Shown here: positions 1-64,000 of the stretch, piece by piece
Layout: every line of letters starts with the position of its first letter
Position numbering within the stretch: the stretch's first letter is position 1
NCBI RefSeq assembly: GCF_020711235.1
Contig: NZ_JAJFAV010000006.1
Location: forward strand, 1-64,000
Direction of reading: 5' to 3'
From: Hymenobacter sp. 15J16-1T3B
GTDB lineage: Bacteria; Bacteroidota; Bacteroidia; Cytophagales; Hymenobacteraceae
Length of the DNA: 64,000 nt
Position numbers and translations under genes: made by a program
The notes under the pieces: generated by a model
What the model saw: only the letters and a program-made list of their open reading frames with translations
Database searches by the model: none
Told to the model about the DNA's origin: nothing

Positions 1-83
1 TCGCGCGTGAGCTGCTCGTTGCAGCTGATGCCCGCCTGCGCCCCCTCCGCCGCCGCCACCAGCGCCTGCTGCGCCGCCGGCAT
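1..83 (-). CDS. Possible 5' end of an unidentified gene running off the left edge
   Basis: Reading leftward from an ATG at 83 (or an in-frame GTG at 95, just after a TAA stop) gives about 27 residues, beginning MPAAQQALVAAAEG and rich in alanine, open to the window edge. I do not recognise the family. The base composition is as GC-rich as the coding DNA further right, while 100-200 is clearly AT-richer, which suggests a real coding boundary here. It could also be a chance reading frame or a gene remnant on either strand. Confidence 0.25.
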   Translation of the reverse strand, partial: MPAAQQALVAAAEGAQAGISCNEQLTR

Positions 84-205
84 TTTATGCGCCACTTAAG
101 ATTAACCGAGTGCACTGATCTACGGAATTCGATAGTCTACATTAGATCTGCTTAGCGAATATATCTTTACCCACGAGTTGTCCTTATGATTTTCTGCAAA
201 GCATG

Positions 206-238
206 AAAAAAGGGTCACATTGCTGTGACCCTTTTTTG
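206..238. terminator. Bidirectional rho-independent terminator
   Basis: A perfect hairpin with AAAAAAGGGTCACA and TGTGACCCTTTTTT as arms and a four-base loop lies 12 bases after the stop codon of the M16 gene. The A-tract and T-tract make it work in both directions. It closes the porU-porV-M16 transcription unit. Confidence 0.85.
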
Positions 239-250
239 TTCTTAATAAGC

Positions 251-1531
251 TTAGGCGGCAGGACCTGCAGTGACGTGGACGAAATCAGAAGGGGATAAGT
301 AGTGTTGAGCAAGCTCTTGCAACTGACTTGGCTGAACCGCTTCGACTTCGGATAGAAAACGGCTGTAGAAGTCGAGTGGAAGATTTAGTAGAACGATGGA
401 ACGGTATTTATCGGCTTGTTCGAACACTGTACCTAGCTCATTCAGAAACTTGCCTTGGATGTAGCTCTTGACGGTTTCCAATTCGTCTTCTGGAATCAGC
501 GCATTCTGTAGGCGAAGCAGCTCGTGGTGTATTTCCTGAATGGCTATTGGGGCGTTGGCGGCATTAACGTCGGAGCCGATGACGCAGGAACTGGCGTGTT
601 CACGCTGAGCGATGCTGGCGTAAATACCGTACGTGAGACCTTTGTCTTCGCGGATATTCTTCATCAGTCGCGAGCCAAAATAGCCGCCCAGTACTTTTAC
701 CAAGACTTGCAGTTGGTGAGTATTGGGATGCTGAGCGTCGGGCCACAGGCGCCCAATCCGAATTGACGCTTGTAAGCTATCAGGAACGGTAACATGGTCT
801 GTTATCGGACCAGGCGCCGTCGGAGCGGCGCTCTTATCTGCGAGCAAAGCTGAAGCGGCTGTGGAAACAGAAAACAAGTCGCTGATAAGCCGTAGGTGCT
901 CATCTTCTAAGGCACCACAAGCAAATATTTCGGCCTGTGACAACCCGTAGGCTTGGCGGTAAAACTGAGTTACGGCGTCGGAGTGAATGTCACGGAACGT
1001 AGTTTCGTCGAACACAGAGCCGTAGGGATGCTGCGGGCCGTAGAGGTTGCGCGCGAATCGTTCGGATGCTTGGTAGCTGGTTTTTTGCCGTTCGACGCGG
1101 ATGTTCTGAATGGTGCGCGTCTTGATTTGCTCCAGCTCTTCCGCCGGGAACGTGGCGTGTAGCAATACGTCCTGCACCAGCGGCAGCAATTTGCTGAGGT
1201 GGCGCGAGAGGCAATACAATGTCAGGGTGGCGCGGTCGAAACCCTGCTCACAGTCGAGCGAGGCACCGTAAAAAGCTACTTCTTCCGCTATCTGGCGCGC
1301 CGAGCGCGTGCGCGTGCCTTCTAGAAGGGCGCGAGCCGTGAGCAGTGAGGTGCCAGGGGCGGGGTCGTACCAGCGGCCAGCCGGCACTACTACCTGCAAA
1401 CGAACCACGGGTTGAGCCTCATGGGGCAGCACGTGCAAACGGGCGCCGTTGGGCAACTGCGACACAGTGGCCGAAGGCAAATCGACCCGGCCAAGTGGCC
1501 GGGTCGGGGGGGGAGCTAGACGGTTGAGCAT
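251..1531 (-). CDS. M16 family peptidase homologue lacking the zinc motif
   Basis: A 426-residue pitrilysin/insulinase-fold protein. The two-lobe M16B layout is visible: an N-terminal lobe (about residues 20-210) and a C-terminal lobe with the R/Y-type segment (IREDKGLTYGIYASI, about residue 300). The inverse zinc motif HxxEH should lie where the sequence reads LLTARALLEGT (about residues 62-73), and it is absent. This is therefore probably the non-catalytic partner of an M16 heterodimer; I see no signal peptide. It starts 6 bases after porV stops, so it is probably co-transcribed with porU-porV. Its codons and base composition are noticeably less GC-rich than those of its neighbours. An active M16 partner is not in the window. 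Confidence 0.85.
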   Translation of the reverse strand: MLNRLAPPPTRPLGRVDLPSATVSQLPNGARLHVLPHEAQPVVRLQVVVPAGRWYDPAPGTSLLTARALLEGTRTRSARQIAEEVAFYGASLDCEQGFDRATLTLYCLSRHLSKLLPLVQDVLLHATFPAEELEQIKTRTIQNIRVERQKTSYQASERFARNLYGPQHPYGSVFDETTFRDIHSDAVTQFYRQAYGLSQAEIFACGALEDEHLRLISDLFSVSTAASALLADKSAAPTAPGPITDHVTVPDSLQASIRIGRLWPDAQHPNTHQLQVLVKVLGGYFGSRLMKNIREDKGLTYGIYASIAQREHASSCVIGSDVNAANAPIAIQEIHHELLRLQNALIPEDELETVKSYIQGKFLNELGTVFEQADKYRSIVLLNLPLDFYSRFLSEVEAVQPSQLQELAQHYLSPSDFVHVTAGPAA

Positions 1532-1537
1532 CCAGAA

Positions 1538-2737
1538 TTAGTTTGAGGGCGTGTCCTCGGAGGGAGCTACTGAGCCGCCCTGGTTACCGTTGAAGTTGAA
1601 GTGCAGGGAAACCCGAATGGTGTTGGCCAAGGGGTTGGCTTTGGAGTTCGGCACCAAGTAAGCGGCGTCGGCCCCGAACACCTGGTAGCGAAGACCCAGA
1701 CCCAAGCACAGGTATTGCCGGTCACCCTTCTTAGGGTTTTCGTAGAAATAGCCTACGCGGGCCGCCAGCAGGTCGTTGTACCAATATTCGGCGCCGGCCG
1801 ACAGGTTGATTTCCCGCATTTCTTCCTTGAAGCCTCCGGGAGCGTCACTGAACGAGCTAAAGATGCCGCTAACAATGCCTTTGTTGGCAATTTCGTTGTT
1901 CTTGGCTACCACTTCCGGGTCGTTGGGTGCTTTGCCGTCGATGTAGTACGGCGTGGGCACCAGCAGCTTGTTGGCGTCAACGGTCAGGGTGATTTTGTTG
2001 TAGGCGTCCAGCTCGCGCGTGATGGCCGTACCAATTTTAAGGTTGGTAGGCAGGAAGTCGGCCTGATCCGCTTTGGTGTAGTTAATCTTGTTGCCGATGT
2101 TGGCCACCGCGGCGCCAAACGACAGGTTGTAGTCCGATGCGCCGATGGTCACGTCGCGGGTGTAGTAAGCACCGAGGTCGACGGCGGCGGCGTTGCCGGG
2201 GCGGCTGTCCTGAATCTGGCTACCGGTGAGGTTGGAACGGATGTACCGGGCCGTGGCACCCAAGCCGAAGTACTGGCTCAGTTGCTGGCCGTAAGAAACG
2301 CTGATGGAGTATTCCTTGGGGTTGAAAGTACCGTCGGGCTGGTTGGTCGCGCTGCGGAAGTCAATCTGCCCAAGGTCGAAGTAGGTAATGGCAGCCGCCA
2401 GCGCAGACCGCTGGCCAAACTTCTTGTAGCCCGAGATAGAGGAAATGCTCATATCGTCGGTGACGTTGCGCAGCCACGGGGAGTACGAAGCCGACAGGCC
2501 GTAAGGGTTGGCCTCGAAGCCGAGCTTGCCGGCGTTGTGGTAGGCCGCGTTGGCATCGGGGGAGAGGGCCACCCCAGCGTCGCCAAGAGCCGCCGAGCGC
2601 GAATCGGGGCTGATGGTCAGGAACGGAACGGCGGTGGTGATGGTGTTGGGCTCTTGCTGCGCGTGCGCGGCGGTGGCGCAACCCAGCAGCAGGGCCGGGA
2701 GCAAGCAACGCGAAGCCGTCGGTTTCGGAAAAAGCAT
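1538..2737 (-). CDS. porV: Type IX secretion system outer-membrane protein PorV
   Basis: A 399-residue protein with a signal peptide ending at AHAQ (about residue 27). It is followed by the PorV/LptO-type start VPFLTISPDSRSAALGDAGVA and a FadL-like beta-barrel pattern of alternating strands. In the T9SS, PorV is the outer-membrane shuttle that accepts cargo from the translocon and hands it to PorU for sorting-signal removal. It lies 51 bases downstream of porU, the usual Bacteroidota pairing, which strongly supports the name. PorQ and PorP are weaker alternatives; the length and the PorU neighbour favour PorV. Confidence 0.93.
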   Translation of the reverse strand: MLFPKPTASRCLLPALLLGCATAAHAQQEPNTITTAVPFLTISPDSRSAALGDAGVALSPDANAAYHNAGKLGFEANPYGLSASYSPWLRNVTDDMSISSISGYKKFGQRSALAAAITYFDLGQIDFRSATNQPDGTFNPKEYSISVSYGQQLSQYFGLGATARYIRSNLTGSQIQDSRPGNAAAVDLGAYYTRDVTIGASDYNLSFGAAVANIGNKINYTKADQADFLPTNLKIGTAITRELDAYNKITLTVDANKLLVPTPYYIDGKAPNDPEVVAKNNEIANKGIVSGIFSSFSDAPGGFKEEMREINLSAGAEYWYNDLLAARVGYFYENPKKGDRQYLCLGLGLRYQVFGADAAYLVPNSKANPLANTIRVSLHFNFNGNQGGSVAPSEDTPSN

Positions 2738-2788
2738 AAACGAAAGGGAAGAGTCGGGAAAAGCGGAGGTGAAGAAAAGCAGCTGGCG

Positions 2789-5700
2789 TTAATTCAGCAG
2801 CACAAGCTTTTCGAATTTGCTGACCTGCGAACCGTCGCGCGGGGTGCGCACGCTCAGGCGGTACACGTAAACGCCGCGGGCCAGCTGATCATTGTAGTCG
2901 TCGCGGCCGTCCCACTGAATAGCGCTGACGTGCGACTGGCTGCCGGCAACATACGCGGTGAGGGTGCGCACAAGTTTGCCGGACACAGTGAATATCTGCA
3001 CCTGCACATCGAGCGCGTCGCCAAAGCGGTTGTGGTCGAAATGGAAGGTGGTGTGGCCGGCAAAGGGATTGGGGTAGTTCAGAATGTGCTCCAGGGCCAG
3101 CTTTTCGTCGCGGGCCACGATGAACTCGACTTCTTTTTCGGCGGAGTTGTTGAACGTGTCCCAGGCCTTCACGCGCAGCACGTGCGGGCCAACGGTAAGG
3201 TTCTTAAACAGGTAGCTGACGCGGCCGCTGGTGAATTTGTCGGTGTCGGCCGTGTAGTATTCGTTGAGCACGGTCACCTTGCTCGCGTCGTTGTCGAGGG
3301 TAGCCGTCAATTCGTGGCCGATGCCGGTGCCGGCCGTGTTGATGCCGTTGTCGTCGCTGAAGCGGCCCAGCAGCGTAGTGTTGGGCTTGGTGAGGCCGCC
3401 GAACACGAATTGTTCGGTGTCCATGGCCAACTTGATATCGGGCGGAATGGTGTCGTTCAGAGCCGTAGCGCTGGCCCCGCCGATGGAAATGCGCGGGTTG
3501 GCACCCTGCCCATCGATGTTTTGAGTCGAATCAGCGGCGTAGAAGCTGATTTTGCCGAAGCCGAAGCTGTAGTTGATGTCCTTGGGCACCACAAACTGCA
3601 CCTGGAAGCGGCCGTTGCGCACGGTGGCTTTGCCGTCGTACACCACGTCTTTCTGTACGCTTATCCGGGCCGTGTCGCTTTCGTTGCCGAGGGTGAGTAC
3701 CGTGGAGGGCTTTTCGTACACGGTTACTTGCACCCGGCCATTAAACGACGTTTGCAGCGCCGAGGTGACGGGATGCACGACCTCGCCTTCGAGGCGTACC
3801 TGCTGCAGCGCCCGGATGGTATCGATGGAAGCGTGGGCCGGGTCTTGGGCGTCGCTGATGCGGGTGGCGCGTACCGTGTAATACGGCATGGCCAAACGCA
3901 TGCTCGGGTCGCCAAGCAGGGTGAAGTTGCGGTTGCGCACGTCCACCCCGTCGCCGTTTTTGCCCGCCACTACGGCGTCGCCCAGGCGGGGCCAGTTGCC
4001 GGTGCTGCTGTTGCGGGTAAACAGAGCCGGGATAAAGGCATTGGCCAGGGCCTGGTTGTTGGCCGCGTACACCAAGCGCGTGGTGGTAAACAGGCCAATG
4101 CCGCCGGCGCGGGTGTCGGTCAGGAGCTGTTCCCCGGCCGAGGTGAAACCGGGGTCGTCGTACCACGCAAAGTCGCAGGTGCCGGTGAACATGAAGGTAG
4201 GCCGCTCGGTGTTCTGCAGCGCCAGCACCGAGTTATTGGTCAGGATTTTCTCATCCATCCAGCCGCGGGGCCCGCCGTGCCCAGCGTAAGACACCATCAA
4301 GGAGCCTTGCTCAATGGAGGCGTCGAGGGCGGCGCTGGCGGCGGGCGACGACTGCCCAGCCGCGCTGCTCTGCTGCGGGTACATGTCCAGGTACACTTTG
4401 TTGACTTGGTACGCCGGGCGCGTGTTCACCAGCAGGTTGGCCGGCGCTTCGGAGTTGCCCAAGTGGATATTTTCGTCGCCGTCGTCGGCCACGAAGGTGA
4501 CGCGGTTGCGCCACTTGCCTTGCGTAACGGGGGAATCGTAGGCAATCAGCTTGTCGACCATCGTGACGGCCTCGGCAGCCGAGTTGGGCTGCCCAACCGG
4601 AAAGCGGACCGGCAGGCGGCCCACGGCGGCATCCATCAGGTCACTGCCATCCGACTCGGCCCATTCGCCTTCGTCGTCGTCGAGGAATCCGAAGTAGTCG
4701 TCGGAGCAAAACGAGGGCAGCAGGTAGATGCGGTCGAATGACGAAAAGGACTCATAGGTCGGGATGAAGTTCTGGTTGTCGGCGTCGCGCAGCTGGCGGT
4801 TGCGCCACCAGCCCGGCAATTGCGCCGCGTCGTTTTGGGCATCCGACTTGTAGTCGTAGGACGCATCGCCGAAGAGCAGCACGTAGAGGCGGCCGGGCTG
4901 GCCGGCGCGCCGGTCGTAGATCATCTTCACAAAGTCGCGGATGGCCGTGATGTCCTGCCCGCCGGAGCTAAACTCGTTGTAGATCTGCTGGGGCGTCACC
5001 ACCAGCGGGTTGAGCTGGTCGTGGGCGCGGCGGTGGTCGGCCAGGCGTTGGGCTTGGGCCTGAAACACGGGCGGAGTCACAATGACCAGGTCGACCGGGG
5101 CCGTCAAGCCCAGGGCGTGCAGGTTCTGGTTGGCCACCTTGCCGAAGGCGCGGGGCGTATCAAAGCTGCCGTTGGGAGTGAAGGCCACGTATTCGCGCAG
5201 GGAGCTGGTTTGCGCCAGAAAGCGGCCGTTGCTGTGCGTCACGTTTTGGGCCAGGCGCGGGTTGGTCACGTCCCACACCACCAAGTTGGTCGGCGCGCTC
5301 TGCACCTCAAACGCGCTGATGGCGTTGGGCGCCAGGTTGTCGAGGGAGCGAAACTCCATGGGGCGGCCGCTGAGCTGCAGGCGGCGCCGGGCCTGGATTT
5401 CCAGGTAATCGAGGTAGCCGGTGGCTGCAGCGTCGGACAACGAGCCGCTGTAGGTCATGCCCACGCGCAAATCGGAGCCGGACGCGGGCGCCGTCGTGGT
5501 GTAGGTCGTCAGGTCGCCAATGGCGGCTTCGGCGTAGCAGGCGCCCTGCGTCGGGTCGCAGAATACGCCGCGCACCGCCTGCGGAATGCCCACGCTGGTG
5601 CCGTTTAGCGTAATGGTAAAGGTGGTGGTGCGGCCCGGCAAGGACGTGGCAGCCACCGAAGACGTCAGCTTCAGGGGGGCGCCCGGCACCAGGTTGTTGA

Positions 5701-6754
5701 TGCCCGAGAACGTGAATTCCTTTTGCGCGTCGCGGTTGAACCCTTCCCCCAGCCACTGCCGGCCCGACTTCAGCAAGTTGACCAACTCCCGCTCGTAGAA
5801 GAAGTGGTCGGTGTACTCGGTGATGGTGGCTGTCGGCGTGCCGCTCACGGCGGGCTGCGTTGCCACCCGGCGGCCGTTGGTGGCGCCGACGGTAAGAAAG
5901 TAGTAGGTAGTATCGGTGTAGATGTTCAGCTCGTGGCGGAACCGCTGGTCGTTGGCAGAATAAGACCAGGTGTGCGGGCCGCGGGCGTAGAACAGAAAAT
6001 ACTCGTCGTCGTCGAAGGTGGCGTTGTTGCTGCCGTTGTCGGCGAAGTAGATGGCGTTTTCCGCCAGGTCATCGGGGCGCTCGGTGCTGTTGGCCTGCGG
6101 CAGCATGCCGAGTCCGTAGCCAAACAGCTGCAGCTTGCGCGGATCCATGTTCTGCACCGCCTGGCCCATGAGGCTGCGCAGGTAGTTCTTGTCGAGCTTG
6201 TAGACGCCGCCCGTGCCCAGGTCGTTGTTGGTCACCCCGATTTTGTACCAGTCGCCGGCAAACAGGGCCGAGCGTTGGGCGTAGTTGCGGCTGGTGGTGC
6301 GGGCCTGGGGCGCGGTGCCGGTGCGGGTGGTGTAGCCGAAGCTGACGAGCTTTTCCAGCTGGCCGGTCTGGCTGTTGCGGCGCACGGCCGGCATTTGAGC
6401 AATGGTGGCCGGTTGGCGGTTTTCGGTGCCGTGGCGCAGCGTGAACTGCTGCACCGGCTCGGCCGCGCCGGCAAAAGCAGCGGCTTCTTTCGCGGTAAAG
6501 GGGGCGTAGCGTGCGTCCTGCAGCTGGACGTCGGTGATGTAACCCGGCAAGTACAAACTCACGGCGGGCAGCCGCTGGCCGCTGGCGAAAACGGCGCCTT
6601 TAAATGACGGTACGTACACGCCCCGGCTGCCGGTCGGGAAAATCAGCTCTTGGCCTTTCCAATCCAGGGTAACTTGTGGAGCCAGCGTTTGCGCCTGGGC
6701 CTGCCAGCTTAGCCCGAGAAGCACCCACAAAAGCAACGAAGTAGAAAACCGCAT
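2789..6754 (-). CDS. porU: Type IX secretion system sortase PorU (C25 family)
   Basis: A 1321-residue exported gingipain-like protease that removes the C-terminal sorting domain of T9SS cargo at the cell surface. A signal peptide ends at AQAQ (about residue 22). A long beta-rich N-terminal region is followed by the C25 caspase-like fold at about residues 550-930. The dyad is visible: His826 in YAGHGGPRG and Cys860 in FTGTCDFAW, 34 residues apart, matching the spacing known for gingipains. The end carries a T9SS-type C-terminal domain (NYPNPFAGHTTF and following), a feature PorU itself retains. porV follows directly. The gene lies 132 bases downstream of pssA. Confidence 0.95.
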   Translation of the reverse strand: MRFSTSLLLWVLLGLSWQAQAQTLAPQVTLDWKGQELIFPTGSRGVYVPSFKGAVFASGQRLPAVSLYLPGYITDVQLQDARYAPFTAKEAAAFAGAAEPVQQFTLRHGTENRQPATIAQMPAVRRNSQTGQLEKLVSFGYTTRTGTAPQARTTSRNYAQRSALFAGDWYKIGVTNNDLGTGGVYKLDKNYLRSLMGQAVQNMDPRKLQLFGYGLGMLPQANSTERPDDLAENAIYFADNGSNNATFDDDEYFLFYARGPHTWSYSANDQRFRHELNIYTDTTYYFLTVGATNGRRVATQPAVSGTPTATITEYTDHFFYERELVNLLKSGRQWLGEGFNRDAQKEFTFSGINNLVPGAPLKLTSSVAATSLPGRTTTFTITLNGTSVGIPQAVRGVFCDPTQGACYAEAAIGDLTTYTTTAPASGSDLRVGMTYSGSLSDAAATGYLDYLEIQARRRLQLSGRPMEFRSLDNLAPNAISAFEVQSAPTNLVVWDVTNPRLAQNVTHSNGRFLAQTSSLREYVAFTPNGSFDTPRAFGKVANQNLHALGLTAPVDLVIVTPPVFQAQAQRLADHRRAHDQLNPLVVTPQQIYNEFSSGGQDITAIRDFVKMIYDRRAGQPGRLYVLLFGDASYDYKSDAQNDAAQLPGWWRNRQLRDADNQNFIPTYESFSSFDRIYLLPSFCSDDYFGFLDDDEGEWAESDGSDLMDAAVGRLPVRFPVGQPNSAAEAVTMVDKLIAYDSPVTQGKWRNRVTFVADDGDENIHLGNSEAPANLLVNTRPAYQVNKVYLDMYPQQSSAAGQSSPAASAALDASIEQGSLMVSYAGHGGPRGWMDEKILTNNSVLALQNTERPTFMFTGTCDFAWYDDPGFTSAGEQLLTDTRAGGIGLFTTTRLVYAANNQALANAFIPALFTRNSSTGNWPRLGDAVVAGKNGDGVDVRNRNFTLLGDPSMRLAMPYYTVRATRISDAQDPAHASIDTIRALQQVRLEGEVVHPVTSALQTSFNGRVQVTVYEKPSTVLTLGNESDTARISVQKDVVYDGKATVRNGRFQVQFVVPKDINYSFGFGKISFYAADSTQNIDGQGANPRISIGGASATALNDTIPPDIKLAMDTEQFVFGGLTKPNTTLLGRFSDDNGINTAGTGIGHELTATLDNDASKVTVLNEYYTADTDKFTSGRVSYLFKNLTVGPHVLRVKAWDTFNNSAEKEVEFIVARDEKLALEHILNYPNPFAGHTTFHFDHNRFGDALDVQVQIFTVSGKLVRTLTAYVAGSQSHVSAIQWDGRDDYNDQLARGVYVYRLSVRTPRDGSQVSKFEKLVLLN

Positions 6755-6886
6755 AAAAGCTAGATAAACAGCGTGGTGTGATGTTGGCGGACGAAGCTTC
6801 CGGCGGACCCCTCAACAATCGTTCCGGCCGTAGCGTTCAGTTATCGGCCTATACAACTAGCTGAGTGGGAAAATATTGTGCGCTCC

Positions 6887-7624
6887 TTATCCTTTGGCTG
6901 GAAGTCGCACCACCGACAACAGCACGTAGAGCAGAATGATGAGCGGCACCGCCGCGGCCCGCAGTACCGCCAGCAGCACCACCGACAAGATCAAAAACAC
7001 GAAACGCAGCGAATTGTCCTGCCAGGTGAAGTTTTTAAACTTCAGGGCAAACAGCGGCAGCTCGGCCACCAGCAGACCCGACATCAAGAACGCCAGGCCC
7101 AGCAACACCCATGGATTCAGGATGAGGCCGCCCACGTTAAAGGAGTCGTAGGCCAGAATCACCGGCAGCGAGGCAATCAGCATGGTGTTGGCCGGCGTCG
7201 GCACGCCAATAAAGGAATCGGACTGCCTGGTATCGTTGTTGAACTTGGCCAGGCGCAGGGCCGAGAAGATGCTCACGGTGAAGGCCAGGTAGGCCAGGCT
7301 TTCAGGCAGCGCAGTCAGCGGCAGCACGTGCTGCAGCAGCTTGAAAAGAATGGCGCCCGGCACCACCCCGAACGACACCATGTCGGCCAGCGAGTCGAGG
7401 TCTTTGCCGATGGGGGAGGACACGTGCAGGGCCCGCGCCACCAAGCCGTCGAAGAAGTCGGCAATGGCGGCAATACCAATCAGGTAAGCGGCCTGCACCA
7501 GCGGCTGCCAATCGGGCGCAGCCGTTTGGCGCGGGTCGTAAGCCAGGATCAAGCTCAGCGCCACGCAACCGCAGAGCAGGTTCAGGCAGGTAAGGGCGTT
7601 GGGCAGGTGGTTTTTGATAGCCAT
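6887..7624 (-). CDS. pssA: CDP-diacylglycerol-serine O-phosphatidyltransferase
   Basis: A 245-residue integral membrane enzyme that makes phosphatidylserine from CDP-diacylglycerol and serine, the precursor of phosphatidylethanolamine. The CDP-alcohol phosphatidyltransferase motif is complete: Asp59-Gly60-x2-Ala63-Arg64-x8-Gly73-x3-Asp77-x3-Asp81. Several hydrophobic segments surround it, and the length is normal for the Gram-positive/Bacteroidota type. It starts 13 bases after the MBL-fold gene and probably shares its transcript. A phosphatidylglycerophosphate synthase is the main alternative, but the ADFFDGLVAR and DSLADMVSFG context is typical of PssA. Confidence 0.92.
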   Translation of the reverse strand: MAIKNHLPNALTCLNLLCGCVALSLILAYDPRQTAAPDWQPLVQAAYLIGIAAIADFFDGLVARALHVSSPIGKDLDSLADMVSFGVVPGAILFKLLQHVLPLTALPESLAYLAFTVSIFSALRLAKFNNDTRQSDSFIGVPTPANTMLIASLPVILAYDSFNVGGLILNPWVLLGLAFLMSGLLVAELPLFALKFKNFTWQDNSLRFVFLILSVVLLAVLRAAAVPLIILLYVLLSVVRLPAKG

Positions 7625-7637
7625 CAGGCAAAATACA

Positions 7638-8276
7638 CTAGCGCAGGAAAGGATTGGACAAGCGTTCGGCGCCCACCGTGGTGGCGGGGCCGTGGCCGGG
7701 GTACACGGTAGTTTCGTCGGGCAGGGTGAGCAGCTGCTCCCGGATGCTCTGGATCAGCGTGTCGTAGTCGCCGCCGGGCAAATCGGTGCGGCCGATGCTG
7801 CCGCGGAAGAGCACGTCGCCGCCGATGACAACCTTGCTTGGCTCGTGGTAGAACACCACGTGACCGGGCGCGTGGCCGGGCGCGAAGCGCACTTCCAGTT
7901 CGGTCTCGCCAAAGCGCAGCGGCTCGCCGGGCGTCAGAAAGCCCGTAGGCTCGGCCGGGTTGTACAGCGGAAAACCGTAGTTGGGCGCGTACGTCGGCAC
8001 GGCGCGCAGCGTGGCGAGGTCGGCTTGGTGGATAAGAAAGGGCGTGCCGGGCCAGGTGTCGAGCACAAACTGATTGCCGAACACGTGGTCGATGTGGCAG
8101 TGGGTATTCAGCAGCAGCTCCACGCGGAGCTTGTTGTCGGTGATGAACTGCTGCAGGGCCTGCTGCTCCCGCCGCTCGTAGCAGCCGGGGTCGACGATGG
8201 CGCAGGCGCCGGTGGCGTCGTGGAGCAGGTAAGTATTTTCGGAAAAGGCGTTGAACGTAAAGCCCGAAACGGTCAT
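7638..8276 (-). CDS. MBL-fold metallo-hydrolase (glyoxalase II-like)
   Basis: A 212-residue cytoplasmic metallo-beta-lactamase-fold hydrolase. The metal motif T-H59-C-H61-I-D63-H64 is present, followed by further conserved histidines in APGHAPGHVVFYH and YPGHGPAT, which fits a two-metal site. The length and these motifs match the short hydroxyacylglutathione-hydrolase-like family of Bacteroidota, whose physiological thioester substrate is usually not established. It is first in a pair with pssA. A small hairpin (GCCTGCC/GGCAGGC, 8291-8309) lies in the 100-base region shared with the divergent FAD oxidoreductase. Confidence 0.88.
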   Translation of the reverse strand: MTVSGFTFNAFSENTYLLHDATGACAIVDPGCYERREQQALQQFITDNKLRVELLLNTHCHIDHVFGNQFVLDTWPGTPFLIHQADLATLRAVPTYAPNYGFPLYNPAEPTGFLTPGEPLRFGETELEVRFAPGHAPGHVVFYHEPSKVVIGGDVLFRGSIGRTDLPGGDYDTLIQSIREQLLTLPDETTVYPGHGPATTVGAERLSNPFLR

Positions 8277-8376
8277 GCAGAAAGGGAAAAGCCTGCCGCA
8301 AGGGCAGGCAGGGAACGGGAGGGTAAGTTACGCAATCGGCCGCGTACCGTCGGGCAAAGTGCGTATTTTGCCCGGA

Positions 8377-9474
8377 ATGCAAGCTTACGCCGACTACCTC
8401 ATCATTGGCCACGGCCTGGCCGGTGCCACCCTGGCCCGCACCCTGCGCCAGCGCGGCCGCCGCGTGGTCGTGCTCGATGCCCACCAGCCCGACTCGGCTA
8501 CCCGCGTGGCCGCCGGCCTCATCAATCCCGTGGCCGGCAAGCGGTTCGCCCTGGCCTGGCGCATCAACGACCTGCTGCCCGCCGCCCGGCAGTTTTACCA
8601 GCAGCTCGAAGCCGAATCGGGCCGGCGGCTGTACTTCGAAGCGCCCATTCTGAAGCTGTTCAGTTCGGTGCGCGAGCAAAACGACGTGCTGGCCCGCTCG
8701 GCCGGCCACCCCTGGGGCGACTACGTGGCCGACCCCGCACAGCCCCTGCCCGCAATACCCGGCATCGAACAGCCTTTTGGCGGCCTGGAGCTGCGCCACG
8801 GCGGCTGGGTCGACACGTCCGCGCTGCTTGACGTGCTAGCCGAGGACGCGCAGAAAAACGGGGAACTGCGCGCCGAAACTTTTGTGCCGGAGCTGCTTGT
8901 TGCCGATGCATCCGGCGCCCGCTACGGCCCCGGCTTGCGCGTGGGGCGCGTGGTGTTCTGCGAAGGCGCCGCCGTCACCGCCAATCCGTGGTTCGGCTGG
9001 CTGCCGGTAACTCCCAACCAAGGCGAAGTGCTCGACGTGGAAGCGCCCGACCTGCCCACCGACTACGTGCTCAACCGCGGCGCCTACGTGGTACCGCTCG
9101 GCCAGGGGCGCGTGCGGGTGGGGGCGACGTACCGCTGGCCCCCGTTTAGCGCCGAGCCCACGGCCGAAGCCCGCGAGGAGCTAAGCCAGCGGCTGCGCGA
9201 GCTGACCACGGTGCCCTTCCGCATCACGGGTCAGCGCGCGGGCGTGCGGCCGGCCGTGCGCGACCGAAAACCGCTGTTGGGCACGCACCCGGCGCATCCG
9301 GCGCTGGCCGTGTTCAACGGGCTGGGCTCGAAAGGCGTGCTGCTGGCGCCCCGCTTGGCGGAGCTGCTGGCCGAGGCCCTCGAAACCGGCGCGGAACTAT
9401 GGCCGGAAGTCAATATTATTCGTTATCAGGCGTTGTATCCGGTTACCTTGCCGCCGACTGCCACGCCCGCCTGA
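8377..9474 (+). CDS. FAD-dependent oxidoreductase of the DAO family
   Basis: A 365-residue protein that opens with a Rossmann dinucleotide motif (YLIIGHGLAGATLARTL, residues 7-23) and a beta-2 acidic end (VVVLDAH), as in D-amino-acid oxidase-type FAD enzymes. The C-terminal GxGSKG segment (FNGLGSKGVLLAP) is the second FAD contact typical of this fold. ATG 8377 was chosen because it puts the FAD motif at the N terminus; upstream in-frame codons are not protein-like. The C-terminal domain of MnmC and ThiO are relatives, but the substrate cannot be deduced. It is 34 bases upstream of the TolB-like gene. Confidence 0.85.
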   Translation: MQAYADYLIIGHGLAGATLARTLRQRGRRVVVLDAHQPDSATRVAAGLINPVAGKRFALAWRINDLLPAARQFYQQLEAESGRRLYFEAPILKLFSSVREQNDVLARSAGHPWGDYVADPAQPLPAIPGIEQPFGGLELRHGGWVDTSALLDVLAEDAQKNGELRAETFVPELLVADASGARYGPGLRVGRVVFCEGAAVTANPWFGWLPVTPNQGEVLDVEAPDLPTDYVLNRGAYVVPLGQGRVRVGATYRWPPFSAEPTAEAREELSQRLRELTTVPFRITGQRAGVRPAVRDRKPLLGTHPAHPALAVFNGLGSKGVLLAPRLAELLAEALETGAELWPEVNIIRYQALYPVTLPPTATPA

Positions 9475-9508
9475 CCTTCTCTCTTCGACCTGCCTTTTTG
9501 CAGCCGTT

Positions 9509-12500
9509 ATGATGCACTTGTCCAATCTGACGCCCCGCCTGCGCTGGGGCATGCTGAGCCTGCCGGCCCTGGGGCTGGTGTTTCTGACCTCGACGGAGGC
9601 AGTGCAGGCGCAAACGGCGCAGGAAAGCTTTGGCCGCACCCGCATCCAGTACAAGAATTTTGACTGGCAGCTGCTGAGCACGGCCAACTTCAACGTGTAC
9701 TACTACCAGGGCGGGGAGGCGGCGGCCCGGCGCGCGGCCGAGTACGCCGAGCAGGAGCTGCAGCGCATCACCTCGCTCATTGGCTACTACCCGTACTCGA
9801 AAACCACCGTGATGCTCTACAACTCGGTGGGCGACCTGCGCCAGAGCAACATCGGGCTGAACGACGACAAGTACCAGATGGGCGGCGAAACCTCGCTGCT
9901 GCGCATGACCAAGGTGCAGCTGGCTTTCCAGGGCCAGCAGACCTTGTTTAAGCGCGACCTGAGCTACCAGGTGACTAAGGTGCTGCTCAACGACATGATG
10001 TACGGCGGCTCGCTCAAGGAAGTCATCCAGAGCAGCTACCTGCTGCAGCTGCCCGATTGGTTTGTGAGCGGGGCTTCGGCCTACGCCGCCGAGGGTTGGA
10101 GCGTGGAAATGGACGACTACATGCGCGACATGACGCAGAAGGTCGAAAAGGACAAGGCGGCCCAGTTTTTCCTGCGCAACCCCGAGCTGGCCGGCCAGAG
10201 CGTGTGGAACTACATTGCCGAGCGCTACGGCTACACCAGCATCCAGAACATCCTGAACCTGACGCGCATCACGCGCGACGTGGAAACGGGCATCAGTTCC
10301 TCGCTGAACGTGCCGTACAAGCAATTCCTGCGCGACTGGATGGGCTACTACCGTCAGCTGAACGCCCAACCCGAAACCGCCTTCGTGCTGCCCGACGAGC
10401 AGCACCTGGTGCTGCACCGCAACCGCCGCAACAGCAGCTTCAACGAGCCCGTCATCAGCCCCGACGGGCAGCGCCTCGCCTTCACCACCACCGACCGCGG
10501 CCGCTACCGCGTGTACGTGGCCAACGTGGACGGCTCCAGCAAGCACCTCGTGTTTGCGGGCGGCTACAAGTCGCCCGACCAGGAGGTGGACCGCCGCCTG
10601 CCGGTGCTGACCTGGCGCAACAGCGCGCAGCTGGCCATTGCCGAAGAATCACGCGGCAAAATGGTGCTGCGCCTGCGCTCGGCCGACAGCGGCCCGTTCG
10701 GGTCCGTGGTGCGCTTGAAAGAGTCGTTGCCGTTCATCGGCGACCGGGGCAGCAGCGTCTTCAATCCCTACTCGCAGGTGCTGAGCATGGGCTACTCGCC
10801 CGACGGCAAGGCCCTGGCGTTTAGCGGCGTGCGCAACGGGCAGGCCGACCTGTACCTGCTGCGCGCCGGCTCGCGGCAGCCCGAGCGCCTGACCAACGAC
10901 GTGTTCGACGACGTGCAGCCGGTGTTCATGCCCGACGGCCAGTCGCTGGTGTTTAGCTCCAACCGCTGGCTCGACTCGGCCGGCACGGCCAAGGGCTCCT
11001 TCAAGGGCGTCGTGAACAACTACGACCTGTTCCGCTACCGCCTCGACGGCTCGGCGCAGCCGGTGGAGCAGCTGGTGGCGACCATCTCGAACGAAACCCG
11101 GCCGCGCGTCCTGTCGGACAAGGAAATCCTCTTCCTGAGCGAGGAAAGCGGCGTGCGCAGCGTGTACCGCTACGACCTGACCACGCGGCAGCGCAGCCCC
11201 GTGACGAGCTTCCTCAACAACGTCAAGAGCTTCGACTACAACCCGAAATCGGGGGCGCTGGGCTTTGTGGCCGCCGACCGCGCCCGCGACTTCGTGTACG
11301 CCTATCCGAAGTACGAGCTGCCGCAGTACCTGACCCTGAGCAAGACGGCCCGCCAGGAAATCTTGGAGGACCGCTCGGCCGCCGCAACGCGCCCGAAACC
11401 CAAGCCGCAGGGCGCGCCGGCCACCAGTGCTGCGGGCAGCAACGCGGCGGGGGGCAACGCGGGCTCGAACCAGCAGGCCGCGCCGGCCCGCGGCAAGGAT
11501 CAGAACGTAAACGTGAGCGACTACCAATTTGAGGAAGACGCCCCGCGGCCCCGGCAGCGGCGCACGGCCCCGACGGTGGTGCAAAAGCCCACGGCCGTCA
11601 CGCCCGGCGTAACCGGTCCGATGCGCTACGACACCCGCTTCAGCCTCGACAATGTGGTGTCGACCATCTACAACGACCCACTGCTCGGCTTCGGCTTTAT
11701 CGGGCAGGCCACGATGTCGGACCTGTTTGAGGACCACCGCATCCGGGCCGGCATCTTTGCCCTGACGGACCTGCGCACCAGCAGCATGTACGCGGAGTAC
11801 ACCAACCTAAAGCACCGCTACGACTGGAGCATTGGCTTCCAGAAGCAGAGCTACTACGTCGCCAACGACCTTTCGCCCAACGTGTACATGGGCCGCTACG
11901 AGGTGACGCCGGGCATTTCGTACCCGCTCTCGCACAACATCAGCGTGCGCGGCAACCTGCGCTACGTCAACAGCACCTATTCCAACCTCAACGACCTGGG
12001 CTCCACCGACCGGCGCGACCAGTTTGTGGGCGGTTCGGGCGAGCTGGTGTTCGACAACTCCATTGCCACCGGCGTCAACATGCTGGAGGGCACCCGCATG
12101 AAGGTGGGCGTGCTCAAGCTGGACCAGCTGAACAACTCCCAGGGCGACTTTGGCAAGATTTACGTTGACTTGCGCCATTACCAAAAGGTGCACCGGCAGA
12201 TCATTTGGGCCAACCGCGCCAGCTACGGGCAGTTTTTTGGCAACGCGCCCAAGGTATTCCGCCTCGGCGGCATGGACAACTGGCTGAACTCGCGCACCGA
12301 CGACAGCCGCGAAGTGGAGCCGCAAGGGGATAAGTCGCCGGCCGACTTCTTCTACCAGCAATTTGTGACCAACCTGCGCGGCTTCAACTACAACGCCCGT
12401 TCGGGCCCGAAGTACGTGCTCTTCAACTCTGAGCTGCGCGTGCCCATCATCCAGTACTTCTCGCGCAAGCCGATTTACTCGGGCTTCTTCCGCAACCTGC

Positions 12501-12772
12501 AGCTGACGGGCTTCGCCGACGCCGGCACGGCTTACCGCGGCGCCAACCCGTTCAACTTCAACAATTCGGTGAACAGCGAGCTGTTTGGGGGCAACGGCAA
12601 CGCCTTCTCGGGCACGGTGACCAACTTCCAGAACCCCTTCCTAATCGGTTACGGCGCCGGCATGCGCACCACCATGCTGGGCTTCTACACCAAGCTGGAC
12701 GTGGCCTGGGCCCGCAAAGACGGCAAGGAAACCGGCCCGAAATTCTACCTCTCGCTGGGCTACGACTTCTAG
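9509..12772 (+). CDS. Outer-membrane protein with TolB-like propeller and C-terminal beta-barrel
   Basis: A 1087-residue exported protein with a signal peptide ending at VQAQ (about residue 35). Residues about 40-270 resemble the peptidase-MA-like domain of Bacteroidota TolB-like proteins, but I find no HExxH; the usual position reads LLNDMMYGG. Residues about 310-640 contain PD40/TolB repeats (SPDGQRLAFT, SPDGKALAFS, PDGQSLVFS). A low-complexity Ala/Pro/Gln linker (about 625-700) leads to a BamA-like barrel ending in YDF, the usual outer-membrane C terminus. The family is conserved in Bacteroidota with no settled function. A terminator follows at 12801. Confidence 0.88.
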   Translation: MMHLSNLTPRLRWGMLSLPALGLVFLTSTEAVQAQTAQESFGRTRIQYKNFDWQLLSTANFNVYYYQGGEAAARRAAEYAEQELQRITSLIGYYPYSKTTVMLYNSVGDLRQSNIGLNDDKYQMGGETSLLRMTKVQLAFQGQQTLFKRDLSYQVTKVLLNDMMYGGSLKEVIQSSYLLQLPDWFVSGASAYAAEGWSVEMDDYMRDMTQKVEKDKAAQFFLRNPELAGQSVWNYIAERYGYTSIQNILNLTRITRDVETGISSSLNVPYKQFLRDWMGYYRQLNAQPETAFVLPDEQHLVLHRNRRNSSFNEPVISPDGQRLAFTTTDRGRYRVYVANVDGSSKHLVFAGGYKSPDQEVDRRLPVLTWRNSAQLAIAEESRGKMVLRLRSADSGPFGSVVRLKESLPFIGDRGSSVFNPYSQVLSMGYSPDGKALAFSGVRNGQADLYLLRAGSRQPERLTNDVFDDVQPVFMPDGQSLVFSSNRWLDSAGTAKGSFKGVVNNYDLFRYRLDGSAQPVEQLVATISNETRPRVLSDKEILFLSEESGVRSVYRYDLTTRQRSPVTSFLNNVKSFDYNPKSGALGFVAADRARDFVYAYPKYELPQYLTLSKTARQEILEDRSAAATRPKPKPQGAPATSAAGSNAAGGNAGSNQQAAPARGKDQNVNVSDYQFEEDAPRPRQRRTAPTVVQKPTAVTPGVTGPMRYDTRFSLDNVVSTIYNDPLLGFGFIGQATMSDLFEDHRIRAGIFALTDLRTSSMYAEYTNLKHRYDWSIGFQKQSYYVANDLSPNVYMGRYEVTPGISYPLSHNISVRGNLRYVNSTYSNLNDLGSTDRRDQFVGGSGELVFDNSIATGVNMLEGTRMKVGVLKLDQLNNSQGDFGKIYVDLRHYQKVHRQIIWANRASYGQFFGNAPKVFRLGGMDNWLNSRTDDSREVEPQGDKSPADFFYQQFVTNLRGFNYNARSGPKYVLFNSELRVPIIQYFSRKPIYSGFFRNLQLTGFADAGTAYRGANPFNFNNSVNSELFGGNGNAFSGTVTNFQNPFLIGYGAGMRTTMLGFYTKLDVAWARKDGKETGPKFYLSLGYDF

Positions 12773-12800
12773 CCATTCAGCAACTGTATTCCTTCTAACT

Positions 12801-12842
12801 CCGGCCCCGGTAGCGTAGTCTGCCGGGGCCGGCGGCGTTTTT
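12801..12842 (+). terminator. Rho-independent terminator after the TolB-like gene
   Basis: A ten-base-pair GC stem (CCGGCCCCGG at 12801-12810 with CCGGGGCCGG at 12823-12832) is followed by GGCGTTTTT. It lies 28 bases after the stop codon. Confidence 0.85.
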
Positions 12843-12887
12843 AGGGACGAAAAATCGGGGTAACCGGCGCGGCTGAGGGCAGTTGTG

Positions 12888-12895
12888 TTTCTTTG
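12888..12895 (+). promoter_or_regulatory. Probable -7 box of the beta-helix gene
   Basis: TTTCTTTG differs by one base from the Bacteroidota consensus TAnnTTTG. It sits 28 bases before the ATG and just after the upstream terminator. Confidence 0.4.
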
Positions 12896-12922
12896 CAACT
12901 CACCCAACACACCCACATTGCT

Positions 12923-14470
12923 ATGAAAAGACTCCTACTGTGCGCCTTGGCGCTGCTGCTGGCCGCGGCGGCGCAGGCCCAATTCCAGACCGCCGGCACC
13001 GGCCGGCGCTACACGCTGGCGCAGCTGAGCACGGTTGCCGGCGCCGCCTACGTGGCCCCAAACGGCACCGAATGGCGCATCAACGACACCATCCGGCTGG
13101 CCCCTACCGACACGCTGAGCATCACCACCAACGAAACTATCCGGGTGGCGGCCCTGGCGCTGGTGTACATCGACGGGACGCTGCTTATCAACCCGCCCGA
13201 TTCGGTGAAGTTTACGGCCCAGAACACGGCCACGCCCTGGCACACCCTAAGCTTTTCCAGCACGGCCGGCGGCTCGCGCCTGCGCCGCACCATCGTGGAG
13301 TACAGCGCCGGTATTCGGGCCAACGGAGCCAATCTGCAGTTGGTTGACTGCGTGATTCGGCGCAACGTGGCCACGCTGAGCACGCCCGGCGGCACGCGCA
13401 GCATCGGCAGCGGGGCGCTGAGCTTGTCGGGCAACCGGGCGCTGGTGCAGGGCTGCCGCTTCGAGCGCAACGCCCGCTCGGGCATCATCACGCCGGCCAA
13501 CATTGCCACCTCGCCCATCATCCGCGACTGCCGCTTCCTCGTCAACAACGCTGAAAACGGCAACTACCCGCAGATCAACCTGGGCCCGGGCACGACCGAC
13601 ACCATTTACATTGAGCGTTGCCTGGTGGTCGGCGGGGGCGCGGCCACCAACATGGGCGGCGGCATTGGGTTGTCGAACCTGCTGGGCGGCGCCAGCGTGA
13701 GCAAGGCCGTGGTGCGGCGCAACATCGTGCGCAACAACCGCTACGGCCTGACGGTGACGGCCACCAACTTCGCCGTCTACATCACCCAGAACATCATCGA
13801 GAATAACAACACCAACGCCAACGCCAACACCGGCGGCAGCGGGCTGAACTTCACCGGCAGCCAGTCGCAGACGGGCGTGGTGTCGCGCAACGTGCTGCGC
13901 GGCAACCTCTGGGGCGTCACCATCGTGAAGTCGGGCACCACGGCCACCAGCGGCCCGCGCATCAGCTTCGGCCACCTGGCCAGCACCGATACCACCGACC
14001 GCGGCTTCAACTCGATTCTGGGCAACGGCAACGGGGGCGTGGTGTACGACCTCTACAACAACAACGCGACTACGGACACCATTTGGGCCGAAAACAACTG
14101 GTGGGGCACGAGCGTGGCGGCCGATGTGGAAGCCCACATCGTGCACAACGTCGACAACGCCACCTTCGGCTTCGTCGATTTTCGGCCGTTCCGGACCGCG
14201 GGCATCCTAGCCAACCGCGCGGCCCGGCCGCTGGCGCTGGAAGTGTACCCCAACCCCGCCCGCGACGCCGTGACGCTGCAGGCGCCGGCCGCCGGGCGGG
14301 TGCAGGTGTCGCTGCTGGATGCCGCCGGCCGCGTGGTGCAGCAGCGCACCCTCACGGCCACCGCCGACGGCCGGGCCGCCCTGCCGCTGACGGACCTGAA
14401 AGCGGGCTTGTACCTGTACCGGGCCGAACAGGGCGGACGCACCGCTACCGGGCGGCTGCTGGTAAAATAA
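12923..14470 (+). CDS. Secreted right-handed beta-helix protein with T9SS sorting domain
   Basis: 515 residues starting at the ATG that begins a clean signal peptide (MKRLLLCALALLLAAAAQAQ). The body has many short Asn-rich coils (RNIVRNNRYGLTVT, QNIIENNNTN, RNVLRGNLWGV) spaced as in parallel beta-helix proteins such as polysaccharide lyases and adhesins. The final 80 residues form a type A sorting domain (LEVYPNPARDAV and ending GRLLVK), which directs export through the T9SS and anchoring or release by PorU. No catalytic residues can be identified, so adhesin and carbohydrate-active enzyme both remain possible. Confidence 0.88.
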   Translation: MKRLLLCALALLLAAAAQAQFQTAGTGRRYTLAQLSTVAGAAYVAPNGTEWRINDTIRLAPTDTLSITTNETIRVAALALVYIDGTLLINPPDSVKFTAQNTATPWHTLSFSSTAGGSRLRRTIVEYSAGIRANGANLQLVDCVIRRNVATLSTPGGTRSIGSGALSLSGNRALVQGCRFERNARSGIITPANIATSPIIRDCRFLVNNAENGNYPQINLGPGTTDTIYIERCLVVGGGAATNMGGGIGLSNLLGGASVSKAVVRRNIVRNNRYGLTVTATNFAVYITQNIIENNNTNANANTGGSGLNFTGSQSQTGVVSRNVLRGNLWGVTIVKSGTTATSGPRISFGHLASTDTTDRGFNSILGNGNGGVVYDLYNNNATTDTIWAENNWWGTSVAADVEAHIVHNVDNATFGFVDFRPFRTAGILANRAARPLALEVYPNPARDAVTLQAPAAGRVQVSLLDAAGRVVQQRTLTATADGRAALPLTDLKAGLYLYRAEQGGRTATGRLLVK

Positions 14471-14597
14471 CTCGACGGTAGAGCCAGGTAACGACCAGGA
14501 AACCGAGGCGTCCGTCAAATACTCAGCATTTATTCCTGAGCCTGCCATCAACTACCTGGCAATTGTAAACTGGCAGTCAGCGCCTAACATCATTGAG

Positions 14598-14633
14598 CGA
14601 GCCGGCCCCCGCAGGGAGCCGGCTCGTTGTTTT
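14598..14633 (+). terminator. Rho-independent terminator after the beta-helix gene
   Basis: The nine-base-pair stem CGAGCCGGC (14598-14606) and GCCGGCTCG (14618-14626) is followed by TTGTTTTG. The rest of 14471-14692 shows no gene. Confidence 0.75.
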
Positions 14634-14692
14634 GTAGGATGCTCAGTATCACATATTCAAGCGGCAACGTCCCCTTTCCGGCCGCTGGGTTG

Positions 14693-14700
14693 TATCTTTG
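14693..14700 (+). promoter_or_regulatory. -7 promoter box of the ccm operon
   Basis: TATCTTTG matches TAnnTTTG except that only one variable pair separates TA and TTTG as expected. It lies 26 bases before the GTG start of ccmB. A clear -33 box was not seen. Confidence 0.6.
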
Positions 14701-14726
14701 CAGTCCCGCAAACCACCCGACTGCCC

Positions 14727-15389
14727 GTGCAGCTGCTCCGCGAGATTTGGTACCTGATGCAGAAGGACTTCCGCCTGGAATGGCGGCAGCGCGCCGCCCT
14801 CAACGGCATGCTGCTCTACGTGGGCAGCACGGTGTACGTGTGCTACCTGAGCTTCGTGCGCGGCGGGCAGCTGCCGGCCCCGGCCTGGAACGCGCTGTTG
14901 TGGGTGATTCTGCTGTTTGCCGCCATCAACGCGGTGGGCAAGAGTTTCCTGCAGGAAAGCCGGGGGCGCTTGCTTTACTACTACACCCTGGTGCGGCCCG
15001 AGGCCATGATCCTGGCCAAAATTGCTTACAACGTGCTGCTGCTGCTGGGCCTGAGCTTGCTGGCCTTCGGGGCCTATGCCGTCGTGCTCGGCAACCCGGT
15101 GCAGGACGTGCCCCGCTTCGTGCTGGTGGTGGCCTTGGGCGCGGTGGGCTTTGCCACGGCGCTTACCCTGATTTCGGGCATTGCCGCCAAAGCCGCCAAC
15201 AGCAACACGCTGATGCCGATTCTGGGCTTTCCGGTGGTCATTCCCATTCTGCTCCAACTCATCAAAGCCGCCAAGAATGCCCTCGACGGCCTCGACGCCT
15301 CCCCGCAGCCACTCTACATGCTCGGGGGCCTGAGCCTGCTGGTCGTGGCCGTGTCGTACCTGTTGTACCCGTTTTTGTGGCGAACCTGA
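14727..15389 (+). CDS. ccmB: Haem exporter / cytochrome c maturation protein CcmB
   Basis: A 220-residue polytopic inner-membrane protein, normal length for CcmB. With CcmA it forms the ABC transporter that drives release of holo-CcmE from CcmC. The N terminus (REIWYLMQKDFRLEWRQR) is the family's conserved cytoplasmic entry helix, and about six hydrophobic segments follow. GTG start at 14727 places this helix at the beginning. It is first in a run with ccmC, D, E and F. CcmA is not in the window, so its gene must be elsewhere. Confidence 0.92.
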   Translation: MQLLREIWYLMQKDFRLEWRQRAALNGMLLYVGSTVYVCYLSFVRGGQLPAPAWNALLWVILLFAAINAVGKSFLQESRGRLLYYYTLVRPEAMILAKIAYNVLLLLGLSLLAFGAYAVVLGNPVQDVPRFVLVVALGAVGFATALTLISGIAAKAANSNTLMPILGFPVVIPILLQLIKAAKNALDGLDASPQPLYMLGGLSLLVVAVSYLLYPFLWRT

Positions 15390-15406
15390 CCTGGTAGTGA
15401 ATGGTT

Positions 15407-15480
15407 GGTATCGGGTAGGGATACTGCCTGATGCCGGGGCCCCGCGCCGCCTTCCTACGCAGTCCTTAATACCCGATACC
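15407..15480. repeat. Intergenic palindrome between ccmB and ccmC
   Basis: Perfect 11-base arms (GGTATCGGGTA at 15407-15417 and its complement at 15470-15480) enclose a GC-rich inner segment containing GCCGGGGCCCCG. The right arm ends four bases before the ccmC ATG. It has no T-tract and resembles the other intergenic palindromes in position. Confidence 0.7.
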
Positions 15481-15484
15481 GAAC

Positions 15485-16156
15485 ATGAAAAACGCCTGGT
15501 GGAAAGTGTTGACGGTGGTGCTTTTGCTCTACACCGTGGTGATGGGCCTGCTCGGCCACGCGCCGCGGTTGGCCATCCTCAACGAAACCATCCGCAACCT
15601 TTACTTCCACGTGCCGATGTGGTTCGGCATGACCATCATCCTGTTTGCCTCGGTGGTGTACTCGGTGCGCTACCTGCGCAAGCCCTCCGACCGCCTCGAC
15701 GTGCTGGCCCACCACACCGCCGTCACCGGCATCGTGATGGCCTGCCTGGGGCTGGCTACCGGCAGCATCTGGGCCCGGTATACCTGGGGCACCTGGTGGA
15801 CGGCCGACCCGCGCCTGAACGGGGCCGCCGTGGCCGTGATGATTTACGGCGCCTACTTGGTGCTGCGCTCCTCCATTACCGACGAGCAGCAGCGGGCCCG
15901 CATTTCGGCCGTCTACAACATTTTCGCCTTCTGCGCCGCCATTCCCCTGCTGTTCATCCTGCCCCGCCTCACCGACTCGCTGCACCCCGGCGCCGGCGGC
16001 AACCCGGGTTTCAGCAAGTACGACCTCGACAACAACATGCGCCTGGTGTTCTACCCGGCCGTCATTGCCTGGACGCTGCTCGGCGTCTGGATTACCAACG
16101 TGTCGGTGCGCCTGGCCCTCGTCAAACACAAGCTGTATGAAAAACAACTGGCTTAA
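15485..16156 (+). CDS. ccmC: Cytochrome c maturation protein CcmC (haem delivery to CcmE)
   Basis: A 223-residue protein with six membrane spans that loads haem onto CcmE in the periplasm. The tryptophan-rich haem-handling loop reads WGTWWTADPRL (residues 101-111); the Bacteroidota form has Ala where enterobacterial CcmC has Trp. The haem-ligand histidine in YFHVPMWF is His42. It overlaps the start of the ccmD-like gene by 20 bases, indicating translational coupling. CcsA-type proteins of System II are related, but the CcmB/E/F neighbours decide the assignment. Confidence 0.93.
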   Translation: MKNAWWKVLTVVLLLYTVVMGLLGHAPRLAILNETIRNLYFHVPMWFGMTIILFASVVYSVRYLRKPSDRLDVLAHHTAVTGIVMACLGLATGSIWARYTWGTWWTADPRLNGAAVAVMIYGAYLVLRSSITDEQQRARISAVYNIFAFCAAIPLLFILPRLTDSLHPGAGGNPGFSKYDLDNNMRLVFYPAVIAWTLLGVWITNVSVRLALVKHKLYEKQLA

Positions 16157-16385
16157 CCAGTTCTCGCGCCGCGCCCTGCTGGCGCTGGCCGCCGTGCTGC
16201 TGCCGCTCTACTCGGCCCTGGCCCAAGCGCCCGAAGCCGGCCCCGAAATGGCCGACCAGCTGCGCCAGGACGGCAAAATCTACGTGGTGGTGGCCGTCAT
16301 CGTGGTCATCGTGGTGGGGCTGCTGGCCTACTTGGTGAGCATCGACCGCAAAGTGAGCCGCCTGGAGCGGGAGCTGCGCGACTAA
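16137..16385 (+). CDS. CcmD-like small membrane protein
   Basis: 82 residues starting at an ATG inside the 3' end of ccmC. It has an N-terminal hydrophobic signal-like stretch, a short exposed region, and a second membrane helix (IYVVVAVIVVIVVGLLAYLVSI) with a charged tail (DRKVSRLERELRD). Position between ccmC and ccmE and the one-helix-plus-basic-tail form fit CcmD, which in Proteobacteria helps release haem-loaded CcmE from CcmABC. It is longer than enterobacterial CcmD and has an additional hydrophobic N terminus. The assignment rests mainly on context. Confidence 0.75.
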   Translation: MKNNWLNQFSRRALLALAAVLLPLYSALAQAPEAGPEMADQLRQDGKIYVVVAVIVVIVVGLLAYLVSIDRKVSRLERELRD

Positions 16386-16493
16386 CGAAAATCATTTCGA
16401 GGGGCCGGATTTTTTCTGCCCTTTGTAGTTGTTTCAACGGGCTGGCTGCCGCGTAGCCGGTCCTATTTCCCGGCTGCTGTTGTCTTAAGCACC

Positions 16494-16922
16494 ATGAAAA
16501 AAACTCATTTGCTGGCCCTCGTGGTCATTGCCATTGCCATCAGCATCGTCATGGCCACCGCCGGCGACGCCTCGGTATACGTCTCGTTCAAGGAAGCCAA
16601 GGAACTGGCCGCCGACGGCGACCTGCGCAAGGTGCACGTGGTAGGCCGCCTGCCCCACGACGCGCAAAAGAACATCGTCGGAATGCAGTACAACCCGACG
16701 CTGGACCCGAATTACTTCGCCTTCATGCTGGTGGATACCAACCATGTGCAGCAGCAGGTGGTGTACTACAACCCGAAACCGCAGGACTTCGACAAGTCGG
16801 AGCAGGTGGTCATCACCGGCAACATGCGCAACGACATTTTCGTGGCCGACAAGATTCTGCTGAAGTGCCCGTCGAAGTACGTGGAGAAGGAAGTGAAAGG
16901 CGCTACGGCGTCGATCAACTAA
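16494..16922 (+). CDS. ccmE: Cytochrome c maturation haem chaperone CcmE, cysteine type
   Basis: A 142-residue periplasmic haem chaperone with an N-terminal membrane anchor (residues 5-22) and an OB-fold (VHVVGRL, VVITGNM, FVADKILLKC). The haem-attachment site of enterobacterial CcmE is a histidine in HxxxY; here the position reads Cys125-P-S-K-Tyr129, the CxxxY variant known from the System I* of some archaea and deltaproteobacteria. It receives haem from CcmC and passes it to CcmF. A 108-base gap precedes it, in which I see no clear promoter. Confidence 0.93.
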   Translation: MKKTHLLALVVIAIAISIVMATAGDASVYVSFKEAKELAADGDLRKVHVVGRLPHDAQKNIVGMQYNPTLDPNYFAFMLVDTNHVQQQVVYYNPKPQDFDKSEQVVITGNMRNDIFVADKILLKCPSKYVEKEVKGATASIN

Positions 16923-17001
16923 ACAATACAACTACCGGTGAGCAAGGAGCCGGGCGGCCGCGGGCCGCTGACGGGCTTGCGCACTGGCCATTGAGGAAAG
17001 C

Positions 17002-19581
17002 ATGAACATCGGCGACTGGGGACATTTGGGCGTTATCGTGGCCTTCGTGGCGGCGGTAGTGTCCGCGTTGGGGTATTTTATGGCGGCGCGCGGCCGGGCT
17101 TTGGGCGAGGTGGATGCCTCGTGGCAACGGCTGGGGCGCGGTGCGTTCCTGGTGCATGGCGTGGCCGTGCTGGGCGTCATCGTGGCGCTGTTCGGCATCA
17201 TTCACGGGCACCGCTACGAGTACTATTACGCCTGGTCGCACAGCAGCAACCACCTGCCGGTGTACTACATGATTTCCTGCTTCTGGGAAGGCCAGGAAGG
17301 CTCATTTTTGCTTTGGATTTTCTGGCACGTGCTCATCGGCTTCTGGCTGATTCGCGGCGCCAAACAGTGGGAGGCGCCGGTTATGGCTGTGTTTGCCTTC
17401 GTGCAGCTGTTCCTCACGTCCATGATTCTGGGCGTGATGCTGGGCGGCATCAAGCTGGGCTCCTCGCCCTTCATTCTGATGAAGGAGTTCATGCCCGACC
17501 TGCCGGTCTACAAGCTCAACCCCGACTTTGTGCCCCAGGACGGCACCGGCCTGAACCCGCTGCTGCAAAACTACTGGATGGTGATTCACCCGCCCACGCT
17601 GTTCCTGGGCTTCGCCCTCACGCTGGTGCCCTTTGCCTACGCCATTGCCGCGCTCTGGAAAAACCAGCTGACCACCTGGGTGCCCCAGGCCATTCGCTGG
17701 AGCCTGGTGGGCGGCGGCGTGCTGGGCGTGGGCATCATGATGGGTGCCTATTGGGCCTACGAGACGCTGAACTTCGGCGGCTACTGGAACTGGGACCCGG
17801 TCGAAAACGCCGTGTACATTCCCTGGCTGGTGCTGGTGGCAGCCCTGCACGGGCTGGTGCTCTGGCAGCGCGGCAAAACCGGCCTGCGCACCGCCTTTAG
17901 CTTGGTGGTAACCACCTTCCTGCTGGTGCTCTACGCCACGTTCCTGACGCGCTCCGGCGTGCTGGGCAACGCCTCGGTGCACTCCTTCACCGACCTGGGC
18001 CTCTCGGGCCAGCTGCTGGTGTACCTGCTGGCCTTCGTGGTGCTGAGCGTGGCCCTGCTGGTGTGGCGCTGGAAGCAGATTCCGGTGTCGGAGAAAGAGC
18101 TGACCATGTACCACCCCGAGCTGTGGGTGTTCATTGGCGCGACGGTGCTCTGCCTGGGCGCCTTCCAGGTGCTCGTCACCACCAGCATTCCGGTCTACAA
18201 CGCCATTGTGGGCTTCTTCGGCGTGAAGTCGAACCTGGCCCTGCCCGCCGACCAGATTGCCCACTACACCAAAATTCAGCTGTGGCTGGGCGTGTTCGTG
18301 GCCCTGTTTTCGGGCATTGCCCAGCTGATGTGGTGGCAGCGCAACGACAAGGAAACCGTCAGCGCCACCTTCACCATCCCGGCCATTCTGACCCTGCTCG
18401 GCGCCAGCCTCGTCATCCTGCTGGTGCGCCAGAACGGCGACCATCAGATGTCGCTGCCCTACATTGCCCTGCTGACCTGCGGCCTGTTCGGGCTGCTGGC
18501 CAACGTGAGCATGCTCATCCAGTTGGTGCGCCGCGGGGTGCGCCTCTCGGGCGGTGCCGTGTCGCACATCGGCATTGCGCTGATGCTGCTGGGCATCCTG
18601 GCCTCCGCCGGCTATTCCAAGATTATTTCGCAGAACACCTCCGGTCTGCTCTACTCGCGCGAATTCTCGGAGGAGCTGAACCGCGACAACGTGCTGCTTT
18701 GGCGCAATGACGTGGCCAAAATGGGCAAGTACGAGCTAACCTACACCGGGCAGTACTTCGATGTGCCCGGCGTGCCGGAATACGTCAACAAGGAGCTGCT
18801 CTTCCCCGTCGCCAACGACGAATACAAGGCCATTGCCCGCGGCGAAATCAAGGCAGGGGAGAAGACCTACTACAAAGCCGGCGACACGCTGGAAGTACGT
18901 CCTGAGGACACCTACTACCGCGTCAACTACAAGGACACCAAGTCGGGCAAGGAGTTCGTGCTCTTCCCGCGCGCTCAGGCCAACGAGGAAATGGGCGGTC
19001 TGCTCGCCTCGCCCGACATCAAGCTGTTCTGGGACCACGACATCTACTCGCACATTTCGTCGGTGCCCGATCCGAACAAGGAGAAGGACTGGTCGGAAGC
19101 CAAGAAGTACTCGGTGGCCATGAACGACACGCTGTTCTTGAACGACTACTTCGCCGTGTTCAAGAACGCCGAGCCCGCGCACAACACCGCCGGGCTGGGC
19201 CTCTCGAAGGACGACATTGCCGTGCAGGGTGACATCATCGTCTACGGCGAGAAAGGCCGGCAGTACCACGTGCACCCCATCTTTCTTGTCAAAAACGGCA
19301 TGGTGGGCCGCGTGGCCGACGAAATCGAAGACCTGGGCCTGCGCATCACCCTCGACGAAATCGACCCGCAGAAAGGCAAGTTTACCTTCGGCGTGGCTAC
19401 CACCCAGAAGGACTACGTCATTCTGAAAGCCATGGAAAAGCCCTTCATCAACCTGCTCTGGAGCGGCACGCTGCTTATGGGCCTGGGCTTCGGCATGGCC
19501 GTGGTGCAACGCGGGCGCAAGCCCAAGGCCGCGCCGGCCGGCAAAGCTCCGCGCAACGCCAAGCACGTGCAGGTGGCCTAA
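17002..19581 (+). CDS. ccmF: Cytochrome c haem lyase CcmF
   Basis: An 859-residue multi-spanning inner-membrane protein that transfers haem from CcmE to apocytochrome c. The tryptophan-rich WWD domain is present (FGGYWNWDPVENAVYIPWL, about residue 260), as are the conserved start and the HPPTLFLGF segment. It is about 200 residues longer than enterobacterial CcmF, with a large exposed domain between about 560 and 820, usual for Bacteroidota. No CcmH or CcmI follows; a terminator does. Confidence 0.94.
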   Translation: MNIGDWGHLGVIVAFVAAVVSALGYFMAARGRALGEVDASWQRLGRGAFLVHGVAVLGVIVALFGIIHGHRYEYYYAWSHSSNHLPVYYMISCFWEGQEGSFLLWIFWHVLIGFWLIRGAKQWEAPVMAVFAFVQLFLTSMILGVMLGGIKLGSSPFILMKEFMPDLPVYKLNPDFVPQDGTGLNPLLQNYWMVIHPPTLFLGFALTLVPFAYAIAALWKNQLTTWVPQAIRWSLVGGGVLGVGIMMGAYWAYETLNFGGYWNWDPVENAVYIPWLVLVAALHGLVLWQRGKTGLRTAFSLVVTTFLLVLYATFLTRSGVLGNASVHSFTDLGLSGQLLVYLLAFVVLSVALLVWRWKQIPVSEKELTMYHPELWVFIGATVLCLGAFQVLVTTSIPVYNAIVGFFGVKSNLALPADQIAHYTKIQLWLGVFVALFSGIAQLMWWQRNDKETVSATFTIPAILTLLGASLVILLVRQNGDHQMSLPYIALLTCGLFGLLANVSMLIQLVRRGVRLSGGAVSHIGIALMLLGILASAGYSKIISQNTSGLLYSREFSEELNRDNVLLWRNDVAKMGKYELTYTGQYFDVPGVPEYVNKELLFPVANDEYKAIARGEIKAGEKTYYKAGDTLEVRPEDTYYRVNYKDTKSGKEFVLFPRAQANEEMGGLLASPDIKLFWDHDIYSHISSVPDPNKEKDWSEAKKYSVAMNDTLFLNDYFAVFKNAEPAHNTAGLGLSKDDIAVQGDIIVYGEKGRQYHVHPIFLVKNGMVGRVADEIEDLGLRITLDEIDPQKGKFTFGVATTQKDYVILKAMEKPFINLLWSGTLLMGLGFGMAVVQRGRKPKAAPAGKAPRNAKHVQVA

Positions 19582-19603
19582 CAGCCCGCTCGCTTACCAC
19601 GCT

Positions 19604-19645
19604 GCCACGGGCCGTCCGACCACTCGGACGGCCCGTGGCGCGTTT
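19604..19645 (+). terminator. Strong rho-independent terminator of the ccm operon
   Basis: A perfect 16-base-pair stem (19604-19619 with 19624-19639; core GGGCCGTCCGA) with the loop CCAC is followed by GCGTTTAAA. It lies 23 bases after the ccmF stop. Confidence 0.85.
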
Positions 19646-19905
19646 AAATGGTCATGAGCCGGGCGTAAGGTCCGGGCGCCAGGGGCAGCACCAGCTGCTC
19701 GCCGCGGCCATCCGACCGGCTTTCCTCCTCAATGCCGCTGTTAAAGGGCCGCGCAACGGTTAAATGCGGATGTACGCGCTGAGCAGGCTGTCCCCTAGGC
19801 CAAGCTACCGTACGCCGTGTGTAGGCCGATAGCGCATCAACAGTGCTTAACCCGATGCTGCCGATGCTGCACGCGGAACCCAGGACGCGGCGCCGGCAGC
19901 GGGGC
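19646..19905 (-). pseudogene. Possible degenerate coding remnant
   Basis: This 387-base gap between ccmF and the next gene has no normal gene. On the minus strand a frame ends with a protein-like stretch (RGEQLVLPLAPGPYARLMTI then TAA), while its upstream part is arginine-rich, has no start signal and does not look conserved. I read it as either the 3' remnant of a lost gene or chance. No family could be recognised. Confidence 0.2.
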
Positions 19906-19945
19906 AAAAAACAACGGGCGGCTCGCGTTAGCGGGCCGCCCGTTG
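19906..19945 (-). terminator. Rho-independent terminator of the T9SS cargo gene
   Basis: On the minus strand a 15-base stem (19912-19926 with 19931-19945, containing CGGGCGGC) is followed by six T residues (19911-19906). It starts 24 bases after the stop codon at 19969. Confidence 0.88.
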
Positions 19946-19968
19946 GCAACAACCAGTGAAGGGAATCC

Positions 19969-21900
19969 TTACTTGGTGATGCTGATGGTGCGCATCATGT
20001 ACTGGGCACCGTCGCTAACCTTGAGGGTGTAGAGGCCCTTGGCCAGGTGCGAGAGGTTAACCGGCGTCGACACGTTGTCACGCACCGAAGCCGTGTGCAC
20101 GCGCTGGCCGAGCAGGTTGGTCACTTCCAGCTGCAGGCCGTGGGTGGCGTTGGCGCCGCGCACGTCCAGCGTAAACTCGCCGTTCGAGGGGTTCGGGTAC
20201 ACGTTGATGGCCGATTCCAGCGCCTTCGACACGCCCGTGGTCGTGTTGAAGATAGCGTCAACCATCAGGATGCCGAAGTTCTGCGAGGCAATATCGCCGG
20301 GGGTGTTGGCGCCGGTGAAGTTAATCGGGGCCAGGCTGTAGAACACGCCCGTGCGGGTCGGGTTTTCCAGCTGGAAAGCGGCCGGGTAGAAGATTACGCT
20401 GCCGGTGGGGTTCACCACCCCAATGCCCAGGTAGAAGTTGCCAGCGGCCAGCGTGGCCGGGGTCGTGAACGTGAAAGCCTTGTAGGCGTTCAGGTCCGTG
20501 GCCTGCACCACGTAGTCAGCCGAGCGGGCTACAACGTTGCCGGCTGCATCCAGGGCCAGGGCAAACACCGTGCGGCCCACCGTGGTGTTGGCCGCCGTGG
20601 CGCTGCTCACCAGGTAGATGTTGGCGCCGCTGATTTGGCGCGAGGCCGAGAGGTTGAACTTGCTCAGGAACGCACCGGTGGCGTTGGTAGGCTGAATGCC
20701 CACCAGCGAGTTAGCCGGCGTGCCGTTTTCGTAGCTGTAGGTGTTGCTGGTCACCTGCTGCGTAACGGTCTTGGTGTTGTTGGCCGCGTTGTCGTCGGCC
20801 AGCAGGCTCACCGTGATGTTGTTGGTGCCCAGCGCGGCCGGCGAGAACGTGCCGAAGTTGACGGTGGTCTGCGCGCCAACTGCCAGCGAGGGTACGGCCT
20901 GGGTGTTGGAGTAGGTCGTAGCGCCCGATACGCTCAGCGTTACCGGAATCAGCGTCTGGGCCGTGGTGCCCACGTTGCGCAGCACCGCCTGCACCACCTG
21001 GCCGCCGCCGCCCGTCAGCGGTACTTTGGTGGCCGAGTAGATCAGCTGTACTTCGATGTCGTTGGCGTACTGCGGGGAGAAGCGGTAGGTGCGGCCGGCG
21101 TCCGGCAGCACCGTGTTGCGGATGTTCAGCGCGTTGGTCGTGCCGTCGTAGGGCAGGTCGCTGAAAGTGGTCGTCGACCAAGCGTTGACCGACGCCTTGC
21201 TGGCCGTAATAACCTGGCCCTGCAGCGGGCTGGTGCCCTTCAGGCCGGCCGTGGCCCAGTGCGGGTTCGAAGTGAGCGTGCTGGCCACCGCCGAGCCGTA
21301 CACGAACTCGATAACGTTGGTGCTTTCGTACAGCTTCACCTGGAAGGAGATATTGGCGTACTGCTTGGCTACTGCGGTACCCGTCTTGTCGCTGACGTTC
21401 TTCCACTGAATCGTGCATACCCGGTTCGGGGCCGTGCCGGTGGTGGCCACGCGGTACTCGGCGCCGCCGGTGCCCGAACCAGCTTCCAGGTCCAGGTTGA
21501 ACGGAATGATCAGGTTCGCGTCGGCCGCGTTGATGCTGTTGATCGGACCGCCGGTCTGCGGGGCGTTGTCGGCCGTGAACAGCGCGGCGGAGCTCGGCGC
21601 CGTCGTGCCCAGCTTCACGAAGCCGTTGGTGTTCAGAATGAACTGGGTAAACGACTGCCCGTTGAAGTTGAAGGCAAAGCCGATGTTCTGGGGCGTGGAG
21701 TTGGCGTCGTCGGTGCTGGTAGTGCTGATGACGGTGCCCGTAGCGGCCAGATCGGTGTAGGTGCCGGCCACGTTCTGCACGAGGGGCACGGTGTAGTTCA
21801 GGGTTTGTGCCGAAGCAGCGGTACCGGCCAGCGACAGCAGACCCAGCAGGGCCAAGCCACGCCAGTTGCCCCGGCGGGCAACGCGTTTAGAAGAAACCAT
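19969..21900 (-). CDS. Secreted T9SS cargo protein with CARDB-like and sorting domains
   Basis: 643 residues from the ATG at 21900, chosen because it begins a signal peptide (GLALLGLLSLAGTAASAQ); upstream in-frame residues do not look like a leader. The N-terminal part has a beta-sandwich pattern (FAFNFNGQSFTQFILNTNGFVKLG) seen in Bacteroidota surface proteins. About residues 310-420 resemble a CARDB adhesion domain (NVGTTAQTLIPVTLSV, DDNAANNTKTV). The end is a type A sorting domain (INVYPNPSNGEFTLDV, ending RTISITK). It is probably a surface adhesin or matrix protein; no catalytic site is visible. Confidence 0.85.
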   Translation of the reverse strand: MVSSKRVARRGNWRGLALLGLLSLAGTAASAQTLNYTVPLVQNVAGTYTDLAATGTVISTTSTDDANSTPQNIGFAFNFNGQSFTQFILNTNGFVKLGTTAPSSAALFTADNAPQTGGPINSINAADANLIIPFNLDLEAGSGTGGAEYRVATTGTAPNRVCTIQWKNVSDKTGTAVAKQYANISFQVKLYESTNVIEFVYGSAVASTLTSNPHWATAGLKGTSPLQGQVITASKASVNAWSTTTFSDLPYDGTTNALNIRNTVLPDAGRTYRFSPQYANDIEVQLIYSATKVPLTGGGGQVVQAVLRNVGTTAQTLIPVTLSVSGATTYSNTQAVPSLAVGAQTTVNFGTFSPAALGTNNITVSLLADDNAANNTKTVTQQVTSNTYSYENGTPANSLVGIQPTNATGAFLSKFNLSASRQISGANIYLVSSATAANTTVGRTVFALALDAAGNVVARSADYVVQATDLNAYKAFTFTTPATLAAGNFYLGIGVVNPTGSVIFYPAAFQLENPTRTGVFYSLAPINFTGANTPGDIASQNFGILMVDAIFNTTTGVSKALESAINVYPNPSNGEFTLDVRGANATHGLQLEVTNLLGQRVHTASVRDNVSTPVNLSHLAKGLYTLKVSDGAQYMMRTISITK

Positions 21901-22032
21901 GGGTGTGAGTAGGGGTGAGTGAATAAGAAGAGAAAAAAGTGAGACGAAGGCTCGGTCAAGCGGTATGCGCACCGTATTGACGCTACAAAATGCGAAATTC
22001 CGCCGTTCTTTCCGCATTTAAGCTGTCGGCTC

Positions 22033-22854
22033 TTGCCTGATTCCCTCAAAATAACCCTGTTAGGTGCGGGCCGCGTGGCTGCCCAGCTGGCCCCGGCCCT
22101 GGCCGATGCCGGCCACCGGGTGGTGGCCGTCTGGAGCCGCCGGGCCGCCTCGGCCGCGGCCGTCGCCGCGCCGTTAGGTGCCGCCGTCCTGCACGGCGCG
22201 GCGCCCGACCTGCGCCGCGCCCCCGCGGCCGACCTCTACCTGCTGGCCGTGCCCGACGACGCGGCGGCCGGGGTGCTGGGGGAGGCCCGCTGGCCATCCG
22301 GGGCGCTGGTCGCCCACACGTCCGGGGCGCTGCCGCTGGCCCTGTTTGCGGCCCGACCGGAGGTGCGCGGCGGCGTGTTCTATCCCCTACAAACCTTCAG
22401 CCCCGGCCGCGTCATCGAATGGGCGCAGGTGCCGCTGTGCCTGGAAGCTGCCGACGCGGCCGGCCTGGCCGTGCTCCAAACGGTGGCGGCCTCGCTCAGC
22501 CAACGGGTGCTGCTGGTGGGCACGCCCCAGCGCCGGCAGTTGCACGTGGCGGCTGTGTTTGCCAGCAACTTCACCAATCACCTGCTCGGCGTGGCCGATG
22601 CCTTGCTGGCCGAAGCCGAGCTGCCCGCCGACCTGCTGGCCCCGCTGGTGCGCGAAACCGTGGACAAAGCCCTGCAAAACCCGCCTTTTCAGGTACAAAC
22701 CGGCCCGGCCATCCGCCGCGACGCGGCCACTATTGCTACCCACACGGCGGCGCTGGCGGCGCACCCGCGCTGGCAGGCGCTCTACGAGCAGCTGACGGCC
22801 AGCATTCAGGCCGCCGCCGCGGCGCCGGAGCCGCCCGCGGCCGGTGCGGAGTAA
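22033..22854 (+). CDS. Rossmann-fold DUF2520 domain protein
   Basis: 273 residues from a TTG start. It opens with a NAD(P)-binding motif (ITLLGAGRVAAQLAPALADAG) and carries the helical DUF2520 region after about residue 120 (FYPLQTFSPGR, ASNFTNHLLGVADALL), as in distant relatives of pyrroline-5-carboxylate and ketopantoate reductases. The substrate is unknown. In Bacteroidota this gene commonly sits next to a KdsC-like phosphatase and a UbiA prenyltransferase, as here, though two Fe-S genes intervene. It is divergent from the T9SS cargo gene, with 132 bases between the starts. Confidence 0.87.
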   Translation: MPDSLKITLLGAGRVAAQLAPALADAGHRVVAVWSRRAASAAAVAAPLGAAVLHGAAPDLRRAPAADLYLLAVPDDAAAGVLGEARWPSGALVAHTSGALPLALFAARPEVRGGVFYPLQTFSPGRVIEWAQVPLCLEAADAAGLAVLQTVAASLSQRVLLVGTPQRRQLHVAAVFASNFTNHLLGVADALLAEAELPADLLAPLVRETVDKALQNPPFQVQTGPAIRRDAATIATHTAALAAHPRWQALYEQLTASIQAAAAAPEPPAAGAE

Positions 22855-22893
22855 ACATCCGGCCCGGTTTCCGACTTTATGCAGCGGCCTGCG

Positions 22894-22901
22894 TACCTTT
22901 G
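22894..22901 (+). promoter_or_regulatory. -7 promoter box of the ferredoxin-iscX-kdsC unit
   Basis: TACCTTTG, a perfect TAnnTTTG match, lies 33 bases before the GTG start of the ferredoxin gene. Confidence 0.7.
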
Positions 22902-22934
22902 CGGCCTTATTTTCACCTCGCAAGCAACTTTCGC

Positions 22935-23267
22935 GTGAAAGCCGTCAATATCACTTTCAAGTTTTCGGACGGGCAGCCCGAGCAAACCCACGTGGCCGCG
23001 GAAGGCGAGTCGGTACTCGATGTGGCGCTGAACAACGGTATCCAACTGCAGCACAATTGCGGCGGCGTATGCGGCTGCAGCACCTGCCACGTGTACGTGC
23101 TGCAGGGCGGCGACGAACTGCCCGAAATCAGTGACAAGGAGGAAGACTTCATCGACCGCGCCGTCAACCCGCGCCTCAGCTCCCGCCTGGCCTGCCAGTG
23201 CGTGGTGCAGGCGGCCAGCGAAAACCTCGTCATTGAAATTCCGCCCCAGGATTTTCTGGGCCACTAA
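22935..23267 (+). CDS. fdx: ISC-type [2Fe-2S] ferredoxin
   Basis: A 110-residue adrenodoxin-type ferredoxin. The ligands are Cys42-x5-Cys48-x2-Cys51 and Cys87, with an extra Cys46, the same numbering as Escherichia coli Fdx of the isc operon. That protein supplies electrons for iron-sulfur cluster assembly. GTG 22935 gives the standard N terminus (VKAVNITFKFSDG). iscX follows after a palindromic spacer, echoing the fdx-iscX order of enterobacteria, but hscB, hscA, iscS and iscU are not nearby. Confidence 0.93.
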   Translation: MKAVNITFKFSDGQPEQTHVAAEGESVLDVALNNGIQLQHNCGGVCGCSTCHVYVLQGGDELPEISDKEEDFIDRAVNPRLSSRLACQCVVQAASENLVIEIPPQDFLGH

Positions 23268-23272
23268 TTTTT

Positions 23273-23395
23273 TAATGTGCGGAATGTGGTTGAAGGTGAG
23301 TAGTAGGCAGAATGCTGCTCAGCTCCGTTGCTGAATGCTTCTGCCTCCACTCATTTTCCACATTCAAGCACATTCACCCCACATTCTGCACATTA
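23273..23395. repeat. Intergenic palindrome between fdx and iscX
   Basis: The outer arms TAATGTGCGGAATGTGG (23273-23289) and CCACATTCTGCACATTA (23379-23395) pair at 16 of 17 positions. The inner part is also self-complementary (GGCAGAATGCTGCTCAGC against GCTGAATGCTTCTGCC). The word CACATT/AATGTG recurs several times. It starts right after the ferredoxin stop and ends five bases before the iscX ATG. Confidence 0.8.
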
Positions 23396-23400
23396 CCAAT

Positions 23401-23637
23401 ATGACCCACTTCGAGCCGCCGATGCACTGGCAAGACCACGAGGACATTGCCATGGCCCTGTACGAGAAGTTCGGCGACGATTTCACCGAAGCCAAAATCT
23501 ACCGCATCCGCTTCACCGACCTGCTGGAATGGGTGCTGAGCCTGCCCAACTTCCAGGGCACCCGCGAGCAGGCCAACGAAGGCCACTTGGAGCAAATTCA
23601 GGCCAAGTGGGTGTACGAGTGGCGCGACAACCAATAG
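23401..23637 (+). CDS. iscX: Iron-sulfur cluster assembly protein IscX
   Basis: 78 residues, slightly longer than the 66-residue enterobacterial protein. The acidic small helical fold is recognisable: HWQDHEDIAMALYEKF, TKIYRIRFTDL-like segment (AKIYRIRFTDLLEWV), LPNFQG and IQAKWVYEW at the C terminus. IscX binds iron and the desulfurase IscS and modulates cluster synthesis. ATG 23401 follows immediately after a palindromic element. Pairing with the ISC-type ferredoxin supports the assignment. Confidence 0.92.
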   Translation: MTHFEPPMHWQDHEDIAMALYEKFGDDFTEAKIYRIRFTDLLEWVLSLPNFQGTREQANEGHLEQIQAKWVYEWRDNQ

Positions 23638-23650
23638 GTTCAGCTGGAAA

Positions 23651-23714
23651 GCCAAGGAGGGTAAGGGGCTAGGCGTTGTCGGCACGATGACACCTACCCC
23701 TTACCCTCCTTGGC
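23651..23714. repeat. Intergenic palindrome between iscX and kdsC
   Basis: Perfect 18-base arms (GCCAAGGAGGGTAAGGGG at 23651-23668 and its complement at 23697-23714) with partly paired inner bases. No T-tract follows; the kdsC-like ATG is 34 bases downstream. The sequence differs from the other palindromes. Confidence 0.8.
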
Positions 23715-23748
23715 GCTCGAACTATCCCATTCATTAATTCCCTGGCTT

Positions 23749-24222
23749 ATGCCTGATTTTTCCGCCATTGAGGCCTTCGTGTTCGATGTGGACGGGGTGC
23801 TCACCGACGGCACCTTGCTGGCGCTGAGCACCGGTGAGCAGGCCCGCACCTTTCACATCCGCGACGGGTACGCCATTCGGCACGCGCTGCGCCGCGGCTA
23901 CCGGGTCGTCATCATCTCGGGCCGCCAGGAGGAAGGCGTGCGCCGCCGCCTGGAGTCGCTCGACGTGACGGAAATCTACCTCGGCGTCGACGACAAGGTG
24001 CAGGTGTTCGGCGCCTGCGGCCTCGACGCGGCCCGCGTGGCCTACATGGGCGACGACATGCCCGACCTGGAGGTGATGCAGCGCTGCCGCTTGGCGGCCT
24101 GCCCCGCCGACGCCGCCGCCGACGTGCGCGCCATCAGCCAGTACGTGGCCGAGCTGCCCGGCGGGCGCGGCGCCGTGCGCGAATTAATCGAGGCCGTGAT
24201 GAAGGCGCAAGGCCGTTGGTAG
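23749..24222 (+). CDS. kdsC: KdsC-like HAD phosphatase (3-deoxy-D-manno-octulosonate 8-phosphate phosphatase)
   Basis: A 157-residue C0-type HAD phosphatase. Motif I is F-Asp13-V-Asp15-GVLTDG, motif II lies in IISGR, and motif IV is GDDMPDLEVM. This short cap-less form with DGVLTDG is typical of KdsC, which releases Kdo for lipopolysaccharide synthesis as a tetramer in the cytoplasm. No kdsA, kdsB or kdsD is in the window, so an alternative sugar phosphate cannot be excluded. ATG 23749 is 34 bases after the upstream palindrome. Confidence 0.85.
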   Translation: MPDFSAIEAFVFDVDGVLTDGTLLALSTGEQARTFHIRDGYAIRHALRRGYRVVIISGRQEEGVRRRLESLDVTEIYLGVDDKVQVFGACGLDAARVAYMGDDMPDLEVMQRCRLAACPADAAADVRAISQYVAELPGGRGAVRELIEAVMKAQGRW

Positions 24223-24289
24223 CATCCAATCAGGCTTCACGATTTGTTCACAACCGGCTGGTAGGAGGGGACTTGCAAGTGTGCGATAT

Positions 24290-24307
24290 TCCGGTACATT
24301 TACCGGA
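24290..24307 (+). promoter_or_regulatory. Hairpin and -7-like box in the cold-shock gene leader
   Basis: TCCGGTA-CATT-TACCGGA is a perfect seven-base-pair hairpin with a four-base loop. It overlaps TACATTTA (24295-24302), one base from the TAnnTTTG consensus. The nonamer ATTTGTTCAC occurs on both sides (about 24242 and 24309). The palindrome could be an operator or part of the transcript leader. Confidence 0.45.
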
Positions 24308-24339
24308 CATTTGTTCACCTTTCTCCTTTCCGCTTACCA

Positions 24340-24534
24340 ATGAAAACAGGAACCGTCAAATTCTTTAATGAGTCGAAGGGCTACGGCTTCATTACGGACG
24401 AGGCAACCAAAGAAGACTTTTTCGTGCACATCACCGGCCTCAACGGGCTGCAGGTGCAGCAGCACGACCGCGTCGAGTTCGAGACGCGCGAAGGCCGCAA
24501 GGGTATCAACGCCGTTAACGTAAAGAAAGTCTGA
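24340..24534 (+). CDS. cspA: Cold-shock domain RNA chaperone
   Basis: A 64-residue single cold-shock domain protein. RNP1 (SKGYGFITD) and RNP2 (EDFFVHI) are intact and the start MKTGTVKFFN is typical. Such proteins melt RNA secondary structure and act as transcription antiterminators and translation enhancers. It is monocistronic: an AT-richer leader with a palindrome precedes it and a strong terminator follows. Whether it is cold-induced cannot be judged from sequence. Confidence 0.95.
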   Translation: MKTGTVKFFNESKGYGFITDEATKEDFFVHITGLNGLQVQQHDRVEFETREGRKGINAVNVKKV

Positions 24535-24574
24535 GCGACACCTCTACTCTACCCCTGACACTATCCACATGAGC

Positions 24575-24609
24575 AAAAGCCCCCGTCGCGCCGCGGCGGG
24601 GGCTTTTTT
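24575..24609 (+). terminator. Rho-independent terminator after the cold-shock gene
   Basis: AAAAGCCCCCGTCGC and GCGGCGGGGGCTTTTTT pair over about 14 bases, with a T-tract at the end, 41 bases after the stop. Confidence 0.9.
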
Positions 24610-24643
24610 CGGCTCGTTGGGGCGGGGCAGCGTCCGGCAGCCG

Positions 24644-24651
24644 TAGCTTTG
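24644..24651 (+). promoter_or_regulatory. -7 promoter box of the UbiA-family gene
   Basis: TAGCTTTG matches TAnnTTTG exactly and lies between the cold-shock terminator and the ATG at 24731. Confidence 0.6.
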
Positions 24652-24730
24652 CGCCGCGGCCCGGCGCCCCGCCGGCTGCACGTTGCCCTTCCTGCCGCGC
24701 GTGGCGCGCCGGGGGCTTTTCTCGTTACGT

Positions 24731-25642
24731 ATGTCTATGCCCGTGAATACTGCTGTGGCGCCGGAGCCGGCCGGTCCGCTGGCCCGCTGGGTGCAGCTGG
24801 CCCGGCTCGTGCGCCTGCCCAACCTGCTCATCATCGTGCTGACGATGACGCTGACGCAGGCCTGCCTGCTGGCGCCCGAGCGGCCCCTGCCGGCCCTGCT
24901 CGACGTGCGTTTCGGGCTGGTGGTGCTGGCCACGGTGTGCGTGGCGGCCGCGGGCTACATCATCAACGACTACTACGACGTGAAAATCGACGCCATCAAC
25001 CGGCCCGGCACGCTGGTGGTGGGGCAGGCCGTGGGCCGGCGCTCGGCCATGATGGCGCACCTGGTGCTGTCGTTCGAAGGGGTGGTGGTGGCCGGGGCCA
25101 TGAGCCGCGTGGTGGGGCTGGTGACGGCGGGGGCGGCCCTGCTGCTGTGGGGCTATTCGGCTCGTTTTAAGCGCTTGGCCCTGCTCGGCAACCTCAGCAT
25201 TGCCGTCCTCACGGCGGCTTCGGTGCTGGTGCCCGAACTGCTGCGGCGCACCGGCTCGGCGGCGGTGTGGGCCTACGCGCTGGCGGCCTTTCTGCTGACG
25301 GTGGTGCGCGAGATTATCAAGGACATCGAGGACCTGCGCGGCGACGCCCAGCACGGCTGCCGCACGCTGCCCATCGTGGCCGGCGTGGCGCGCAGCAAGT
25401 GGGTGGCGGGCGCATTTCTGGTGATGATGATGATCCTGGTCGGCGGGGCCGTGCTGGCGGCCTTCGGCGAAGGGGCCTGGCGTCTGGCCCTCTGGCTGCT
25501 GGGCGCCGTGCTGGGCCCAAGTGTGGTGCTGGGCCGGCAACTGCTGCGCGCCGACCGCCGCCGCGACTTCGCCCGCCTCAGCCTGCTCTGCAAGCTGGTG
25601 ATGCTCGGCGGCGTGCTTTCGATGCTGGTGCTGGGACGCTAG
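24731..25642 (+). CDS. UbiA-family prenyltransferase (GGGP geranylgeranyltransferase-like)
   Basis: A 303-residue membrane prenyltransferase with about eight or nine hydrophobic spans. Both aspartate motifs are visible: NDYYDVKIDAINRP (about residue 80) and DIEDLRGDAQHG (about residue 200), which bind the Mg-diphosphate of the isoprenoid donor. The Bacteroidota members are commonly annotated as geranylgeranylglycerol-phosphate geranylgeranyltransferase; the real acceptor is uncertain, and a quinone precursor is possible. ATG 24731 was preferred to an upstream frame extension because the family starts near the first span. Confidence 0.85.
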   Translation: MSMPVNTAVAPEPAGPLARWVQLARLVRLPNLLIIVLTMTLTQACLLAPERPLPALLDVRFGLVVLATVCVAAAGYIINDYYDVKIDAINRPGTLVVGQAVGRRSAMMAHLVLSFEGVVVAGAMSRVVGLVTAGAALLLWGYSARFKRLALLGNLSIAVLTAASVLVPELLRRTGSAAVWAYALAAFLLTVVREIIKDIEDLRGDAQHGCRTLPIVAGVARSKWVAGAFLVMMMILVGGAVLAAFGEGAWRLALWLLGAVLGPSVVLGRQLLRADRRRDFARLSLLCKLVMLGGVLSMLVLGR

Positions 25643-25677
25643 ATAGGAGATTGGCAAGACGCCGGATTGCACTGGCG

Positions 25678-25780
25678 GGGCAAGTGCGCCGGCCGGCGTG
25701 GCAACCGCAACGCCCGTCGGGCCGTTAGCGAAACGTTGCCCGCACACTTGCGCCGGCCAAGGTGGTCGGCGCAAGTGTGC
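25678..25780. repeat. Intergenic palindromic region before the first barrel gene
   Basis: Perfect 14-base arms (GCACACTTGCGCCG at 25742-25755 and its complement at 25767-25780) have an 11-base spacer. A third, partial copy of the arm (GCAAGTGCGCCGG) sits at 25680-25692, and GCAACG/CGTTGC pair at 25706 and 25734. It ends 29 bases before the next ATG. Confidence 0.7.
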
Positions 25781-25809
25781 CGTCAGCGGATTCCACACCT
25801 ATCTTGCTC

Positions 25810-27015
25810 ATGCCCCTCCGCTACCGTTCACTGCTGGCCGGCGGCCTGCTGCTGTTGTCAGCCGCCGCCTACGCCCAAGACACGCCGTCCCCGCCACCTG
25901 GCGAAACCCCGCCGGCCGACCGGGCAACCTTGGACAACCGCCCCGCTTCGCCGAATCCCACCGATCCGCGCCCGCCCAAGGACCCGCGCGACAAGCCCAG
26001 CTTTATTCCGGCGCCGGTGCTCTTCTACGAGCCCGAAACTGGGGCCGCGGCCGGCGTCACGTTTCTGCCCACCTGGCGGCACGGCCGCGACACCACCGTG
26101 CGCAAGTCCAACGGCCGCATCGGCGGCTGGTACTCGCAGAAAAAGCAGCTCAACCTGCAGATTTCGCACACCATCTTCACCCGGCAGGAGCGCTACCTCG
26201 TCAGCGGCGACATTCTGTATTACGACTACCCGATTTTCTTCTATGGAATCGGCAACAACACCGACATCGACGACGAAAGCGAAATCAGCTACAAGCTGCT
26301 TATTCTGCAGCAGCGCGGGCTGAAGAGCTTCCGTCGCCACTGGTTTGCCGGCCTGACCTACCGCCTCACCGACGCGCGCAGCATCAAGGCCGACAAGCCC
26401 CTTGACAACGAAAACGACGGCCCCAACCAGCTGCTGCTGCTCGACGAGCGGCAGCGCCAGCACACCACCGTGTCGGGCCTGGGTCCGGCTGTGGTGCACG
26501 ACGGCCGCGACAACATTTTGAGCACTTTCCGCGGGCATTACCTCGATTTGCAGGCCCTGTTCAATGCGAAGGGCCTTGGCAGCGACTACACCTTCACCCG
26601 CTACACCCTCGACGCCCGCCACTTTCAGCCGGTGGGCTCGAACCGCACCATCTGGGCCTCGCAGCTGTACGGGCAATTTCACAACGGCACGGTGCCCTTC
26701 CGCGAACTGGCCAACCTCGGCGGGGTAAGCCTGCTGCGTGGCATCTACGAGGGCCGCTTCCGCGACCGGCAACTCGTTGCCCTGCAGACCGAACTGCGCC
26801 ACCACCTGTTTTGGCGCATCAACGTGGCCGGCTTCGTGGGCGCGGGGCAGGTGGCCCGGCACCTCGATGATTTCGGCTCCAGGTTCAACGTGGCCGGCGG
26901 CGCCGGGGTGCGCTTCCAGTTCAACCGCCGCGACCGAATCAACATTCGCCTCGACTACGGCGTGGGCTCGGGGGGCAGCTCGGGGCTGTACTTCGGCGTC
27001 AACGAAGCGTTCTAG
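25810..27015 (+). CDS. BamA/TamA-family outer-membrane beta-barrel protein
   Basis: 401 residues from the ATG opening a signal peptide (MPLRYRSLLAGGLLLLSAAAYAQ). A Pro-rich linker (residues 24-65) precedes a 16-strand-like barrel starting at FYEPETGAAAGVTFLPTW. The LRGIYEGRFRDRQ segment corresponds to the conserved VRGF/Y lid loop of the bacterial surface antigen (Omp85) family, and the chain ends in Phe. There are no POTRA domains, so it is not BamA itself; it resembles the barrel-only transporters with unknown cargo. The next gene is a close paralogue. Confidence 0.87.
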   Translation: MPLRYRSLLAGGLLLLSAAAYAQDTPSPPPGETPPADRATLDNRPASPNPTDPRPPKDPRDKPSFIPAPVLFYEPETGAAAGVTFLPTWRHGRDTTVRKSNGRIGGWYSQKKQLNLQISHTIFTRQERYLVSGDILYYDYPIFFYGIGNNTDIDDESEISYKLLILQQRGLKSFRRHWFAGLTYRLTDARSIKADKPLDNENDGPNQLLLLDERQRQHTTVSGLGPAVVHDGRDNILSTFRGHYLDLQALFNAKGLGSDYTFTRYTLDARHFQPVGSNRTIWASQLYGQFHNGTVPFRELANLGGVSLLRGIYEGRFRDRQLVALQTELRHHLFWRINVAGFVGAGQVARHLDDFGSRFNVAGGAGVRFQFNRRDRINIRLDYGVGSGGSSGLYFGVNEAF

Positions 27016-27153
27016 CCTAAAGTCAGGCGCTGGACCGGCAAAATGGGCGCTTTACCTGAAAAGCCCGGGGCATTGGCGGAACAATAAAGTCTGATCTACT
27101 CGACAATTCGCGGGTGGAGAGTAGGATAATCTGCGCAGTAATCTGGTACATTT

Positions 27154-27185
27154 AGCAGCCGTCCGATGTGGGCGGCTGCTTTTTT
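27154..27185 (+). terminator. Terminator-like hairpin abutting the next start codon
   Basis: An eight-base-pair stem (AGCAGCCG at 27154-27161, CGGCTGCT at 27173-27180) is followed by a T-tract to 27185; the ATG of the second barrel gene begins at 27186. It could terminate the upstream gene or act as an attenuator. A TACATTTA box lies just upstream (27147-27154). Confidence 0.6.
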
Positions 27186-28367
27186 ATGCCGCTACCGAAT
27201 CGGTTTTCGCTCCTCGCACTGGCTGGCCTGTTGGCCGCCGGTCCTGCCGCCCTGGCCCAGACCACCCCGCCTACCACTACCGCCGAAACGCCGGCCGACG
27301 CCCCGGCGCCGCAAGCCCCGCGGAAAGCCCGGCGGGTGAAAGTTGCGGCCTTGCCCATCGTGTTTTCGCAGCCCGAAACCGGCATTGCCTACGGCGCGGC
27401 CGTGCTGCCGGTGTGGCGCTTCGGGCAGGATACGCTCACGCGCAGCTCCAATGCCCGCTTGCTCGGCTACTACACCCAGCGCAAGCAGTCAAGCATGTCC
27501 TTGACTTATAATGTTTTTACGCCCCAGGAGAAGTATATTCTCAGCGGCGAGGCGTTTTACTTCAACTTCCCTTACTACTACTACGGCACCGGCAACGACA
27601 CCCGCAAAGCCGAGAAAAGCGACATTTCCTACAAGGTCGTCATCGTCACGCAGCGGGTGCTCAAGAAGATTCGCCCGCACACCTTCGCCGGCCTGAGCTT
27701 CCGCCTCACCGACCTGCACCACGTCCGCCTCGACGACGACTCCACCGACGACCGCACCCGGCCCAACCTGCTGCTGCTGCGCGACCCGCGCGAGCGACAA
27801 ACCACCATTACCTCGGGCCTGGGCCCCGTGTTTCTCTACGACAGCCGCGACAACGTGCTCAGCAGCTACCGCGGCAGTTACCTCGAAACCAGCGCCCTGG
27901 TGATGGGCCCATACCTGGGCAGCGACAACCGCTTCACCCGCCTGCTGCTCGACGCGCGCCACTTCCGGCCCTTGCGCAAGAACAGCACCCGCACCGTGCT
28001 GGCCGGGCAGGTGCAGGCGCAGTTCAACGTCGGCGGGCACGTGCCCTTCCGCGAACTGGCCAACCTCGGCGGCGAAAAAATGCTGCGCGGCATCTACGAA
28101 GGCCGTTTCCGCGACCGGCAAATGGTGGCCGCGCAGCTGGAGCTGCGCCAGCAGCTGTTCTGGCGCCTGGGCGGGGTGGTGTTCGGGGCCGCCGGGCAGG
28201 TGCACGACCGGCTCGGGCAGTTCCGCCCCAACGACTTCAACGTGGCCGGGGGCGCGGGCCTGCGCATTGCCGTCAACCGCGCCGACCGCCTTGCCATCCG
28301 CATCGATTACGCTGTGGGCTCGGGGCAGTCGAGCGGGCTGTATTTCGCCTTCAACGAGGCGTTTTAG
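27186..28367 (+). CDS. Second BamA/TamA-family outer-membrane barrel, paralogue of the preceding gene
   Basis: 393 residues with signal peptide MPLPNRFSLLALAGLLAAGPAALAQ. It shares the whole architecture of the preceding protein: Pro/Ala linker, QPETGIAYGAAVLPVWRFG, FRELANLGGEKMLRGIYEGRFRDRQ, and the terminal FAFNEAF. It is clearly a tandem duplicate that has diverged. An in-frame GTG at 27168, inside the hairpin loop, would add six residues. I prefer the ATG since it begins a normal signal peptide. Cargo or ligand is unknown. Confidence 0.87.
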   Translation: MPLPNRFSLLALAGLLAAGPAALAQTTPPTTTAETPADAPAPQAPRKARRVKVAALPIVFSQPETGIAYGAAVLPVWRFGQDTLTRSSNARLLGYYTQRKQSSMSLTYNVFTPQEKYILSGEAFYFNFPYYYYGTGNDTRKAEKSDISYKVVIVTQRVLKKIRPHTFAGLSFRLTDLHHVRLDDDSTDDRTRPNLLLLRDPRERQTTITSGLGPVFLYDSRDNVLSSYRGSYLETSALVMGPYLGSDNRFTRLLLDARHFRPLRKNSTRTVLAGQVQAQFNVGGHVPFRELANLGGEKMLRGIYEGRFRDRQMVAAQLELRQQLFWRLGGVVFGAAGQVHDRLGQFRPNDFNVAGGAGLRIAVNRADRLAIRIDYAVGSGQSSGLYFAFNEAF

Positions 28368-28475
28368 CCGCACTGGTCCAAGGCGACGCCAGAGTCGGCT
28401 CGGCGGTAAGTACGGATTTCAGCCGGAGCTTCGGGAGAAATACAGCCACTGCTGCGCTCAATACGTACCGGCGGT

Positions 28476-29738
28476 ATGACGTTGCCGCTACCTTATCGTT
28501 TTTTCGAGGCTGCCGGACCGGCCGCGCCGCTTGCCGCTGCGGTGTTGGTCATTCCGCCGCCCGCGCCGGAGCTGGAAATCTGCGTGATTATTCCGGCCAA
28601 GGACGAAGCCGAGGCCCTGCCCGCCACGCTGGCGGCACTGGCCGCCCAGCTCGATGTCCAGGGGCGGCCGCTGAGCCCGGGCAGCTTCGAAGTCATCGTG
28701 CTGGCCAACAACTGCAGCGACGACACGGCGGCCGTGGCCCGCGCCGCCGGGCGGCGGCACCCGCAGCTGCGCCTGCACGTGCTCGACGTCCGCCTGCCCA
28801 AGGCCGAGGCGCACGTGGGCCGGGCCCGCCGCCTGCTCATGGACGAGGCCGCCCGCCGCTTGGAGCTGGCCGGACGGCCCTGCGGCATTATTGCCTCCAC
28901 CGACGCCGATACCCGCGTGGCCCCCGATTGGCTGGCGGCCCTGCAGCGGGAATTTGCCGCCGGCGCCGACGCGGTGGGCGGCCGCATCCTGCCGCACGCG
29001 CCCGCCGGCTGCCCTGCGCGCCGGTTGCACCTGTGTGATGCCGCTTACCGCCTAGGGCTGGCTCGGCTGGAGCACCTGCTCGACCCCAATGCCGCCGACC
29101 CTTGGCCGCGCCACCACCAGCACTTCGGCGGCAGCCTGGCGCTGACGGCCGCGGCTTACCGCCACGTGGGCGGCCTGCCCGCGGTGCCCTACCTCGAAGA
29201 CGAAGCGCTGTGGCAACTGCTGCTGCGCCACGAGCTGCGCTTGCGCCACAGCCCGTTGGTGCGCGTGCACACCTCGGCGCGGCAGCAGGGGCGGGTGGCC
29301 GTGGGCCTCTCGTGGCAGCTGCGCACCTGGGCCGAGGACGCCGCCGCGGGCCGCGAGCCGCTGGCCGAGCACCCGCTGCGCCTGGCGGCCGAATGGCAGC
29401 TGCGACGGCAGTTGCGCCGGGCGTGGCAGCAGGGCCGTGCCGGGGCCCGGCTAACGTCAGCCGAAGGCCGGGCCTTGGCGGTCGAGCTGGCCGTGGCCCC
29501 GGCCAAGCTGCGGCAGCTGTTGCAGACGGCCCGTTTCGGCCTGCTGTGGGAGACGCTGCGCCCAGCAGCCGTGGAGCGGTGGCGGGCGCAGTGGCCGCCG
29601 TTGCCGCTGACGGCCGCGCGGGCGGCCTTGCAGCCGCTGCTGCGGGCCGCCGAAGCCTCAGCGGCGGGCCAGCAGATCGAGCCGGTACTGTTCCGCGCGG
29701 TGCCCGTGCAAGTGGCGCAGCGGGCCGGCGGCGGCTAG
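28476..29738 (+). CDS. GT-A glycosyltransferase family 2 protein
   Basis: 420 residues. The N-terminal half is a family 2 domain: ICVIIPAKDEAEALPATLAAL (about residue 35), VLANNCSDDTA, and the metal-binding DxD-like STDADTRVAPDWL (about residue 147). GGSLALTAAAYRHVGG and YLEDEALWQ carry the acceptor/catalytic acidic residues. The remainder is a long basic helical region with no obvious membrane span. Its 3' end overlaps the convergent methyltransferase gene by 81 bases. The PIG-L and dehydrogenase-like neighbours suggest one biosynthetic cassette. Confidence 0.85.
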   Translation: MTLPLPYRFFEAAGPAAPLAAAVLVIPPPAPELEICVIIPAKDEAEALPATLAALAAQLDVQGRPLSPGSFEVIVLANNCSDDTAAVARAAGRRHPQLRLHVLDVRLPKAEAHVGRARRLLMDEAARRLELAGRPCGIIASTDADTRVAPDWLAALQREFAAGADAVGGRILPHAPAGCPARRLHLCDAAYRLGLARLEHLLDPNAADPWPRHHQHFGGSLALTAAAYRHVGGLPAVPYLEDEALWQLLLRHELRLRHSPLVRVHTSARQQGRVAVGLSWQLRTWAEDAAAGREPLAEHPLRLAAEWQLRRQLRRAWQQGRAGARLTSAEGRALAVELAVAPAKLRQLLQTARFGLLWETLRPAAVERWRAQWPPLPLTAARAALQPLLRAAEASAAGQQIEPVLFRAVPVQVAQRAGGG

Positions 29739-30251
29739 CCCGAGAAAGTAGTCGTGCACCTCGTCGCCGGTGAGCGGGTAGTCGTGAACTGCCGGCGTCC
29801 AGTGCACGAGCAACAGTTGCCCGCCGGGTGGTAGCGCATCAATCATCAATGCGGCGGCGCGCTGCAGCGTGGGCAGGTCCCAGTAGTACCCCACTTCCGA
29901 CACCAGAATCAGGTCGAACGGCCCGGGAGGAAACTCGTCGGGCACGGCCAGGCAGCGCAGCTCTACCTGCGGCAGATTGGCGCACCGCTGCCGGGCCCGG
30001 GCCAGTGCCGCTTCCGCCACGTCGACGGCCAGCAAGTGCCCGCAGCGCGAAGCCAGCTGAGCCGTGAGCACCCCCAGGGAGCAGCCAATTTCAAAAGCCC
30101 GGGCGTAATGCGGCGCCGGCAGGGCGGCCAGCGTGTCGGCGTACTTGGCGTGCTCGTAGGGGCTGGTTTCGAATTGCCAAGGGTCGTCGTTGGCCTGGTA
30201 GACCTCGTCGAAGTAAGCGGCGCCGAGCGTGTGGGGTTGGTTGGGGTTCAT
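29658..30251 (-). CDS. NodS-like SAM-dependent methyltransferase
   Basis: A 197-residue class I methyltransferase. SAM motif I reads FEIGCSLGVLTAQLA (about residue 53), with the acidic residue in LAVDVAEAALARARQ. FDLILVSEVGYYWD is motif IV. The opening (YFDEVYQANDDPWQFETSPYE) matches the NodS family; rhizobial NodS N-methylates the deacetylated glucosamine of Nod factors. Six bases separate it from the PIG-L deacetylase gene, so the two are co-transcribed. Its own acceptor is unknown. The 3' end overlaps the opposite-strand glycosyltransferase gene. Confidence 0.85.
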   Translation of the reverse strand: MNPNQPHTLGAAYFDEVYQANDDPWQFETSPYEHAKYADTLAALPAPHYARAFEIGCSLGVLTAQLASRCGHLLAVDVAEAALARARQRCANLPQVELRCLAVPDEFPPGPFDLILVSEVGYYWDLPTLQRAAALMIDALPPGGQLLLVHWTPAVHDYPLTGDEVHDYFLGLAAAGPLRHLHGHRAEQYRLDLLARR

Positions 30252-30257
30252 GCGGAA

Positions 30258-31022
30258 CTAGCGGGCAGTGGAGGCCACGGGCAGGGCCTCGAAGTAGGTT
30301 TCGAAGGGCTGGGCGAAATGGGCCAGCATGTCGGGGCTAAGCTGAAAACCGCTGGGGTCGTCGTCGATTAGGTTCGTCAGCTGGGAGCGGTGCGCTTGGA
30401 TGGCGCGCTGCTTGCGGGCCAGCACCGGGCCGATATCGAGCCGCCAGCCTTGTACTTCGTGCGGGCGGGGCAGATCGGTCGGGGCGGCGCGCTGCCAGGC
30501 CCACACCACGTATTCGAGCTGGCGCGGCGGGGCGGTCAACTTAGCCAAGGCCGCCTGGGCCAACGCATAGGTGGCGCGGTGGTCGGGGTGCGGGTCGCGG
30601 CGCCAGGGCAGCAGCAGCGTCTGGGCTTGCTGCTCGTGCAGCCAGTGGCTGAGGCGGGCGGCGGCTTCGGCAAAGCCCGGCTGGCCGGGGCCGTGCGGCG
30701 CCGCGCCGTCGGGCAGATTCACGGTCAGCAGCGCGTCGTCGGCCACGCCCAGCTCCCGCAAGGCCAGCCGCAGCTCCTGCTCCCGCAGCTGCCGCCGCGC
30801 CGCCGGCGGAAAGCGCACCGAGTGCGGGTGCGACATCGTGCCGTCGGTAATCAGCGCCACGCTTACTGGCTGGTGCGCCTGCCGCAGCAGGGCCAGCAGC
30901 CCCCCGCAGCCCAGGGACTCGTCGTCGGGGTGGGGCACCAGGATGGCGGTGGGGCCGAGGGTGGCGGCGTAAGCGGCGGGGCGCAGCGGGAGGTCGAGCA
31001 GGGCGGTGGGGCGGGCGGACAT
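30258..31022 (-). CDS. PIG-L family (LmbE-like) N-deacetylase
   Basis: 254 residues from the ATG at 31022, which places the zinc motif at the usual distance. The PIG-L motif is LVPHPDDESLGCGG (about residue 27), and the downstream metal ligand is in DPHPDHRATY. Members remove N-acetyl groups from GlcNAc-type sugars in GPI, mycothiol, bacillithiol and teicoplanin pathways. Next to a GT2 enzyme and a NodS-like methyltransferase, a role in deacetylating a newly transferred amino sugar is plausible but unproven. It lies 65 bases downstream of the dehydrogenase-like gene. Confidence 0.87.
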   Translation of the reverse strand: MSARPTALLDLPLRPAAYAATLGPTAILVPHPDDESLGCGGLLALLRQAHQPVSVALITDGTMSHPHSVRFPPAARRQLREQELRLALRELGVADDALLTVNLPDGAAPHGPGQPGFAEAAARLSHWLHEQQAQTLLLPWRRDPHPDHRATYALAQAALAKLTAPPRQLEYVVWAWQRAAPTDLPRPHEVQGWRLDIGPVLARKQRAIQAHRSQLTNLIDDDPSGFQLSPDMLAHFAQPFETYFEALPVASTAR

Positions 31023-31087
31023 GGGGCGGGGCAGCGCGGGCGGTGGACCCGCAAAAAGCGCAGAAGAGTGGGTGGCGGGCGCGGAGG

Positions 31088-32266
31088 TTATTCCGATTGC
31101 CAGAGCTGGGCGGCGGGCTCGGCGCGACTGAGGGCAAAGCGGCCCACGTCGGCCAGGGCGGCGTCGGGGGCGGGCTGGCGCAGGTAGTGCGTCAGGTCGC
31201 GGTGCAGGCGCTCCAGCGGGTGGGGACGCAGCAGGCCGCGGGCGCCCACGCTGCGCTCGGCCAGCTGCAGCACGCGCAGGCAAATGTCTTCGATGGCGGT
31301 GCGCACCATGTTGGCGTAAGCCACAATGCTTTCGGCCTGGGCTTCTTCCTGCCCGGGAGCCGGGTAGCGGGCGGCGGTGCCCGTTAGCCACAGCTGCCCG
31401 CTTTCCACCAGCAAGGCCATTTCGCCCAAGCGCTGGCGCTGATACGGGTCGTCGGTGCGGCCCAGGCCGCGCAAGAAGCTGCGGGTGGCGTCGAGCACGG
31501 CTGCGGCCCCGCCCAACTGCACGGCCGCGAAACGCACCGCCCCGCCGCTAAACCAGGGCTGGCGGTAATAGTCGCCGGGCGGGCCGATGAGGTCGGCAGA
31601 ACCGACTTCCAACCCGGTTAGGTCGACGCGGAAGCTGGCCGTGGCACGCATGCCCAAGGGCTGCCAGAACGAAGGGTCGAGCGTGGGCCGCTGCGCGTCG
31701 GTGGGCAACACGAACAGCTGCCAGCCGCCGTCGGGCAGCGCACCGGTGATGAGTGGACGCGTAAGCTGGCCGGCGCCCGAGCCGAAGGTTTTGCTGCCGC
31801 GCAGGCGGTAGCGGCCGCCCGGCAGCGGCTCCAGGTGCACGCCGTCCTGGGCCTCGGTATTCCATACGCCGAACAGGTGGCCGGCTTGGGCGTCGGCCGC
31901 GTAGCGCTGCAACTGCTCCTGGGTGCCAAACCGCTCGATGAGCTGCAGGGCATTCAGGTGGCCTTCGTACACGCGCCCCACGGCTAGGTTGCCGGCGCCG
32001 ATGTGCTGCAAGACTTGCAACTGCTCGGCCAGGTGCGCGGGCTGGTTCAGACCGGCCCCGCCGAGGGCCGTCGGCAACCCGGCCGTCAGCAACCCGGCTT
32101 CGTGCAGCCAATCAAACTCGGCCCGCGGAAACCCGCCTTCGTGGTCGGACTGCGGGGCGTGGGCAAACAGGCGAGGAGTAAGCTGAGCGGCGGCGGCCAC
32201 GGCGGCAGCCGGTAGCAGGGGGCCGGCTGCTTCGGGAGCAGCTGGCCAAGCGAGGGAAATACTCAT
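31088..32266 (-). CDS. Acyl-CoA dehydrogenase-like flavoprotein
   Basis: 392 residues from ATG 32266; an in-frame TTG lies 12 bases upstream. The acyl-CoA dehydrogenase fold is recognisable: N-terminal helices (LLTAGLPTALGGAG), the middle beta-domain (VWNTEAQDG, RLRGSKTFGSGAG) and the C-terminal bundle (ERSVGARGLLRPHPLERLHRDL). The C-terminal pattern RPHPLERLHRDLTHY is closer to the flavin monooxygenase-like branch (DszC/HpaA type) than to classic beta-oxidation enzymes, so it may not oxidise an acyl-CoA. It is the first gene of the minus-strand trio leading to PIG-L and the methyltransferase. Confidence 0.8.
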   Translation of the reverse strand: MSISLAWPAAPEAAGPLLPAAAVAAAAQLTPRLFAHAPQSDHEGGFPRAEFDWLHEAGLLTAGLPTALGGAGLNQPAHLAEQLQVLQHIGAGNLAVGRVYEGHLNALQLIERFGTQEQLQRYAADAQAGHLFGVWNTEAQDGVHLEPLPGGRYRLRGSKTFGSGAGQLTRPLITGALPDGGWQLFVLPTDAQRPTLDPSFWQPLGMRATASFRVDLTGLEVGSADLIGPPGDYYRQPWFSGGAVRFAAVQLGGAAAVLDATRSFLRGLGRTDDPYQRQRLGEMALLVESGQLWLTGTAARYPAPGQEEAQAESIVAYANMVRTAIEDICLRVLQLAERSVGARGLLRPHPLERLHRDLTHYLRQPAPDAALADVGRFALSRAEPAAQLWQSE

Positions 32267-32281
32267 GGATGGCGGCAACTA

Positions 32282-32361
32282 CGGAGCAACTCTGCTCCGA
32301 CTACGCAGTACGGCGCCGCCGGGCAAAGGGCTACACCGCGCCGCCGCCAGCGCTCCGTACT
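32282..32361. repeat. Inverted repeats in the divergent region before purH
   Basis: CGGAGCA/TGCTCCG form a hairpin at 32282-32299, and AGTACGG (32307-32313) pairs with CCGTACT (32355-32361). They sit between the divergent starts of the dehydrogenase-like gene and purH. This may be a further degenerate member of the intergenic palindromes or an operator. Confidence 0.4.
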
Positions 32362-32416
32362 CCGGGCGTAACAATTCGGTAACATGGCCCGGGCCGCCCC
32401 TCCCGGCGGTAGGGGC

Positions 32417-32424
32417 TACCTTCG
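32417..32424 (+). promoter_or_regulatory. -7-like promoter box of purH
   Basis: TACCTTCG differs by one base from TAnnTTTG and lies 34 bases before the purH ATG. Confidence 0.5.
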
Positions 32425-32457
32425 CAGCGCGTTTCACCCCCAAACCTTTCGTTTGCC

Positions 32458-34035
<1,578 letters not shown>

Positions 34036-34058
34036 GTTGCCAGGATCTTAGCGAAATC

Positions 34059-34098
34059 CGGACCCGGCCGTATACTAGCGGCCGGGTCCGCTGCGTTT
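34059..34098 (+). terminator. Rho-independent terminator after purH
   Basis: A perfect 12-base stem (CGGACCCGGCCG at 34059-34070 with its complement at 34079-34090) is followed by CTGCGTTTA. Confidence 0.8.
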
Positions 34099-34156
34099 AG
34101 CGCGCTTCTCTTTGCCCAGTACAAAATGAATGGGTTGGGCTTCGGCAAAGGATGCT

Positions 34157-34164
34157 TACCTTTG
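34157..34164 (+). promoter_or_regulatory. -7 promoter box of the mreBCD-mrdA-rodA operon
   Basis: TACCTTTG is a perfect TAnnTTTG match, 56 bases before the mreB ATG and after the purH terminator. Confidence 0.7.
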
Positions 34165-34219
34165 CGCACCTTTTTGCAACGCCAAAACCGGCGCTGATTT
34201 TTTCACTTGCCGCTACTCC

Positions 34220-35242
34220 ATGGGGTTCTTCAATTTCACCAGCGACATTGCCATCGACTTGGGTACGGCCAATACGCTGATCATCCACAACGATAAAATC
34301 GTGGTCGATGAGCCCAGCATTATTGCCAAAGACCGTACGACCAACAAGGTCATTGCCGTGGGCCGGCAAGCGCAGCAAATGCACGAGAAGACCCACGATA
34401 ACATCAAAACCATCCGCCCGCTGAAGGACGGCGTCATTGCCGACTTCCACGCCGCCGAGGAAATGCTCAAGGGGCTGATTCGGATGGTGAATACCGGCAC
34501 GCGGCTGTTTCAGCCTTCGCACCGCATGGTTATCTGCATCCCGTCGGGCATCACCGAAGTGGAAAAGCGCGCCGTGCGTGACTCCGCCGAGCACTCCGGG
34601 GCCAAGGAAGTGTGGATGATTCAGGAGCCCATGGCCGCCGCCATCGGCATCGGCATCGACGTGGAGCAGCCCGTGGGCTCGATGATCATCGACATCGGCG
34701 GCGGGACCACCGAAATTGCGGTTATCGCGCTGTCGGGCATCGTCTGCGACCAGTCTATCAAGACGGCCGGCGACGTGTTCAACCAGGACATTCTCGATTA
34801 CATGCGCCGGCAGCACAACCTGCTCATCGGCGAGCGGAGCGCGGAGCGCATCAAAATCGAGGTGGGCGCGGCCCTGACGGAGCTGGAAAACACCCCGCCC
34901 GACTACGAAGTGCGCGGCCGCGACCTGATGACCGGCATTCCGAAGGTTATCAAGGTGACCTCGGCCGAAATTGCCATTGCCCTGGACAAGTCGGTGGCCA
35001 AAATCGAGGAAGCCGTGCTCAAGGCCCTGGAAATTGCCCCGCCCGAGCTGTCGGCCGACATCTACGACAACGGCATTCACCTGACGGGCGGCGGCGCCCT
35101 GCTGCGCGGCCTCGACCGGCGCCTGGCGGCCAAAACCAAGCTGCCCGTGCACGTGCCCGAAGACCCGCTGCGCGCCGTGGTGCGCGGCACCGGCGCCGCC
35201 ATCAAGAACATCACCGGTTTCCGCAGCGTCCTGTTATCCTAA
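34220..35242 (+). CDS. mreB: Rod shape-determining actin homologue MreB
   Basis: 340 residues starting MGFFNFTSDIAIDLGTANT; phosphate-1 motif DLGTAN is at residues 13-18. Phosphate-2 (IIDIGGGTTEIAVI) and the adenosine loop (GGGALLRGLD) are present. MreB forms membrane-bound filaments that guide the elongasome with MreC, MreD, PBP2 and RodA, all encoded just downstream. ATG 34220 was chosen over an upstream frame extension because it fits the family N terminus. Confidence 0.97.
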   Translation: MGFFNFTSDIAIDLGTANTLIIHNDKIVVDEPSIIAKDRTTNKVIAVGRQAQQMHEKTHDNIKTIRPLKDGVIADFHAAEEMLKGLIRMVNTGTRLFQPSHRMVICIPSGITEVEKRAVRDSAEHSGAKEVWMIQEPMAAAIGIGIDVEQPVGSMIIDIGGGTTEIAVIALSGIVCDQSIKTAGDVFNQDILDYMRRQHNLLIGERSAERIKIEVGAALTELENTPPDYEVRGRDLMTGIPKVIKVTSAEIAIALDKSVAKIEEAVLKALEIAPPELSADIYDNGIHLTGGGALLRGLDRRLAAKTKLPVHVPEDPLRAVVRGTGAAIKNITGFRSVLLS

Positions 35243-35254
35243 GAAGTGAGACGG

Positions 35255-35318
35255 TGAGACATGAGAAGTGGGATGGACGACCGGTTACGGAGTCGGCTGT
35301 CCCGCTTCTCATGTCTCA
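35255..35318. repeat. Intergenic palindrome between mreB and mreC (family E)
   Basis: Arms TGAGACATGAGAAGTGGGA (35255-35273) and its complement (35300-35318) pair at 18 of 19 positions, the exception being a G-T. Flanking words GAAGTGAGAC and TTTCTCATGTC extend the symmetry. A second member of this family lies at 51805-51860. The mreC ATG is at 35340. Confidence 0.85.
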
Positions 35319-35339
35319 TTTTCTCATGTCGCTCCGCCC

Positions 35340-36260
35340 ATGCGTAATCTGCTCGACTTTCTGTACCGCTACCGGGGTGCCCTGGTATTTGCGTTGCTGG
35401 AAGTCATCAGCATGGTGCTCTTTATCCGCAACAGCGCCTACCAGCGGGCGGCGTTCTTCAATTCCTCGAACGCCTACATCGGCCGGGTACTGGAAGTGCG
35501 CACGCAGATCTACGACTACTTCAGCCTCGCCGACAAAAACCGGGCGCTGGCGGCCGAAAACGCCCGCCTGCGCCAGCAGCTGTACCCCGCCGACCTAGCC
35601 GCCCGCATGCCCGACTCCTTGGCCGCCCCCGGCGACACCACCGGCCTGCGCCTGCGGGCCGATACGCTGCGGCTGGGCCTGCGCCCCATGCCCACGCGCT
35701 TGGCGGGCAGCCCGCTGATTCCGGCCCGCGTCATCAACCAGACCCTGCGCCGCGTGGACAACTACCTGACCCTGAACGTGGGTACCCAGCAGGGCGTGCT
35801 GCCGGGCATGGGCGTGTTGTCGGCCGCCGGCGTGGTGGGCCGGGTGCGGCAGGTGAGCGAGCATTACGCCACGGTGACGTCGGTGCTGCACTCCAAAACC
35901 AACCTCTCGGCCAAGATCCGGCGCGACGGCACCTTCGGCACCATCAAGTGGCTGGGCGAAGATCCTACCCACGCCCTGCTTGACTACATTCCGCGCCAAA
36001 ACAAGCTGGTCACGGGCGACACCATCGTCACCTCGGGTTACAACCAGGTGTTTCCGGAGGGCGTGCTCATCGGCACGGTGGACTACTTCACCAAGGAGCC
36101 GGACAAAAACTTCTGGACGGTGCGCGTGAAGCTGGCCGCCAATTTCTCGAACCTGACCTACGTGTACGTGGTGGGGACCCCGCCCCGCGCCGCCGAGCGC
36201 GACACGTTGGAAAACCGCTCGGGCCTGCGCGCCCCCGAGCAGGAAGGAGGCAAACCGTAA
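35340..36260 (+). CDS. mreC: Rod shape-determining protein MreC
   Basis: 306 residues with an N-terminal membrane helix (ALVFALLEVISMVLFI), a coiled-coil stretch (YDYFSLADKNRALAAENARLRQQL, about residues 58-85) and the periplasmic beta domains (INQTLRRVDNYLTLNVGTQQGVLPGMGV). MreC is the periplasmic scaffold that activates PBP2. Its ATG follows a palindromic element by 21 bases, and its stop overlaps the mreD start by one base (TAATG). Confidence 0.95.
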   Translation: MRNLLDFLYRYRGALVFALLEVISMVLFIRNSAYQRAAFFNSSNAYIGRVLEVRTQIYDYFSLADKNRALAAENARLRQQLYPADLAARMPDSLAAPGDTTGLRLRADTLRLGLRPMPTRLAGSPLIPARVINQTLRRVDNYLTLNVGTQQGVLPGMGVLSAAGVVGRVRQVSEHYATVTSVLHSKTNLSAKIRRDGTFGTIKWLGEDPTHALLDYIPRQNKLVTGDTIVTSGYNQVFPEGVLIGTVDYFTKEPDKNFWTVRVKLAANFSNLTYVYVVGTPPRAAERDTLENRSGLRAPEQEGGKP

Positions 36261-36784
36261 TGGGTAGTGCGCTGCAATTGCTGCTTCAGGCCGCCCGCTT
36301 CCTGCTCTACGCCGCCGTGCACGTGCTGCTCATCAGCCGCCTGCAGCTCTTCGACGTGGGCTGGTGCTTTTTCTACCTGGGCTTCCTCTTGTTCCTGCCC
36401 ATTGCCACGCCCATCGTGGTGATGCTGGCCGTGAGCTTCCTGATGGGTTTCTCGATGGACCTGTTCTACGACACCGGCGGCCTGCACGCGGCGGCGGCCG
36501 TGCTGCTGGGTTATTTGCGCCCCTGGGTGCTGCGCCTGCTCACGCCACGCGACGGGTACGAACCCCAGGACTCGGTGAACATCCACCAGATGGGCTGGCA
36601 GTGGTTTGCGCTGTATTTGACCTTGCTGGTGAGCATTCACCACTTCGTATTCTTTTTCCTGGAGCTGGGCTCGTTTTCGGCCATCGGCCTGACCTTGCTA
36701 AAGATCCTGGCCAGCACGCTGTTTACGGGCGTGACCATGCTCATCGTGCAGCTGCTGCTGTTCCCGGCCCGGCGCCGGCGGTAG
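36260..36784 (+). CDS. mreD: Rod shape-determining protein MreD
   Basis: 174 residues, almost entirely hydrophobic with five or so membrane spans, as expected for MreD, the inner-membrane elongasome subunit that balances MreC activity. The start overlaps the mreC stop codon. The sequence alone is weakly diagnostic; the position between mreC and the PBP2 gene makes the call secure. Confidence 0.9.
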   Translation: MGSALQLLLQAARFLLYAAVHVLLISRLQLFDVGWCFFYLGFLLFLPIATPIVVMLAVSFLMGFSMDLFYDTGGLHAAAAVLLGYLRPWVLRLLTPRDGYEPQDSVNIHQMGWQWFALYLTLLVSIHHFVFFFLELGSFSAIGLTLLKILASTLFTGVTMLIVQLLLFPARRRR

Positions 36785-36794
36785 GGGCAGAACA

Positions 36795-36945
36795 ACCTGG
36801 AAAGAGCGCCATGCAGAGGCGCAGCCGAAGCATCTTGCGGGCTGACAGCAGATACTAATGTCATGCTTCGACAAGCTCAGCATGACGTTTTTTTTAAGTC
36901 TTCCGGGCACCACATCATGCCTCGGCTACGCTCGACATGACGGTC
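36795..36945. repeat. Cluster of small dispersed-type repeats in the mreD-PBP2 gap
   Basis: The 338-base gap holds no gene. Three segments look like pieces of dispersed intergenic repeats: CATGCAGAGGCGCAGCCGAA (about 36810), the palindrome GTCATGCT...AGCATGAC (36860-36886), and TCATGCCTCGGCTACGCTCG...CATGA (36915-36940). The three share TCATGC and a codon-like AGC/GAC/AAG pattern. The remaining bases to 37063 show nothing beyond the promoter box. Confidence 0.65.
36860..36895 (+). terminator. Possible terminator formed by a repeat after mreD
   Basis: GTCATGCT/AGCATGAC form an eight-base-pair stem with an 11-base loop, directly followed by GTTTTTTTT. It lies 75 bases after the mreD stop and could end the mreBCD transcript. 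Confidence 0.5.
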
Positions 36946-37063
36946 TTTGTTCTATTGCCGAACCTGTTTGACCTGAGCGGGAGCAAAATGCGCGCCCGCG
37001 TTGTTGCGGGGGCGACGGACGGGTGAAACGGTTGGGAACGTAGGGATAACGCCACGGTGGTGG

Positions 37064-37071
37064 TACCTTTG
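37064..37071 (+). promoter_or_regulatory. -7 promoter box of the PBP2-rodA unit
   Basis: TACCTTTG is a perfect match, 51 bases before the TTG start of the PBP2 gene. It suggests the gene can be transcribed independently of mreBCD. Confidence 0.65.
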
Positions 37072-37122
37072 CGGGCTGATTGCACCCGGGGCAGTCTACT
37101 CACCTTCAGTTCGTAACGCGTC

Positions 37123-38970
37123 TTGCAGTACTTAGAAGGCCGCAAATTTGTCGTGCTGGGCATTTTCCTGGCGGTGGCGGTGGTGTTTGCGGTGCGGCTC
37201 TTCCACATTCAGGTGCTCGACGGCAGCTACAAGCTGGCCGCCGACAAGAACACCCTGCAGCGCATCGTGCAGGTGCCCTACCGCGGCGTCATCTACGACC
37301 GCAACGGCAAGATTTTGGTGCAGAACACGCCGGTGTACGACCTGATGGTCATCCCGCGCGAAGTGAAGAAGCTCGATACGGCCCGCTTCTGCCAACTCTT
37401 GCAGATGCCGGTGCAGGAGCTGCGCGATGGGCTGAAAGCGGCCAAAATCTACTCCCGCGTTAAGGCCTCGCCGCTGGTGCAGAACCTGAGCACCCCCGAG
37501 CTGGCGGCCATTCAAGACAACCTCATCGACTTTCCGGGCTTCAGCGTGAAGCCGCGCATGGCCCGCTCGTACCAGACGCAGAACATGGCCCACGCCCTGG
37601 GCTACGTGGGGCCGGTGTCGCCGACCATGCTGGAAAAGCCCAAGTACGCCAAGTACGTGCCCGGCGACTTTCTCGGCATCAGCGGCATCGAGTCGTACTA
37701 CGAAAAGGAGCTGATGGGCCGGCGCGGGGTGCAGTACCGCATGGTCAATGTGCGCGGCATCGAGAAAGGCGCCTTCCGCGACGGGGAGTTCGACACGCTC
37801 TCGGTAGCCGGGCAGGATTTGCACCTGAGCATCGACCCGGAGCTGCAGAAGTACGGCGAGTACCTGATGCAGGGCAAAAAAGGCTCGGTGGTGGCCATCG
37901 ACCCCAAGACCGGCGAAATCCTGGCCTTTGTCTCGGCCCCGTCGTTCGACCCGGCCATGCTCACGGGCAAAGGCTCGGGCAACCGCTACATGGAGCTGCT
38001 GCGCGACACGGCCCGGCCGCTGTTCGACCGCCCGCTGGCGGCGGCCTACTCGCCGGGCTCGGTGTTTAAGCTGGTGAACGAGGCCATTGCCTTGCAGGAA
38101 GGCGTGGTAACGCCCTACACCGGTTTTCCGTGCAACTGGAAGCTGGTGCGCTGCACCCACCGCCACGAGTACCCGGCCAACCTCACCATTGCCACCAAGA
38201 ACAGCTGCAACCCCTACTTCTACCAGGTGATGTTTGCCACGGTGCGCCAGGGCCGCTCGCCCAGCAAGTACGAGGATGTGGCCCTGGGCCTGGCCGACTG
38301 GCGCAAGCACGTGACCTCCTTCGGGCTGGCGCAGCACCTGGAAGTGGATTTGCCCGGGGAGCGGATGGGCCTGATACCTTCGCCCGCCTTCTACGACAAG
38401 CGCTACGGGCACCACCGCTGGACCTACAAAACCATCTACTCGCTGAGCATCGGGCAGGGCGAAATTCAGGTGACGCCGCTGCAGATGGCCAACCTGATGT
38501 GCATTTTCGCCAACCGCGGCTACTACTACGCCCCGCACTTCGTGCGCTCAGTAGGCAACCGCGGGCCCCTCTCGCGCTACCGGCAGCGCCACTACACCAG
38601 CGTCGACAGCAGCCACTTCAACGCCATCATCCCGGGCATGCAGGCGGTGGTCGACGGCCGCGGCGGCACCGGCAACCTGGCTTCCCTGCTCGACGTGGGC
38701 ATTTCGGTGGCGGGCAAGACGGGTACCGTGCAGAACTACCACGGCGAGGACCACGCCACCTTCGCCGCCTTCGCCCCGGCCAACGACCCCAAAATTGCCA
38801 TTTCCGTGTTCATCGAAAACGCTGGCTTCGGCGGCTCCTCGGCCGCTCCGCTGGCCGGCCTGATGATGGAAAAGTATTTGCGCGGCAAAGTAGCCCCCTG
38901 GCGCCACCGCTGGGAAGAGTGGCTGCCCGGCCCGGCGGATCGATTTATCACGCGCCGACACCGGCGGTAA
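37123..38970 (+). CDS. mrdA: Penicillin-binding protein 2 (elongasome transpeptidase)
   Basis: 615 residues from a TTG start. A membrane anchor (FVVLGIFLAVAVVFAVRLF) is followed by the dimerisation domain and the transpeptidase domain. Catalytic motifs are Ser313-V-F-Lys316 (in YSPGSVFK), Ser361-C-Asn363 (in KNSCNPY) and Lys532-Thr533-Gly534. It cross-links peptidoglycan during lateral growth in the periplasm, paired with RodA. The rodA gene follows after a palindromic repeat. Confidence 0.96.
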   Translation: MQYLEGRKFVVLGIFLAVAVVFAVRLFHIQVLDGSYKLAADKNTLQRIVQVPYRGVIYDRNGKILVQNTPVYDLMVIPREVKKLDTARFCQLLQMPVQELRDGLKAAKIYSRVKASPLVQNLSTPELAAIQDNLIDFPGFSVKPRMARSYQTQNMAHALGYVGPVSPTMLEKPKYAKYVPGDFLGISGIESYYEKELMGRRGVQYRMVNVRGIEKGAFRDGEFDTLSVAGQDLHLSIDPELQKYGEYLMQGKKGSVVAIDPKTGEILAFVSAPSFDPAMLTGKGSGNRYMELLRDTARPLFDRPLAAAYSPGSVFKLVNEAIALQEGVVTPYTGFPCNWKLVRCTHRHEYPANLTIATKNSCNPYFYQVMFATVRQGRSPSKYEDVALGLADWRKHVTSFGLAQHLEVDLPGERMGLIPSPAFYDKRYGHHRWTYKTIYSLSIGQGEIQVTPLQMANLMCIFANRGYYYAPHFVRSVGNRGPLSRYRQRHYTSVDSSHFNAIIPGMQAVVDGRGGTGNLASLLDVGISVAGKTGTVQNYHGEDHATFAAFAPANDPKIAISVFIENAGFGGSSAAPLAGLMMEKYLRGKVAPWRHRWEEWLPGPADRFITRRHRR

Positions 38971-38985
38971 CATGAATAGACGTCT

Positions 38986-39085
38986 GTCATCCTGAGCGCA
39001 GCGAAGGACCTTATCACCGCAGAACGACAGGCGTCAGGTAGTCACCAGCCCGCGTGATAAGGTCCTTCGCTGCGCTCAGGATGAC
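38986..39085. repeat. 100-base palindromic element between PBP2 gene and rodA (family F)
   Basis: Perfect 32-base terminal arms (38986-39017 and 39054-39085; core CCTGAGCGCAGCGAAGGACC) flank a 36-base centre containing GAACGACAGGCGTC. A second copy lies in the opposite orientation at 61768-61873, with similarity extending through the centre. The element ends 31 bases before the rodA start. No T-tract. Confidence 0.9.
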
Positions 39086-39116
39086 CGTTCCGCGTAGCTC
39101 TTAATCCCCCGTTGCC

Positions 39117-40406
39117 TTGAACCAGGTTCGTTACAGCCGCAGCATCGATTGGGTCACCTTCTTCATCTACCTCGCAATGGTAGGAGTGGGGCTGCTCAAC
39201 GTGTACGCCGCCTCGTACTCGGCCGACGTGCCGTTTTCGCGCGTGTTTTCGGCTGACTGGAGCGGGCTGATGGCCTTCAACTGGTTTAAGCAGCTGGTCT
39301 GGCTCGGGGTGGCGGTGCTGCTCATCATGGTGCTGCTCGTCATCGACTACAAGGCCTACGACACCTTTGCCTACGTGCTCTACGGGGGCATGATTGCCTT
39401 GCTGCTCGTCACCTTGGTCATTGCGCGGCCTATTGCGGGTTCCCGCTCCTGGCTGGAACTAGGCCCCATGCGCCTGCAGCCGGCCGAGTTTGCCAAGTTC
39501 ACGACGGCCCTGGCCGCCTCGCGCTTTATGGCGGGCATCAACCTGCGCCAGCAGGCCTTCAAGCAGCAACTAGTGCTGGCGGGCCTTACGCTGCTGCCCC
39601 CGCTGCTCATCATTTCCTCCAACGAAACCGGGCAGGCGCTGGTATTCGGAGCCTTTCTGCTGGCCTACTTCCGCGAGGGCATGTCGCCGCTGATTCTGCT
39701 GGTGCTGGCCGCGGCGGGCCTCGTGCTCATTCTCTCGCTGCTGGTGCCCAAGCTCTGGCTGGTGGGCGCTTTCACGGTGATTCTGGCCCTAGTGCTGGTG
39801 CTGAACCCGCGGGTGCTGCGCCACCATTTGCCGCTGGCGGCGGGCGTCTACGCGGTGGTGCTGGGCATGGTGTTCGGCGTCGATTTCTTCTACAACAACG
39901 TGCTGCAGCCCCACCAGCAGAAGCGCATCGAAGTGCTCTTGAACCCCTCGGCCGACCCGCTGGGTGTGGGCTGGAACGTGACGCAGTCCAAAATTGCCAT
40001 CGGCTCGGGCGGCCTCGCGGGCAAGGGCTTCCTCGAGGGCACCCAGACGCGCTTCGACTTCGTGCCCGAGCAGAGCACCGACTTCATTTTCTGCACAGTG
40101 GGGGAGGAGTGGGGCTGGCTGGGCACCATGACGGTCATCGGGCTCTTCATGGCCCTGATTTTTCGCGTCATCTTCGTGGCCGAGCGGCAGAAATCGGTGT
40201 TTGGTCGCACCTACGGCTACTGCGTGGCCAGCATCATCTTCTTCCACTTCTGCGTCAACATCGGCATGACCATCGGGCTGGCGCCGGTGGTGGGCATTCC
40301 GCTGCCGTTCTTCTCGTACGGCGGCTCCTCCTTGTGGTCGTTTACCATCCTGCTCTTCATCCTGCTGGCCATCGACGCCTACCGCAAGCAGGACTTGGTG
40401 CGCTAA
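39117..40406 (+). CDS. rodA: Peptidoglycan glycosyltransferase RodA
   Basis: 429 residues from a TTG start, with about ten membrane spans. SEDS-family signatures are present: GSRSWLELGPMRLQPAEFAK (about residue 110), the large extracytoplasmic loop, GWNVTQSKIAIGSGGLAGKG, and IPLPFFSYGGSS at the end. It polymerises lipid II into glycan strands with PBP2. It is last in the elongasome block. FtsW is related, but the context is decisive. Confidence 0.95.
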   Translation: MNQVRYSRSIDWVTFFIYLAMVGVGLLNVYAASYSADVPFSRVFSADWSGLMAFNWFKQLVWLGVAVLLIMVLLVIDYKAYDTFAYVLYGGMIALLLVTLVIARPIAGSRSWLELGPMRLQPAEFAKFTTALAASRFMAGINLRQQAFKQQLVLAGLTLLPPLLIISSNETGQALVFGAFLLAYFREGMSPLILLVLAAAGLVLILSLLVPKLWLVGAFTVILALVLVLNPRVLRHHLPLAAGVYAVVLGMVFGVDFFYNNVLQPHQQKRIEVLLNPSADPLGVGWNVTQSKIAIGSGGLAGKGFLEGTQTRFDFVPEQSTDFIFCTVGEEWGWLGTMTVIGLFMALIFRVIFVAERQKSVFGRTYGYCVASIIFFHFCVNIGMTIGLAPVVGIPLPFFSYGGSSLWSFTILLFILLAIDAYRKQDLVR

Positions 40407-40407
40407 A

Positions 40408-40520
40408 AGATGAAATTGTGAGCTAGCGGGTTGTGAAATGGCGCGTTTATCGTGCTATTTCGATCTGAAGTCGGCCCCGCCACAATTCACCACTTCGCCT
40501 TTCGCAATTTCACCACTTGC
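40408..40520. repeat. Imperfect palindrome at the start of the first GT-C-like gene
   Basis: The left arm (40408-40446, with TGAAATTGTGA and GTTGTGAAATGGCG) pairs imperfectly with the right arm (40478-40520, with CGCCACAATTCACC and TCGCAATTTCACC). It begins right after the rodA stop and overlaps the first 27 codons of the next open reading frame. Confidence 0.65.
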
Positions 40521-42027
40521 CGCGCGCCGCGAATGGGCGCTGATTCTGGTTCTGACCCTGCTCGTGCTGCTGCTGCCCACCCGCAACAGCACGGCCGACG
40601 CCTGGTACTACGCCGCCTGCGTGCGCTACGGCCACGATTTGCTGCTGCCCCACCACCTGCTCTACAACGCCGTGGGCTGGTTGTGGCTACGGCTGCTCGG
40701 GCCCCTGCACCCGGAGGCCATCCACGCCCTGCTGGCCCTGAATGCCCTGGCCTACGGCGGCGTGCTGCTGGGCTTGCGCCAGTTGCTGCGCCGCCTCACC
40801 GGCGCGGAGGGCCTGCGCCTGGCGCTGCTGGCCGCCGCGGGCTGCTCCTTCGGGCTGCTGCGCTTCGCCACCGAAAACGAAACCTACGTGCTGCCCCTGC
40901 TGCTTTCGGTGTGGGCCAGCGTGGCCTGGCTGCGCCACCTGCGCACCGCCACGCTGCCGCCGCTGCTGCTGGCGGGCCTGCTGGCCGCCGGGGCCTGCTT
41001 GCTGCACCAGGTGCAGGCGTGCTGGTGGCTGGGGCTGCTGATCGGGACGGCGTTGTATAGCCCCCGGCGCGGGGCCGGGTGGTGGTTTGCTGCTCCCGCC
41101 CTGCTGGTGCCGCTGGCCTACTGGCTGGCCTTGGATTACTGGCAGCTGCCGCGCACGCCCGCGTCGTTGGTGCGCTTTGCCCTGCACGATTTTCTGACCG
41201 GCGCGGCCGGGGCGCCCGCCTCCCTGCCCAAAGCTGCGCTGCTGACGGTGGCCAACGTGGTGCGCACCTTCGCGCAGGTGCACGGCTCCACGTTGGCTTT
41301 GCTGCGCCGCCTGCCCGGGCTGGCAGCGGTGCCGGTGCTCGGGCTGGCGGGGGTATTGTGGGCCTGGCTACGCCGCCCGCGGCACCCGGAAGCACTGCGC
41401 AGCCCCGCGGCGCTGCCGCCGGCGCAGGTCCGGGCTGCCCGGCGCACCCACGGATTGGTAATGCTGCTGCACCTCGGGTTTGCCGCCTGGGCCACCGGCA
41501 ACGCCGAATTCATGGTGATGCTGCCGGTGCTGCTGGCCTTGCTGCTGACGGCTGCTCCGTCCACGCTGGCCCGACCGCTGACGGCCGCCGCCGGCGCCCT
41601 GCTGGCCTGGAACCTCGCTTTCGGCCTCGTGCCCAACCACCTGCTCGACTTCACCAACCTGCCCCCGCTGCTGGCCCGCGTGCGGCAGGAGCCCCGCACC
41701 TGGTTTCTGCTCGATAACCACAACCTAGCCCTGAACCGCCTGCACTACCTCACCGGCCGCGACGGGCAGCCCAACGTGCTGCCCGCCCCCGAGTTGCTGC
41801 TGGCCAAGCACCGCTGGACGCCCGCGCAGCTGCAGCAGTGGCTGCGCGCCCAGCAGCGCGGCGGCCACCGCCTCAGCACCGACGTGCTCGGCGGCCCCCG
41901 CCTACTCGACCGCGCCGCCCTCGTCCGCTCGGCCGAAGCGGCCGAATTGCTGCGCGGCTTCCGCCCCGCGGTGCGCGACACCTTCCCCACCTTCTTCGGC
42001 CCCCGTTACCTCACCGACCTGCGCTGA
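40438..42027 (+). CDS. Polytopic membrane protein, GT-C-like
   Basis: 529 residues with roughly ten hydrophobic spans and a short C-terminal soluble tail. The arrangement (an early loop with NSTADAWYYAACVRYGHDLLLPHHLLY, then repeated Leu/Ala-rich spans) resembles the GT-C fold of polyprenyl-phosphate-sugar glycosyltransferases, but no certain catalytic motif is seen. The first about 28 codons overlap a palindromic repeat and read as low-quality protein (SAPPQFTTSPFAISPL), so the true start may lie near 40520. It ends TGATG with the next gene: translational coupling. Confidence 0.65.
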   Translation: MARLSCYFDLKSAPPQFTTSPFAISPLAARREWALILVLTLLVLLLPTRNSTADAWYYAACVRYGHDLLLPHHLLYNAVGWLWLRLLGPLHPEAIHALLALNALAYGGVLLGLRQLLRRLTGAEGLRLALLAAAGCSFGLLRFATENETYVLPLLLSVWASVAWLRHLRTATLPPLLLAGLLAAGACLLHQVQACWWLGLLIGTALYSPRRGAGWWFAAPALLVPLAYWLALDYWQLPRTPASLVRFALHDFLTGAAGAPASLPKAALLTVANVVRTFAQVHGSTLALLRRLPGLAAVPVLGLAGVLWAWLRRPRHPEALRSPAALPPAQVRAARRTHGLVMLLHLGFAAWATGNAEFMVMLPVLLALLLTAAPSTLARPLTAAAGALLAWNLAFGLVPNHLLDFTNLPPLLARVRQEPRTWFLLDNHNLALNRLHYLTGRDGQPNVLPAPELLLAKHRWTPAQLQQWLRAQQRGGHRLSTDVLGGPRLLDRAALVRSAEAAELLRGFRPAVRDTFPTFFGPRYLTDLR

Positions 42028-43475
42028 TGCCCACCGCCCACCGCCTGTTGCTGCTCCTGCTGGCCCTGGGCAGCGCGTTGCTCACGGCCCTGGCCGCTCA
42101 CCACGGCTTTTTCTGGGATGCCGTGCTGCAGGCCTCGCGTCAGGCGCAGTGGTACTACGACACCCATTTTCACTACCTGCTCGTCCCCGAAAGCCTTGAT
42201 GCGGGCCACCCCACGCTGTTTGCGGCGGCGCTGGCGGCCGTGTGGCAACTGCTGGGCCGCAGCTTGCCCGCGGGGCACTGGGCCATGCTGCCGCTGGTGC
42301 TTGGCACGCTCTGGCAGGTGTACTGCTTGGCCCGGCGCTTCATGCCCCGCGCCTGGGTGCTGCCCGCCGTGCTGCTCATGTGGCTCGACGCGACTTGGCT
42401 CACCCAAACCGTGCTGGTGACGCCCGATCTGGCGCTGGTGTTCTGCTACCTGCTGGCGCTCAATGGCCTGACCGGCCGCCGCGCCGGCCTCGTCGTGGCC
42501 GGCGCGCTGCCGCTGGTGCTGCTGAGCACCCGCGGCATGGTGCTGTGGGGCTCCTTGGCGCTGACGGCGGCCTTCCTCAGCTGGCTCGACGCCTCCCCTT
42601 TGCCGGCCCGTGGCAGCCCGCTGGCGGCTGCGGTGCGGCGCCTGGGGCAGCGACTGTGGCCCCTGCTGCCGGCCTTGGCGCTGGCCCTCGGCTGGCTGCT
42701 CATGCACTACCGGCTGCGCGGGTGGGTGGGCTACAACCTTCATTCGCAGTGGGCGGGCAACTACGCCCGGCTCGGCCCTGCGGGCGTGCTGCGCAACGTG
42801 GGGCTCATCGGTTGGCGCCTGCTCGATCAGGGCCGCGTGACGCTGTGGCTGGTGGGTGCGGGGACGCTGCTGGTGCTCTGGCGCGGCGGCTGGCGCCCCG
42901 GCCGCCCGACCTGGCAACTGCTGGCCCTGGTGCTGCCGCCGGCGCTGGCCCTGACGGGGGTGCTGGTGTGGTATGCCAACCCCATCGGCCACCGCTACTA
43001 CCTGCCGGTGTACCTGCTGGTCGCCCTGCTGGTAGCGCACCTGCTCAACGAGTTGCCCGCCCGGCGCTTTGCCCGGTTGTTGGCCGCCGCGGCCCTGCTG
43101 GGGTTGCTCAGCGGCCACTTGTGGGTGTATCCCGACCACATGGCCAACGGCTGGGACGCCACCCTGGCTCACTGGCCTTACTACCGCCTGCGGCACCGCT
43201 TCATCGGCTGGCTTGATGCGCGGCGGATTCCGCTGGCCGAGGTCGGCAGCAATTTCCCGAACCTCTACCCGCTGGCGCAAGTGGACCTCAACGACGACCC
43301 GCGCCGCTTCGCCCCCGTGGATTTGCATCGCAACCGCTACGTGCTGCAGTCCAACACCATGAACTTCGGCGACGCCGTACTCGATTCACTGCAGCAGCAG
43401 TGGCAGCTGCGCCACGAAGAGCGGGTTGGGCAGGTGTATTTCCGCCTGTACGAACGACCTGCACCGGTCCGCTAA
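42027..43475 (+). CDS. GT39-like membrane glycosyltransferase
   Basis: 482 residues starting at the ATG that overlaps the upstream TGA. It has a signal-anchor-like first helix, a first exposed loop with an acidic residue (HGFFWDAVLQASRQAQWYYD) and the H-P-T-L-F segment typical of GT39/ArnT-like proteins, then about nine spans and a soluble C-terminal domain (about 390-482). Such proteins transfer sugars from polyprenyl phosphate to lipids or proteins on the periplasmic side. Donor and acceptor are unknown. A bidirectional terminator follows. Confidence 0.75.
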   Translation: MPTAHRLLLLLLALGSALLTALAAHHGFFWDAVLQASRQAQWYYDTHFHYLLVPESLDAGHPTLFAAALAAVWQLLGRSLPAGHWAMLPLVLGTLWQVYCLARRFMPRAWVLPAVLLMWLDATWLTQTVLVTPDLALVFCYLLALNGLTGRRAGLVVAGALPLVLLSTRGMVLWGSLALTAAFLSWLDASPLPARGSPLAAAVRRLGQRLWPLLPALALALGWLLMHYRLRGWVGYNLHSQWAGNYARLGPAGVLRNVGLIGWRLLDQGRVTLWLVGAGTLLVLWRGGWRPGRPTWQLLALVLPPALALTGVLVWYANPIGHRYYLPVYLLVALLVAHLLNELPARRFARLLAAAALLGLLSGHLWVYPDHMANGWDATLAHWPYYRLRHRFIGWLDARRIPLAEVGSNFPNLYPLAQVDLNDDPRRFAPVDLHRNRYVLQSNTMNFGDAVLDSLQQQWQLRHEERVGQVYFRLYERPAPVR

Positions 43476-43510
43476 GCAGCGCCGTCGATGACCGGCTCTT
43501 GCCACCAAAC

Positions 43511-43549
43511 ACGACGCGGGCCCGGTTAGCGTAACCGGGCCCGCGTCGT
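43511..43549. terminator. Bidirectional hairpin between convergent genes
   Basis: An 18-base perfect stem (43511-43528 with 43532-43549; core CGGGCCCGGTTA) with a three-base loop lies between two convergent genes. There is no long T-tract on either side. Confidence 0.65.
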
Positions 43550-43570
43550 GGGATGCCACTGCAAGGCGGG

Positions 43571-44914
43571 CTACGCGAATTTCCGTTCCACCAAGCGCAG
43601 GAGCTTGTTGACGTGCTCTTCCTTGCGCACCCACTGGTAGCGCTGGGCCAGGTCCTCGCTGATGTAGCGCCGGGCGGCGTCGGCCGTGGGCAGCGCATCG
43701 AGGTGCTCGATGGCGGCGTGGTACTCCATGTTCTCGCCGTTGAACAGCTCGTTGATGAAGCTGAAACGCTGGTTGATGGAAATGGCGCTGCGCAACGACT
43801 CCACCTTGGGCTGCGCCTCGGCCAGCGTAGGGTGGGCGGCCCCGCCGCCGGTCGAAGCCAGCTTATCGGCCAGGGTGCTGGTGCGCACGTTGGCGGCCAG
43901 CTTGTCGGCCAGGGTATTGGCGGGCGCTACGGCTTCAGCCAGCGGCTTGGGCCGTTCGGCCGGCGCCGGCTGCGGGGGCGGCGGGGTTGCGGTGGCGGGC
44001 TCACTGGCTACCGGGACCTCCACGGCCGGCGCTGCGGGCATCGGCTCAGTAACCGGGGCTGGCGCAGCCGCTGCTTCGGGAGCCGCGGCAGTGGGCAATG
44101 CCGCGGCCGGCGCTGCGCTGACTTCTGCCGGCGCCACCGGCGCCGTGGGCGTCTGCTCGGTGGGCACTTCCACCGCCGCCGAGGGCGTCGAAACCACCGG
44201 CGGGGCCACGACCGGCGCTGCAACGGGAGCAGGGGCAGCTGGCGCCGGGGCGGGTACCACGGGCGTCGCCTCCGCCGGGGCCGCGCGCAACTCGTCCTCC
44301 GTCACCGGCACCACGGCGTTCAGCTCGTCGAGCAGGCTGCTCAGCGGCTGCTGGTCCTTGTAATGCGCGTCGCGGTAGAGGCGGAAGCGGCTGAGCAGAA
44401 ACTCCCGCTCCTGGGGCAAATCGGCCGGCAGGCTGTCGATAAAGTCCTGAAACAAGGGCTTGTTGACGTCCACGTAGCGTAGCGCGTCGCGCAGCTGGGC
44501 GGGCGTAGCCGTGGCGTGGTCGGCGGGCAGCAGCTTGGCGTCGAAGGCCGCCAGCGGGTCCAGGGCCGTGCGCAGCGTGTCGGCCGCGGCCTGGGCCAGC
44601 AGCGGCTCGTAGCTGGCGCGCGTGAGCCGGATGCGCCGCGACAACAAGTTCATGAGTTGCGTCAGGGCCTGGCGCACGGCCGCGTCTTCGTAATCGAAGT
44701 ACGGACTGCGCAGCCGGGCCATTTCCTGGGTCCACTGCGCGAGCAGTTGCTGCACCACGTAGAGGTTCAGCTGGCGCACCGGCGCCAGGCGCAGCACGGC
44801 CGGGCCGTCCAGGGTGGTGCCCACCGGTTGGGTGGCGAAGTATTGGTCGCAGAGGCGAGCGGCTAGCCGCTTGCCGTAAGCCTGCAGCTGGTCGTTGCTA
44901 TACGTATCTTGCAT
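43571..44914 (-). CDS. Conserved Bacteroidota hypothetical with Ala/Pro-rich centre
   Basis: 447 residues, no signal peptide and no membrane span. An N-terminal helical domain (about residues 1-205) and a C-terminal helical domain (about 345-447; ISINQRFSFINELFNGENMEY) flank a very Ala/Pro/Val-rich linker of about 130 residues, which could span a distance between partners. The C-terminal segment recurs in many Bacteroidota proteins of unknown function. The ferredoxin gene starts 40 bases away in the divergent direction; the pairing may be functional or accidental. I cannot assign a role. Confidence 0.75.
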   Translation of the reverse strand: MQDTYSNDQLQAYGKRLAARLCDQYFATQPVGTTLDGPAVLRLAPVRQLNLYVVQQLLAQWTQEMARLRSPYFDYEDAAVRQALTQLMNLLSRRIRLTRASYEPLLAQAAADTLRTALDPLAAFDAKLLPADHATATPAQLRDALRYVDVNKPLFQDFIDSLPADLPQEREFLLSRFRLYRDAHYKDQQPLSSLLDELNAVVPVTEDELRAAPAEATPVVPAPAPAAPAPVAAPVVAPPVVSTPSAAVEVPTEQTPTAPVAPAEVSAAPAAALPTAAAPEAAAAPAPVTEPMPAAPAVEVPVASEPATATPPPPQPAPAERPKPLAEAVAPANTLADKLAANVRTSTLADKLASTGGGAAHPTLAEAQPKVESLRSAISINQRFSFINELFNGENMEYHAAIEHLDALPTADAARRYISEDLAQRYQWVRKEEHVNKLLRLVERKFA

Positions 44915-44954
44915 CCTCAGAAAAAGCCTGCTTCAAGCGGGCAAGTTAGCCAAA

Positions 44955-45278
44955 ATGCCTACACTAACCGTGCAAAACCTGCCCGGCGGCCCTATCAACG
45001 TACAACCCGGCCAGACGTTGCTTCGGGCCCTGCACGAAGCCGGCCACGACTGGATGCACGCCTGCGGTGCCCGCGGCCGTTGCACCACCTGCCGCATCGA
45101 ACTCGTCAGCGGCGCCGAGCACCTGGCGCCGCCCACCGTGCACGAGCTGCGCTACCTTAGCACCGGCCGCCTCGCCCCGACCGCCCGCCTTACCTGCCAA
45201 GCTCAACTGCTTGAGGGAGAACTGATAGGCCGGGTGCCCGAGGCCACCAAACTGCCGCACGTGCAGTACGTGGAGTAA
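44955..45278 (+). CDS. [2Fe-2S] ferredoxin, plant-type ligand spacing
   Basis: 107 residues from the ATG at 44955, which gives the usual beta-grasp start (MPTLTVQNLPGGPINVQPGQTLL). The four ligands are Cys37-x5-Cys43-x2-Cys46 and Cys81. It carries electrons between reductases and oxygenases or other redox enzymes; the partner is not in the window. It differs from the ISC ferredoxin at 22935 in spacing and in lacking the ISC C terminus. It is divergent from the hypothetical gene and convergent with recO. Confidence 0.88.
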   Translation: MPTLTVQNLPGGPINVQPGQTLLRALHEAGHDWMHACGARGRCTTCRIELVSGAEHLAPPTVHELRYLSTGRLAPTARLTCQAQLLEGELIGRVPEATKLPHVQYVE

Positions 45279-45321
45279 AGACTGCGCTCCGTGGGCTCCG
45301 CAGGGCAGTGGTAGCACTTAT

Positions 45322-45502
45322 AGTCCTTGCGAGCAAAGCAATCCTTCCTCTCGCGGTACCACGGCCCCGCTAGCAAAAGCCGAAAACCAGCCCCGCCCGA
45401 AACCACCACTGTTGGTTTCGGGCGGAGCTGGTTTTCGGTTAGTGAGTATTTCAGTGTTTCTGCTGCTAGAGGAACGATTGCCACGCTTCGCTCGCAAGGA
45501 CT
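45322..45502. repeat. Nested palindromic element between ferredoxin and recO
   Basis: Outer arms AGTCCTTGCGAGC (45322-45334) and its complement (45490-45502) are perfect over 13 bases. Inside, 25-base arms (45380-45404 and 45414-45438; core CCGAAAACCAGCC) pair at 24 of 25 positions with a nine-base loop. The words TTGCGAGCAAAGCAATCC and GATTGCCACGCTTCGCTCGC look like two ends of a dispersed repeat into which the inner palindrome may have inserted. The 281-base gap contains no gene. Confidence 0.8.
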
Positions 45503-45559
45503 GCTACCCGATCCGTGCCTACCCAGCGTGTTGCTGCGCAATGACGGCCGGCGAGCTGG

Positions 45560-46279
45560 CTACAATTCCGCCAGCACGTCCGACAGCACGTCGAGGGAGC
45601 GGACGTCGCCCATGTTTTCGACGTGCAACTGGTAGTAGCGCAGCAGGATGGTGAGCAGCTCGCGGCGCACGCGGCCGTTCGGCACCGAGGCCGGGCCTTC
45701 GTCGCGCAGCAACTCGTCGAAGAAGTGCTCAAACTCCTGGAAGCGCAGCACCGTAGGGCGCGACGTGGCCGGCAGGTTGGCATCGGTGGCAAAGGCGACC
45801 TGCTCGGTAATCTGCCGGCCCGAGTCGGGGCCGAAGCCCAGGTAGTGGCTCAGGTGCAGCAAAAACACCAGCGCGAAGTTCTCAAAGCCTTCTTCCTGCT
45901 CGTCGAAAGCCACCAGGGCGTGGTAGAGGTACTCAAACAGCGCCGCGTTTTCTTCTTCCTCGCGCAGCACCCGGCTCACCACTTCCGAGAGGAACAGCAC
46001 CACGCTGCTCTTGCGCATGTCGTAAGGAATGGTGCGGAAGGGGCGCAGGCAGCGGAACTCGGAAAGGCGCGTCAGGCCCCCGCGCGGCGACACGTAGGCC
46101 ACCAGATCCAGCAGGGTGAAGGGCTGAAACAGCGCAATGCGGCCCGGCGGCTTGGCCTTGCGCACCCCGTTGACGATGTAGGACTGCACCCCGCGCTGCT
46201 CGGTGTAAACGCGCGCGATAATGCTGGTTTCGCGGTATTTGAGGTAGTTGAGGACGATGCCCCGGGTTTTGATCAGCAC
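45560..46279 (-). CDS. recO: DNA repair protein RecO
   Basis: 239 residues. The N-terminal OB-fold is clear (MLIKTRGIVLNYLKYRETSIIARVYTEQRG...), followed by the helical domain (LSEVVSRVLREEEENAALFEYL, LHLSHYLGFGP). RecO loads RecA onto SSB-coated DNA with RecR and RecF during recombinational gap repair. The C-terminal zinc-cysteine cluster found in some RecO proteins is absent here. It lies downstream of porZ on the same strand, with 103 bases between. Confidence 0.93.
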   Translation of the reverse strand: MLIKTRGIVLNYLKYRETSIIARVYTEQRGVQSYIVNGVRKAKPPGRIALFQPFTLLDLVAYVSPRGGLTRLSEFRCLRPFRTIPYDMRKSSVVLFLSEVVSRVLREEEENAALFEYLYHALVAFDEQEEGFENFALVFLLHLSHYLGFGPDSGRQITEQVAFATDANLPATSRPTVLRFQEFEHFFDELLRDEGPASVPNGRVRRELLTILLRYYQLHVENMGDVRSLDVLSDVLAEL

Positions 46280-46382
46280 GGTGGGAGGGGAGTTAGGAAG
46301 GCGACGACTTAGTGCGTTACCATAACAGCAAATCGGCGAAAAAGCGTCACTTCGCTGGCTCCCTGAAGCCGCTAAATCACCG

Positions 46383-48719
46383 CTACTTCGTCAGTACGGC
46401 TACTTTCGAAACGCAGCCGTTTTTGCCGTCCGCGTCGGCCGTCAGCACCAAGTATACGCCCGACTGCACGCGGCGGCCGTTGTAGTCGGCTAGGTTCCAG
46501 ACCACGGTGCCGCCGGTGGCGCGCGTCTGGTACACCAGTGTGCCCGTCACGTCGGTGATTTTCACCTGCGCGTTGTTGACCAGGCCCGAAATGCCCACCT
46601 GCCCGCTGAAATCCTGGCGCACCGGGTTCGGAAACACCTTGGCGCAGCTTGGGGCGCCCTCGGTCACGGTGGCCGAGCCGCGGTAGCTCACCAGGCCCGC
46701 TTCGGTGCCCACCCACACCTCCCCGGTGCGGTCGTCCACGGCCACGTCCACGATGCGGTCGGAGGGCAGCGGGCTGTTGTCGGTGGTGAAGTGCTGCAGG
46801 GCCTCGTCGCCGTCTTCGTTGAACAGCCACAGCCCTTTGTCGGTGCCGAACCACTTGCGGTTGGCCCCGTCCACGGCCACGCATTTTACCACCTCCGTCC
46901 ACAGCGTGGGAAAGCCGGTGCCCTCGCCCCGGCGCACGATGGGGGTGCGGAAGCCCGCCGCGCCGGCGTCAAACGCTAGGCTGGGGTCGTCGTACACGGC
47001 GGCGCCTTTGTTGGTCGTCACCCAAATGGCGCCGCGCCGGTCCTTGGCCAAGTCCCACACGGTGCCGTTGGGCAAGCCCTCGCTTTCTCCAAAGGGGCGG
47101 ACCGCATTGGTTTCTGGGTTGTAGGCCACCAGGCCCGGCCGGTCCCGGCGCGCCCGCCCCAGCCAGAGGTGGCCCAGGTCGTCGACGGTAATGCGCTCCA
47201 GGTTTTCGGCCCCGACAAACCACGGCACGCTCTGCCACAGGCCGGAGCTGGGTGTGAAGCGGAACACGCCCGGCTGCTGCGGCAGCTGGTGGCGGTTGAC
47301 CACCCACACGTCGCCGTTGGGCGCGGCGGCCACGTCGGTCAGGCGGGTAAACGAGGGGTTGGCCGGGATGGCACTGAGCAGCGGCGAGCCCGCCGAGCCC
47401 TGGGTAAACTGCTGCCACTGGCCCGGGCCTTTCCACGCCAGCAGGCCTTCGCCGTAGCTGCTGGCGTAGAGGGTGCCGTCGGGCGTGCGCACGCCGCGGG
47501 TCATGTCCTTGAGGTTCGGAAAAGCCGCCGCGCTGAAGTTTTCGGAATTGTAGTTGGTCCAGCGGCCGTCGGCGTCGTACACGAAAAAGCCGAAGCGGAT
47601 GTCGGTCTGCACGTAGCCTTCGTCGTAGCCGCCCGGAAAGACCGTCACGGTTTTGCTGGCCGGATCGGTCACGATGCCAAAGGTGCGGTTGCTGGCCGGG
47701 GCGTTGGCCACGAAGCTGGCCGCGTTCTGCCCGTTGAGGTCCACCCGGATCAGGCCGTTGGCGAAATCCGCCACGTAGACCGGGCCGCTGCGGGAGCGAA
47801 TGGCGTCGCGGCCGGCCACCAAGTTGGTTGGTTGGAGGCGGTTGCGCACCTGGTTGGTGCGCGTATCGAGCACGCTCACGCGGTTGTTTTCCGTGACCAG
47901 CAGCCCGGCCGCGGAGGAGCGCAGCGCGTAGCACGTCGGCTCCGGGCCCCAGGCGAAGTTCAGGCTCACCCAGCCCGCCCCTACGGCCCGGTACAGGTTG
48001 TCGCCGTTGATGCCCGCGAAGACCTTGCCCCGGTGGGTGACCAGCGTGCGGTACGGGTCGCCGGCGCGGCTGCCGAAGCCGGCCGCGCTGCGCCAGTTGT
48101 TGTAGTTGAGCAGGTTGGTGTTCAGGTTGCCGCGCAGCAGCCCGGCGCTGGTGGCCGCGTAGAGCGTGTCGCCCTGCACGGCGGTGGCGTACACCTGCGG
48201 CACCGTGCCGCCCGGCCCGAAGTTGGCGTAAGTGTCCTTGACCTCGAAGCGCTGCAAATCCACCACCACGATGCCGAAGTTGGTGCTGACGTAGGCCAGG
48301 CGCCGGGCCACGTCCACGCGGTTGATGAGTTTGGCGCCGGCCAGGGTTTTGCGCTTGATGTCGGACAGCGACGCTACCACGCGGCCCTTGGCGCTCAGGA
48401 TGTCGATTTGGCCGCTGCGGTAGGCCACCACCACCTGCTGGGTGAGCGAGTCGTACGCCAACTCGCGCACGTCCACGTCGCTCAGCCCGTCGCGGCGGGA
48501 GAGGCGCTGCACGCTGCTGGTTTCCTTGTCGAACACGAAAAAGGCGTCCTCGGCGGCGGCGTAGATGCGCGGACCGGTGTCGGCCAGCACGCGGGCGCGG
48601 TTGGTGGGCAGGTGCAGCTGCCAGTCGCCGTAGCCGGCGGTGCGTTGGGCCAGAACCGAGGAAGCCGCCGTCAGCAAGCCGAAGCCGGCCAGCAACGCGG
48701 TGCGTAGCGCTTGAGTCAT
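46383..48719 (-). CDS. porZ: Type IX secretion system surface protein PorZ
   Basis: 778 residues from ATG 48719, which begins a signal peptide (MTQALRTALLAGFGLLTAASSVLAQ). Two beta-propellers made of two-component-regulator-type repeats (IYAAAEDAFFVFDK, LAYVSTNFGIVVVD, GDVWVVNRHQ, GAIWVTTNKGAAVYDD, GEVWVGTEAGLVSY) are followed by a T9SS C-terminal domain (KVFPNPVRQDFSGQV, ending KVAVLTK). PorZ works with PorU, PorV and PorQ in the attachment complex that couples cargo to anionic lipopolysaccharide. Length, double propeller and location beside recO support the name. A generic propeller sensor is the alternative. Confidence 0.85.
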   Translation of the reverse strand: MTQALRTALLAGFGLLTAASSVLAQRTAGYGDWQLHLPTNRARVLADTGPRIYAAAEDAFFVFDKETSSVQRLSRRDGLSDVDVRELAYDSLTQQVVVAYRSGQIDILSAKGRVVASLSDIKRKTLAGAKLINRVDVARRLAYVSTNFGIVVVDLQRFEVKDTYANFGPGGTVPQVYATAVQGDTLYAATSAGLLRGNLNTNLLNYNNWRSAAGFGSRAGDPYRTLVTHRGKVFAGINGDNLYRAVGAGWVSLNFAWGPEPTCYALRSSAAGLLVTENNRVSVLDTRTNQVRNRLQPTNLVAGRDAIRSRSGPVYVADFANGLIRVDLNGQNAASFVANAPASNRTFGIVTDPASKTVTVFPGGYDEGYVQTDIRFGFFVYDADGRWTNYNSENFSAAAFPNLKDMTRGVRTPDGTLYASSYGEGLLAWKGPGQWQQFTQGSAGSPLLSAIPANPSFTRLTDVAAAPNGDVWVVNRHQLPQQPGVFRFTPSSGLWQSVPWFVGAENLERITVDDLGHLWLGRARRDRPGLVAYNPETNAVRPFGESEGLPNGTVWDLAKDRRGAIWVTTNKGAAVYDDPSLAFDAGAAGFRTPIVRRGEGTGFPTLWTEVVKCVAVDGANRKWFGTDKGLWLFNEDGDEALQHFTTDNSPLPSDRIVDVAVDDRTGEVWVGTEAGLVSYRGSATVTEGAPSCAKVFPNPVRQDFSGQVGISGLVNNAQVKITDVTGTLVYQTRATGGTVVWNLADYNGRRVQSGVYLVLTADADGKNGCVSKVAVLTK

Positions 48720-48776
48720 ACGGACAAAGATGTATTCACGAAGTAGACGTACGCCGATAACGCTGCCCCCGCCCAA

Positions 48777-49406
48777 TTAGTGCTTGGCGGCCTGGGCCAC
48801 GGCGGTACCGGCCGGCGCTTTTTCCTGCTGGCCTTCCAGAAAACAGTGGCGGCAGCGGGCTTCGTAGGAGTCGGTTTCGCCCAGCAGCACCTGCTCGGCC
48901 GAGGGCACTTTGCGGAAGGAATAGGTGGCAATGTCGCCGCAGCGCACGCACACGGCGTGCACCTTGGTCACGTACTCGGCCACGGCCAGCAAGGCCGGCA
49001 TTGGGCCGAAGGGGCGGCCCTGGTAGTCCATGTCGAGGCCAGCCACGATGACGCGCACGCCGTGGTCGGCGAGCTGGTTGCACACTTCCACCAGGGAGTT
49101 GTCGAAGAACTGCGCCTCGTCGATGCCCACCACGTCGCAGCTGCTGGCGGGCAGCAGCATTTCCTGGGGAAAGGCAATGGGCGTAGAGCGGATGCTGGTG
49201 GCGTTGTGCGACACCACGTCCTCGGCGTGGTAGCGCGTGTCGAGGGCGGGCTTGAAGATTTCCACGCGCTGCCGGGCGATTTTGGCCCGGTTCAGGCGCC
49301 GGATCAGCTCCTCGGTTTTGCCCGAAAACATCGAGCCGACCACCACCTCAATCCAGCCCCGGCGGGGCAACTCGCGGCCATTGCCGACTCGGGGTTCAAT
49401 AAACAT
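48777..49406 (-). CDS. tdk: Thymidine kinase
   Basis: 209 residues, a type II thymidine kinase of the dNTP salvage pathway. P-loop [15 protein letters not shown] (residues 24-38), Walker-B-like DEAQFFD, the lasso region with [13 protein letters not shown], and the structural zinc cysteines CVRC and CRHC are all present. It phosphorylates thymidine with ATP in the cytoplasm. The gene is 57 bases upstream of porZ on the same strand. A -7-like TACCTTCG lies at 49439-49446. Confidence 0.96.
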
Positions 49407-49438
49407 GCGGGGAGGGAAAAGCGGGCAAATTGGAAATC

Positions 49439-49446
49439 CGAAGGTA
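49439..49446 (-). promoter_or_regulatory. -7-like promoter box of tdk
   Basis: On the minus strand TACCTTCG, one base from TAnnTTTG, is 33 bases before the tdk ATG. Confidence 0.5.
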
Positions 49447-49537
49447 CACCGGCGCGGCCGGCATTTTCAAGTTGCCGGGCCAGCGCAGTGCCCACGACCG
49501 GGCCAACGCGCTGATTGCTAACACCTGTCAGGGGCAA

Positions 49538-49963
49538 TCAATTCACCTGCACGATTTCCAGCTCGAACACCAAGTCCGTGTCGGGCGGGATGCGGTAGTG
49601 GGTGGGGTCGTCGGGGTCGCGCTGGCCTTCGGCGCCGTAGGCCAGGCGCGCCGGAATGCGCGTCCACACGCGGGCGCCCCGCGGCAGCAGCGGCAGCAGC
49701 TCGTCCCAGCCCGGAATGACTTCGCCGCGTCCCAGGCGCACCCGCAGCGGCCGGCGGTCCGTCGCCGAGGTTTCGAAAAACTTGCCGTTGGGCAGAAAGC
49801 CGGTGTAGTGCACGCGCACCACGGCCCGGGGGCCGGCCGGCGCGCCCTGCCCGGGCTGGCGCAGCACATACTGCACCCCGCTGGGCGTGCGCAGGGTGTC
49901 GGCGGCGGGCGCGGGCGCCGCGAGGTGGGCGGCCACCGCCAGCAGAAAAACCGTTGGTACCAT
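49538..49963 (-). CDS. FKBP-type peptidyl-prolyl isomerase, exported
   Basis: 141 residues from ATG 49963, the start of a signal peptide (MVPTVFLLAVAAHLAAPAPAAD). The FKBP domain has VRVHYTGFLPNGKFFETSA, VIPGWDELLPLLPRGARV and ARLAYGAEG in order. A further upstream ATG (50002) lies inside the terminator of the preceding gene and is less likely. It catalyses cis-trans isomerisation of prolyl bonds in envelope proteins. It is the third and last of a run of three FKBP genes. Confidence 0.9.
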   Translation of the reverse strand: MVPTVFLLAVAAHLAAPAPAADTLRTPSGVQYVLRQPGQGAPAGPRAVVRVHYTGFLPNGKFFETSATDRRPLRVRLGRGEVIPGWDELLPLLPRGARVWTRIPARLAYGAEGQRDPDDPTHYRIPPDTDLVFELEIVQVN

Positions 49964-50000
49964 CAGCCCTAAGATACGCGGCCGGGCGGGCTCACGCGCC

Positions 50001-50032
50001 AAAAAAAACGCAGACCCGGGCGGGGTCTGCGT
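50001..50032 (-). terminator. Rho-independent terminator between FKBP genes
   Basis: On the minus strand an ACGCAGACCC/GGGTCTGCGT stem is followed by eight T residues (50008-50001). It separates the 50068 gene from the 49538 gene. Confidence 0.85.
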
Positions 50033-50067
50033 CTGAAAGCAAGCAAGGCGAAGCTGGCTTCGGGGCC

Positions 50068-50616
50068 TTATTGTGCCGTGAAATCCACCAGTTCCATCTC
50101 AAACTTGAGCGGCGTGAACGGCAGGATGGTGCCGTTGCCGGTGGCGCCGTAGGCCAGGTGCGAGGGCACCAGGATGGTCACTTTGTCGCCCTTGTGCATG
50201 AGCTGCAGCACTTCGTTCCAGCCCTCGATGACGCTGCCCACGACAAATGCGGTGCAGCCGCAGGCCGAGCCGTTGTCGATGGAGGCCTCGAAGCGGTAAT
50301 CGTTGCTCAGGTAACGGCCGATGTAGCGCACCTTCACCTGGTTGCCCGCCGCGGGCGTGCCGCCGGTGTTGGTGCGGGTTTGCCAGATGATGTAGAGGCC
50401 GGAGTCGCGGCGCTCGTAGCCGCCAGCGGAAATGCCGTTGGTGGTCAGGTAGTTTTGGATGGTGGCGTCATCCTCGGCCTTGTGCTGCTCCACCAGCTGC
50501 GCCAACTGCTTGGCGGCGTCGTCGGAGTTGTTTTTGCAGCCAGCCAGCACGAGCAGCAGCGGCAGCAGGGCCCACAGCAGGGAGCGGACCGGGGAGAGGA
50601 AAGTGAGCGTACGCAT
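50068..50616 (-). CDS. FKBP-type peptidyl-prolyl isomerase lipoprotein
   Basis: 182 residues with a lipoprotein signal ending LLLVLAGC (Cys27). A helical segment (DAAKQLAQLVEQHKAEDDATIQNYL) precedes the FKBP domain (VKVRYIGRYLSNDYRFEASID, VIEGWNEVLQLMHKGDKVTILVPSHLAYG). It has an unusual insertion GSACGCTAF after the first strand pair, adding two cysteines. It is probably a periplasmic or outer-membrane folding factor. A terminator separates it from the upstream FKBP gene. Confidence 0.9.
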   Translation of the reverse strand: MRTLTFLSPVRSLLWALLPLLLVLAGCKNNSDDAAKQLAQLVEQHKAEDDATIQNYLTTNGISAGGYERRDSGLYIIWQTRTNTGGTPAAGNQVKVRYIGRYLSNDYRFEASIDNGSACGCTAFVVGSVIEGWNEVLQLMHKGDKVTILVPSHLAYGATGNGTILPFTPLKFEMELVDFTAQ

Positions 50617-50630
50617 GGCAATGAGCTTAG

Positions 50631-50672
50631 AAAAACGGCGGGCGGCCGGCTACCTGAAGAGTCGGCCGCCCG
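50631..50672 (-). terminator. Rho-independent terminator after the largest FKBP gene
   Basis: The ten-base stem CGGGCGGCCG (50639-50648) and its complement (50663-50672) is followed on the minus strand by CCG and five T residues (50635-50631). Confidence 0.75.
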
Positions 50673-50713
50673 TCGGCGGGTTGCATCAGCTTAGCAACAC
50701 CAAAGATAATACC

Positions 50714-51748
50714 TTATTTGCCCTGCGGCGCACCTTGCGGGGCACCCTGGGGCGCGCCGCCGCCGGGCATCATGCCCATGGGCGGCTGGGGCGGAGCCGC
50801 CTTCACGTCCACCAGCTCCACGTCGAAGCGCAGTACGGCGTCGGCGGGAATGTCGGCGCCGGCACCGCGCTGGCCGTAAGCGAGGCTCGACGGAATTAGC
50901 AGGATGGCCTTGGAGCCTTTGTTGAGCAGCGGAATGCCCTCGTCCCAGCCCGGAATTACCTGGCCCACGCCGATGGGGAATTCAATCGGGCGGCCCTGCT
51001 TGGCCGAGGAGTCAAACTCCTTGCCGCTGAGCAGCTTGCCGCTGTAGTTCACCGACACGATCTGGCCCGGGGTGGGCTTGGGGCCCGTGCCCGGCTGGGT
51101 GATGACGTAGTAAATGCCCGAAGCCGTTTTCTGGGTCTGCAGGTTGTTTTTCTGCACGTACTCCTGAATGGTTTTGTCGTCCAGGGGCTTCTGCTTGTCC
51201 TCGTGCGCCTTCATTTTGGCCTGCATGTCCTGCATGGCCTTCTGCTGGGCGGCCATAGCGTCGGCCTGGTTCTGGATGGCATCGACCTTCACGAACAGGG
51301 TCATCGTGTTGCCGTGCTTCTTGATCTGGGGCGGCGCGGGCTGGCCGGTGGTCTTGATGGAAAGCGAGTCGGCGTTGAAGCGGAACACGCCCGAGTCGCC
51401 GGGCTGCAGCAGCGAAATAGCCTCTTCCAGGCCGCCCTTGCGGGCTACTTCCTGCAGCGGCACGCGCACCGGGAAGCCCATCTGCTGCTTGCGCGACTGG
51501 AACAGCACCGAGTCCTTGGCGGTGCGGTACTCCACGTGCAGGGCAATGATCTGGCCGACGTTCTTCTTGTAGGCCGCCTCCGCGGTTTCGGGCTTGATGT
51601 CCTTGGCCTTGCCGTCCTTGCCAAACACTTTGTATTCGATGCCGGACTTGGTCTTGGCAAATTTGGCGTCAGCCGGGTTACAGGCATTCAGCGCAATGGC
51701 GCCAGCTACAAGCGCGGCCGGCCACAGAAGAAGGGAGTTGCGGAGCAT
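50714..51748 (-). CDS. Large FKBP-type peptidyl-prolyl isomerase lipoprotein
   Basis: 344 residues from ATG 51748, which starts a lipoprotein signal ending LNAC (about Cys22). Residues about 25-190 are an FKBP-like fold that has lost the typical active-site residues. A coiled coil (ADAMAAQQKAMQDMQAKMKAHEDKQK) leads to a canonical FKBP domain (VSVNYSGKLLSGKEFDSSAK, VIPGWDEGIPLLNKGSKAILLIPSSLAYG), then a Gly/Pro/Gln-rich tail. The arrangement resembles trigger-factor-like or FkpA chaperone isomerases. It is the first of three consecutive FKBP genes and lies downstream of the DHH gene. Confidence 0.9.
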   Translation of the reverse strand: MLRNSLLLWPAALVAGAIALNACNPADAKFAKTKSGIEYKVFGKDGKAKDIKPETAEAAYKKNVGQIIALHVEYRTAKDSVLFQSRKQQMGFPVRVPLQEVARKGGLEEAISLLQPGDSGVFRFNADSLSIKTTGQPAPPQIKKHGNTMTLFVKVDAIQNQADAMAAQQKAMQDMQAKMKAHEDKQKPLDDKTIQEYVQKNNLQTQKTASGIYYVITQPGTGPKPTPGQIVSVNYSGKLLSGKEFDSSAKQGRPIEFPIGVGQVIPGWDEGIPLLNKGSKAILLIPSSLAYGQRGAGADIPADAVLRFDVELVDVKAAPPQPPMGMMPGGGAPQGAPQGAPQGK

Positions 51749-51804
51749 GAAAGAGAAAAAGAGAGAAAATGCGGGGTGAAGGTAGACGATAGAAGTAAGA
51801 CCGT

Positions 51805-51860
51805 GAGACCTGAGAAGTGTGATGAACAATTCGAATCGTCCGTCTCACTTCTCAGGTCTC
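51805..51860. repeat. Intergenic palindrome between the DHH and FKBP genes (family E)
   Basis: Arms GAGACCTGAGAAGTGTGA (51805-51822) and its complement (51843-51860) pair at 17 of 18 positions. It shares the words AGAAGT, GTGAGAC and TGAGAAGTG and the outer CTCATGTCTC with the element at 35255, including the flanking order. The symmetry extends almost to the stop codon of the DHH gene. Confidence 0.85.
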
Positions 51861-51872
51861 CATACTCATGTC

Positions 51873-52901
51873 TCAAACGGTGAGCGGGGCCGTGACCAGC
51901 TGCGGCTGGTACTCGGGCAGCAAGCTCAGGAAACGCTGCACCGTGGCCTCCAGCGGCTCGTAGCTGATGCCGCCGGCCGCGTTGTGGTGGCCGCCGCCGT
52001 TGAAGTGCCGGCGCGAAAACTCGCTGACCGAAAACTCGCCCACCGAGCGGAAGGAAATCTTCACGGCGTTGACGCGGTCGATGAGGATGGCAGCAAACAC
52101 GATGCCCTCGATGCTCAGGGCAAAGTTGACCAAACCCTCGGTGTCGCCGGTTTTGGAGTGGTACTGCTTCAGCTCGTCGGCCGTAATGGCAATGTAGGCC
52201 GTGTTGTACTCGCGCAGCACCGTGAGCTTGTCCTTGAGCACGAAGCCCAAAAAGCGCAGGCGCTCCTCCGAGTGCGAGTCGTAGATGCGCCGGTGCACCG
52301 CCGAGAGGTTGATGCCCGCGTCGAGCAGCTCGGCAATGATCATGTGCACGTTGCGCGAGGTGCTCGGGTGGCGGAACGAGCCCGTGTCCGTCATGATGCC
52401 GGCGTAAAGGCACTCCCCGATTTCGGGCGTAATCAGCGCCTGGTCGCCCAAGTCGCGGATGATTTCGAACACCAGCTCGGCCGTGGCCGCCGCCGACGGA
52501 AAGGAAAACGCAATGTCGGCGAAGGGCTCGGGCTGCTCGTGGTGGTCGACGAGCACCTTCGTGGCGTGGGAGTTGCGCACGTACTCGCCCAGCTCGTGGA
52601 TGCGGCTCAGGGCCGAAAAATCCAGGCAGAAGAGCACGTCCGAGTCGCGCAGGATGTCCTGAATGCGCCGGTCGTTGCGGCCGGGCTCGTACACCACCAC
52701 GTCCTCATTGCCGGGCATCCAGCTCAGAAAGTCGGGGTAGTCGGAGGGGGTAACCACCGTCACGTGGTGGCCCTTTTTGCGCAGATAGCCCGCCAGGCCC
52801 AGCGACGAGCCCAGGGCATCGGCGTCGGGTTTGTGGTGGGTGGTGATGAAAATGCGCCGAGGCTCCCGTAGAAGCTCTTTCAGCGCCGTGACGTCGTGCA
52901 T
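51873..52901 (-). CDS. nrnA: DHH-family phosphoesterase (NrnA-like nanoRNase/pAp phosphatase)
   Basis: 342 residues from ATG 52901, chosen because the DHH fold begins at once (FITTHHKPDADALGSSLG, residues 18-34). Motif III is VLVDHHEQP (Asp119-His120-His121). The C-terminal DHHA1 domain has RRHFNGGGHHNAAGG. This two-domain size matches NrnA, which degrades 2-5-nucleotide RNA and dephosphorylates pAp; c-di-AMP/pApA phosphodiesterase activity is a related possibility. RecJ is ruled out by its greater length. It is divergent from no gene and is followed by FKBP genes on the same strand. Confidence 0.88.
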   Translation of the reverse strand: MHDVTALKELLREPRRIFITTHHKPDADALGSSLGLAGYLRKKGHHVTVVTPSDYPDFLSWMPGNEDVVVYEPGRNDRRIQDILRDSDVLFCLDFSALSRIHELGEYVRNSHATKVLVDHHEQPEPFADIAFSFPSAAATAELVFEIIRDLGDQALITPEIGECLYAGIMTDTGSFRHPSTSRNVHMIIAELLDAGINLSAVHRRIYDSHSEERLRFLGFVLKDKLTVLREYNTAYIAITADELKQYHSKTGDTEGLVNFALSIEGIVFAAILIDRVNAVKISFRSVGEFSVSEFSRRHFNGGGHHNAAGGISYEPLEATVQRFLSLLPEYQPQLVTAPLTV

Positions 52902-53085
52902 TGTCGGCTGATAGGTGACTGACTTTGCGGCCCTTACCGGGATGCAAGGGGGCAAATTTCGCGAACAATTCCCAAACTTGTTCTCGGACCCAACAGCGGG
53001 CGGCGGCTTTTCGGTTCGAATCGGTGCCGAAAGGCCGCAAGCAGAGCCGGCGCGCAAGCAGCATCGTTGGCGCCGGCGCTGTTTT

Positions 53086-53442
53086 TCAGTCCATGAACCA
53101 GTAACTAACCGGCTGCGGAATGCAGCGAGAGGACAGCAAAAAAGCAGCGTAGCAGAGCGCGAACAGTGCTACCTCCCGGAGCGTTGGCCAGCGGCCTTGG
53201 TTAAAGCGCAGCAACGCCGTGCACAAAAGCCAGATCAAGGGATGCAGAAAGAGGAAATATCCCGCCAAGAAGAAGAGAAAGTCGTGGGGAACCTGCATGC
53301 CCAACTCCTTCGGGTCTTCGCGCAGCATGGCCACGTACGAAGGGTACTGCAGCCGCTTGATAGCTACAAACAGCGCAAACAACCCTGGCCACCCAAGCGG
53401 TAAGTAGGCCAAGCGTAGCAGCCGGGAAGCGGAAATAGTCAT
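53086..53442 (-). CDS. Small hypothetical membrane protein
   Basis: 118 residues with three hydrophobic segments (LPLGWPGLFALFVAI, DFLFFLAGYFLFLHPLIWLLCTALL, VALFALCYAAFLLSS). I do not recognise a family. It is transcribed toward the DHH gene but separated from it by 184 bases, in which a hairpin (GCCGGCGC/GCGCCGGC) sits near 53055. No signal or catalytic motif is seen; it may be a real but narrowly distributed gene. Confidence 0.55.
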   Translation of the reverse strand: MTISASRLLRLAYLPLGWPGLFALFVAIKRLQYPSYVAMLREDPKELGMQVPHDFLFFLAGYFLFLHPLIWLLCTALLRFNQGRWPTLREVALFALCYAAFLLSSRCIPQPVSYWFMD

Positions 53443-53488
53443 TTGAGGATAGTAAAAGAGAATTGACTAGGCATCGGTCATAAACTTC

Positions 53489-53496
53489 TATTTTTG
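53489..53496 (+). promoter_or_regulatory. -7 promoter box of ndk
   Basis: TATTTTTG, a perfect TAnnTTTG match, is 77 bases before the ndk ATG. Confidence 0.6.
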
Positions 53497-53572
53497 CGGC
53501 CGCAAAACCAATTCTCCGTCAAGCCGACTGCCCAACCTCGGGCGTCCGGCCTCAACTACACCCCAGACCGAC

Positions 53573-53992
53573 ATGGCAACGAACCGCACGTTCACGATGA
53601 TTAAGCCCGACGCGACCCAGGAAAACCACATCGGTGGCATCCTGAGCATGATCGAGGCCGGTGGCTTCCGCATCGTAGCGCTGAAGAAAACCTTGCTCAC
53701 CCCCGAGCGCGCCGGCGAATTCTACGCCGTGCACAAGGAGCGCCCCTTCTACGGCGACCTGGTGAAGTACATGTCGTCGGGCCCCATCGTGGCGGCCATC
53801 CTGGAGAAGGACAACGCCGTGGCTGACTTCCGCACGCTGATCGGTGCTACCAACCCGGCCCAAGCCGCCGAAGGCACCATCCGCAAGAAGTACGCGAAGA
53901 GCATCGAAGCCAACGCCGTGCACGGCTCCGACTCCGACGAAAACGCCCAGATCGAGGGTGACTTCTTCTTCGGCGCCAACGAGCAGTTCTAA
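53573..53992 (+). CDS. ndk: Nucleoside diphosphate kinase
   Basis: 139 residues, standard length. The start [14 protein letters not shown] and the active-site histidine segment [12 protein letters not shown] are present, with Lys11 (in MIKPDA) as a conserved nucleotide contact. It transfers the gamma phosphate among nucleoside triphosphates in the cytoplasm. It is monocistronic with its own promoter and a terminator 24 bases downstream. Confidence 0.97.
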
Positions 53993-54015
53993 GCCCGAAG
54001 CCGCTTATATTGCCG

Positions 54016-54051
54016 AAAAAGCCGCTCTGCCTAGCGCAGAGCGGCTTTTTT
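54016..54051. terminator. Bidirectional terminator between ndk and the AAA gene
   Basis: AAAAAGCCGCTCTGC (54016-54030) pairs with GCAGAGCGGCTTTTT (54036-54050) perfectly; T-tracts exist in both directions. Confidence 0.9.
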
Positions 54052-54099
54052 GTTGTGCTGATTTTGTACTGGTTATATACTTGGTTTATACTGCCGGAC

Positions 54100-55224
54100 T
54101 TAACCGCGGGCACCAAACCCGATGCGCTTCGGGGCCTTGCCGACCTCGAATTCCTGCTCCTCGCGGTTGTAGATGTCGGCCAGGGCAGTGGGTGCGCCCA
54201 GCAGGGTGTGCTGGCCGAGGCTGGAGGCCAGGGCCTCGGCTTTGCTTTCGGCCAGGGGCTGGAAGTGGTAGGCCGAAATCAGGCGCCCCTTGCGCAGCAG
54301 GGCACTGTCGATGCGCGAGAGGTCCGTGTTGAAGGTGCACACAATCTGGATGTGGAAGCAGTCCGCCAGCAGCCCGTCGGAGAGGTTGAGCAGGTTGCTG
54401 ACGGCGCTGGGGCCGCTGCCGGCGGCGTCGCGCTTGGTGAGCAGGGCCTCGGCGTCCTCGATGATGAGGATGGAGTTGGTGTTGTCGTGGAGCAGGTTGA
54501 TGAACTCCGGGTCGGCAATGCGGGCCGCCAGGTTGGGCGGAATGAACAGCTTGGGCTTGTCGGTGAGGCCACAGAGGTGGCGGATGTAGCTGGTTTTGCC
54601 GGTGCCGGGCGGGCCGTGCAGGATGACGATGCCCTTGTCCTGGGGCTGCTGCAGGCGCCGCACGATGGTGTCGTGGGCGGGCAGCAAATCATCGTTGTAG
54701 TGCGTGGAGAGGTCCAGCTCGGGAATTTTGATGTCGAGCGGGGTAAACTCCAGGTCGTTGTAGGCCAAGCGCAGCACGTGAATGCGCTGACGCTCCTGCT
54801 GCCCGGTTTCCAGGTGGGTGGTCAGCAACTCGCGCACGAAGGCAAGTTCCTCCTTGTTGGTGGCGGGCGAGTAAAACACCTGCACGCCGCGCTCGGCGTA
54901 GGGGCCGTGGTCGGTAAGGAGCAAGAGCAGGTGCGGGGCTAGGTGCAGGGCCCAGAGGTTTAGCTCCGGCTCCTTGCCCACCTTCTCGATGTACACCGAA
55001 TGCGCCGCGGTGGCGTGCTCTAGGTCGTAACGAGCCGCCAGCGCGGCCAGCACGGCGGTGCGGGCGTCGAGGTTGGCGAGCTGAAAGATGAGCTTGCGCG
55101 GCACCACCCCGAACGCTTGGTAAAACCAGGTAACCGGCAGGAAGTAGTTTGACTTGTCGAAGGTGGTCGACAGGTCCGGCGCGGCGGGTAGGGCGGTAGG
55201 AATGGTGGGTACCGGTGGCATCAT
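54100..55224 (-). CDS. AAA ATPase, BCS1-like clade
   Basis: 374 residues with an unrecognised N-terminal domain (about 1-165) and a C-terminal AAA module. Walker A is GPPGTGKT (204-211); Walker B reads ILIIEDAE (252-259), where Glu-Asp replaces the common Asp-Glu, as in BCS1-type AAA proteins; sensor 1 is CTFNTD and the arginine-finger region LSRIDSALLRKGRL. It has no transmembrane helix. Proteins of this build are widespread but uncharacterised in Bacteroidota. It is followed on the same strand by ndk's bidirectional terminator; it probably stands alone. Confidence 0.8.
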   Translation of the reverse strand: MMPPVPTIPTALPAAPDLSTTFDKSNYFLPVTWFYQAFGVVPRKLIFQLANLDARTAVLAALAARYDLEHATAAHSVYIEKVGKEPELNLWALHLAPHLLLLLTDHGPYAERGVQVFYSPATNKEELAFVRELLTTHLETGQQERQRIHVLRLAYNDLEFTPLDIKIPELDLSTHYNDDLLPAHDTIVRRLQQPQDKGIVILHGPPGTGKTSYIRHLCGLTDKPKLFIPPNLAARIADPEFINLLHDNTNSILIIEDAEALLTKRDAAGSGPSAVSNLLNLSDGLLADCFHIQIVCTFNTDLSRIDSALLRKGRLISAYHFQPLAESKAEALASSLGQHTLLGAPTALADIYNREEQEFEVGKAPKRIGFGARG

Positions 55225-55320
55225 ACGCTATAAAGAAACAGAGAAAAAACGGCCGCGCCGCCGGCCGCCGTCCACGTGGGCGGCAACCGGCGGCGCGGTG
55301 GCAAGCGGTTGGGCAGAGGC

Positions 55321-56610
55321 TTAGGCCTGCTCCACCGACAGCAGCGGCTCGGTGTGCTCGGCGTGCGATACTTCCTGCGGGGTGTGCTTGTGGCGGAACA
55401 GCAGCACGAAGAGCACGGCAATGACCAGGGCGTAGGCGGCAAACGCCAGCCAGATGCCGTGCCAGTCCTTGGTCACGCCGTCGGCGGCGGTGAAGTACCG
55501 CTCGATGACCAAGCCGCTCACCGAGGAGCCGAGCACCGCGCCGAAGCCGTTGGTCATCATCATGAACAGGCCCTGGGCCGAGGCGCGGATGGACGGGGCC
55601 GTCTGCGTTTCCACGAACAAGGAGCCGGAGATGTTGAAGAAATCGAAGGCCATGCCGTAGACGATGCAGGAGAGGATGATCATCCACAGGCCCGAGCCGG
55701 GGTTGCCGTAGGCGAACAGGCCGAAGCGCAGCACCCAGGCAATCATGCTGAAGAACATCACCTGCTTGATGCCGAAGCGGCGCAGGAAGAAGGGAATGGC
55801 CAAGATGAACAGCGTCTCGGAAATCTGCGAGATGGACATGATGATGGCCGGGTACTTCACCGTCAGCGTGTCCTGGAAGTCCGGGTTCTTGTCAAAGTCG
55901 TGCAGGAAGGTGTCGCCGTAGGCGTTGGTGAGCTGCAGGGCGGCGCCGAGCAACAGAGCAAACAGGAAGAAGGTGAGCATCTTCGTGTCGCGCAGCAGGG
56001 CGAAGGACTTCAGGCCCAGCACGTCGACCAGGGAGCGGCTCGGCGTGTCGCGCGCGGTGGGCGGGCACTTGGGCAGGGTAAACGAGTACACGCCCAGCAG
56101 AATGGCGGCGCCGGCGGCCACGTAGAACTGGTTGGCCGACTTCTCGAAGCCCAGCAAGCTCACCGTCCACATGGCCACGATGAAGCCGATGGTGCCCCAC
56201 ACGCGGATGGGCGGGTAATCCTTGACCACGTCGAGGCCTTCGCGCTTGAGCACCGAGTACGACACGGCAATGCTCAGGGCCAAGGTGGGCATGTAGAAAA
56301 TCATGTTCAGCAGCATCACCCAGAACATCATGCCCGGGTCCGCCACCAGGGGCACGGTGCAGAGCACGATGCCGCCGAGGATGTGCAGCGCGCCGTAGAG
56401 CTTCTCGGCATTCACCCACTTATCGGCCACGATGCCCATGAGCGAGGGCATGAAGATGGACGCAATGCCCATGGTGGAGAAGATGGCGCCGAACTGCGCC
56501 CCCGACCACTGCTTGGTCTGAAACCAGTACGCACCGATGGTTATCAGCCACGAGCCCCAGATAAAAAACTGGAGGAAGCTCAGGATGGTAAGGCGCAGCT
56601 TAGTACTCAT
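55321..56610 (-). CDS. MFS nucleoside transporter (NupG family)
   Basis: 429 residues with twelve predicted spans. The start (LRLTILSFLQFFIWGSWLITIGAYW) and the segments WSGAQFGAIFSTMGIASIFMPSLMGIVADKW and YGMAFDFFNISGSLFVE are those of the nucleoside:H+ symporter family. It imports nucleosides, which fits the tdk and tadA salvage-type neighbours only loosely. A TATCTTTA box, one base from consensus, lies at 56651-56658 upstream. Confidence 0.88.
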   Translation of the reverse strand: MSTKLRLTILSFLQFFIWGSWLITIGAYWFQTKQWSGAQFGAIFSTMGIASIFMPSLMGIVADKWVNAEKLYGALHILGGIVLCTVPLVADPGMMFWVMLLNMIFYMPTLALSIAVSYSVLKREGLDVVKDYPPIRVWGTIGFIVAMWTVSLLGFEKSANQFYVAAGAAILLGVYSFTLPKCPPTARDTPSRSLVDVLGLKSFALLRDTKMLTFFLFALLLGAALQLTNAYGDTFLHDFDKNPDFQDTLTVKYPAIIMSISQISETLFILAIPFFLRRFGIKQVMFFSMIAWVLRFGLFAYGNPGSGLWMIILSCIVYGMAFDFFNISGSLFVETQTAPSIRASAQGLFMMMTNGFGAVLGSSVSGLVIERYFTAADGVTKDWHGIWLAFAAYALVIAVLFVLLFRHKHTPQEVSHAEHTEPLLSVEQA

Positions 56611-56708
56611 GCAAGTTCGGGGGAATGTGGGAAGGGTAGGGTTCAGCCCCTAAAGATACAAGAAATCCGCCGTGGCAAAGGGTTCCGGCGGACGGCTTTC
56701 AAGGACGC

Positions 56709-56742
56709 AAAAAAGCCCCGCACGGGGCCGTGCGGGGCTTTC
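56709..56742 (-). terminator. Rho-independent terminator of sod
   Basis: On the minus strand GCCCCGCAC/GTGCGGGGC form a stem followed by six T residues (56714-56709), 22 bases after the sod stop. Confidence 0.9.
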
Positions 56743-56763
56743 GGGTCGGGAAGCGGACGATGC

Positions 56764-57378
<615 letters not shown>

Positions 57379-57531
57379 AGTGTGAAGGGGGTGAGGAAGG
57401 GTGATGAGATGGGTGAAAAACCCGCCGGCCGACCGGCATCGGGCCGCCGGGCACGCAATGTGTTGCCGGTATGCTAACCGCCAAGGCGGGGCGTGGGTTA
57501 CAAAATAGTCCTACGCCGGCGCCAAAAGTAG

Positions 57532-57990
57532 CTATTTCCGCCGCTCGGCAAAGAAGCGCTGCATCAGGGCGGCGCACTCAGCGGCCAGCACGCCCGTGAC
57601 GACCTGGCAGCGCGGGTGCAGCAGCTGCCCGTGCCGGGAGTAGCCCACTTTGGGCTCGGGCGTGCCGTAGACCACCCGCGGCACCTGGGCCCAGGCCGCG
57701 GCCCCGGCGCACATCACGCAGGGCTCCACCGTCACGTACAGGGTGCAGTCGTGCAGGTACTTGTTGCCGACGAAGTTGGCCGCCGCCGTCAGGGCAAGCA
57801 TTTCGGCGTGGGCCGTCACGTCGCGCAGCTGCTCAGTCTGGTTGTGCCCGCGCCCGATGACCTGGCCGGTGCCGTTGAAGGCCACCACCGCCCCGATGGG
57901 AATTTCGCCGGCGGCGTAGGCCAGCTCGGCCTCGCGCAGGGCCTGGCGCATGAGGCGTTCGTGCTGGGCGGCGCTAAGGGAAGGTTTCAT
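57532..57990 (-). CDS. tadA: tRNA adenosine(34) deaminase TadA
   Basis: 152 residues from ATG 57990. The zinc deaminase motifs are His61-A-Glu63 (in TAHAEMLAL) and Pro90-Cys91-V-M-Cys94 (EPCVMCAGA). The N terminus (HERLMRQALREAELAYAAGEIPIGAVV) is that of TadA, which converts A34 to inosine in tRNA-Arg. A guanine deaminase is a less likely relative. A perfect -7 box lies at 58009-58016. Confidence 0.93.
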   Translation of the reverse strand: MKPSLSAAQHERLMRQALREAELAYAAGEIPIGAVVAFNGTGQVIGRGHNQTEQLRDVTAHAEMLALTAAANFVGNKYLHDCTLYVTVEPCVMCAGAAAWAQVPRVVYGTPEPKVGYSRHGQLLHPRCQVVTGVLAAECAALMQRFFAERRK

Positions 57991-58008
57991 AGGGGGCGGC
58001 TGGAGCCA

Positions 58009-58016
58009 CAAAGGTA
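58009..58016 (-). promoter_or_regulatory. -7 promoter box of tadA
   Basis: TACCTTTG on the minus strand, a perfect match, 18 bases before the tadA ATG. Confidence 0.65.
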
Positions 58017-58075
58017 TGGCTCCGGTAGCTGAGCTGTGGGGAGTTGGGCAGACGCCGCTTCGCCCTCTGGGCAAC

Positions 58076-58110
58076 AAAAAAGCCCCGCATCAACCGATGC
58101 GGGGCTTTTT
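58076..58110 (-). terminator. Rho-independent terminator of the ABC permease/M1 gene
   Basis: GCCCCGCAT (58082-58090) and ATGCGGGGC (58097-58105) form a stem; on the minus strand six T residues follow (58081-58076). Its sequence resembles the sod terminator. Confidence 0.9.
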
Positions 58111-58128
58111 CTCGACGGAAAAGTCAGC

Positions 58129-61100
58129 TTACGCCTTCTTCTCCTCCGGAATCTTCACGTTGTCGTCCGGGTTGCGGTCGATCAGTTTGTTGAAGGGGTC
58201 GATGCCGACGCGCTCGGGCTTCTGCGGCACGGTCAGCTCGATGCGGTTGCGGCCGGGCCGCAGGCGGCGCTTCTGCACCAGCACGGGCACATCGTGCCAC
58301 TTGCCGGCCTTGTCCTTCTCGCGGCCCATGATGCCCACGTCGACGAAATCCTGGGTTTTGGCGGCGGTTTCGTTGCCCAGCGAGTCGGCGTAGAACTTCT
58401 TGGTGTCGACGGTGAACTGCACGCGGTACTGCCCGTTGGGCAGCTTGCGGTAGGAGGCCGAGTCGACCTTGTTCTCGTAGAGCGTAATCTTCTCGAACAT
58501 ATCCGTCACCAGGTACTGCAGGGAGTCGGGCGTGTGCTTGCGCAGGTAGCCGATGAACTCCACCGAGTTGGTGAAGGGCGGGCGCTGGAACGCCACCTGC
58601 TGGCGGTACTCCTGGATGGCGGCGTTGACGGCGTCCTCGCCGATGTAGTCCTGCAGGGCGTACATCACCAAGGAACCCTTGCGGTAGTGGATGTAGGGCT
58701 GGTTTTCGACCAGGTACAGCGGCACTTCCTTTTTCTGCTCGAAGCCGCGGCCCGAGAGGTAGTCGTCCAGCTCGTAGCGCAGGAATTTCTTCATCTTCTC
58801 CGGGCCGTAGAGGTGCTTCATCACCATCAGGGCGCCGTACTGGCTCAGCGTTTCCGACATCAGCGTGGAGCCCTGCACGTTGCCGCCGATGATCTGGTGG
58901 GCAAACCACTGGTGGGCCACCTCGTGGGCCGTCACGTAGAGCGGGTAGTCGATGTCCTTGGGGTCGGTGGAGTCGACTTCGGCAATGAAGCCGATGCTTT
59001 CGGAGAAGGGAATCGTGTTCGGGAACGACTGCGCGAAGCCCGCGTAGCCCGGGAATTCGAGGATGCGCACCTGCCGGTGCTGGTAGGGGCCGAAGTGCGA
59101 GGTGTAGTAGCTCAGGCCTTCCTTCACGCCCCGGGCCATGCGCTTGAGGTTGTACTCGTGGCCGGGGTGGTAGTAGATTTCAATCGGCACGTTGTTCCAC
59201 CGGTCCTTGTACACCGCGTAGCGGGCCGAGAGGAAGGAGTAGAAGTTTAGGATGGGCGCGTCCATCTTGTAGTGGAAGTAGCGGCGCCCGTCCTTGGTCC
59301 ATTCCTTCTGCAGGTAGCCCGGGGCAATGGCCAGCTGGTCGGGCGAGGTGCTGACGGTGGTTTCGAAGCGAATCCAGTCGGCGTCGTTGCTGATGTAGGT
59401 GTTCATGCGCGCCGCCGAGTCGTTCACCGCGGCCATGCGCGGCTTGGGCTTCAGGCCCTGCTCCTTGCGCGTGTCGTCGTCGCCCAGCTCATACTCGGGC
59501 TGGTAGCCGATGTGGGGCAGTAGCTGGGAGTTGACGAAGGTGCCGTTGTACACCATGCTCGTGTTGGAGCCGCGGTTCTGGAAGCCGGGGTTGGTGTAGG
59601 CCAGGTCGAAGTTCAGCTGCACCGAGTCGCCGGGCTGCAGGGGCTGCTGCAGGCGCAGGATGCGGTAGTCGGCGTCGCCGATCTGGTCGTGCAGCACCTC
59701 CTTGGCCGGGCGGCCCAGCGCCAGCTGCTTCACCTCGGCGTCGCTGGCGCCCATCAGGTGCACCGAGTCGATGGCCTGCCGGGTGCGGTTGACCAGCCAG
59801 TAGCTGCCGCGGAAGCGCACGTCGCGCTCCTGAGGGAAAATGTCCACGTTCACGTTGACGGCCGAAATGCGCGGCTGCGCGGCCTTCTCGAAGCGCTTGT
59901 ACTTGCGCTCAAAGGCGGCGGTCAGCTCGTCGCCCTCGTCGGAGGTGCGGTACTCGTTCAGCACGTTGGTGTTGTAGAAGATGTAGCCGCCCAGCCCCGC
60001 AAAAGCCAGCAGCGCCGCCCCGGCCACGGCCGCCAAGGCGGGCGAAAAGCCGTAGCGGGCCTGCTGCCAGCGCCAGGAGAAGCGCGTTTCGGTGCCGCGG
60101 GGCCAGAGCAGCGAGGACGCCAGGGCCAGCAGTACCGCGAAGGCGCCCCAGTAGAGCTTAAAGGCCACGTAGGGCCACACGAAATGCCCGTAGCCGTTCA
60201 TGGCCGAGTAGAGCACCGAGGGGCCGGCGTTCGGGAACAGCAGGTTGTGCTCGATGCCCAGCGTGCCCTTGAAGATGTTCAGGGCGTAGTACAGGATCAT
60301 GATGAAGTGGCCGAGGAACTTGTTGTTCACCAGCACCTGCACCAGCATGGCCAGCACGCAGAGCACCAGCATGCCCGCCAGGCGGAAGCCGAACAGCTCC
60401 TTCACGTACACGTCCAGCTCGTAGTCGAAGTAGCCCTTGGCCGTTTGCAGCAGGATGCCGCAGAGCATGACCACCGCCAGCAAGATGACCTGAATGGCCA
60501 TCAGCGCGCCCAGCTTGGCCGCGAAGGGCACCCAGGCGGGCATGGGCATGGCGTCGTAGATCTGGTTGACCTTACTGTCCCGCTCGCGCCACACCAGCTC
60601 GCCGGCGTAGAAGGTGATGATGATGAGCTGGAACAGGGCGAAGGTGCCGGCTAGCAGCTGCACCACCTGCGGGGTGGTGGGGAAGGTGTTGGTGCCGTAC
60701 ATCTTGCCCACCTGCAGGCCCGAAATCAGCAAAAACAGCACGCCCGCCCCGGCAATGCCGATGAAGTACACGCTGCGCACGGTGCTCAGGAACTCCAGGC
60801 GCAGCAGGCGGCTGAGCTGGGCCCAGGCCAGCCCGGCCGTGAAGTGCGGGGTGACGCGCGGCAGCACCAGCTTGCCCGGCGCCTCGGCCACGCCCAGGGC
60901 ACCCTTGGGGCGCGGGCCCGAGTCGGCCGCGTTGGCGAAGGAAAAGCGGAACACGGCAAAGCAGGCGCCCAGCGTCACCAGGCCCACGGCCAGCCAGAGC
61001 AGGCGGTTTTGCACCACCCACTCGCTCCAGGGCAGCAGCAGCGTGTTCTTTTCGGCCACCGTCCAGTAGCGCTGCGTCAGGTCGATGGCCTGGCCGCCCA

Positions 61101-61749
61101 GCGGGTCGAGCAGGCTGCGCAGGGTTTCGTTGTCCATGTCCTGCTGCAAGGTGCCGCTGATGGTGTAGAGCACCAGAAACAGCACCCCGCCCAGGTAGAT
61201 GGCCAGGGCCGAGCGCGTGAGCGTGGCCGCCGTGAAGAAGATGGCGCCGGTCAAGAACACGTTCGGCAGCACAAACTGCAGGTAAGGCAGCAGGTAATTC
61301 GCCAGCCGGTTGGGCCCCAGCCGTTCCGGGTCGATGGTGGGCCAGAAGGTGGCCAGCCAAGCGCCCAGGGCCGCGCCCAGAAACACCAGCATGGTCACCA
61401 CAAACGAGCCCAGGAAGCGGCCGCCGAGGTAGCCGGTCTTGGTAATCGGGGCGGTGTAGTACAGCGAGTGGGTGCGGTGGTCGAAGTCGCGGAACACCGG
61501 CGTGCCCATCATGGCCGAGGTGATGAACACCCCGAACAGGCTGATGACCGTCAGCAGGGTGTTGATCTGGTAGGCCGAGTTGGCCAGCATTTTGCCCGAG
61601 GCGCCGCCCACCGTCACGTTGACGCCAAACGCGCCGGCAATGGCCAGCATGAACAGAAAGGCCATCAGGGCCAGCAGCCCGAAGTAGATGTACGTCGCCG
61701 GCCGCTTCAGCCGGTAGCGCAGTTCGAAGAGGAATATTTCGAGGAACAT
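58129..61749 (-). CDS. ABC transporter permease fused to an M1-family aminopeptidase
   Basis: A 1206-residue fusion. Residues 1-about 630 are an ABC-2-type permease with two sets of about six membrane spans. The rest is a periplasmic M1 aminopeptidase: His942-Glu943-x2-His946 in TAHEVAHQWFAHQ, with Glu966 (in MSETLSQ) as the third ligand candidate; the spacing is 20 residues. The fusion is common in Bacteroidota and pairs with the ATPase encoded upstream. Whether it exports peptides and trims them, or senses them, is not established. A palindromic element sits 18 bases before the start. Confidence 0.9.
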   Translation of the reverse strand: MFLEIFLFELRYRLKRPATYIYFGLLALMAFLFMLAIAGAFGVNVTVGGASGKMLANSAYQINTLLTVISLFGVFITSAMMGTPVFRDFDHRTHSLYYTAPITKTGYLGGRFLGSFVVTMLVFLGAALGAWLATFWPTIDPERLGPNRLANYLLPYLQFVLPNVFLTGAIFFTAATLTRSALAIYLGGVLFLVLYTISGTLQQDMDNETLRSLLDPLGGQAIDLTQRYWTVAEKNTLLLPWSEWVVQNRLLWLAVGLVTLGACFAVFRFSFANAADSGPRPKGALGVAEAPGKLVLPRVTPHFTAGLAWAQLSRLLRLEFLSTVRSVYFIGIAGAGVLFLLISGLQVGKMYGTNTFPTTPQVVQLLAGTFALFQLIIITFYAGELVWRERDSKVNQIYDAMPMPAWVPFAAKLGALMAIQVILLAVVMLCGILLQTAKGYFDYELDVYVKELFGFRLAGMLVLCVLAMLVQVLVNNKFLGHFIMILYYALNIFKGTLGIEHNLLFPNAGPSVLYSAMNGYGHFVWPYVAFKLYWGAFAVLLALASSLLWPRGTETRFSWRWQQARYGFSPALAAVAGAALLAFAGLGGYIFYNTNVLNEYRTSDEGDELTAAFERKYKRFEKAAQPRISAVNVNVDIFPQERDVRFRGSYWLVNRTRQAIDSVHLMGASDAEVKQLALGRPAKEVLHDQIGDADYRILRLQQPLQPGDSVQLNFDLAYTNPGFQNRGSNTSMVYNGTFVNSQLLPHIGYQPEYELGDDDTRKEQGLKPKPRMAAVNDSAARMNTYISNDADWIRFETTVSTSPDQLAIAPGYLQKEWTKDGRRYFHYKMDAPILNFYSFLSARYAVYKDRWNNVPIEIYYHPGHEYNLKRMARGVKEGLSYYTSHFGPYQHRQVRILEFPGYAGFAQSFPNTIPFSESIGFIAEVDSTDPKDIDYPLYVTAHEVAHQWFAHQIIGGNVQGSTLMSETLSQYGALMVMKHLYGPEKMKKFLRYELDDYLSGRGFEQKKEVPLYLVENQPYIHYRKGSLVMYALQDYIGEDAVNAAIQEYRQQVAFQRPPFTNSVEFIGYLRKHTPDSLQYLVTDMFEKITLYENKVDSASYRKLPNGQYRVQFTVDTKKFYADSLGNETAAKTQDFVDVGIMGREKDKAGKWHDVPVLVQKRRLRPGRNRIELTVPQKPERVGIDPFNKLIDRNPDDNVKIPEEKKA

Positions 61750-61767
61750 GGTCGCGTCGTGGTTGTC

Positions 61768-61873
61768 CCCGTCATCCTGAGCAAAGCGAAGGACCTTCCC
61801 ACGTCAGATAGTAACTATCCGACGCCTGCCGTTCAGCGGGCATAAGGTCCTTCGCTCTGCTCAGGATGACGGG
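61768..61873. repeat. Palindromic element between ATPase and permease genes (family F)
   Basis: 30-base arms (61768-61797 and 61844-61873; core CCTGAGC, AGCGAAGGACCTT) differ at one position. The core and centre match the element at 38986-39085 in inverted orientation, including GAACGNCAGGCGTC. It fills the gap between two co-transcribed ABC genes. Confidence 0.9.
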
Positions 61874-61879
61874 CGTTTT

Positions 61880-62779
61880 TTAGCCGTTCACCTGAGCAGC
61901 AGCCACCTGCTCGGCGGCGTGGATGCGGGCGAAATACACGTCTTCCAGCGTAGGCTCGATGCCCTCGAAGCCATTGCCGGGCTGGGCCAGGCTGTGCACG
62001 TGGATGATGGTCTGGCCGGCAAACAGGCGCGAGCTAATCACCGAAAACTGCTGCTGGTAGCTGTCCAGCTCGTCCTTGCGGATGGTGCGGCGCCAGATCT
62101 GCCCGCGCATTTCCTCAATGGCGCGCAGCGGGTCGCCGGTATAGAGCACCTGCCCCTTGTTGATGATGGCAAACTGCCGGCACAAATCCGACACGTCCGA
62201 CACGATGTGCGTGCTCAGAATCACAATGCGGTCCTCGCCGATTTCGGCCAGCAGGTTGTGGAAGCGGTTGCGCTCCGTCGGGTCGAGGCCGGCGGTGGGT
62301 TCGTCCACAATGATCAGGCGCGGGTTGCCCAGCAGGGCCTGGGCAATGCCGAAGCGCTGCTTCATGCCGCCGGAGTAGCCGCCCAGGTTCTTGTTGCGCA
62401 CGTTGTAGAGGTTGGTCTGCTGCAGCAGCGCGTCGACCATTTGCTTGCGCTCGGCCTTGTTGCTGAGGCCCTTGAGCACGGCAAAGTGGTCGAGCAGCTC
62501 GGCGGCCGTCACCTTCGGGTACACCCCAAACTCCTGCGGCAAGTAGCCCAGCACCTGCCGCACCCGCTCGGGCTGGCGCAGCACATCGATGTCGCCGAGC
62601 TGAATCGAGCCTGCGTCGGCCTGCTGCAGGGTGGAGATGGTGCGCATCAGCGAGGACTTGCCGGCGCCGTTGGGGCCCAGCAGCCCGAACATGCCCGGCT
62701 CAATGCGCAGGCTCACGTCGTTGAGGGCCTTGGTGCCGTTGGGGTAGGTTTTGGAGAGGTGTTCGATCAGCAGTTCCAT
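61880..62779 (-). CDS. ABC transporter ATP-binding protein
   Basis: 299 residues from ATG 62779. Walker A is GLLGPNGAGKSS (residues 32-43), signature LGGYSGGMKQR, Walker B LIIVDEPTAGLDP, H-loop ILSTHIVSD, and a C-terminal extension of about 85 residues. It is the ATPase of the permease/M1 fusion encoded next on the same strand. The reading frame continues upstream of the ATG but has no protein-like sequence there. The whole unit resembles ABC-2 exporters. Confidence 0.95.
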   Translation of the reverse strand: MELLIEHLSKTYPNGTKALNDVSLRIEPGMFGLLGPNGAGKSSLMRTISTLQQADAGSIQLGDIDVLRQPERVRQVLGYLPQEFGVYPKVTAAELLDHFAVLKGLSNKAERKQMVDALLQQTNLYNVRNKNLGGYSGGMKQRFGIAQALLGNPRLIIVDEPTAGLDPTERNRFHNLLAEIGEDRIVILSTHIVSDVSDLCRQFAIINKGQVLYTGDPLRAIEEMRGQIWRRTIRKDELDSYQQQFSVISSRLFAGQTIIHVHSLAQPGNGFEGIEPTLEDVYFARIHAAEQVAAAQVNG

Positions 62780-62886
62780 GCACGCAAAGAGGTTGGAGGT
62801 AGAAGAGGCATTGAAAGAATCGGGGATAAGATAGCAGATCGGGCAGCGGCGTTGTCCGGATATCCGCATTTCATTTCCCTTCAGGG

Positions 62887-64000
62887 CTACAGGTCGCGCC
62901 AGAGCCGCACCCGCAGGCCCGTTTCGCGGGGTTGGGTGGTGCGCAGCGTGGTTACCACATCGGCCCGGGCGTGAAGCAGCAAAAAGTCGCGCTGCAGGCC
63001 CGCGCCCACTTCGGCGTACTGGCCCAGGGCGGGCGTGTGCAGGTAGTGCAGCGTGAGCATTTCCTGGAGCTTGAGCTGGCGCAGCAGGGGTGCCTTGTTG
63101 AGCAGAAAGCCCTGGAAGCCGTGCTGCCAGTGGGCCTCCACGAAGCGCTGCCGGGTGCTGAAGCGGTAGTAGTCGAGCAGCTGGAACTGCGCGAAGACGG
63201 AGGTGAGCAGCAGGCGGTTGCCGGCGAAGTGACGGTAGTCCATAAACTGCAGCCGACTTGCCCACACAAAGCCGCCGGCGGTGGCCGTCAGGGTGCTCTG
63301 GCCCAGCAGGCCCAGGCGCTGGGTGTGGCGCAGCCCGGCTTCGGCCAGCAGGTAGCGCACGTCGGCCCCGAGCACGGGCAGCGCCTGGCGGGCGTGCAGC
63401 TGCAGGGTGGGGTAGCGCGAGCCGAACACCACTTTGCGGTCGGGCAGGGTGAGGTAGCGCTGCCCGGGCTGCCAGTTCAGCGTGGCTTCGGCCAGCAAGG
63501 CCTGGCTACGGGTGATGGGGGCGAGGTTCAGCTCCACGCTGACGGGCTCGTTGGGGGTGAAGCGGCGGCCCGGCACGTCCAACATGAGGCGGTCGGTGTG
63601 GTTGCGTAGGGGCTGGCGGTCGGCATAGCTCAAGTCAGCCCGCAGCGTGAGGCCGCGCGCCAGCTCCCCGCTCAGGCCGGCGGCCACGGCGTCCTGCTGG
63701 TAGAGCTTGGCGTAGTTTTCGTTGCGCCAGAGCGTGTAATAGGTGTTGTAGGCCGGCGTGAGCTGGGTACGGTCGTTGAAGTCGAGGATGCTGCGGCCGG
63801 CGGCGAAGTGCAGCGTGCGCAGCCGCTGGGGCTGCCACAGGTACTGGCCGGCCAGGCGCGGGCTCAGCAGTCGGGCCGCCGCCCCGTAGCGCAGCGTGGG
63901 CGTCAGCATCAGGCGGCGGCCCCCGGCGTAGCGCTGCTGGTAGGTGCCGCTGGCGTGGAGCACCACGCCTTCCACCGTGTTGTACTGCAGCAACTGGTCG
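62887..64000 (-). CDS. DUF5686 family outer-membrane protein, 3' part
   Basis: The C-terminal 370 or so residues of a gene that begins beyond the right edge; the frame is open to the last base (DQLLQYNTVEG). It shows regularly alternating beta-strands and the family's late motif (HWQHGFQGFLLNKAPLLRQLKLQE, about 105 residues before the end). Family members have an N-terminal carboxypeptidase-regulatory-like domain followed by DUF5686 and form large outer-membrane barrels of unknown role. It is upstream of the ABC operon on the same strand, with 107 bases between. Confidence 0.85.
   Translation of the reverse strand, partial: DQLLQYNTVEGVVLHASGTYQQRYAGGRRLMLTPTLRYGAAARLLSPRLAGQYLWQPQRLRTLHFAAGRSILDFNDRTQLTPAYNTYYTLWRNENYAKLYQQDAVAAGLSGELARGLTLRADLSYADRQPLRNHTDRLMLDVPGRRFTPNEPVSVELNLAPITRSQALLAEATLNWQPGQRYLTLPDRKVVFGSRYPTLQLHARQALPVLGADVRYLLAEAGLRHTQRLGLLGQSTLTATAGGFVWASRLQFMDYRHFAGNRLLLTSVFAQFQLLDYYRFSTRQRFVEAHWQHGFQGFLLNKAPLLRQLKLQEMLTLHYLHTPALGQYAEVGAGLQRDFLLLHARADVVTTLRTTQPRETGLRVRLWRDL

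What the first reader, a model, noticed from the sequence alone, without database searches (positions are those of the whole stretch)
15407..61873. Recurrent long palindromes placed just upstream of start codons between co-directional genes
At least nine intergenic palindromes (15407, 23273, 23651, 25678, 35255, 38986, 40408, 51805, 61768) sit between two genes transcribed in the same direction. They end 4-60 bases from the downstream start codon (ccmC 4, iscX 5, mreC 21, the ABC permease 18, rodA 31, kdsC 34, barrel gene 29, FKBP about 56). They lack T-tracts, and in most cases they do not share sequence. This is seen directly. A mobile-element origin (such as REP/RAYT-type elements) or a role in mRNA processing or differential expression inside operons is inference.
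Basis: partly seen in the sequence, partly recalled or inferred. Interest (0 to 1): 0.75.

Follow-up and report, generated by a model that had tools for sequence, protein, structure and literature searches.

The report
Operon hairpins from two mobile-palindrome families
Several of the hairpins between genes in this Hymenobacter genome look like stripped-down copies of two kinds of small mobile hairpin element, one that carries a GIY-YIG DNA-cutting enzyme and one that carries a four-helix-bundle protein, which offers a candidate enzyme for a class of bacterial palindromes described as having none.

Summary
Eight of the nine palindromes are real; 40408 is not. Distances to start codons are as reported, but hairpins are denser per base between convergent genes, and 92 of 107 co-directional ones lie nearer the upstream stop.

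They are not one thing. 38986 and 61768 are CGTC-type REP dimers, a superfamily described in 2013 as lacking a dedicated transposase. Longer versions carry a stand-alone GIY-YIG nuclease gene between such palindromes: both such genes of this genome; 23 of 51 Bacteroidota loci by a motif test (controls 0 of 208); 10 of 15 plasmid-record loci by a structural test (controls 0 of 195). REP stem type follows nuclease clade.

35255 and 51805, and less surely 23273 and 23651, have arms of 7-8-base tandem repeats. Such arms bracket PF05635 four-helix-bundle (23S-IVS-type) genes: 24 of 30 loci against 9 of 142 controls, and 12 of 12 further loci from Cyanobacteria, a spirochaete and Bernardetia.

Between mreB and mreC a hairpin is present in 57 of 64 loci, although its sequence type needs about 26 changes on the tree. 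This fits selection for an RNA hairpin supplied by mobile palindromes. Mobility, nuclease action and RNA function are inferred, not shown.

The parts
38986..39085 (.). CGTC-type REP dimer (tags outward, stem ATCCT, tag TGTC) between mrdA and rodA, no ORF
   Evidence: 32/32 bp arms; family of 120 half-sites, 0 in control; same junction holds a GIY-YIG ORF between REPs in H. jeollabukensis
61768..61873 (.). CGTC-type REP dimer (stem ATCCT, tag CGTC) between ABC ATPase and ABC permease genes, no ORF
   Evidence: 30 bp arms, 97%; same family; by reading, other REP subfamilies at this junction in G001, G002, G003, G004, G006 and no palindrome in G005 and G007
35255..35318 (.). Tandem-repeat-armed hairpin (heptamer TGAGAnn) filling the mreB-mreC spacer
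   Evidence: score 16, 12 nt after stop, 21 before start; z -9.2; hairpin in 57 of 64 loci at this junction
51805..51860 (-). Tandem-repeat-armed hairpin (GAGAnnn) between DHH phosphoesterase and FKBP genes
   Evidence: score 16; z -5.1; Pfam of neighbours
23651..23714 (+).
   Evidence: 18/18 bp arms; z -7.5; neighbours PF04384 and PF08282
23273..23395 (+). Long nested hairpin filling the ferredoxin-iscX spacer, perhaps the tandem-repeat class (AATGTGCGG AATGTGG)
   Evidence: score 14, 5 nt from both stop and start 23401; -58 kcal/mol
15407..15480 (+). Imperfect hairpin between ccmB and ccmC, class unassigned
   Evidence: score 11; z -2.2; PF03379, PF01578
25734..25788 (+). GC-rich hairpin between UbiA-family and Omp85-family genes, class unassigned
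34220..35242 (+). mreB
   Evidence: PF06723
35340..36260 (+). mreC
   Evidence: PF04085
37153..38970 (+). mrdA (PBP2)
   Evidence: PF00905, PF03717
39117..40406 (+). rodA (TTG start at 39117; TTGAACCA-like context also read in L165, L091, L170, L094)
   Evidence: PF01098; ORF; context

Best explanation
Many of the operon hairpins are ORF-less (MITE/REPIN-like) derivatives of two kinds of small palindromic element that live in transcribed spacers. Kind A: CGTC-type REPs. The fuller unit is REP - stand-alone GIY-YIG nuclease gene - REP (about 400 bp or more, tags outward); I infer that the nuclease recognises the hairpin of its cognate REP stem type and cuts it, and that repair copies the unit, or the short dimer, into new places or over a resident hairpin. 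Kind B: hairpins whose arms are 7-8-base tandem repeats. The fuller unit carries a PF05635 four-helix-bundle (23S-rRNA-IVS-type) gene in the loop; how it moves is unknown, slippage plus copying between arms is likely. In the host both persist because they sit downstream of stop codons and outside promoters. At some junctions, above all mreB-mreC, the host has come to need the RNA hairpin (probably RNase III cleavage or 3'-end protection that sets the mreB:mreC ratio), so the structure is kept while its sequence is replaced by whichever palindrome is current. Shown here: the associations, the stem-clade pairing, the replacement record. Inferred: nuclease action, mobility, RNase III, expression role.
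For: A: both stand-alone GIY-YIG genes of the genome are bracketed by outward CGTC REPs, uvrC and the 506-aa protein are not. GTCATnnnGA outward on both flanks in 10 of 22 small GIY loci (2 own, 20 relatives) and 13 of 29 across the phylum; 0 of 11 large GIY, 0 of 12 Y1, 0 of 30 IVP loci, 0 of 142 small genes of G000, 0 of 13 congeneric RAYT-like loci. Plasmid records: 10 of 15 fetched loci (15 of 32 hits) have structural REPs outward on both sides, 13 on at least one; 0 of 15 with another tag, and 0 of 11, 12, 30 and 142 controls. REP stem type tracks nuclease clade: 14 of 23 loci used, 5 changes, the minimum; shuffled mean 8.7, as low in 0 of 200, at loci without shared flanks except two orthologous pairs. 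Y18, R28, E65 of the nuclease invariant in 14 of 14 aligned. B: 24 of 30 PF05635 loci bracketed by inverted repeats against 9 of 142; arms of 20 nt or more periodic (z>2) in 21 of 22, against 0 of 62 CGTC, 2 of 56 convergent, 1 of 12 GIY, 1 of 10 RAYT, and 36 of 74 co-directional non-CGTC hairpins; 12 of 12 further plasmid loci bracketed (12 of 17 hits fetched). In the 1.264 Mb of G000, GTGAAnnnGTGAA has 39 matches in 19 clusters, 38 outside genes, 0 in control, including around the one PF05635 relic. Host: mreB-mreC hairpin in 57 of 64 loci; 26 type changes over 58 hairpin rows on the MrdA tree, shuffled mean 40; G-U 39 against A-C 17 mismatches (p 0.005).
Against: No transposition, cleavage or transcript was observed. 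No target-site duplication was seen by eye. In G000 no nuclease with ATCCT-type REPs was found, so the two window dimers are orphans there. Among 22 small GIY loci, L189, L190, L200, L202 and L215 do not show a REP on both sides by eye (one side in L200); among plasmid loci L252 and L258 show none by the structural test. In the phylum set inward-facing motifs are also common (both flanks 11 of 29), and 9 of 15 plasmid loci have at least one inward REP, so repeats cluster there. The nuclease tree is small and mostly weakly supported. The G-U excess is weak in subsets (CGTC in loci p 0.36, class B in loci p 0.08) and could reflect strand-biased mutation. mreB-mreC could be an insertion hot spot rather than a selected hairpin. 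Hairpin types are labels of my own; CGTC against the rest needs only 4 changes there. Half of the co-directional non-CGTC hairpins show no periodic arms. Window sites 15407 and 25734 fit neither class.
Confidence: 0.68

Rival explanations
1. The hairpins are REPINs of the known kind, mobilised by a RAYT (Y1 tyrosine transposase) now lost from this genome.
For: Six of seven congeners hold RAYT-like Y1 ORFs; palindromes with a GTAG tag flank some of them (L297, L300) and similar ones occur at mrdA-rodA in L114 and L167.
Against: 0 of 13 congeneric RAYT-like loci and 0 of 12 other Y1 loci are flanked by CGTC REPs; the REPs flank GIY-YIG genes instead; own genome has no PF01797 match.
Confidence: 0.08
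2. GIY-YIG and IVP genes are passengers: REP-rich or repeat-rich spacers capture small genes by chance or by recombination between palindromes, and the proteins do not act on them.
For: No biochemical evidence links protein and repeat; repeats cluster around many of these genes in both orientations.
Against: The same two families recur in several phyla, each with its own repeat kind and not the other's; stem type follows nuclease clade; other small genes are rarely bracketed (0 of 142 by the REP test, 9 of 142 by the inverted-repeat test).
Confidence: 0.2
3. All are intrinsic terminators or 3'-end hairpins of the host with no mobile origin.
For: Location after stops and near absence from divergent spacers; 91 of 201 inverted repeats carry a T or A tract.
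Against: Five of the six stronger sites of the finding lack a U-tract on the transcribed strand (partly by eye); dispersed 100-bp copies share loop sequence as well as arms by reading; ORF-carrying versions exist; type, and presence or absence, differ among congeners at one junction.
Confidence: 0.12
4. The mreB-mreC hairpin persists because the spacer is an insertion hot spot, not because the hairpin is needed.
For: CGTC REPs nested inside tandem-repeat hairpins at this spacer by reading (L123, L161, L117, L160).
Against: Neighbouring junctions are occupied less (23 of 56, 28 of 47, 17 of 46, 2 of 17, 4 of 14); 57 of 64 is hard to keep by insertion alone.
Confidence: 0.3

Closest known systems
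CGTC-tagged REPs (Di Nocera, De Gregorio, Rocco 2013, PMC3733652; abstract, passages and section 6 read)
   Same: CGTC/TGTC tag, stem beginning AT, head-to-head dimers, between co-directional and convergent genes
   Different: That paper reports no dedicated transposase, having looked at tyrosine and other transposase genes; 'GIY' does not occur in its text. Here a GIY-YIG nuclease gene lies inside. Hymenobacter stems are about 5 bp plus GA/GA mismatches rather than 8-9 bp
REPIN-RAYT (GTAG REPs with Y1 transposase; from PMC3733652 and recall)
   Same: Two inverted REPs form the unit; a dedicated enzyme gene lies between or beside REPs
   Different: Enzyme is GIY-YIG, not HUH/Y1; different tag
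23S rRNA intervening sequences with S23/IVP ORF (e.g. Coxiella IVS, PMC4990558; start of abstract in a listing only)
   Same: Insert in a stem-loop whose ORF encodes an S23/PF05635-type protein
   Different: Here in mRNA spacers, with heptamer tandem-repeat arms and many ORF-less copies
Cyanobacterial STRR heptanucleotide repeats (recalled, not read)
   Same: Degenerate 7-base tandem units in Nostoc-type genomes, where IVP genes are bracketed by such arms
   Different: I know of no report that ties them to PF05635 genes or to operon hairpins
Homing GIY-YIG endonucleases of introns; SLX1 branched-DNA nuclease (recalled)
   Same: Same catalytic domain, cut-and-copy logic
   Different: No intron; palindromic ends instead

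Membership tests
CGTC REP superfamily | Tag CGTC, TGTC or CCTC directly before the hairpin | tested here: met
   38986 TGTC, 61768 CGTC; 120 GTCATCCTGAGC half-sites, 0 in control; variants as in section 6 of PMC3733652
CGTC REP superfamily | Stem starting with AT | tested here: met
   45 of 45 structurally defined REPs in 1.264 Mb have T second (the A was imposed), 1 hit in the reversed control
CGTC REP superfamily | Stem of 8-9 bp, loop of 4-5 | tested here: inconclusive
   Hymenobacter stems 5 bp + GA/GA + about 2 bp; the ATCCT family of the window has a mismatch in the first pair
CGTC REP superfamily | Head-to-head dimers, extragenic | tested here: met
   Outward pairs, often about 88 bp apart
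REPIN-RAYT | Y1 tyrosine transposase associated with the repeat | tested here: not met
   0 in own genome; 0 of 13 congeneric RAYT-like loci carry CGTC REPs
GIY-YIG nuclease | PF01541 domain over cut-off with catalytic Y, R, E | tested here: met
   L183 61.8 bits, L184 59 bits, cut-off 22.6; Y18, R28, E65 invariant in 14 (their catalytic role is recalled)
IVS / IVP elements | PF05635 ORF inside a stem-loop | tested here: met
   24 of 30 and 12 of 12 loci; own genome has one relic with an internal stop, not bracketed by that test but lying in GTGAAnnn arms
IVS / IVP elements | Location inside 23S rRNA | tested here: not met
   Directly downstream of mrdA in L111, L098, L106, between protein genes on plasmids; rRNA genes were not examined
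Intrinsic terminator | U-tract after the hairpin | tested here: not met
   Of six finding sites with score 15 or more, 23651, 25742, 38986 and 51805 have none by the script; 61768 has its T run on the other strand (by eye); 35255 has TTTT followed by CTC
MITE/IS | Target-site duplication | tested here: inconclusive
   None seen by eye in flanks of 17 elements

The most novel reading that the evidence does not exclude
Bacteria hold at least two further protein-palindrome systems beside RAYT-REPIN: a GIY-YIG nuclease that mobilises CGTC REPs, with each nuclease clade matched to one REP stem, and a four-helix-bundle IVP system that spreads heptamer-armed hairpins across phyla; hosts use the debris as interchangeable RNA processing hairpins, so a regulatory structure at mreB-mreC is kept for a whole genus while its sequence is replaced dozens of times.
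Probability: 0.5. Interest if true: 0.92.

Novelty: new variant of a known kind. Interest (0 to 1): 0.8.

Why it matters
CGTC REPs were found in five phyla and include Neisseria dRS3 and some rickettsial RPE repeats (PMC3733652); they were left in 2013 without an enzyme. A concrete candidate with clade-specific pairing makes that open question testable on a bench. The IVP link could explain heptanucleotide hairpins and bear on the origin of rRNA intervening sequences. The mreB-mreC record would be a natural case where RNA structure is kept and sequence is swapped wholesale.

Tried and rejected
RAYT as mobiliser: rejected for the CGTC class. A single mechanism for all nine sites: rejected; two classes, two unassigned sites, one non-site. 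A relaxed REP regex (reps2) was useless: it hit the reversed control more often than the real sequence. A general 'GTC + 6-bp hairpin' regex is not specific in this GC-rich genome (325 hits for GTC, 313-666 for seven other tags); only the flank test with its controls is used. Target-site duplications: none found. DNA search of the plasmid collection with the element: no match. Proximity to start codons as the organising rule: rejected, the upstream stop is nearer in 92 of 107.

Rows dropped or chosen: one search used 14 of 23 nuclease loci (22 small loci plus the ORF in L165); left out L189, L190, L200, L202, L205, L208, L209, L210, L215 (no stem, or another hairpin form, on reading); the L199 label rests on its upstream flank and on reading. 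One search used only arms of 20 nt or more, and 15 named GIY loci. 15 of 32 and 12 of 17 plasmid hits were fetched, chosen to avoid near-duplicate records. Hairpin types were set by regular expressions of my own; L100 and L111 were mislabelled and 8 of the 66 rows have no hairpin of score 13 or more; redone this gives 26 changes over 58 rows instead of 29 over 66 (24 without those two rows). In one search the bare motif GTCAT also hit 1 of 30 IVP loci on both flanks and 4 of 11 large GIY loci on one. In one search six PF05635 loci, the own relic among them, gave no bracket; all 9 control hits are counted, weak ones too.

Literature: ten searches of open-licence PMC; I saw listings only, at most 25 papers each (for instance 25 of 405). 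No listed title or abstract start links GIY-YIG to REPs or PF05635 to tandem-repeat hairpins; the one paper holding both 'GIY-YIG' and 'repetitive extragenic palindrom' (PMC9465073) has them in a gene table and in a reference; RepRanger (PMC12306157, passages) has neither GIY nor transposase. Subscription papers were not searched.
Full report
Where it is. The window is positions 1-64000 of contig 39 of a 6.33-Mb, 42-contig genome. Its mrdA protein is 97% identical to Hymenobacter jeollabukensis and 96% to H. edaphi, so it is a Hymenobacter.

Observation. Hairpins in spacers far exceed shuffles (107 against 1 of 575 co-directional spacers). But of 201 inverted repeats in 1.264 Mb, 110 are co-directional, 84 convergent, 3 divergent, 3 in genes and 1 at a block end; per base the convergent class is densest, 91 of 201 carry a T or A tract, and 92 of 107 co-directional hairpins lie nearer the upstream stop. 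So the rule is 'after stop codons, not in promoters', not 'before start codons'.

Class A. Sites 38986 and 61768 belong to a dispersed family: GTCATCCTGAGC occurs 120 times in the genome, 0 in the backward-read control. Several dimers of about 100 bp share loop sequence as well as arms at different loci, by reading. With sister families (ATGCT, ATGTC, ATTCC, ATTGC) they have a GTC tag followed by AT-nnn, GA, loop, GA, complement: 45 in 1.264 Mb against 1 in the reversed control, and 45 of 45 stems start AT, the A imposed. A related pattern gives 371 hits in the own genome (control 5) and 75-504 in seven congeners, but near none in several other genera. This is the CGTC superfamily of Di Nocera et al. 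2013 (PMC3733652; [quoted passage not shown]

The enzyme candidate. In H. jeollabukensis the mrdA-rodA spacer, where the window has an ORF-less dimer, holds a GIY-YIG ORF between two REPs. The own genome has four PF01541 genes: both stand-alone ones lie between outward-facing REPs, the 635-codon (uvrC-size) and the 506-codon ones do not. The simple motif GTCATnnnGA, outward on both flanks, is found at 10 of 22 small GIY-YIG loci (2 own, 20 from relatives) and 13 of 29 loci across the phylum, and on at least one flank at 15 and 23; controls give 0 of 11 large GIY-YIG, 0 of 12 Y1, 0 of 30 PF05635 loci, and 0 of 142 (both) or 4 of 142 (one) small genes of G000; the 13 RAYT-like loci of congeners give 0. 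Inward-facing motifs are also frequent in the phylum set (both flanks 11 of 29), meaning that repeats cluster there. The loci are the best-scoring ones that the searches returned, not a random sample. In plasmid records 32 of 72,556 hold a relative of the protein, several from genera named in the CGTC paper; of 15 fetched, 10 have structural REPs outward on both sides and 13 on at least one, 0 with another tag. Copies in Azospirillum (annotated) and, by reading the flanks, in a Shinella plasmid sit between sufB and sufC. REP stem and nuclease clade go together: 14 of 23 loci, six stem types, 5 changes on the protein tree, the fewest possible, shuffled mean 8.7; only two pairs of loci share flanking DNA, so the pairing has been carried to different sites. 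The tree is small and mostly weakly supported.

Class B. Many other co-directional hairpins have arms of degenerate 7-8-base repeats, such as GAGACATGAGAAGTG (35255), GAGACCTGAGAAGTGAGAC (51805) and, elsewhere in the genome, GTGAAnnnGTGAA (39 matches in 19 clusters of the 1.264 Mb, 38 extragenic, 0 in control). In L111, L098 and L106 such arms surround a PF05635 gene directly downstream of mrdA. Of 30 PF05635 loci 24 are bracketed by inverted repeats, against 9 of 142 small genes. The arms are periodic (best lag 7 in 18 of 22; 21 of 22 with z above 2), unlike CGTC (0 of 62), convergent (2 of 56), GIY-YIG (1 of 12) and RAYT (1 of 10) arms; 36 of 74 co-directional non-CGTC hairpins of the Hymenobacter-and-relative loci are periodic and 14 of 74 share a 10-mer with a PF05635 bracket, against 0 in the other four sets. 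Twelve further loci from plasmids of Cyanobacteria, a spirochaete and Bernardetia are all bracketed, 11 of 12 with periodic arms. The own genome keeps one PF05635 relic with an internal stop, with GTGAAnnn arms on both sides though not scored as bracketed.

Host side. At mreB-mreC a hairpin of score 13 or more is present in 57 of 64 loci, against 23 of 56, 28 of 47, 17 of 46, 2 of 17 and 4 of 14 at other junctions nearby (comparison). Two Pontibacter loci and two outgroups have 4-51-nt spacers without one. The hairpin type, CGTC REPs in 10 rows, needs 26 changes on the MrdA tree over the 58 rows that have a hairpin (shuffled mean 40); the labels are mine. Hairpins begin a median 12 nt after the stop and end 19 nt before the start. 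Mismatches on the mRNA strand favour G-U over A-C, 39 to 17; pooled over co-directional hairpins the excess holds in each class but is modest (p 0.009, 0.02, 0.02), and single subsets are mostly not significant. At the 61768 junction, G001, G002, G003, G004 and G006 carry other CGTC subfamilies and G005 and G007 have no palindrome, by reading.

Reading. The simplest account is that two mobile palindrome systems keep supplying hairpins to transcribed spacers, and that some junctions have come to depend on having one. Binding, cutting, movement, RNase III processing and expression effects are inference.

Noticed in passing
L246 (Azospirillum lipoferum) and L260 (Shinella sp.): REP-flanked GIY-YIG gene between sufB and sufC in two orders of Alphaproteobacteria (annotated in L246, by reading the flanks in L260); perhaps a preferred site.
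   Followed up: partly
L312 (Anabaena cylindrica) and L313 (Nostoc): PF05635 four-helix-bundle gene with tandem-repeat arms lies between cas2 and cas1 on plasmids.
   Followed up: no
L297, L300; L114, L167 mrdA-rodA: Third hairpin kind: GTAG-type palindromes (TGTAGCGCGAACTTT..AGTTCGCG) flank some Hymenobacter RAYT-like genes and similar ones occur ORF-less in the mrdA-rodA spacer.
   Followed up: partly
L123, L161, L117, L160 mreB-mreC: CGTC REPs nested inside the loop of tandem-repeat-armed hairpins, which suggests that the REP came after the hairpin.
   Followed up: partly
L118 and L119 mrdA-rodA: In L118 one arm has about eleven heptamers and the other about four; in L119 long heptamer arrays lie on both sides of an assembly gap: the repeats expand like microsatellites.
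   Followed up: no
window 43510-43550 and 45380-45438: Strong hairpins, one between convergent genes and one after a minus-strand gene in a co-directional spacer; probably terminators.
   Followed up: no
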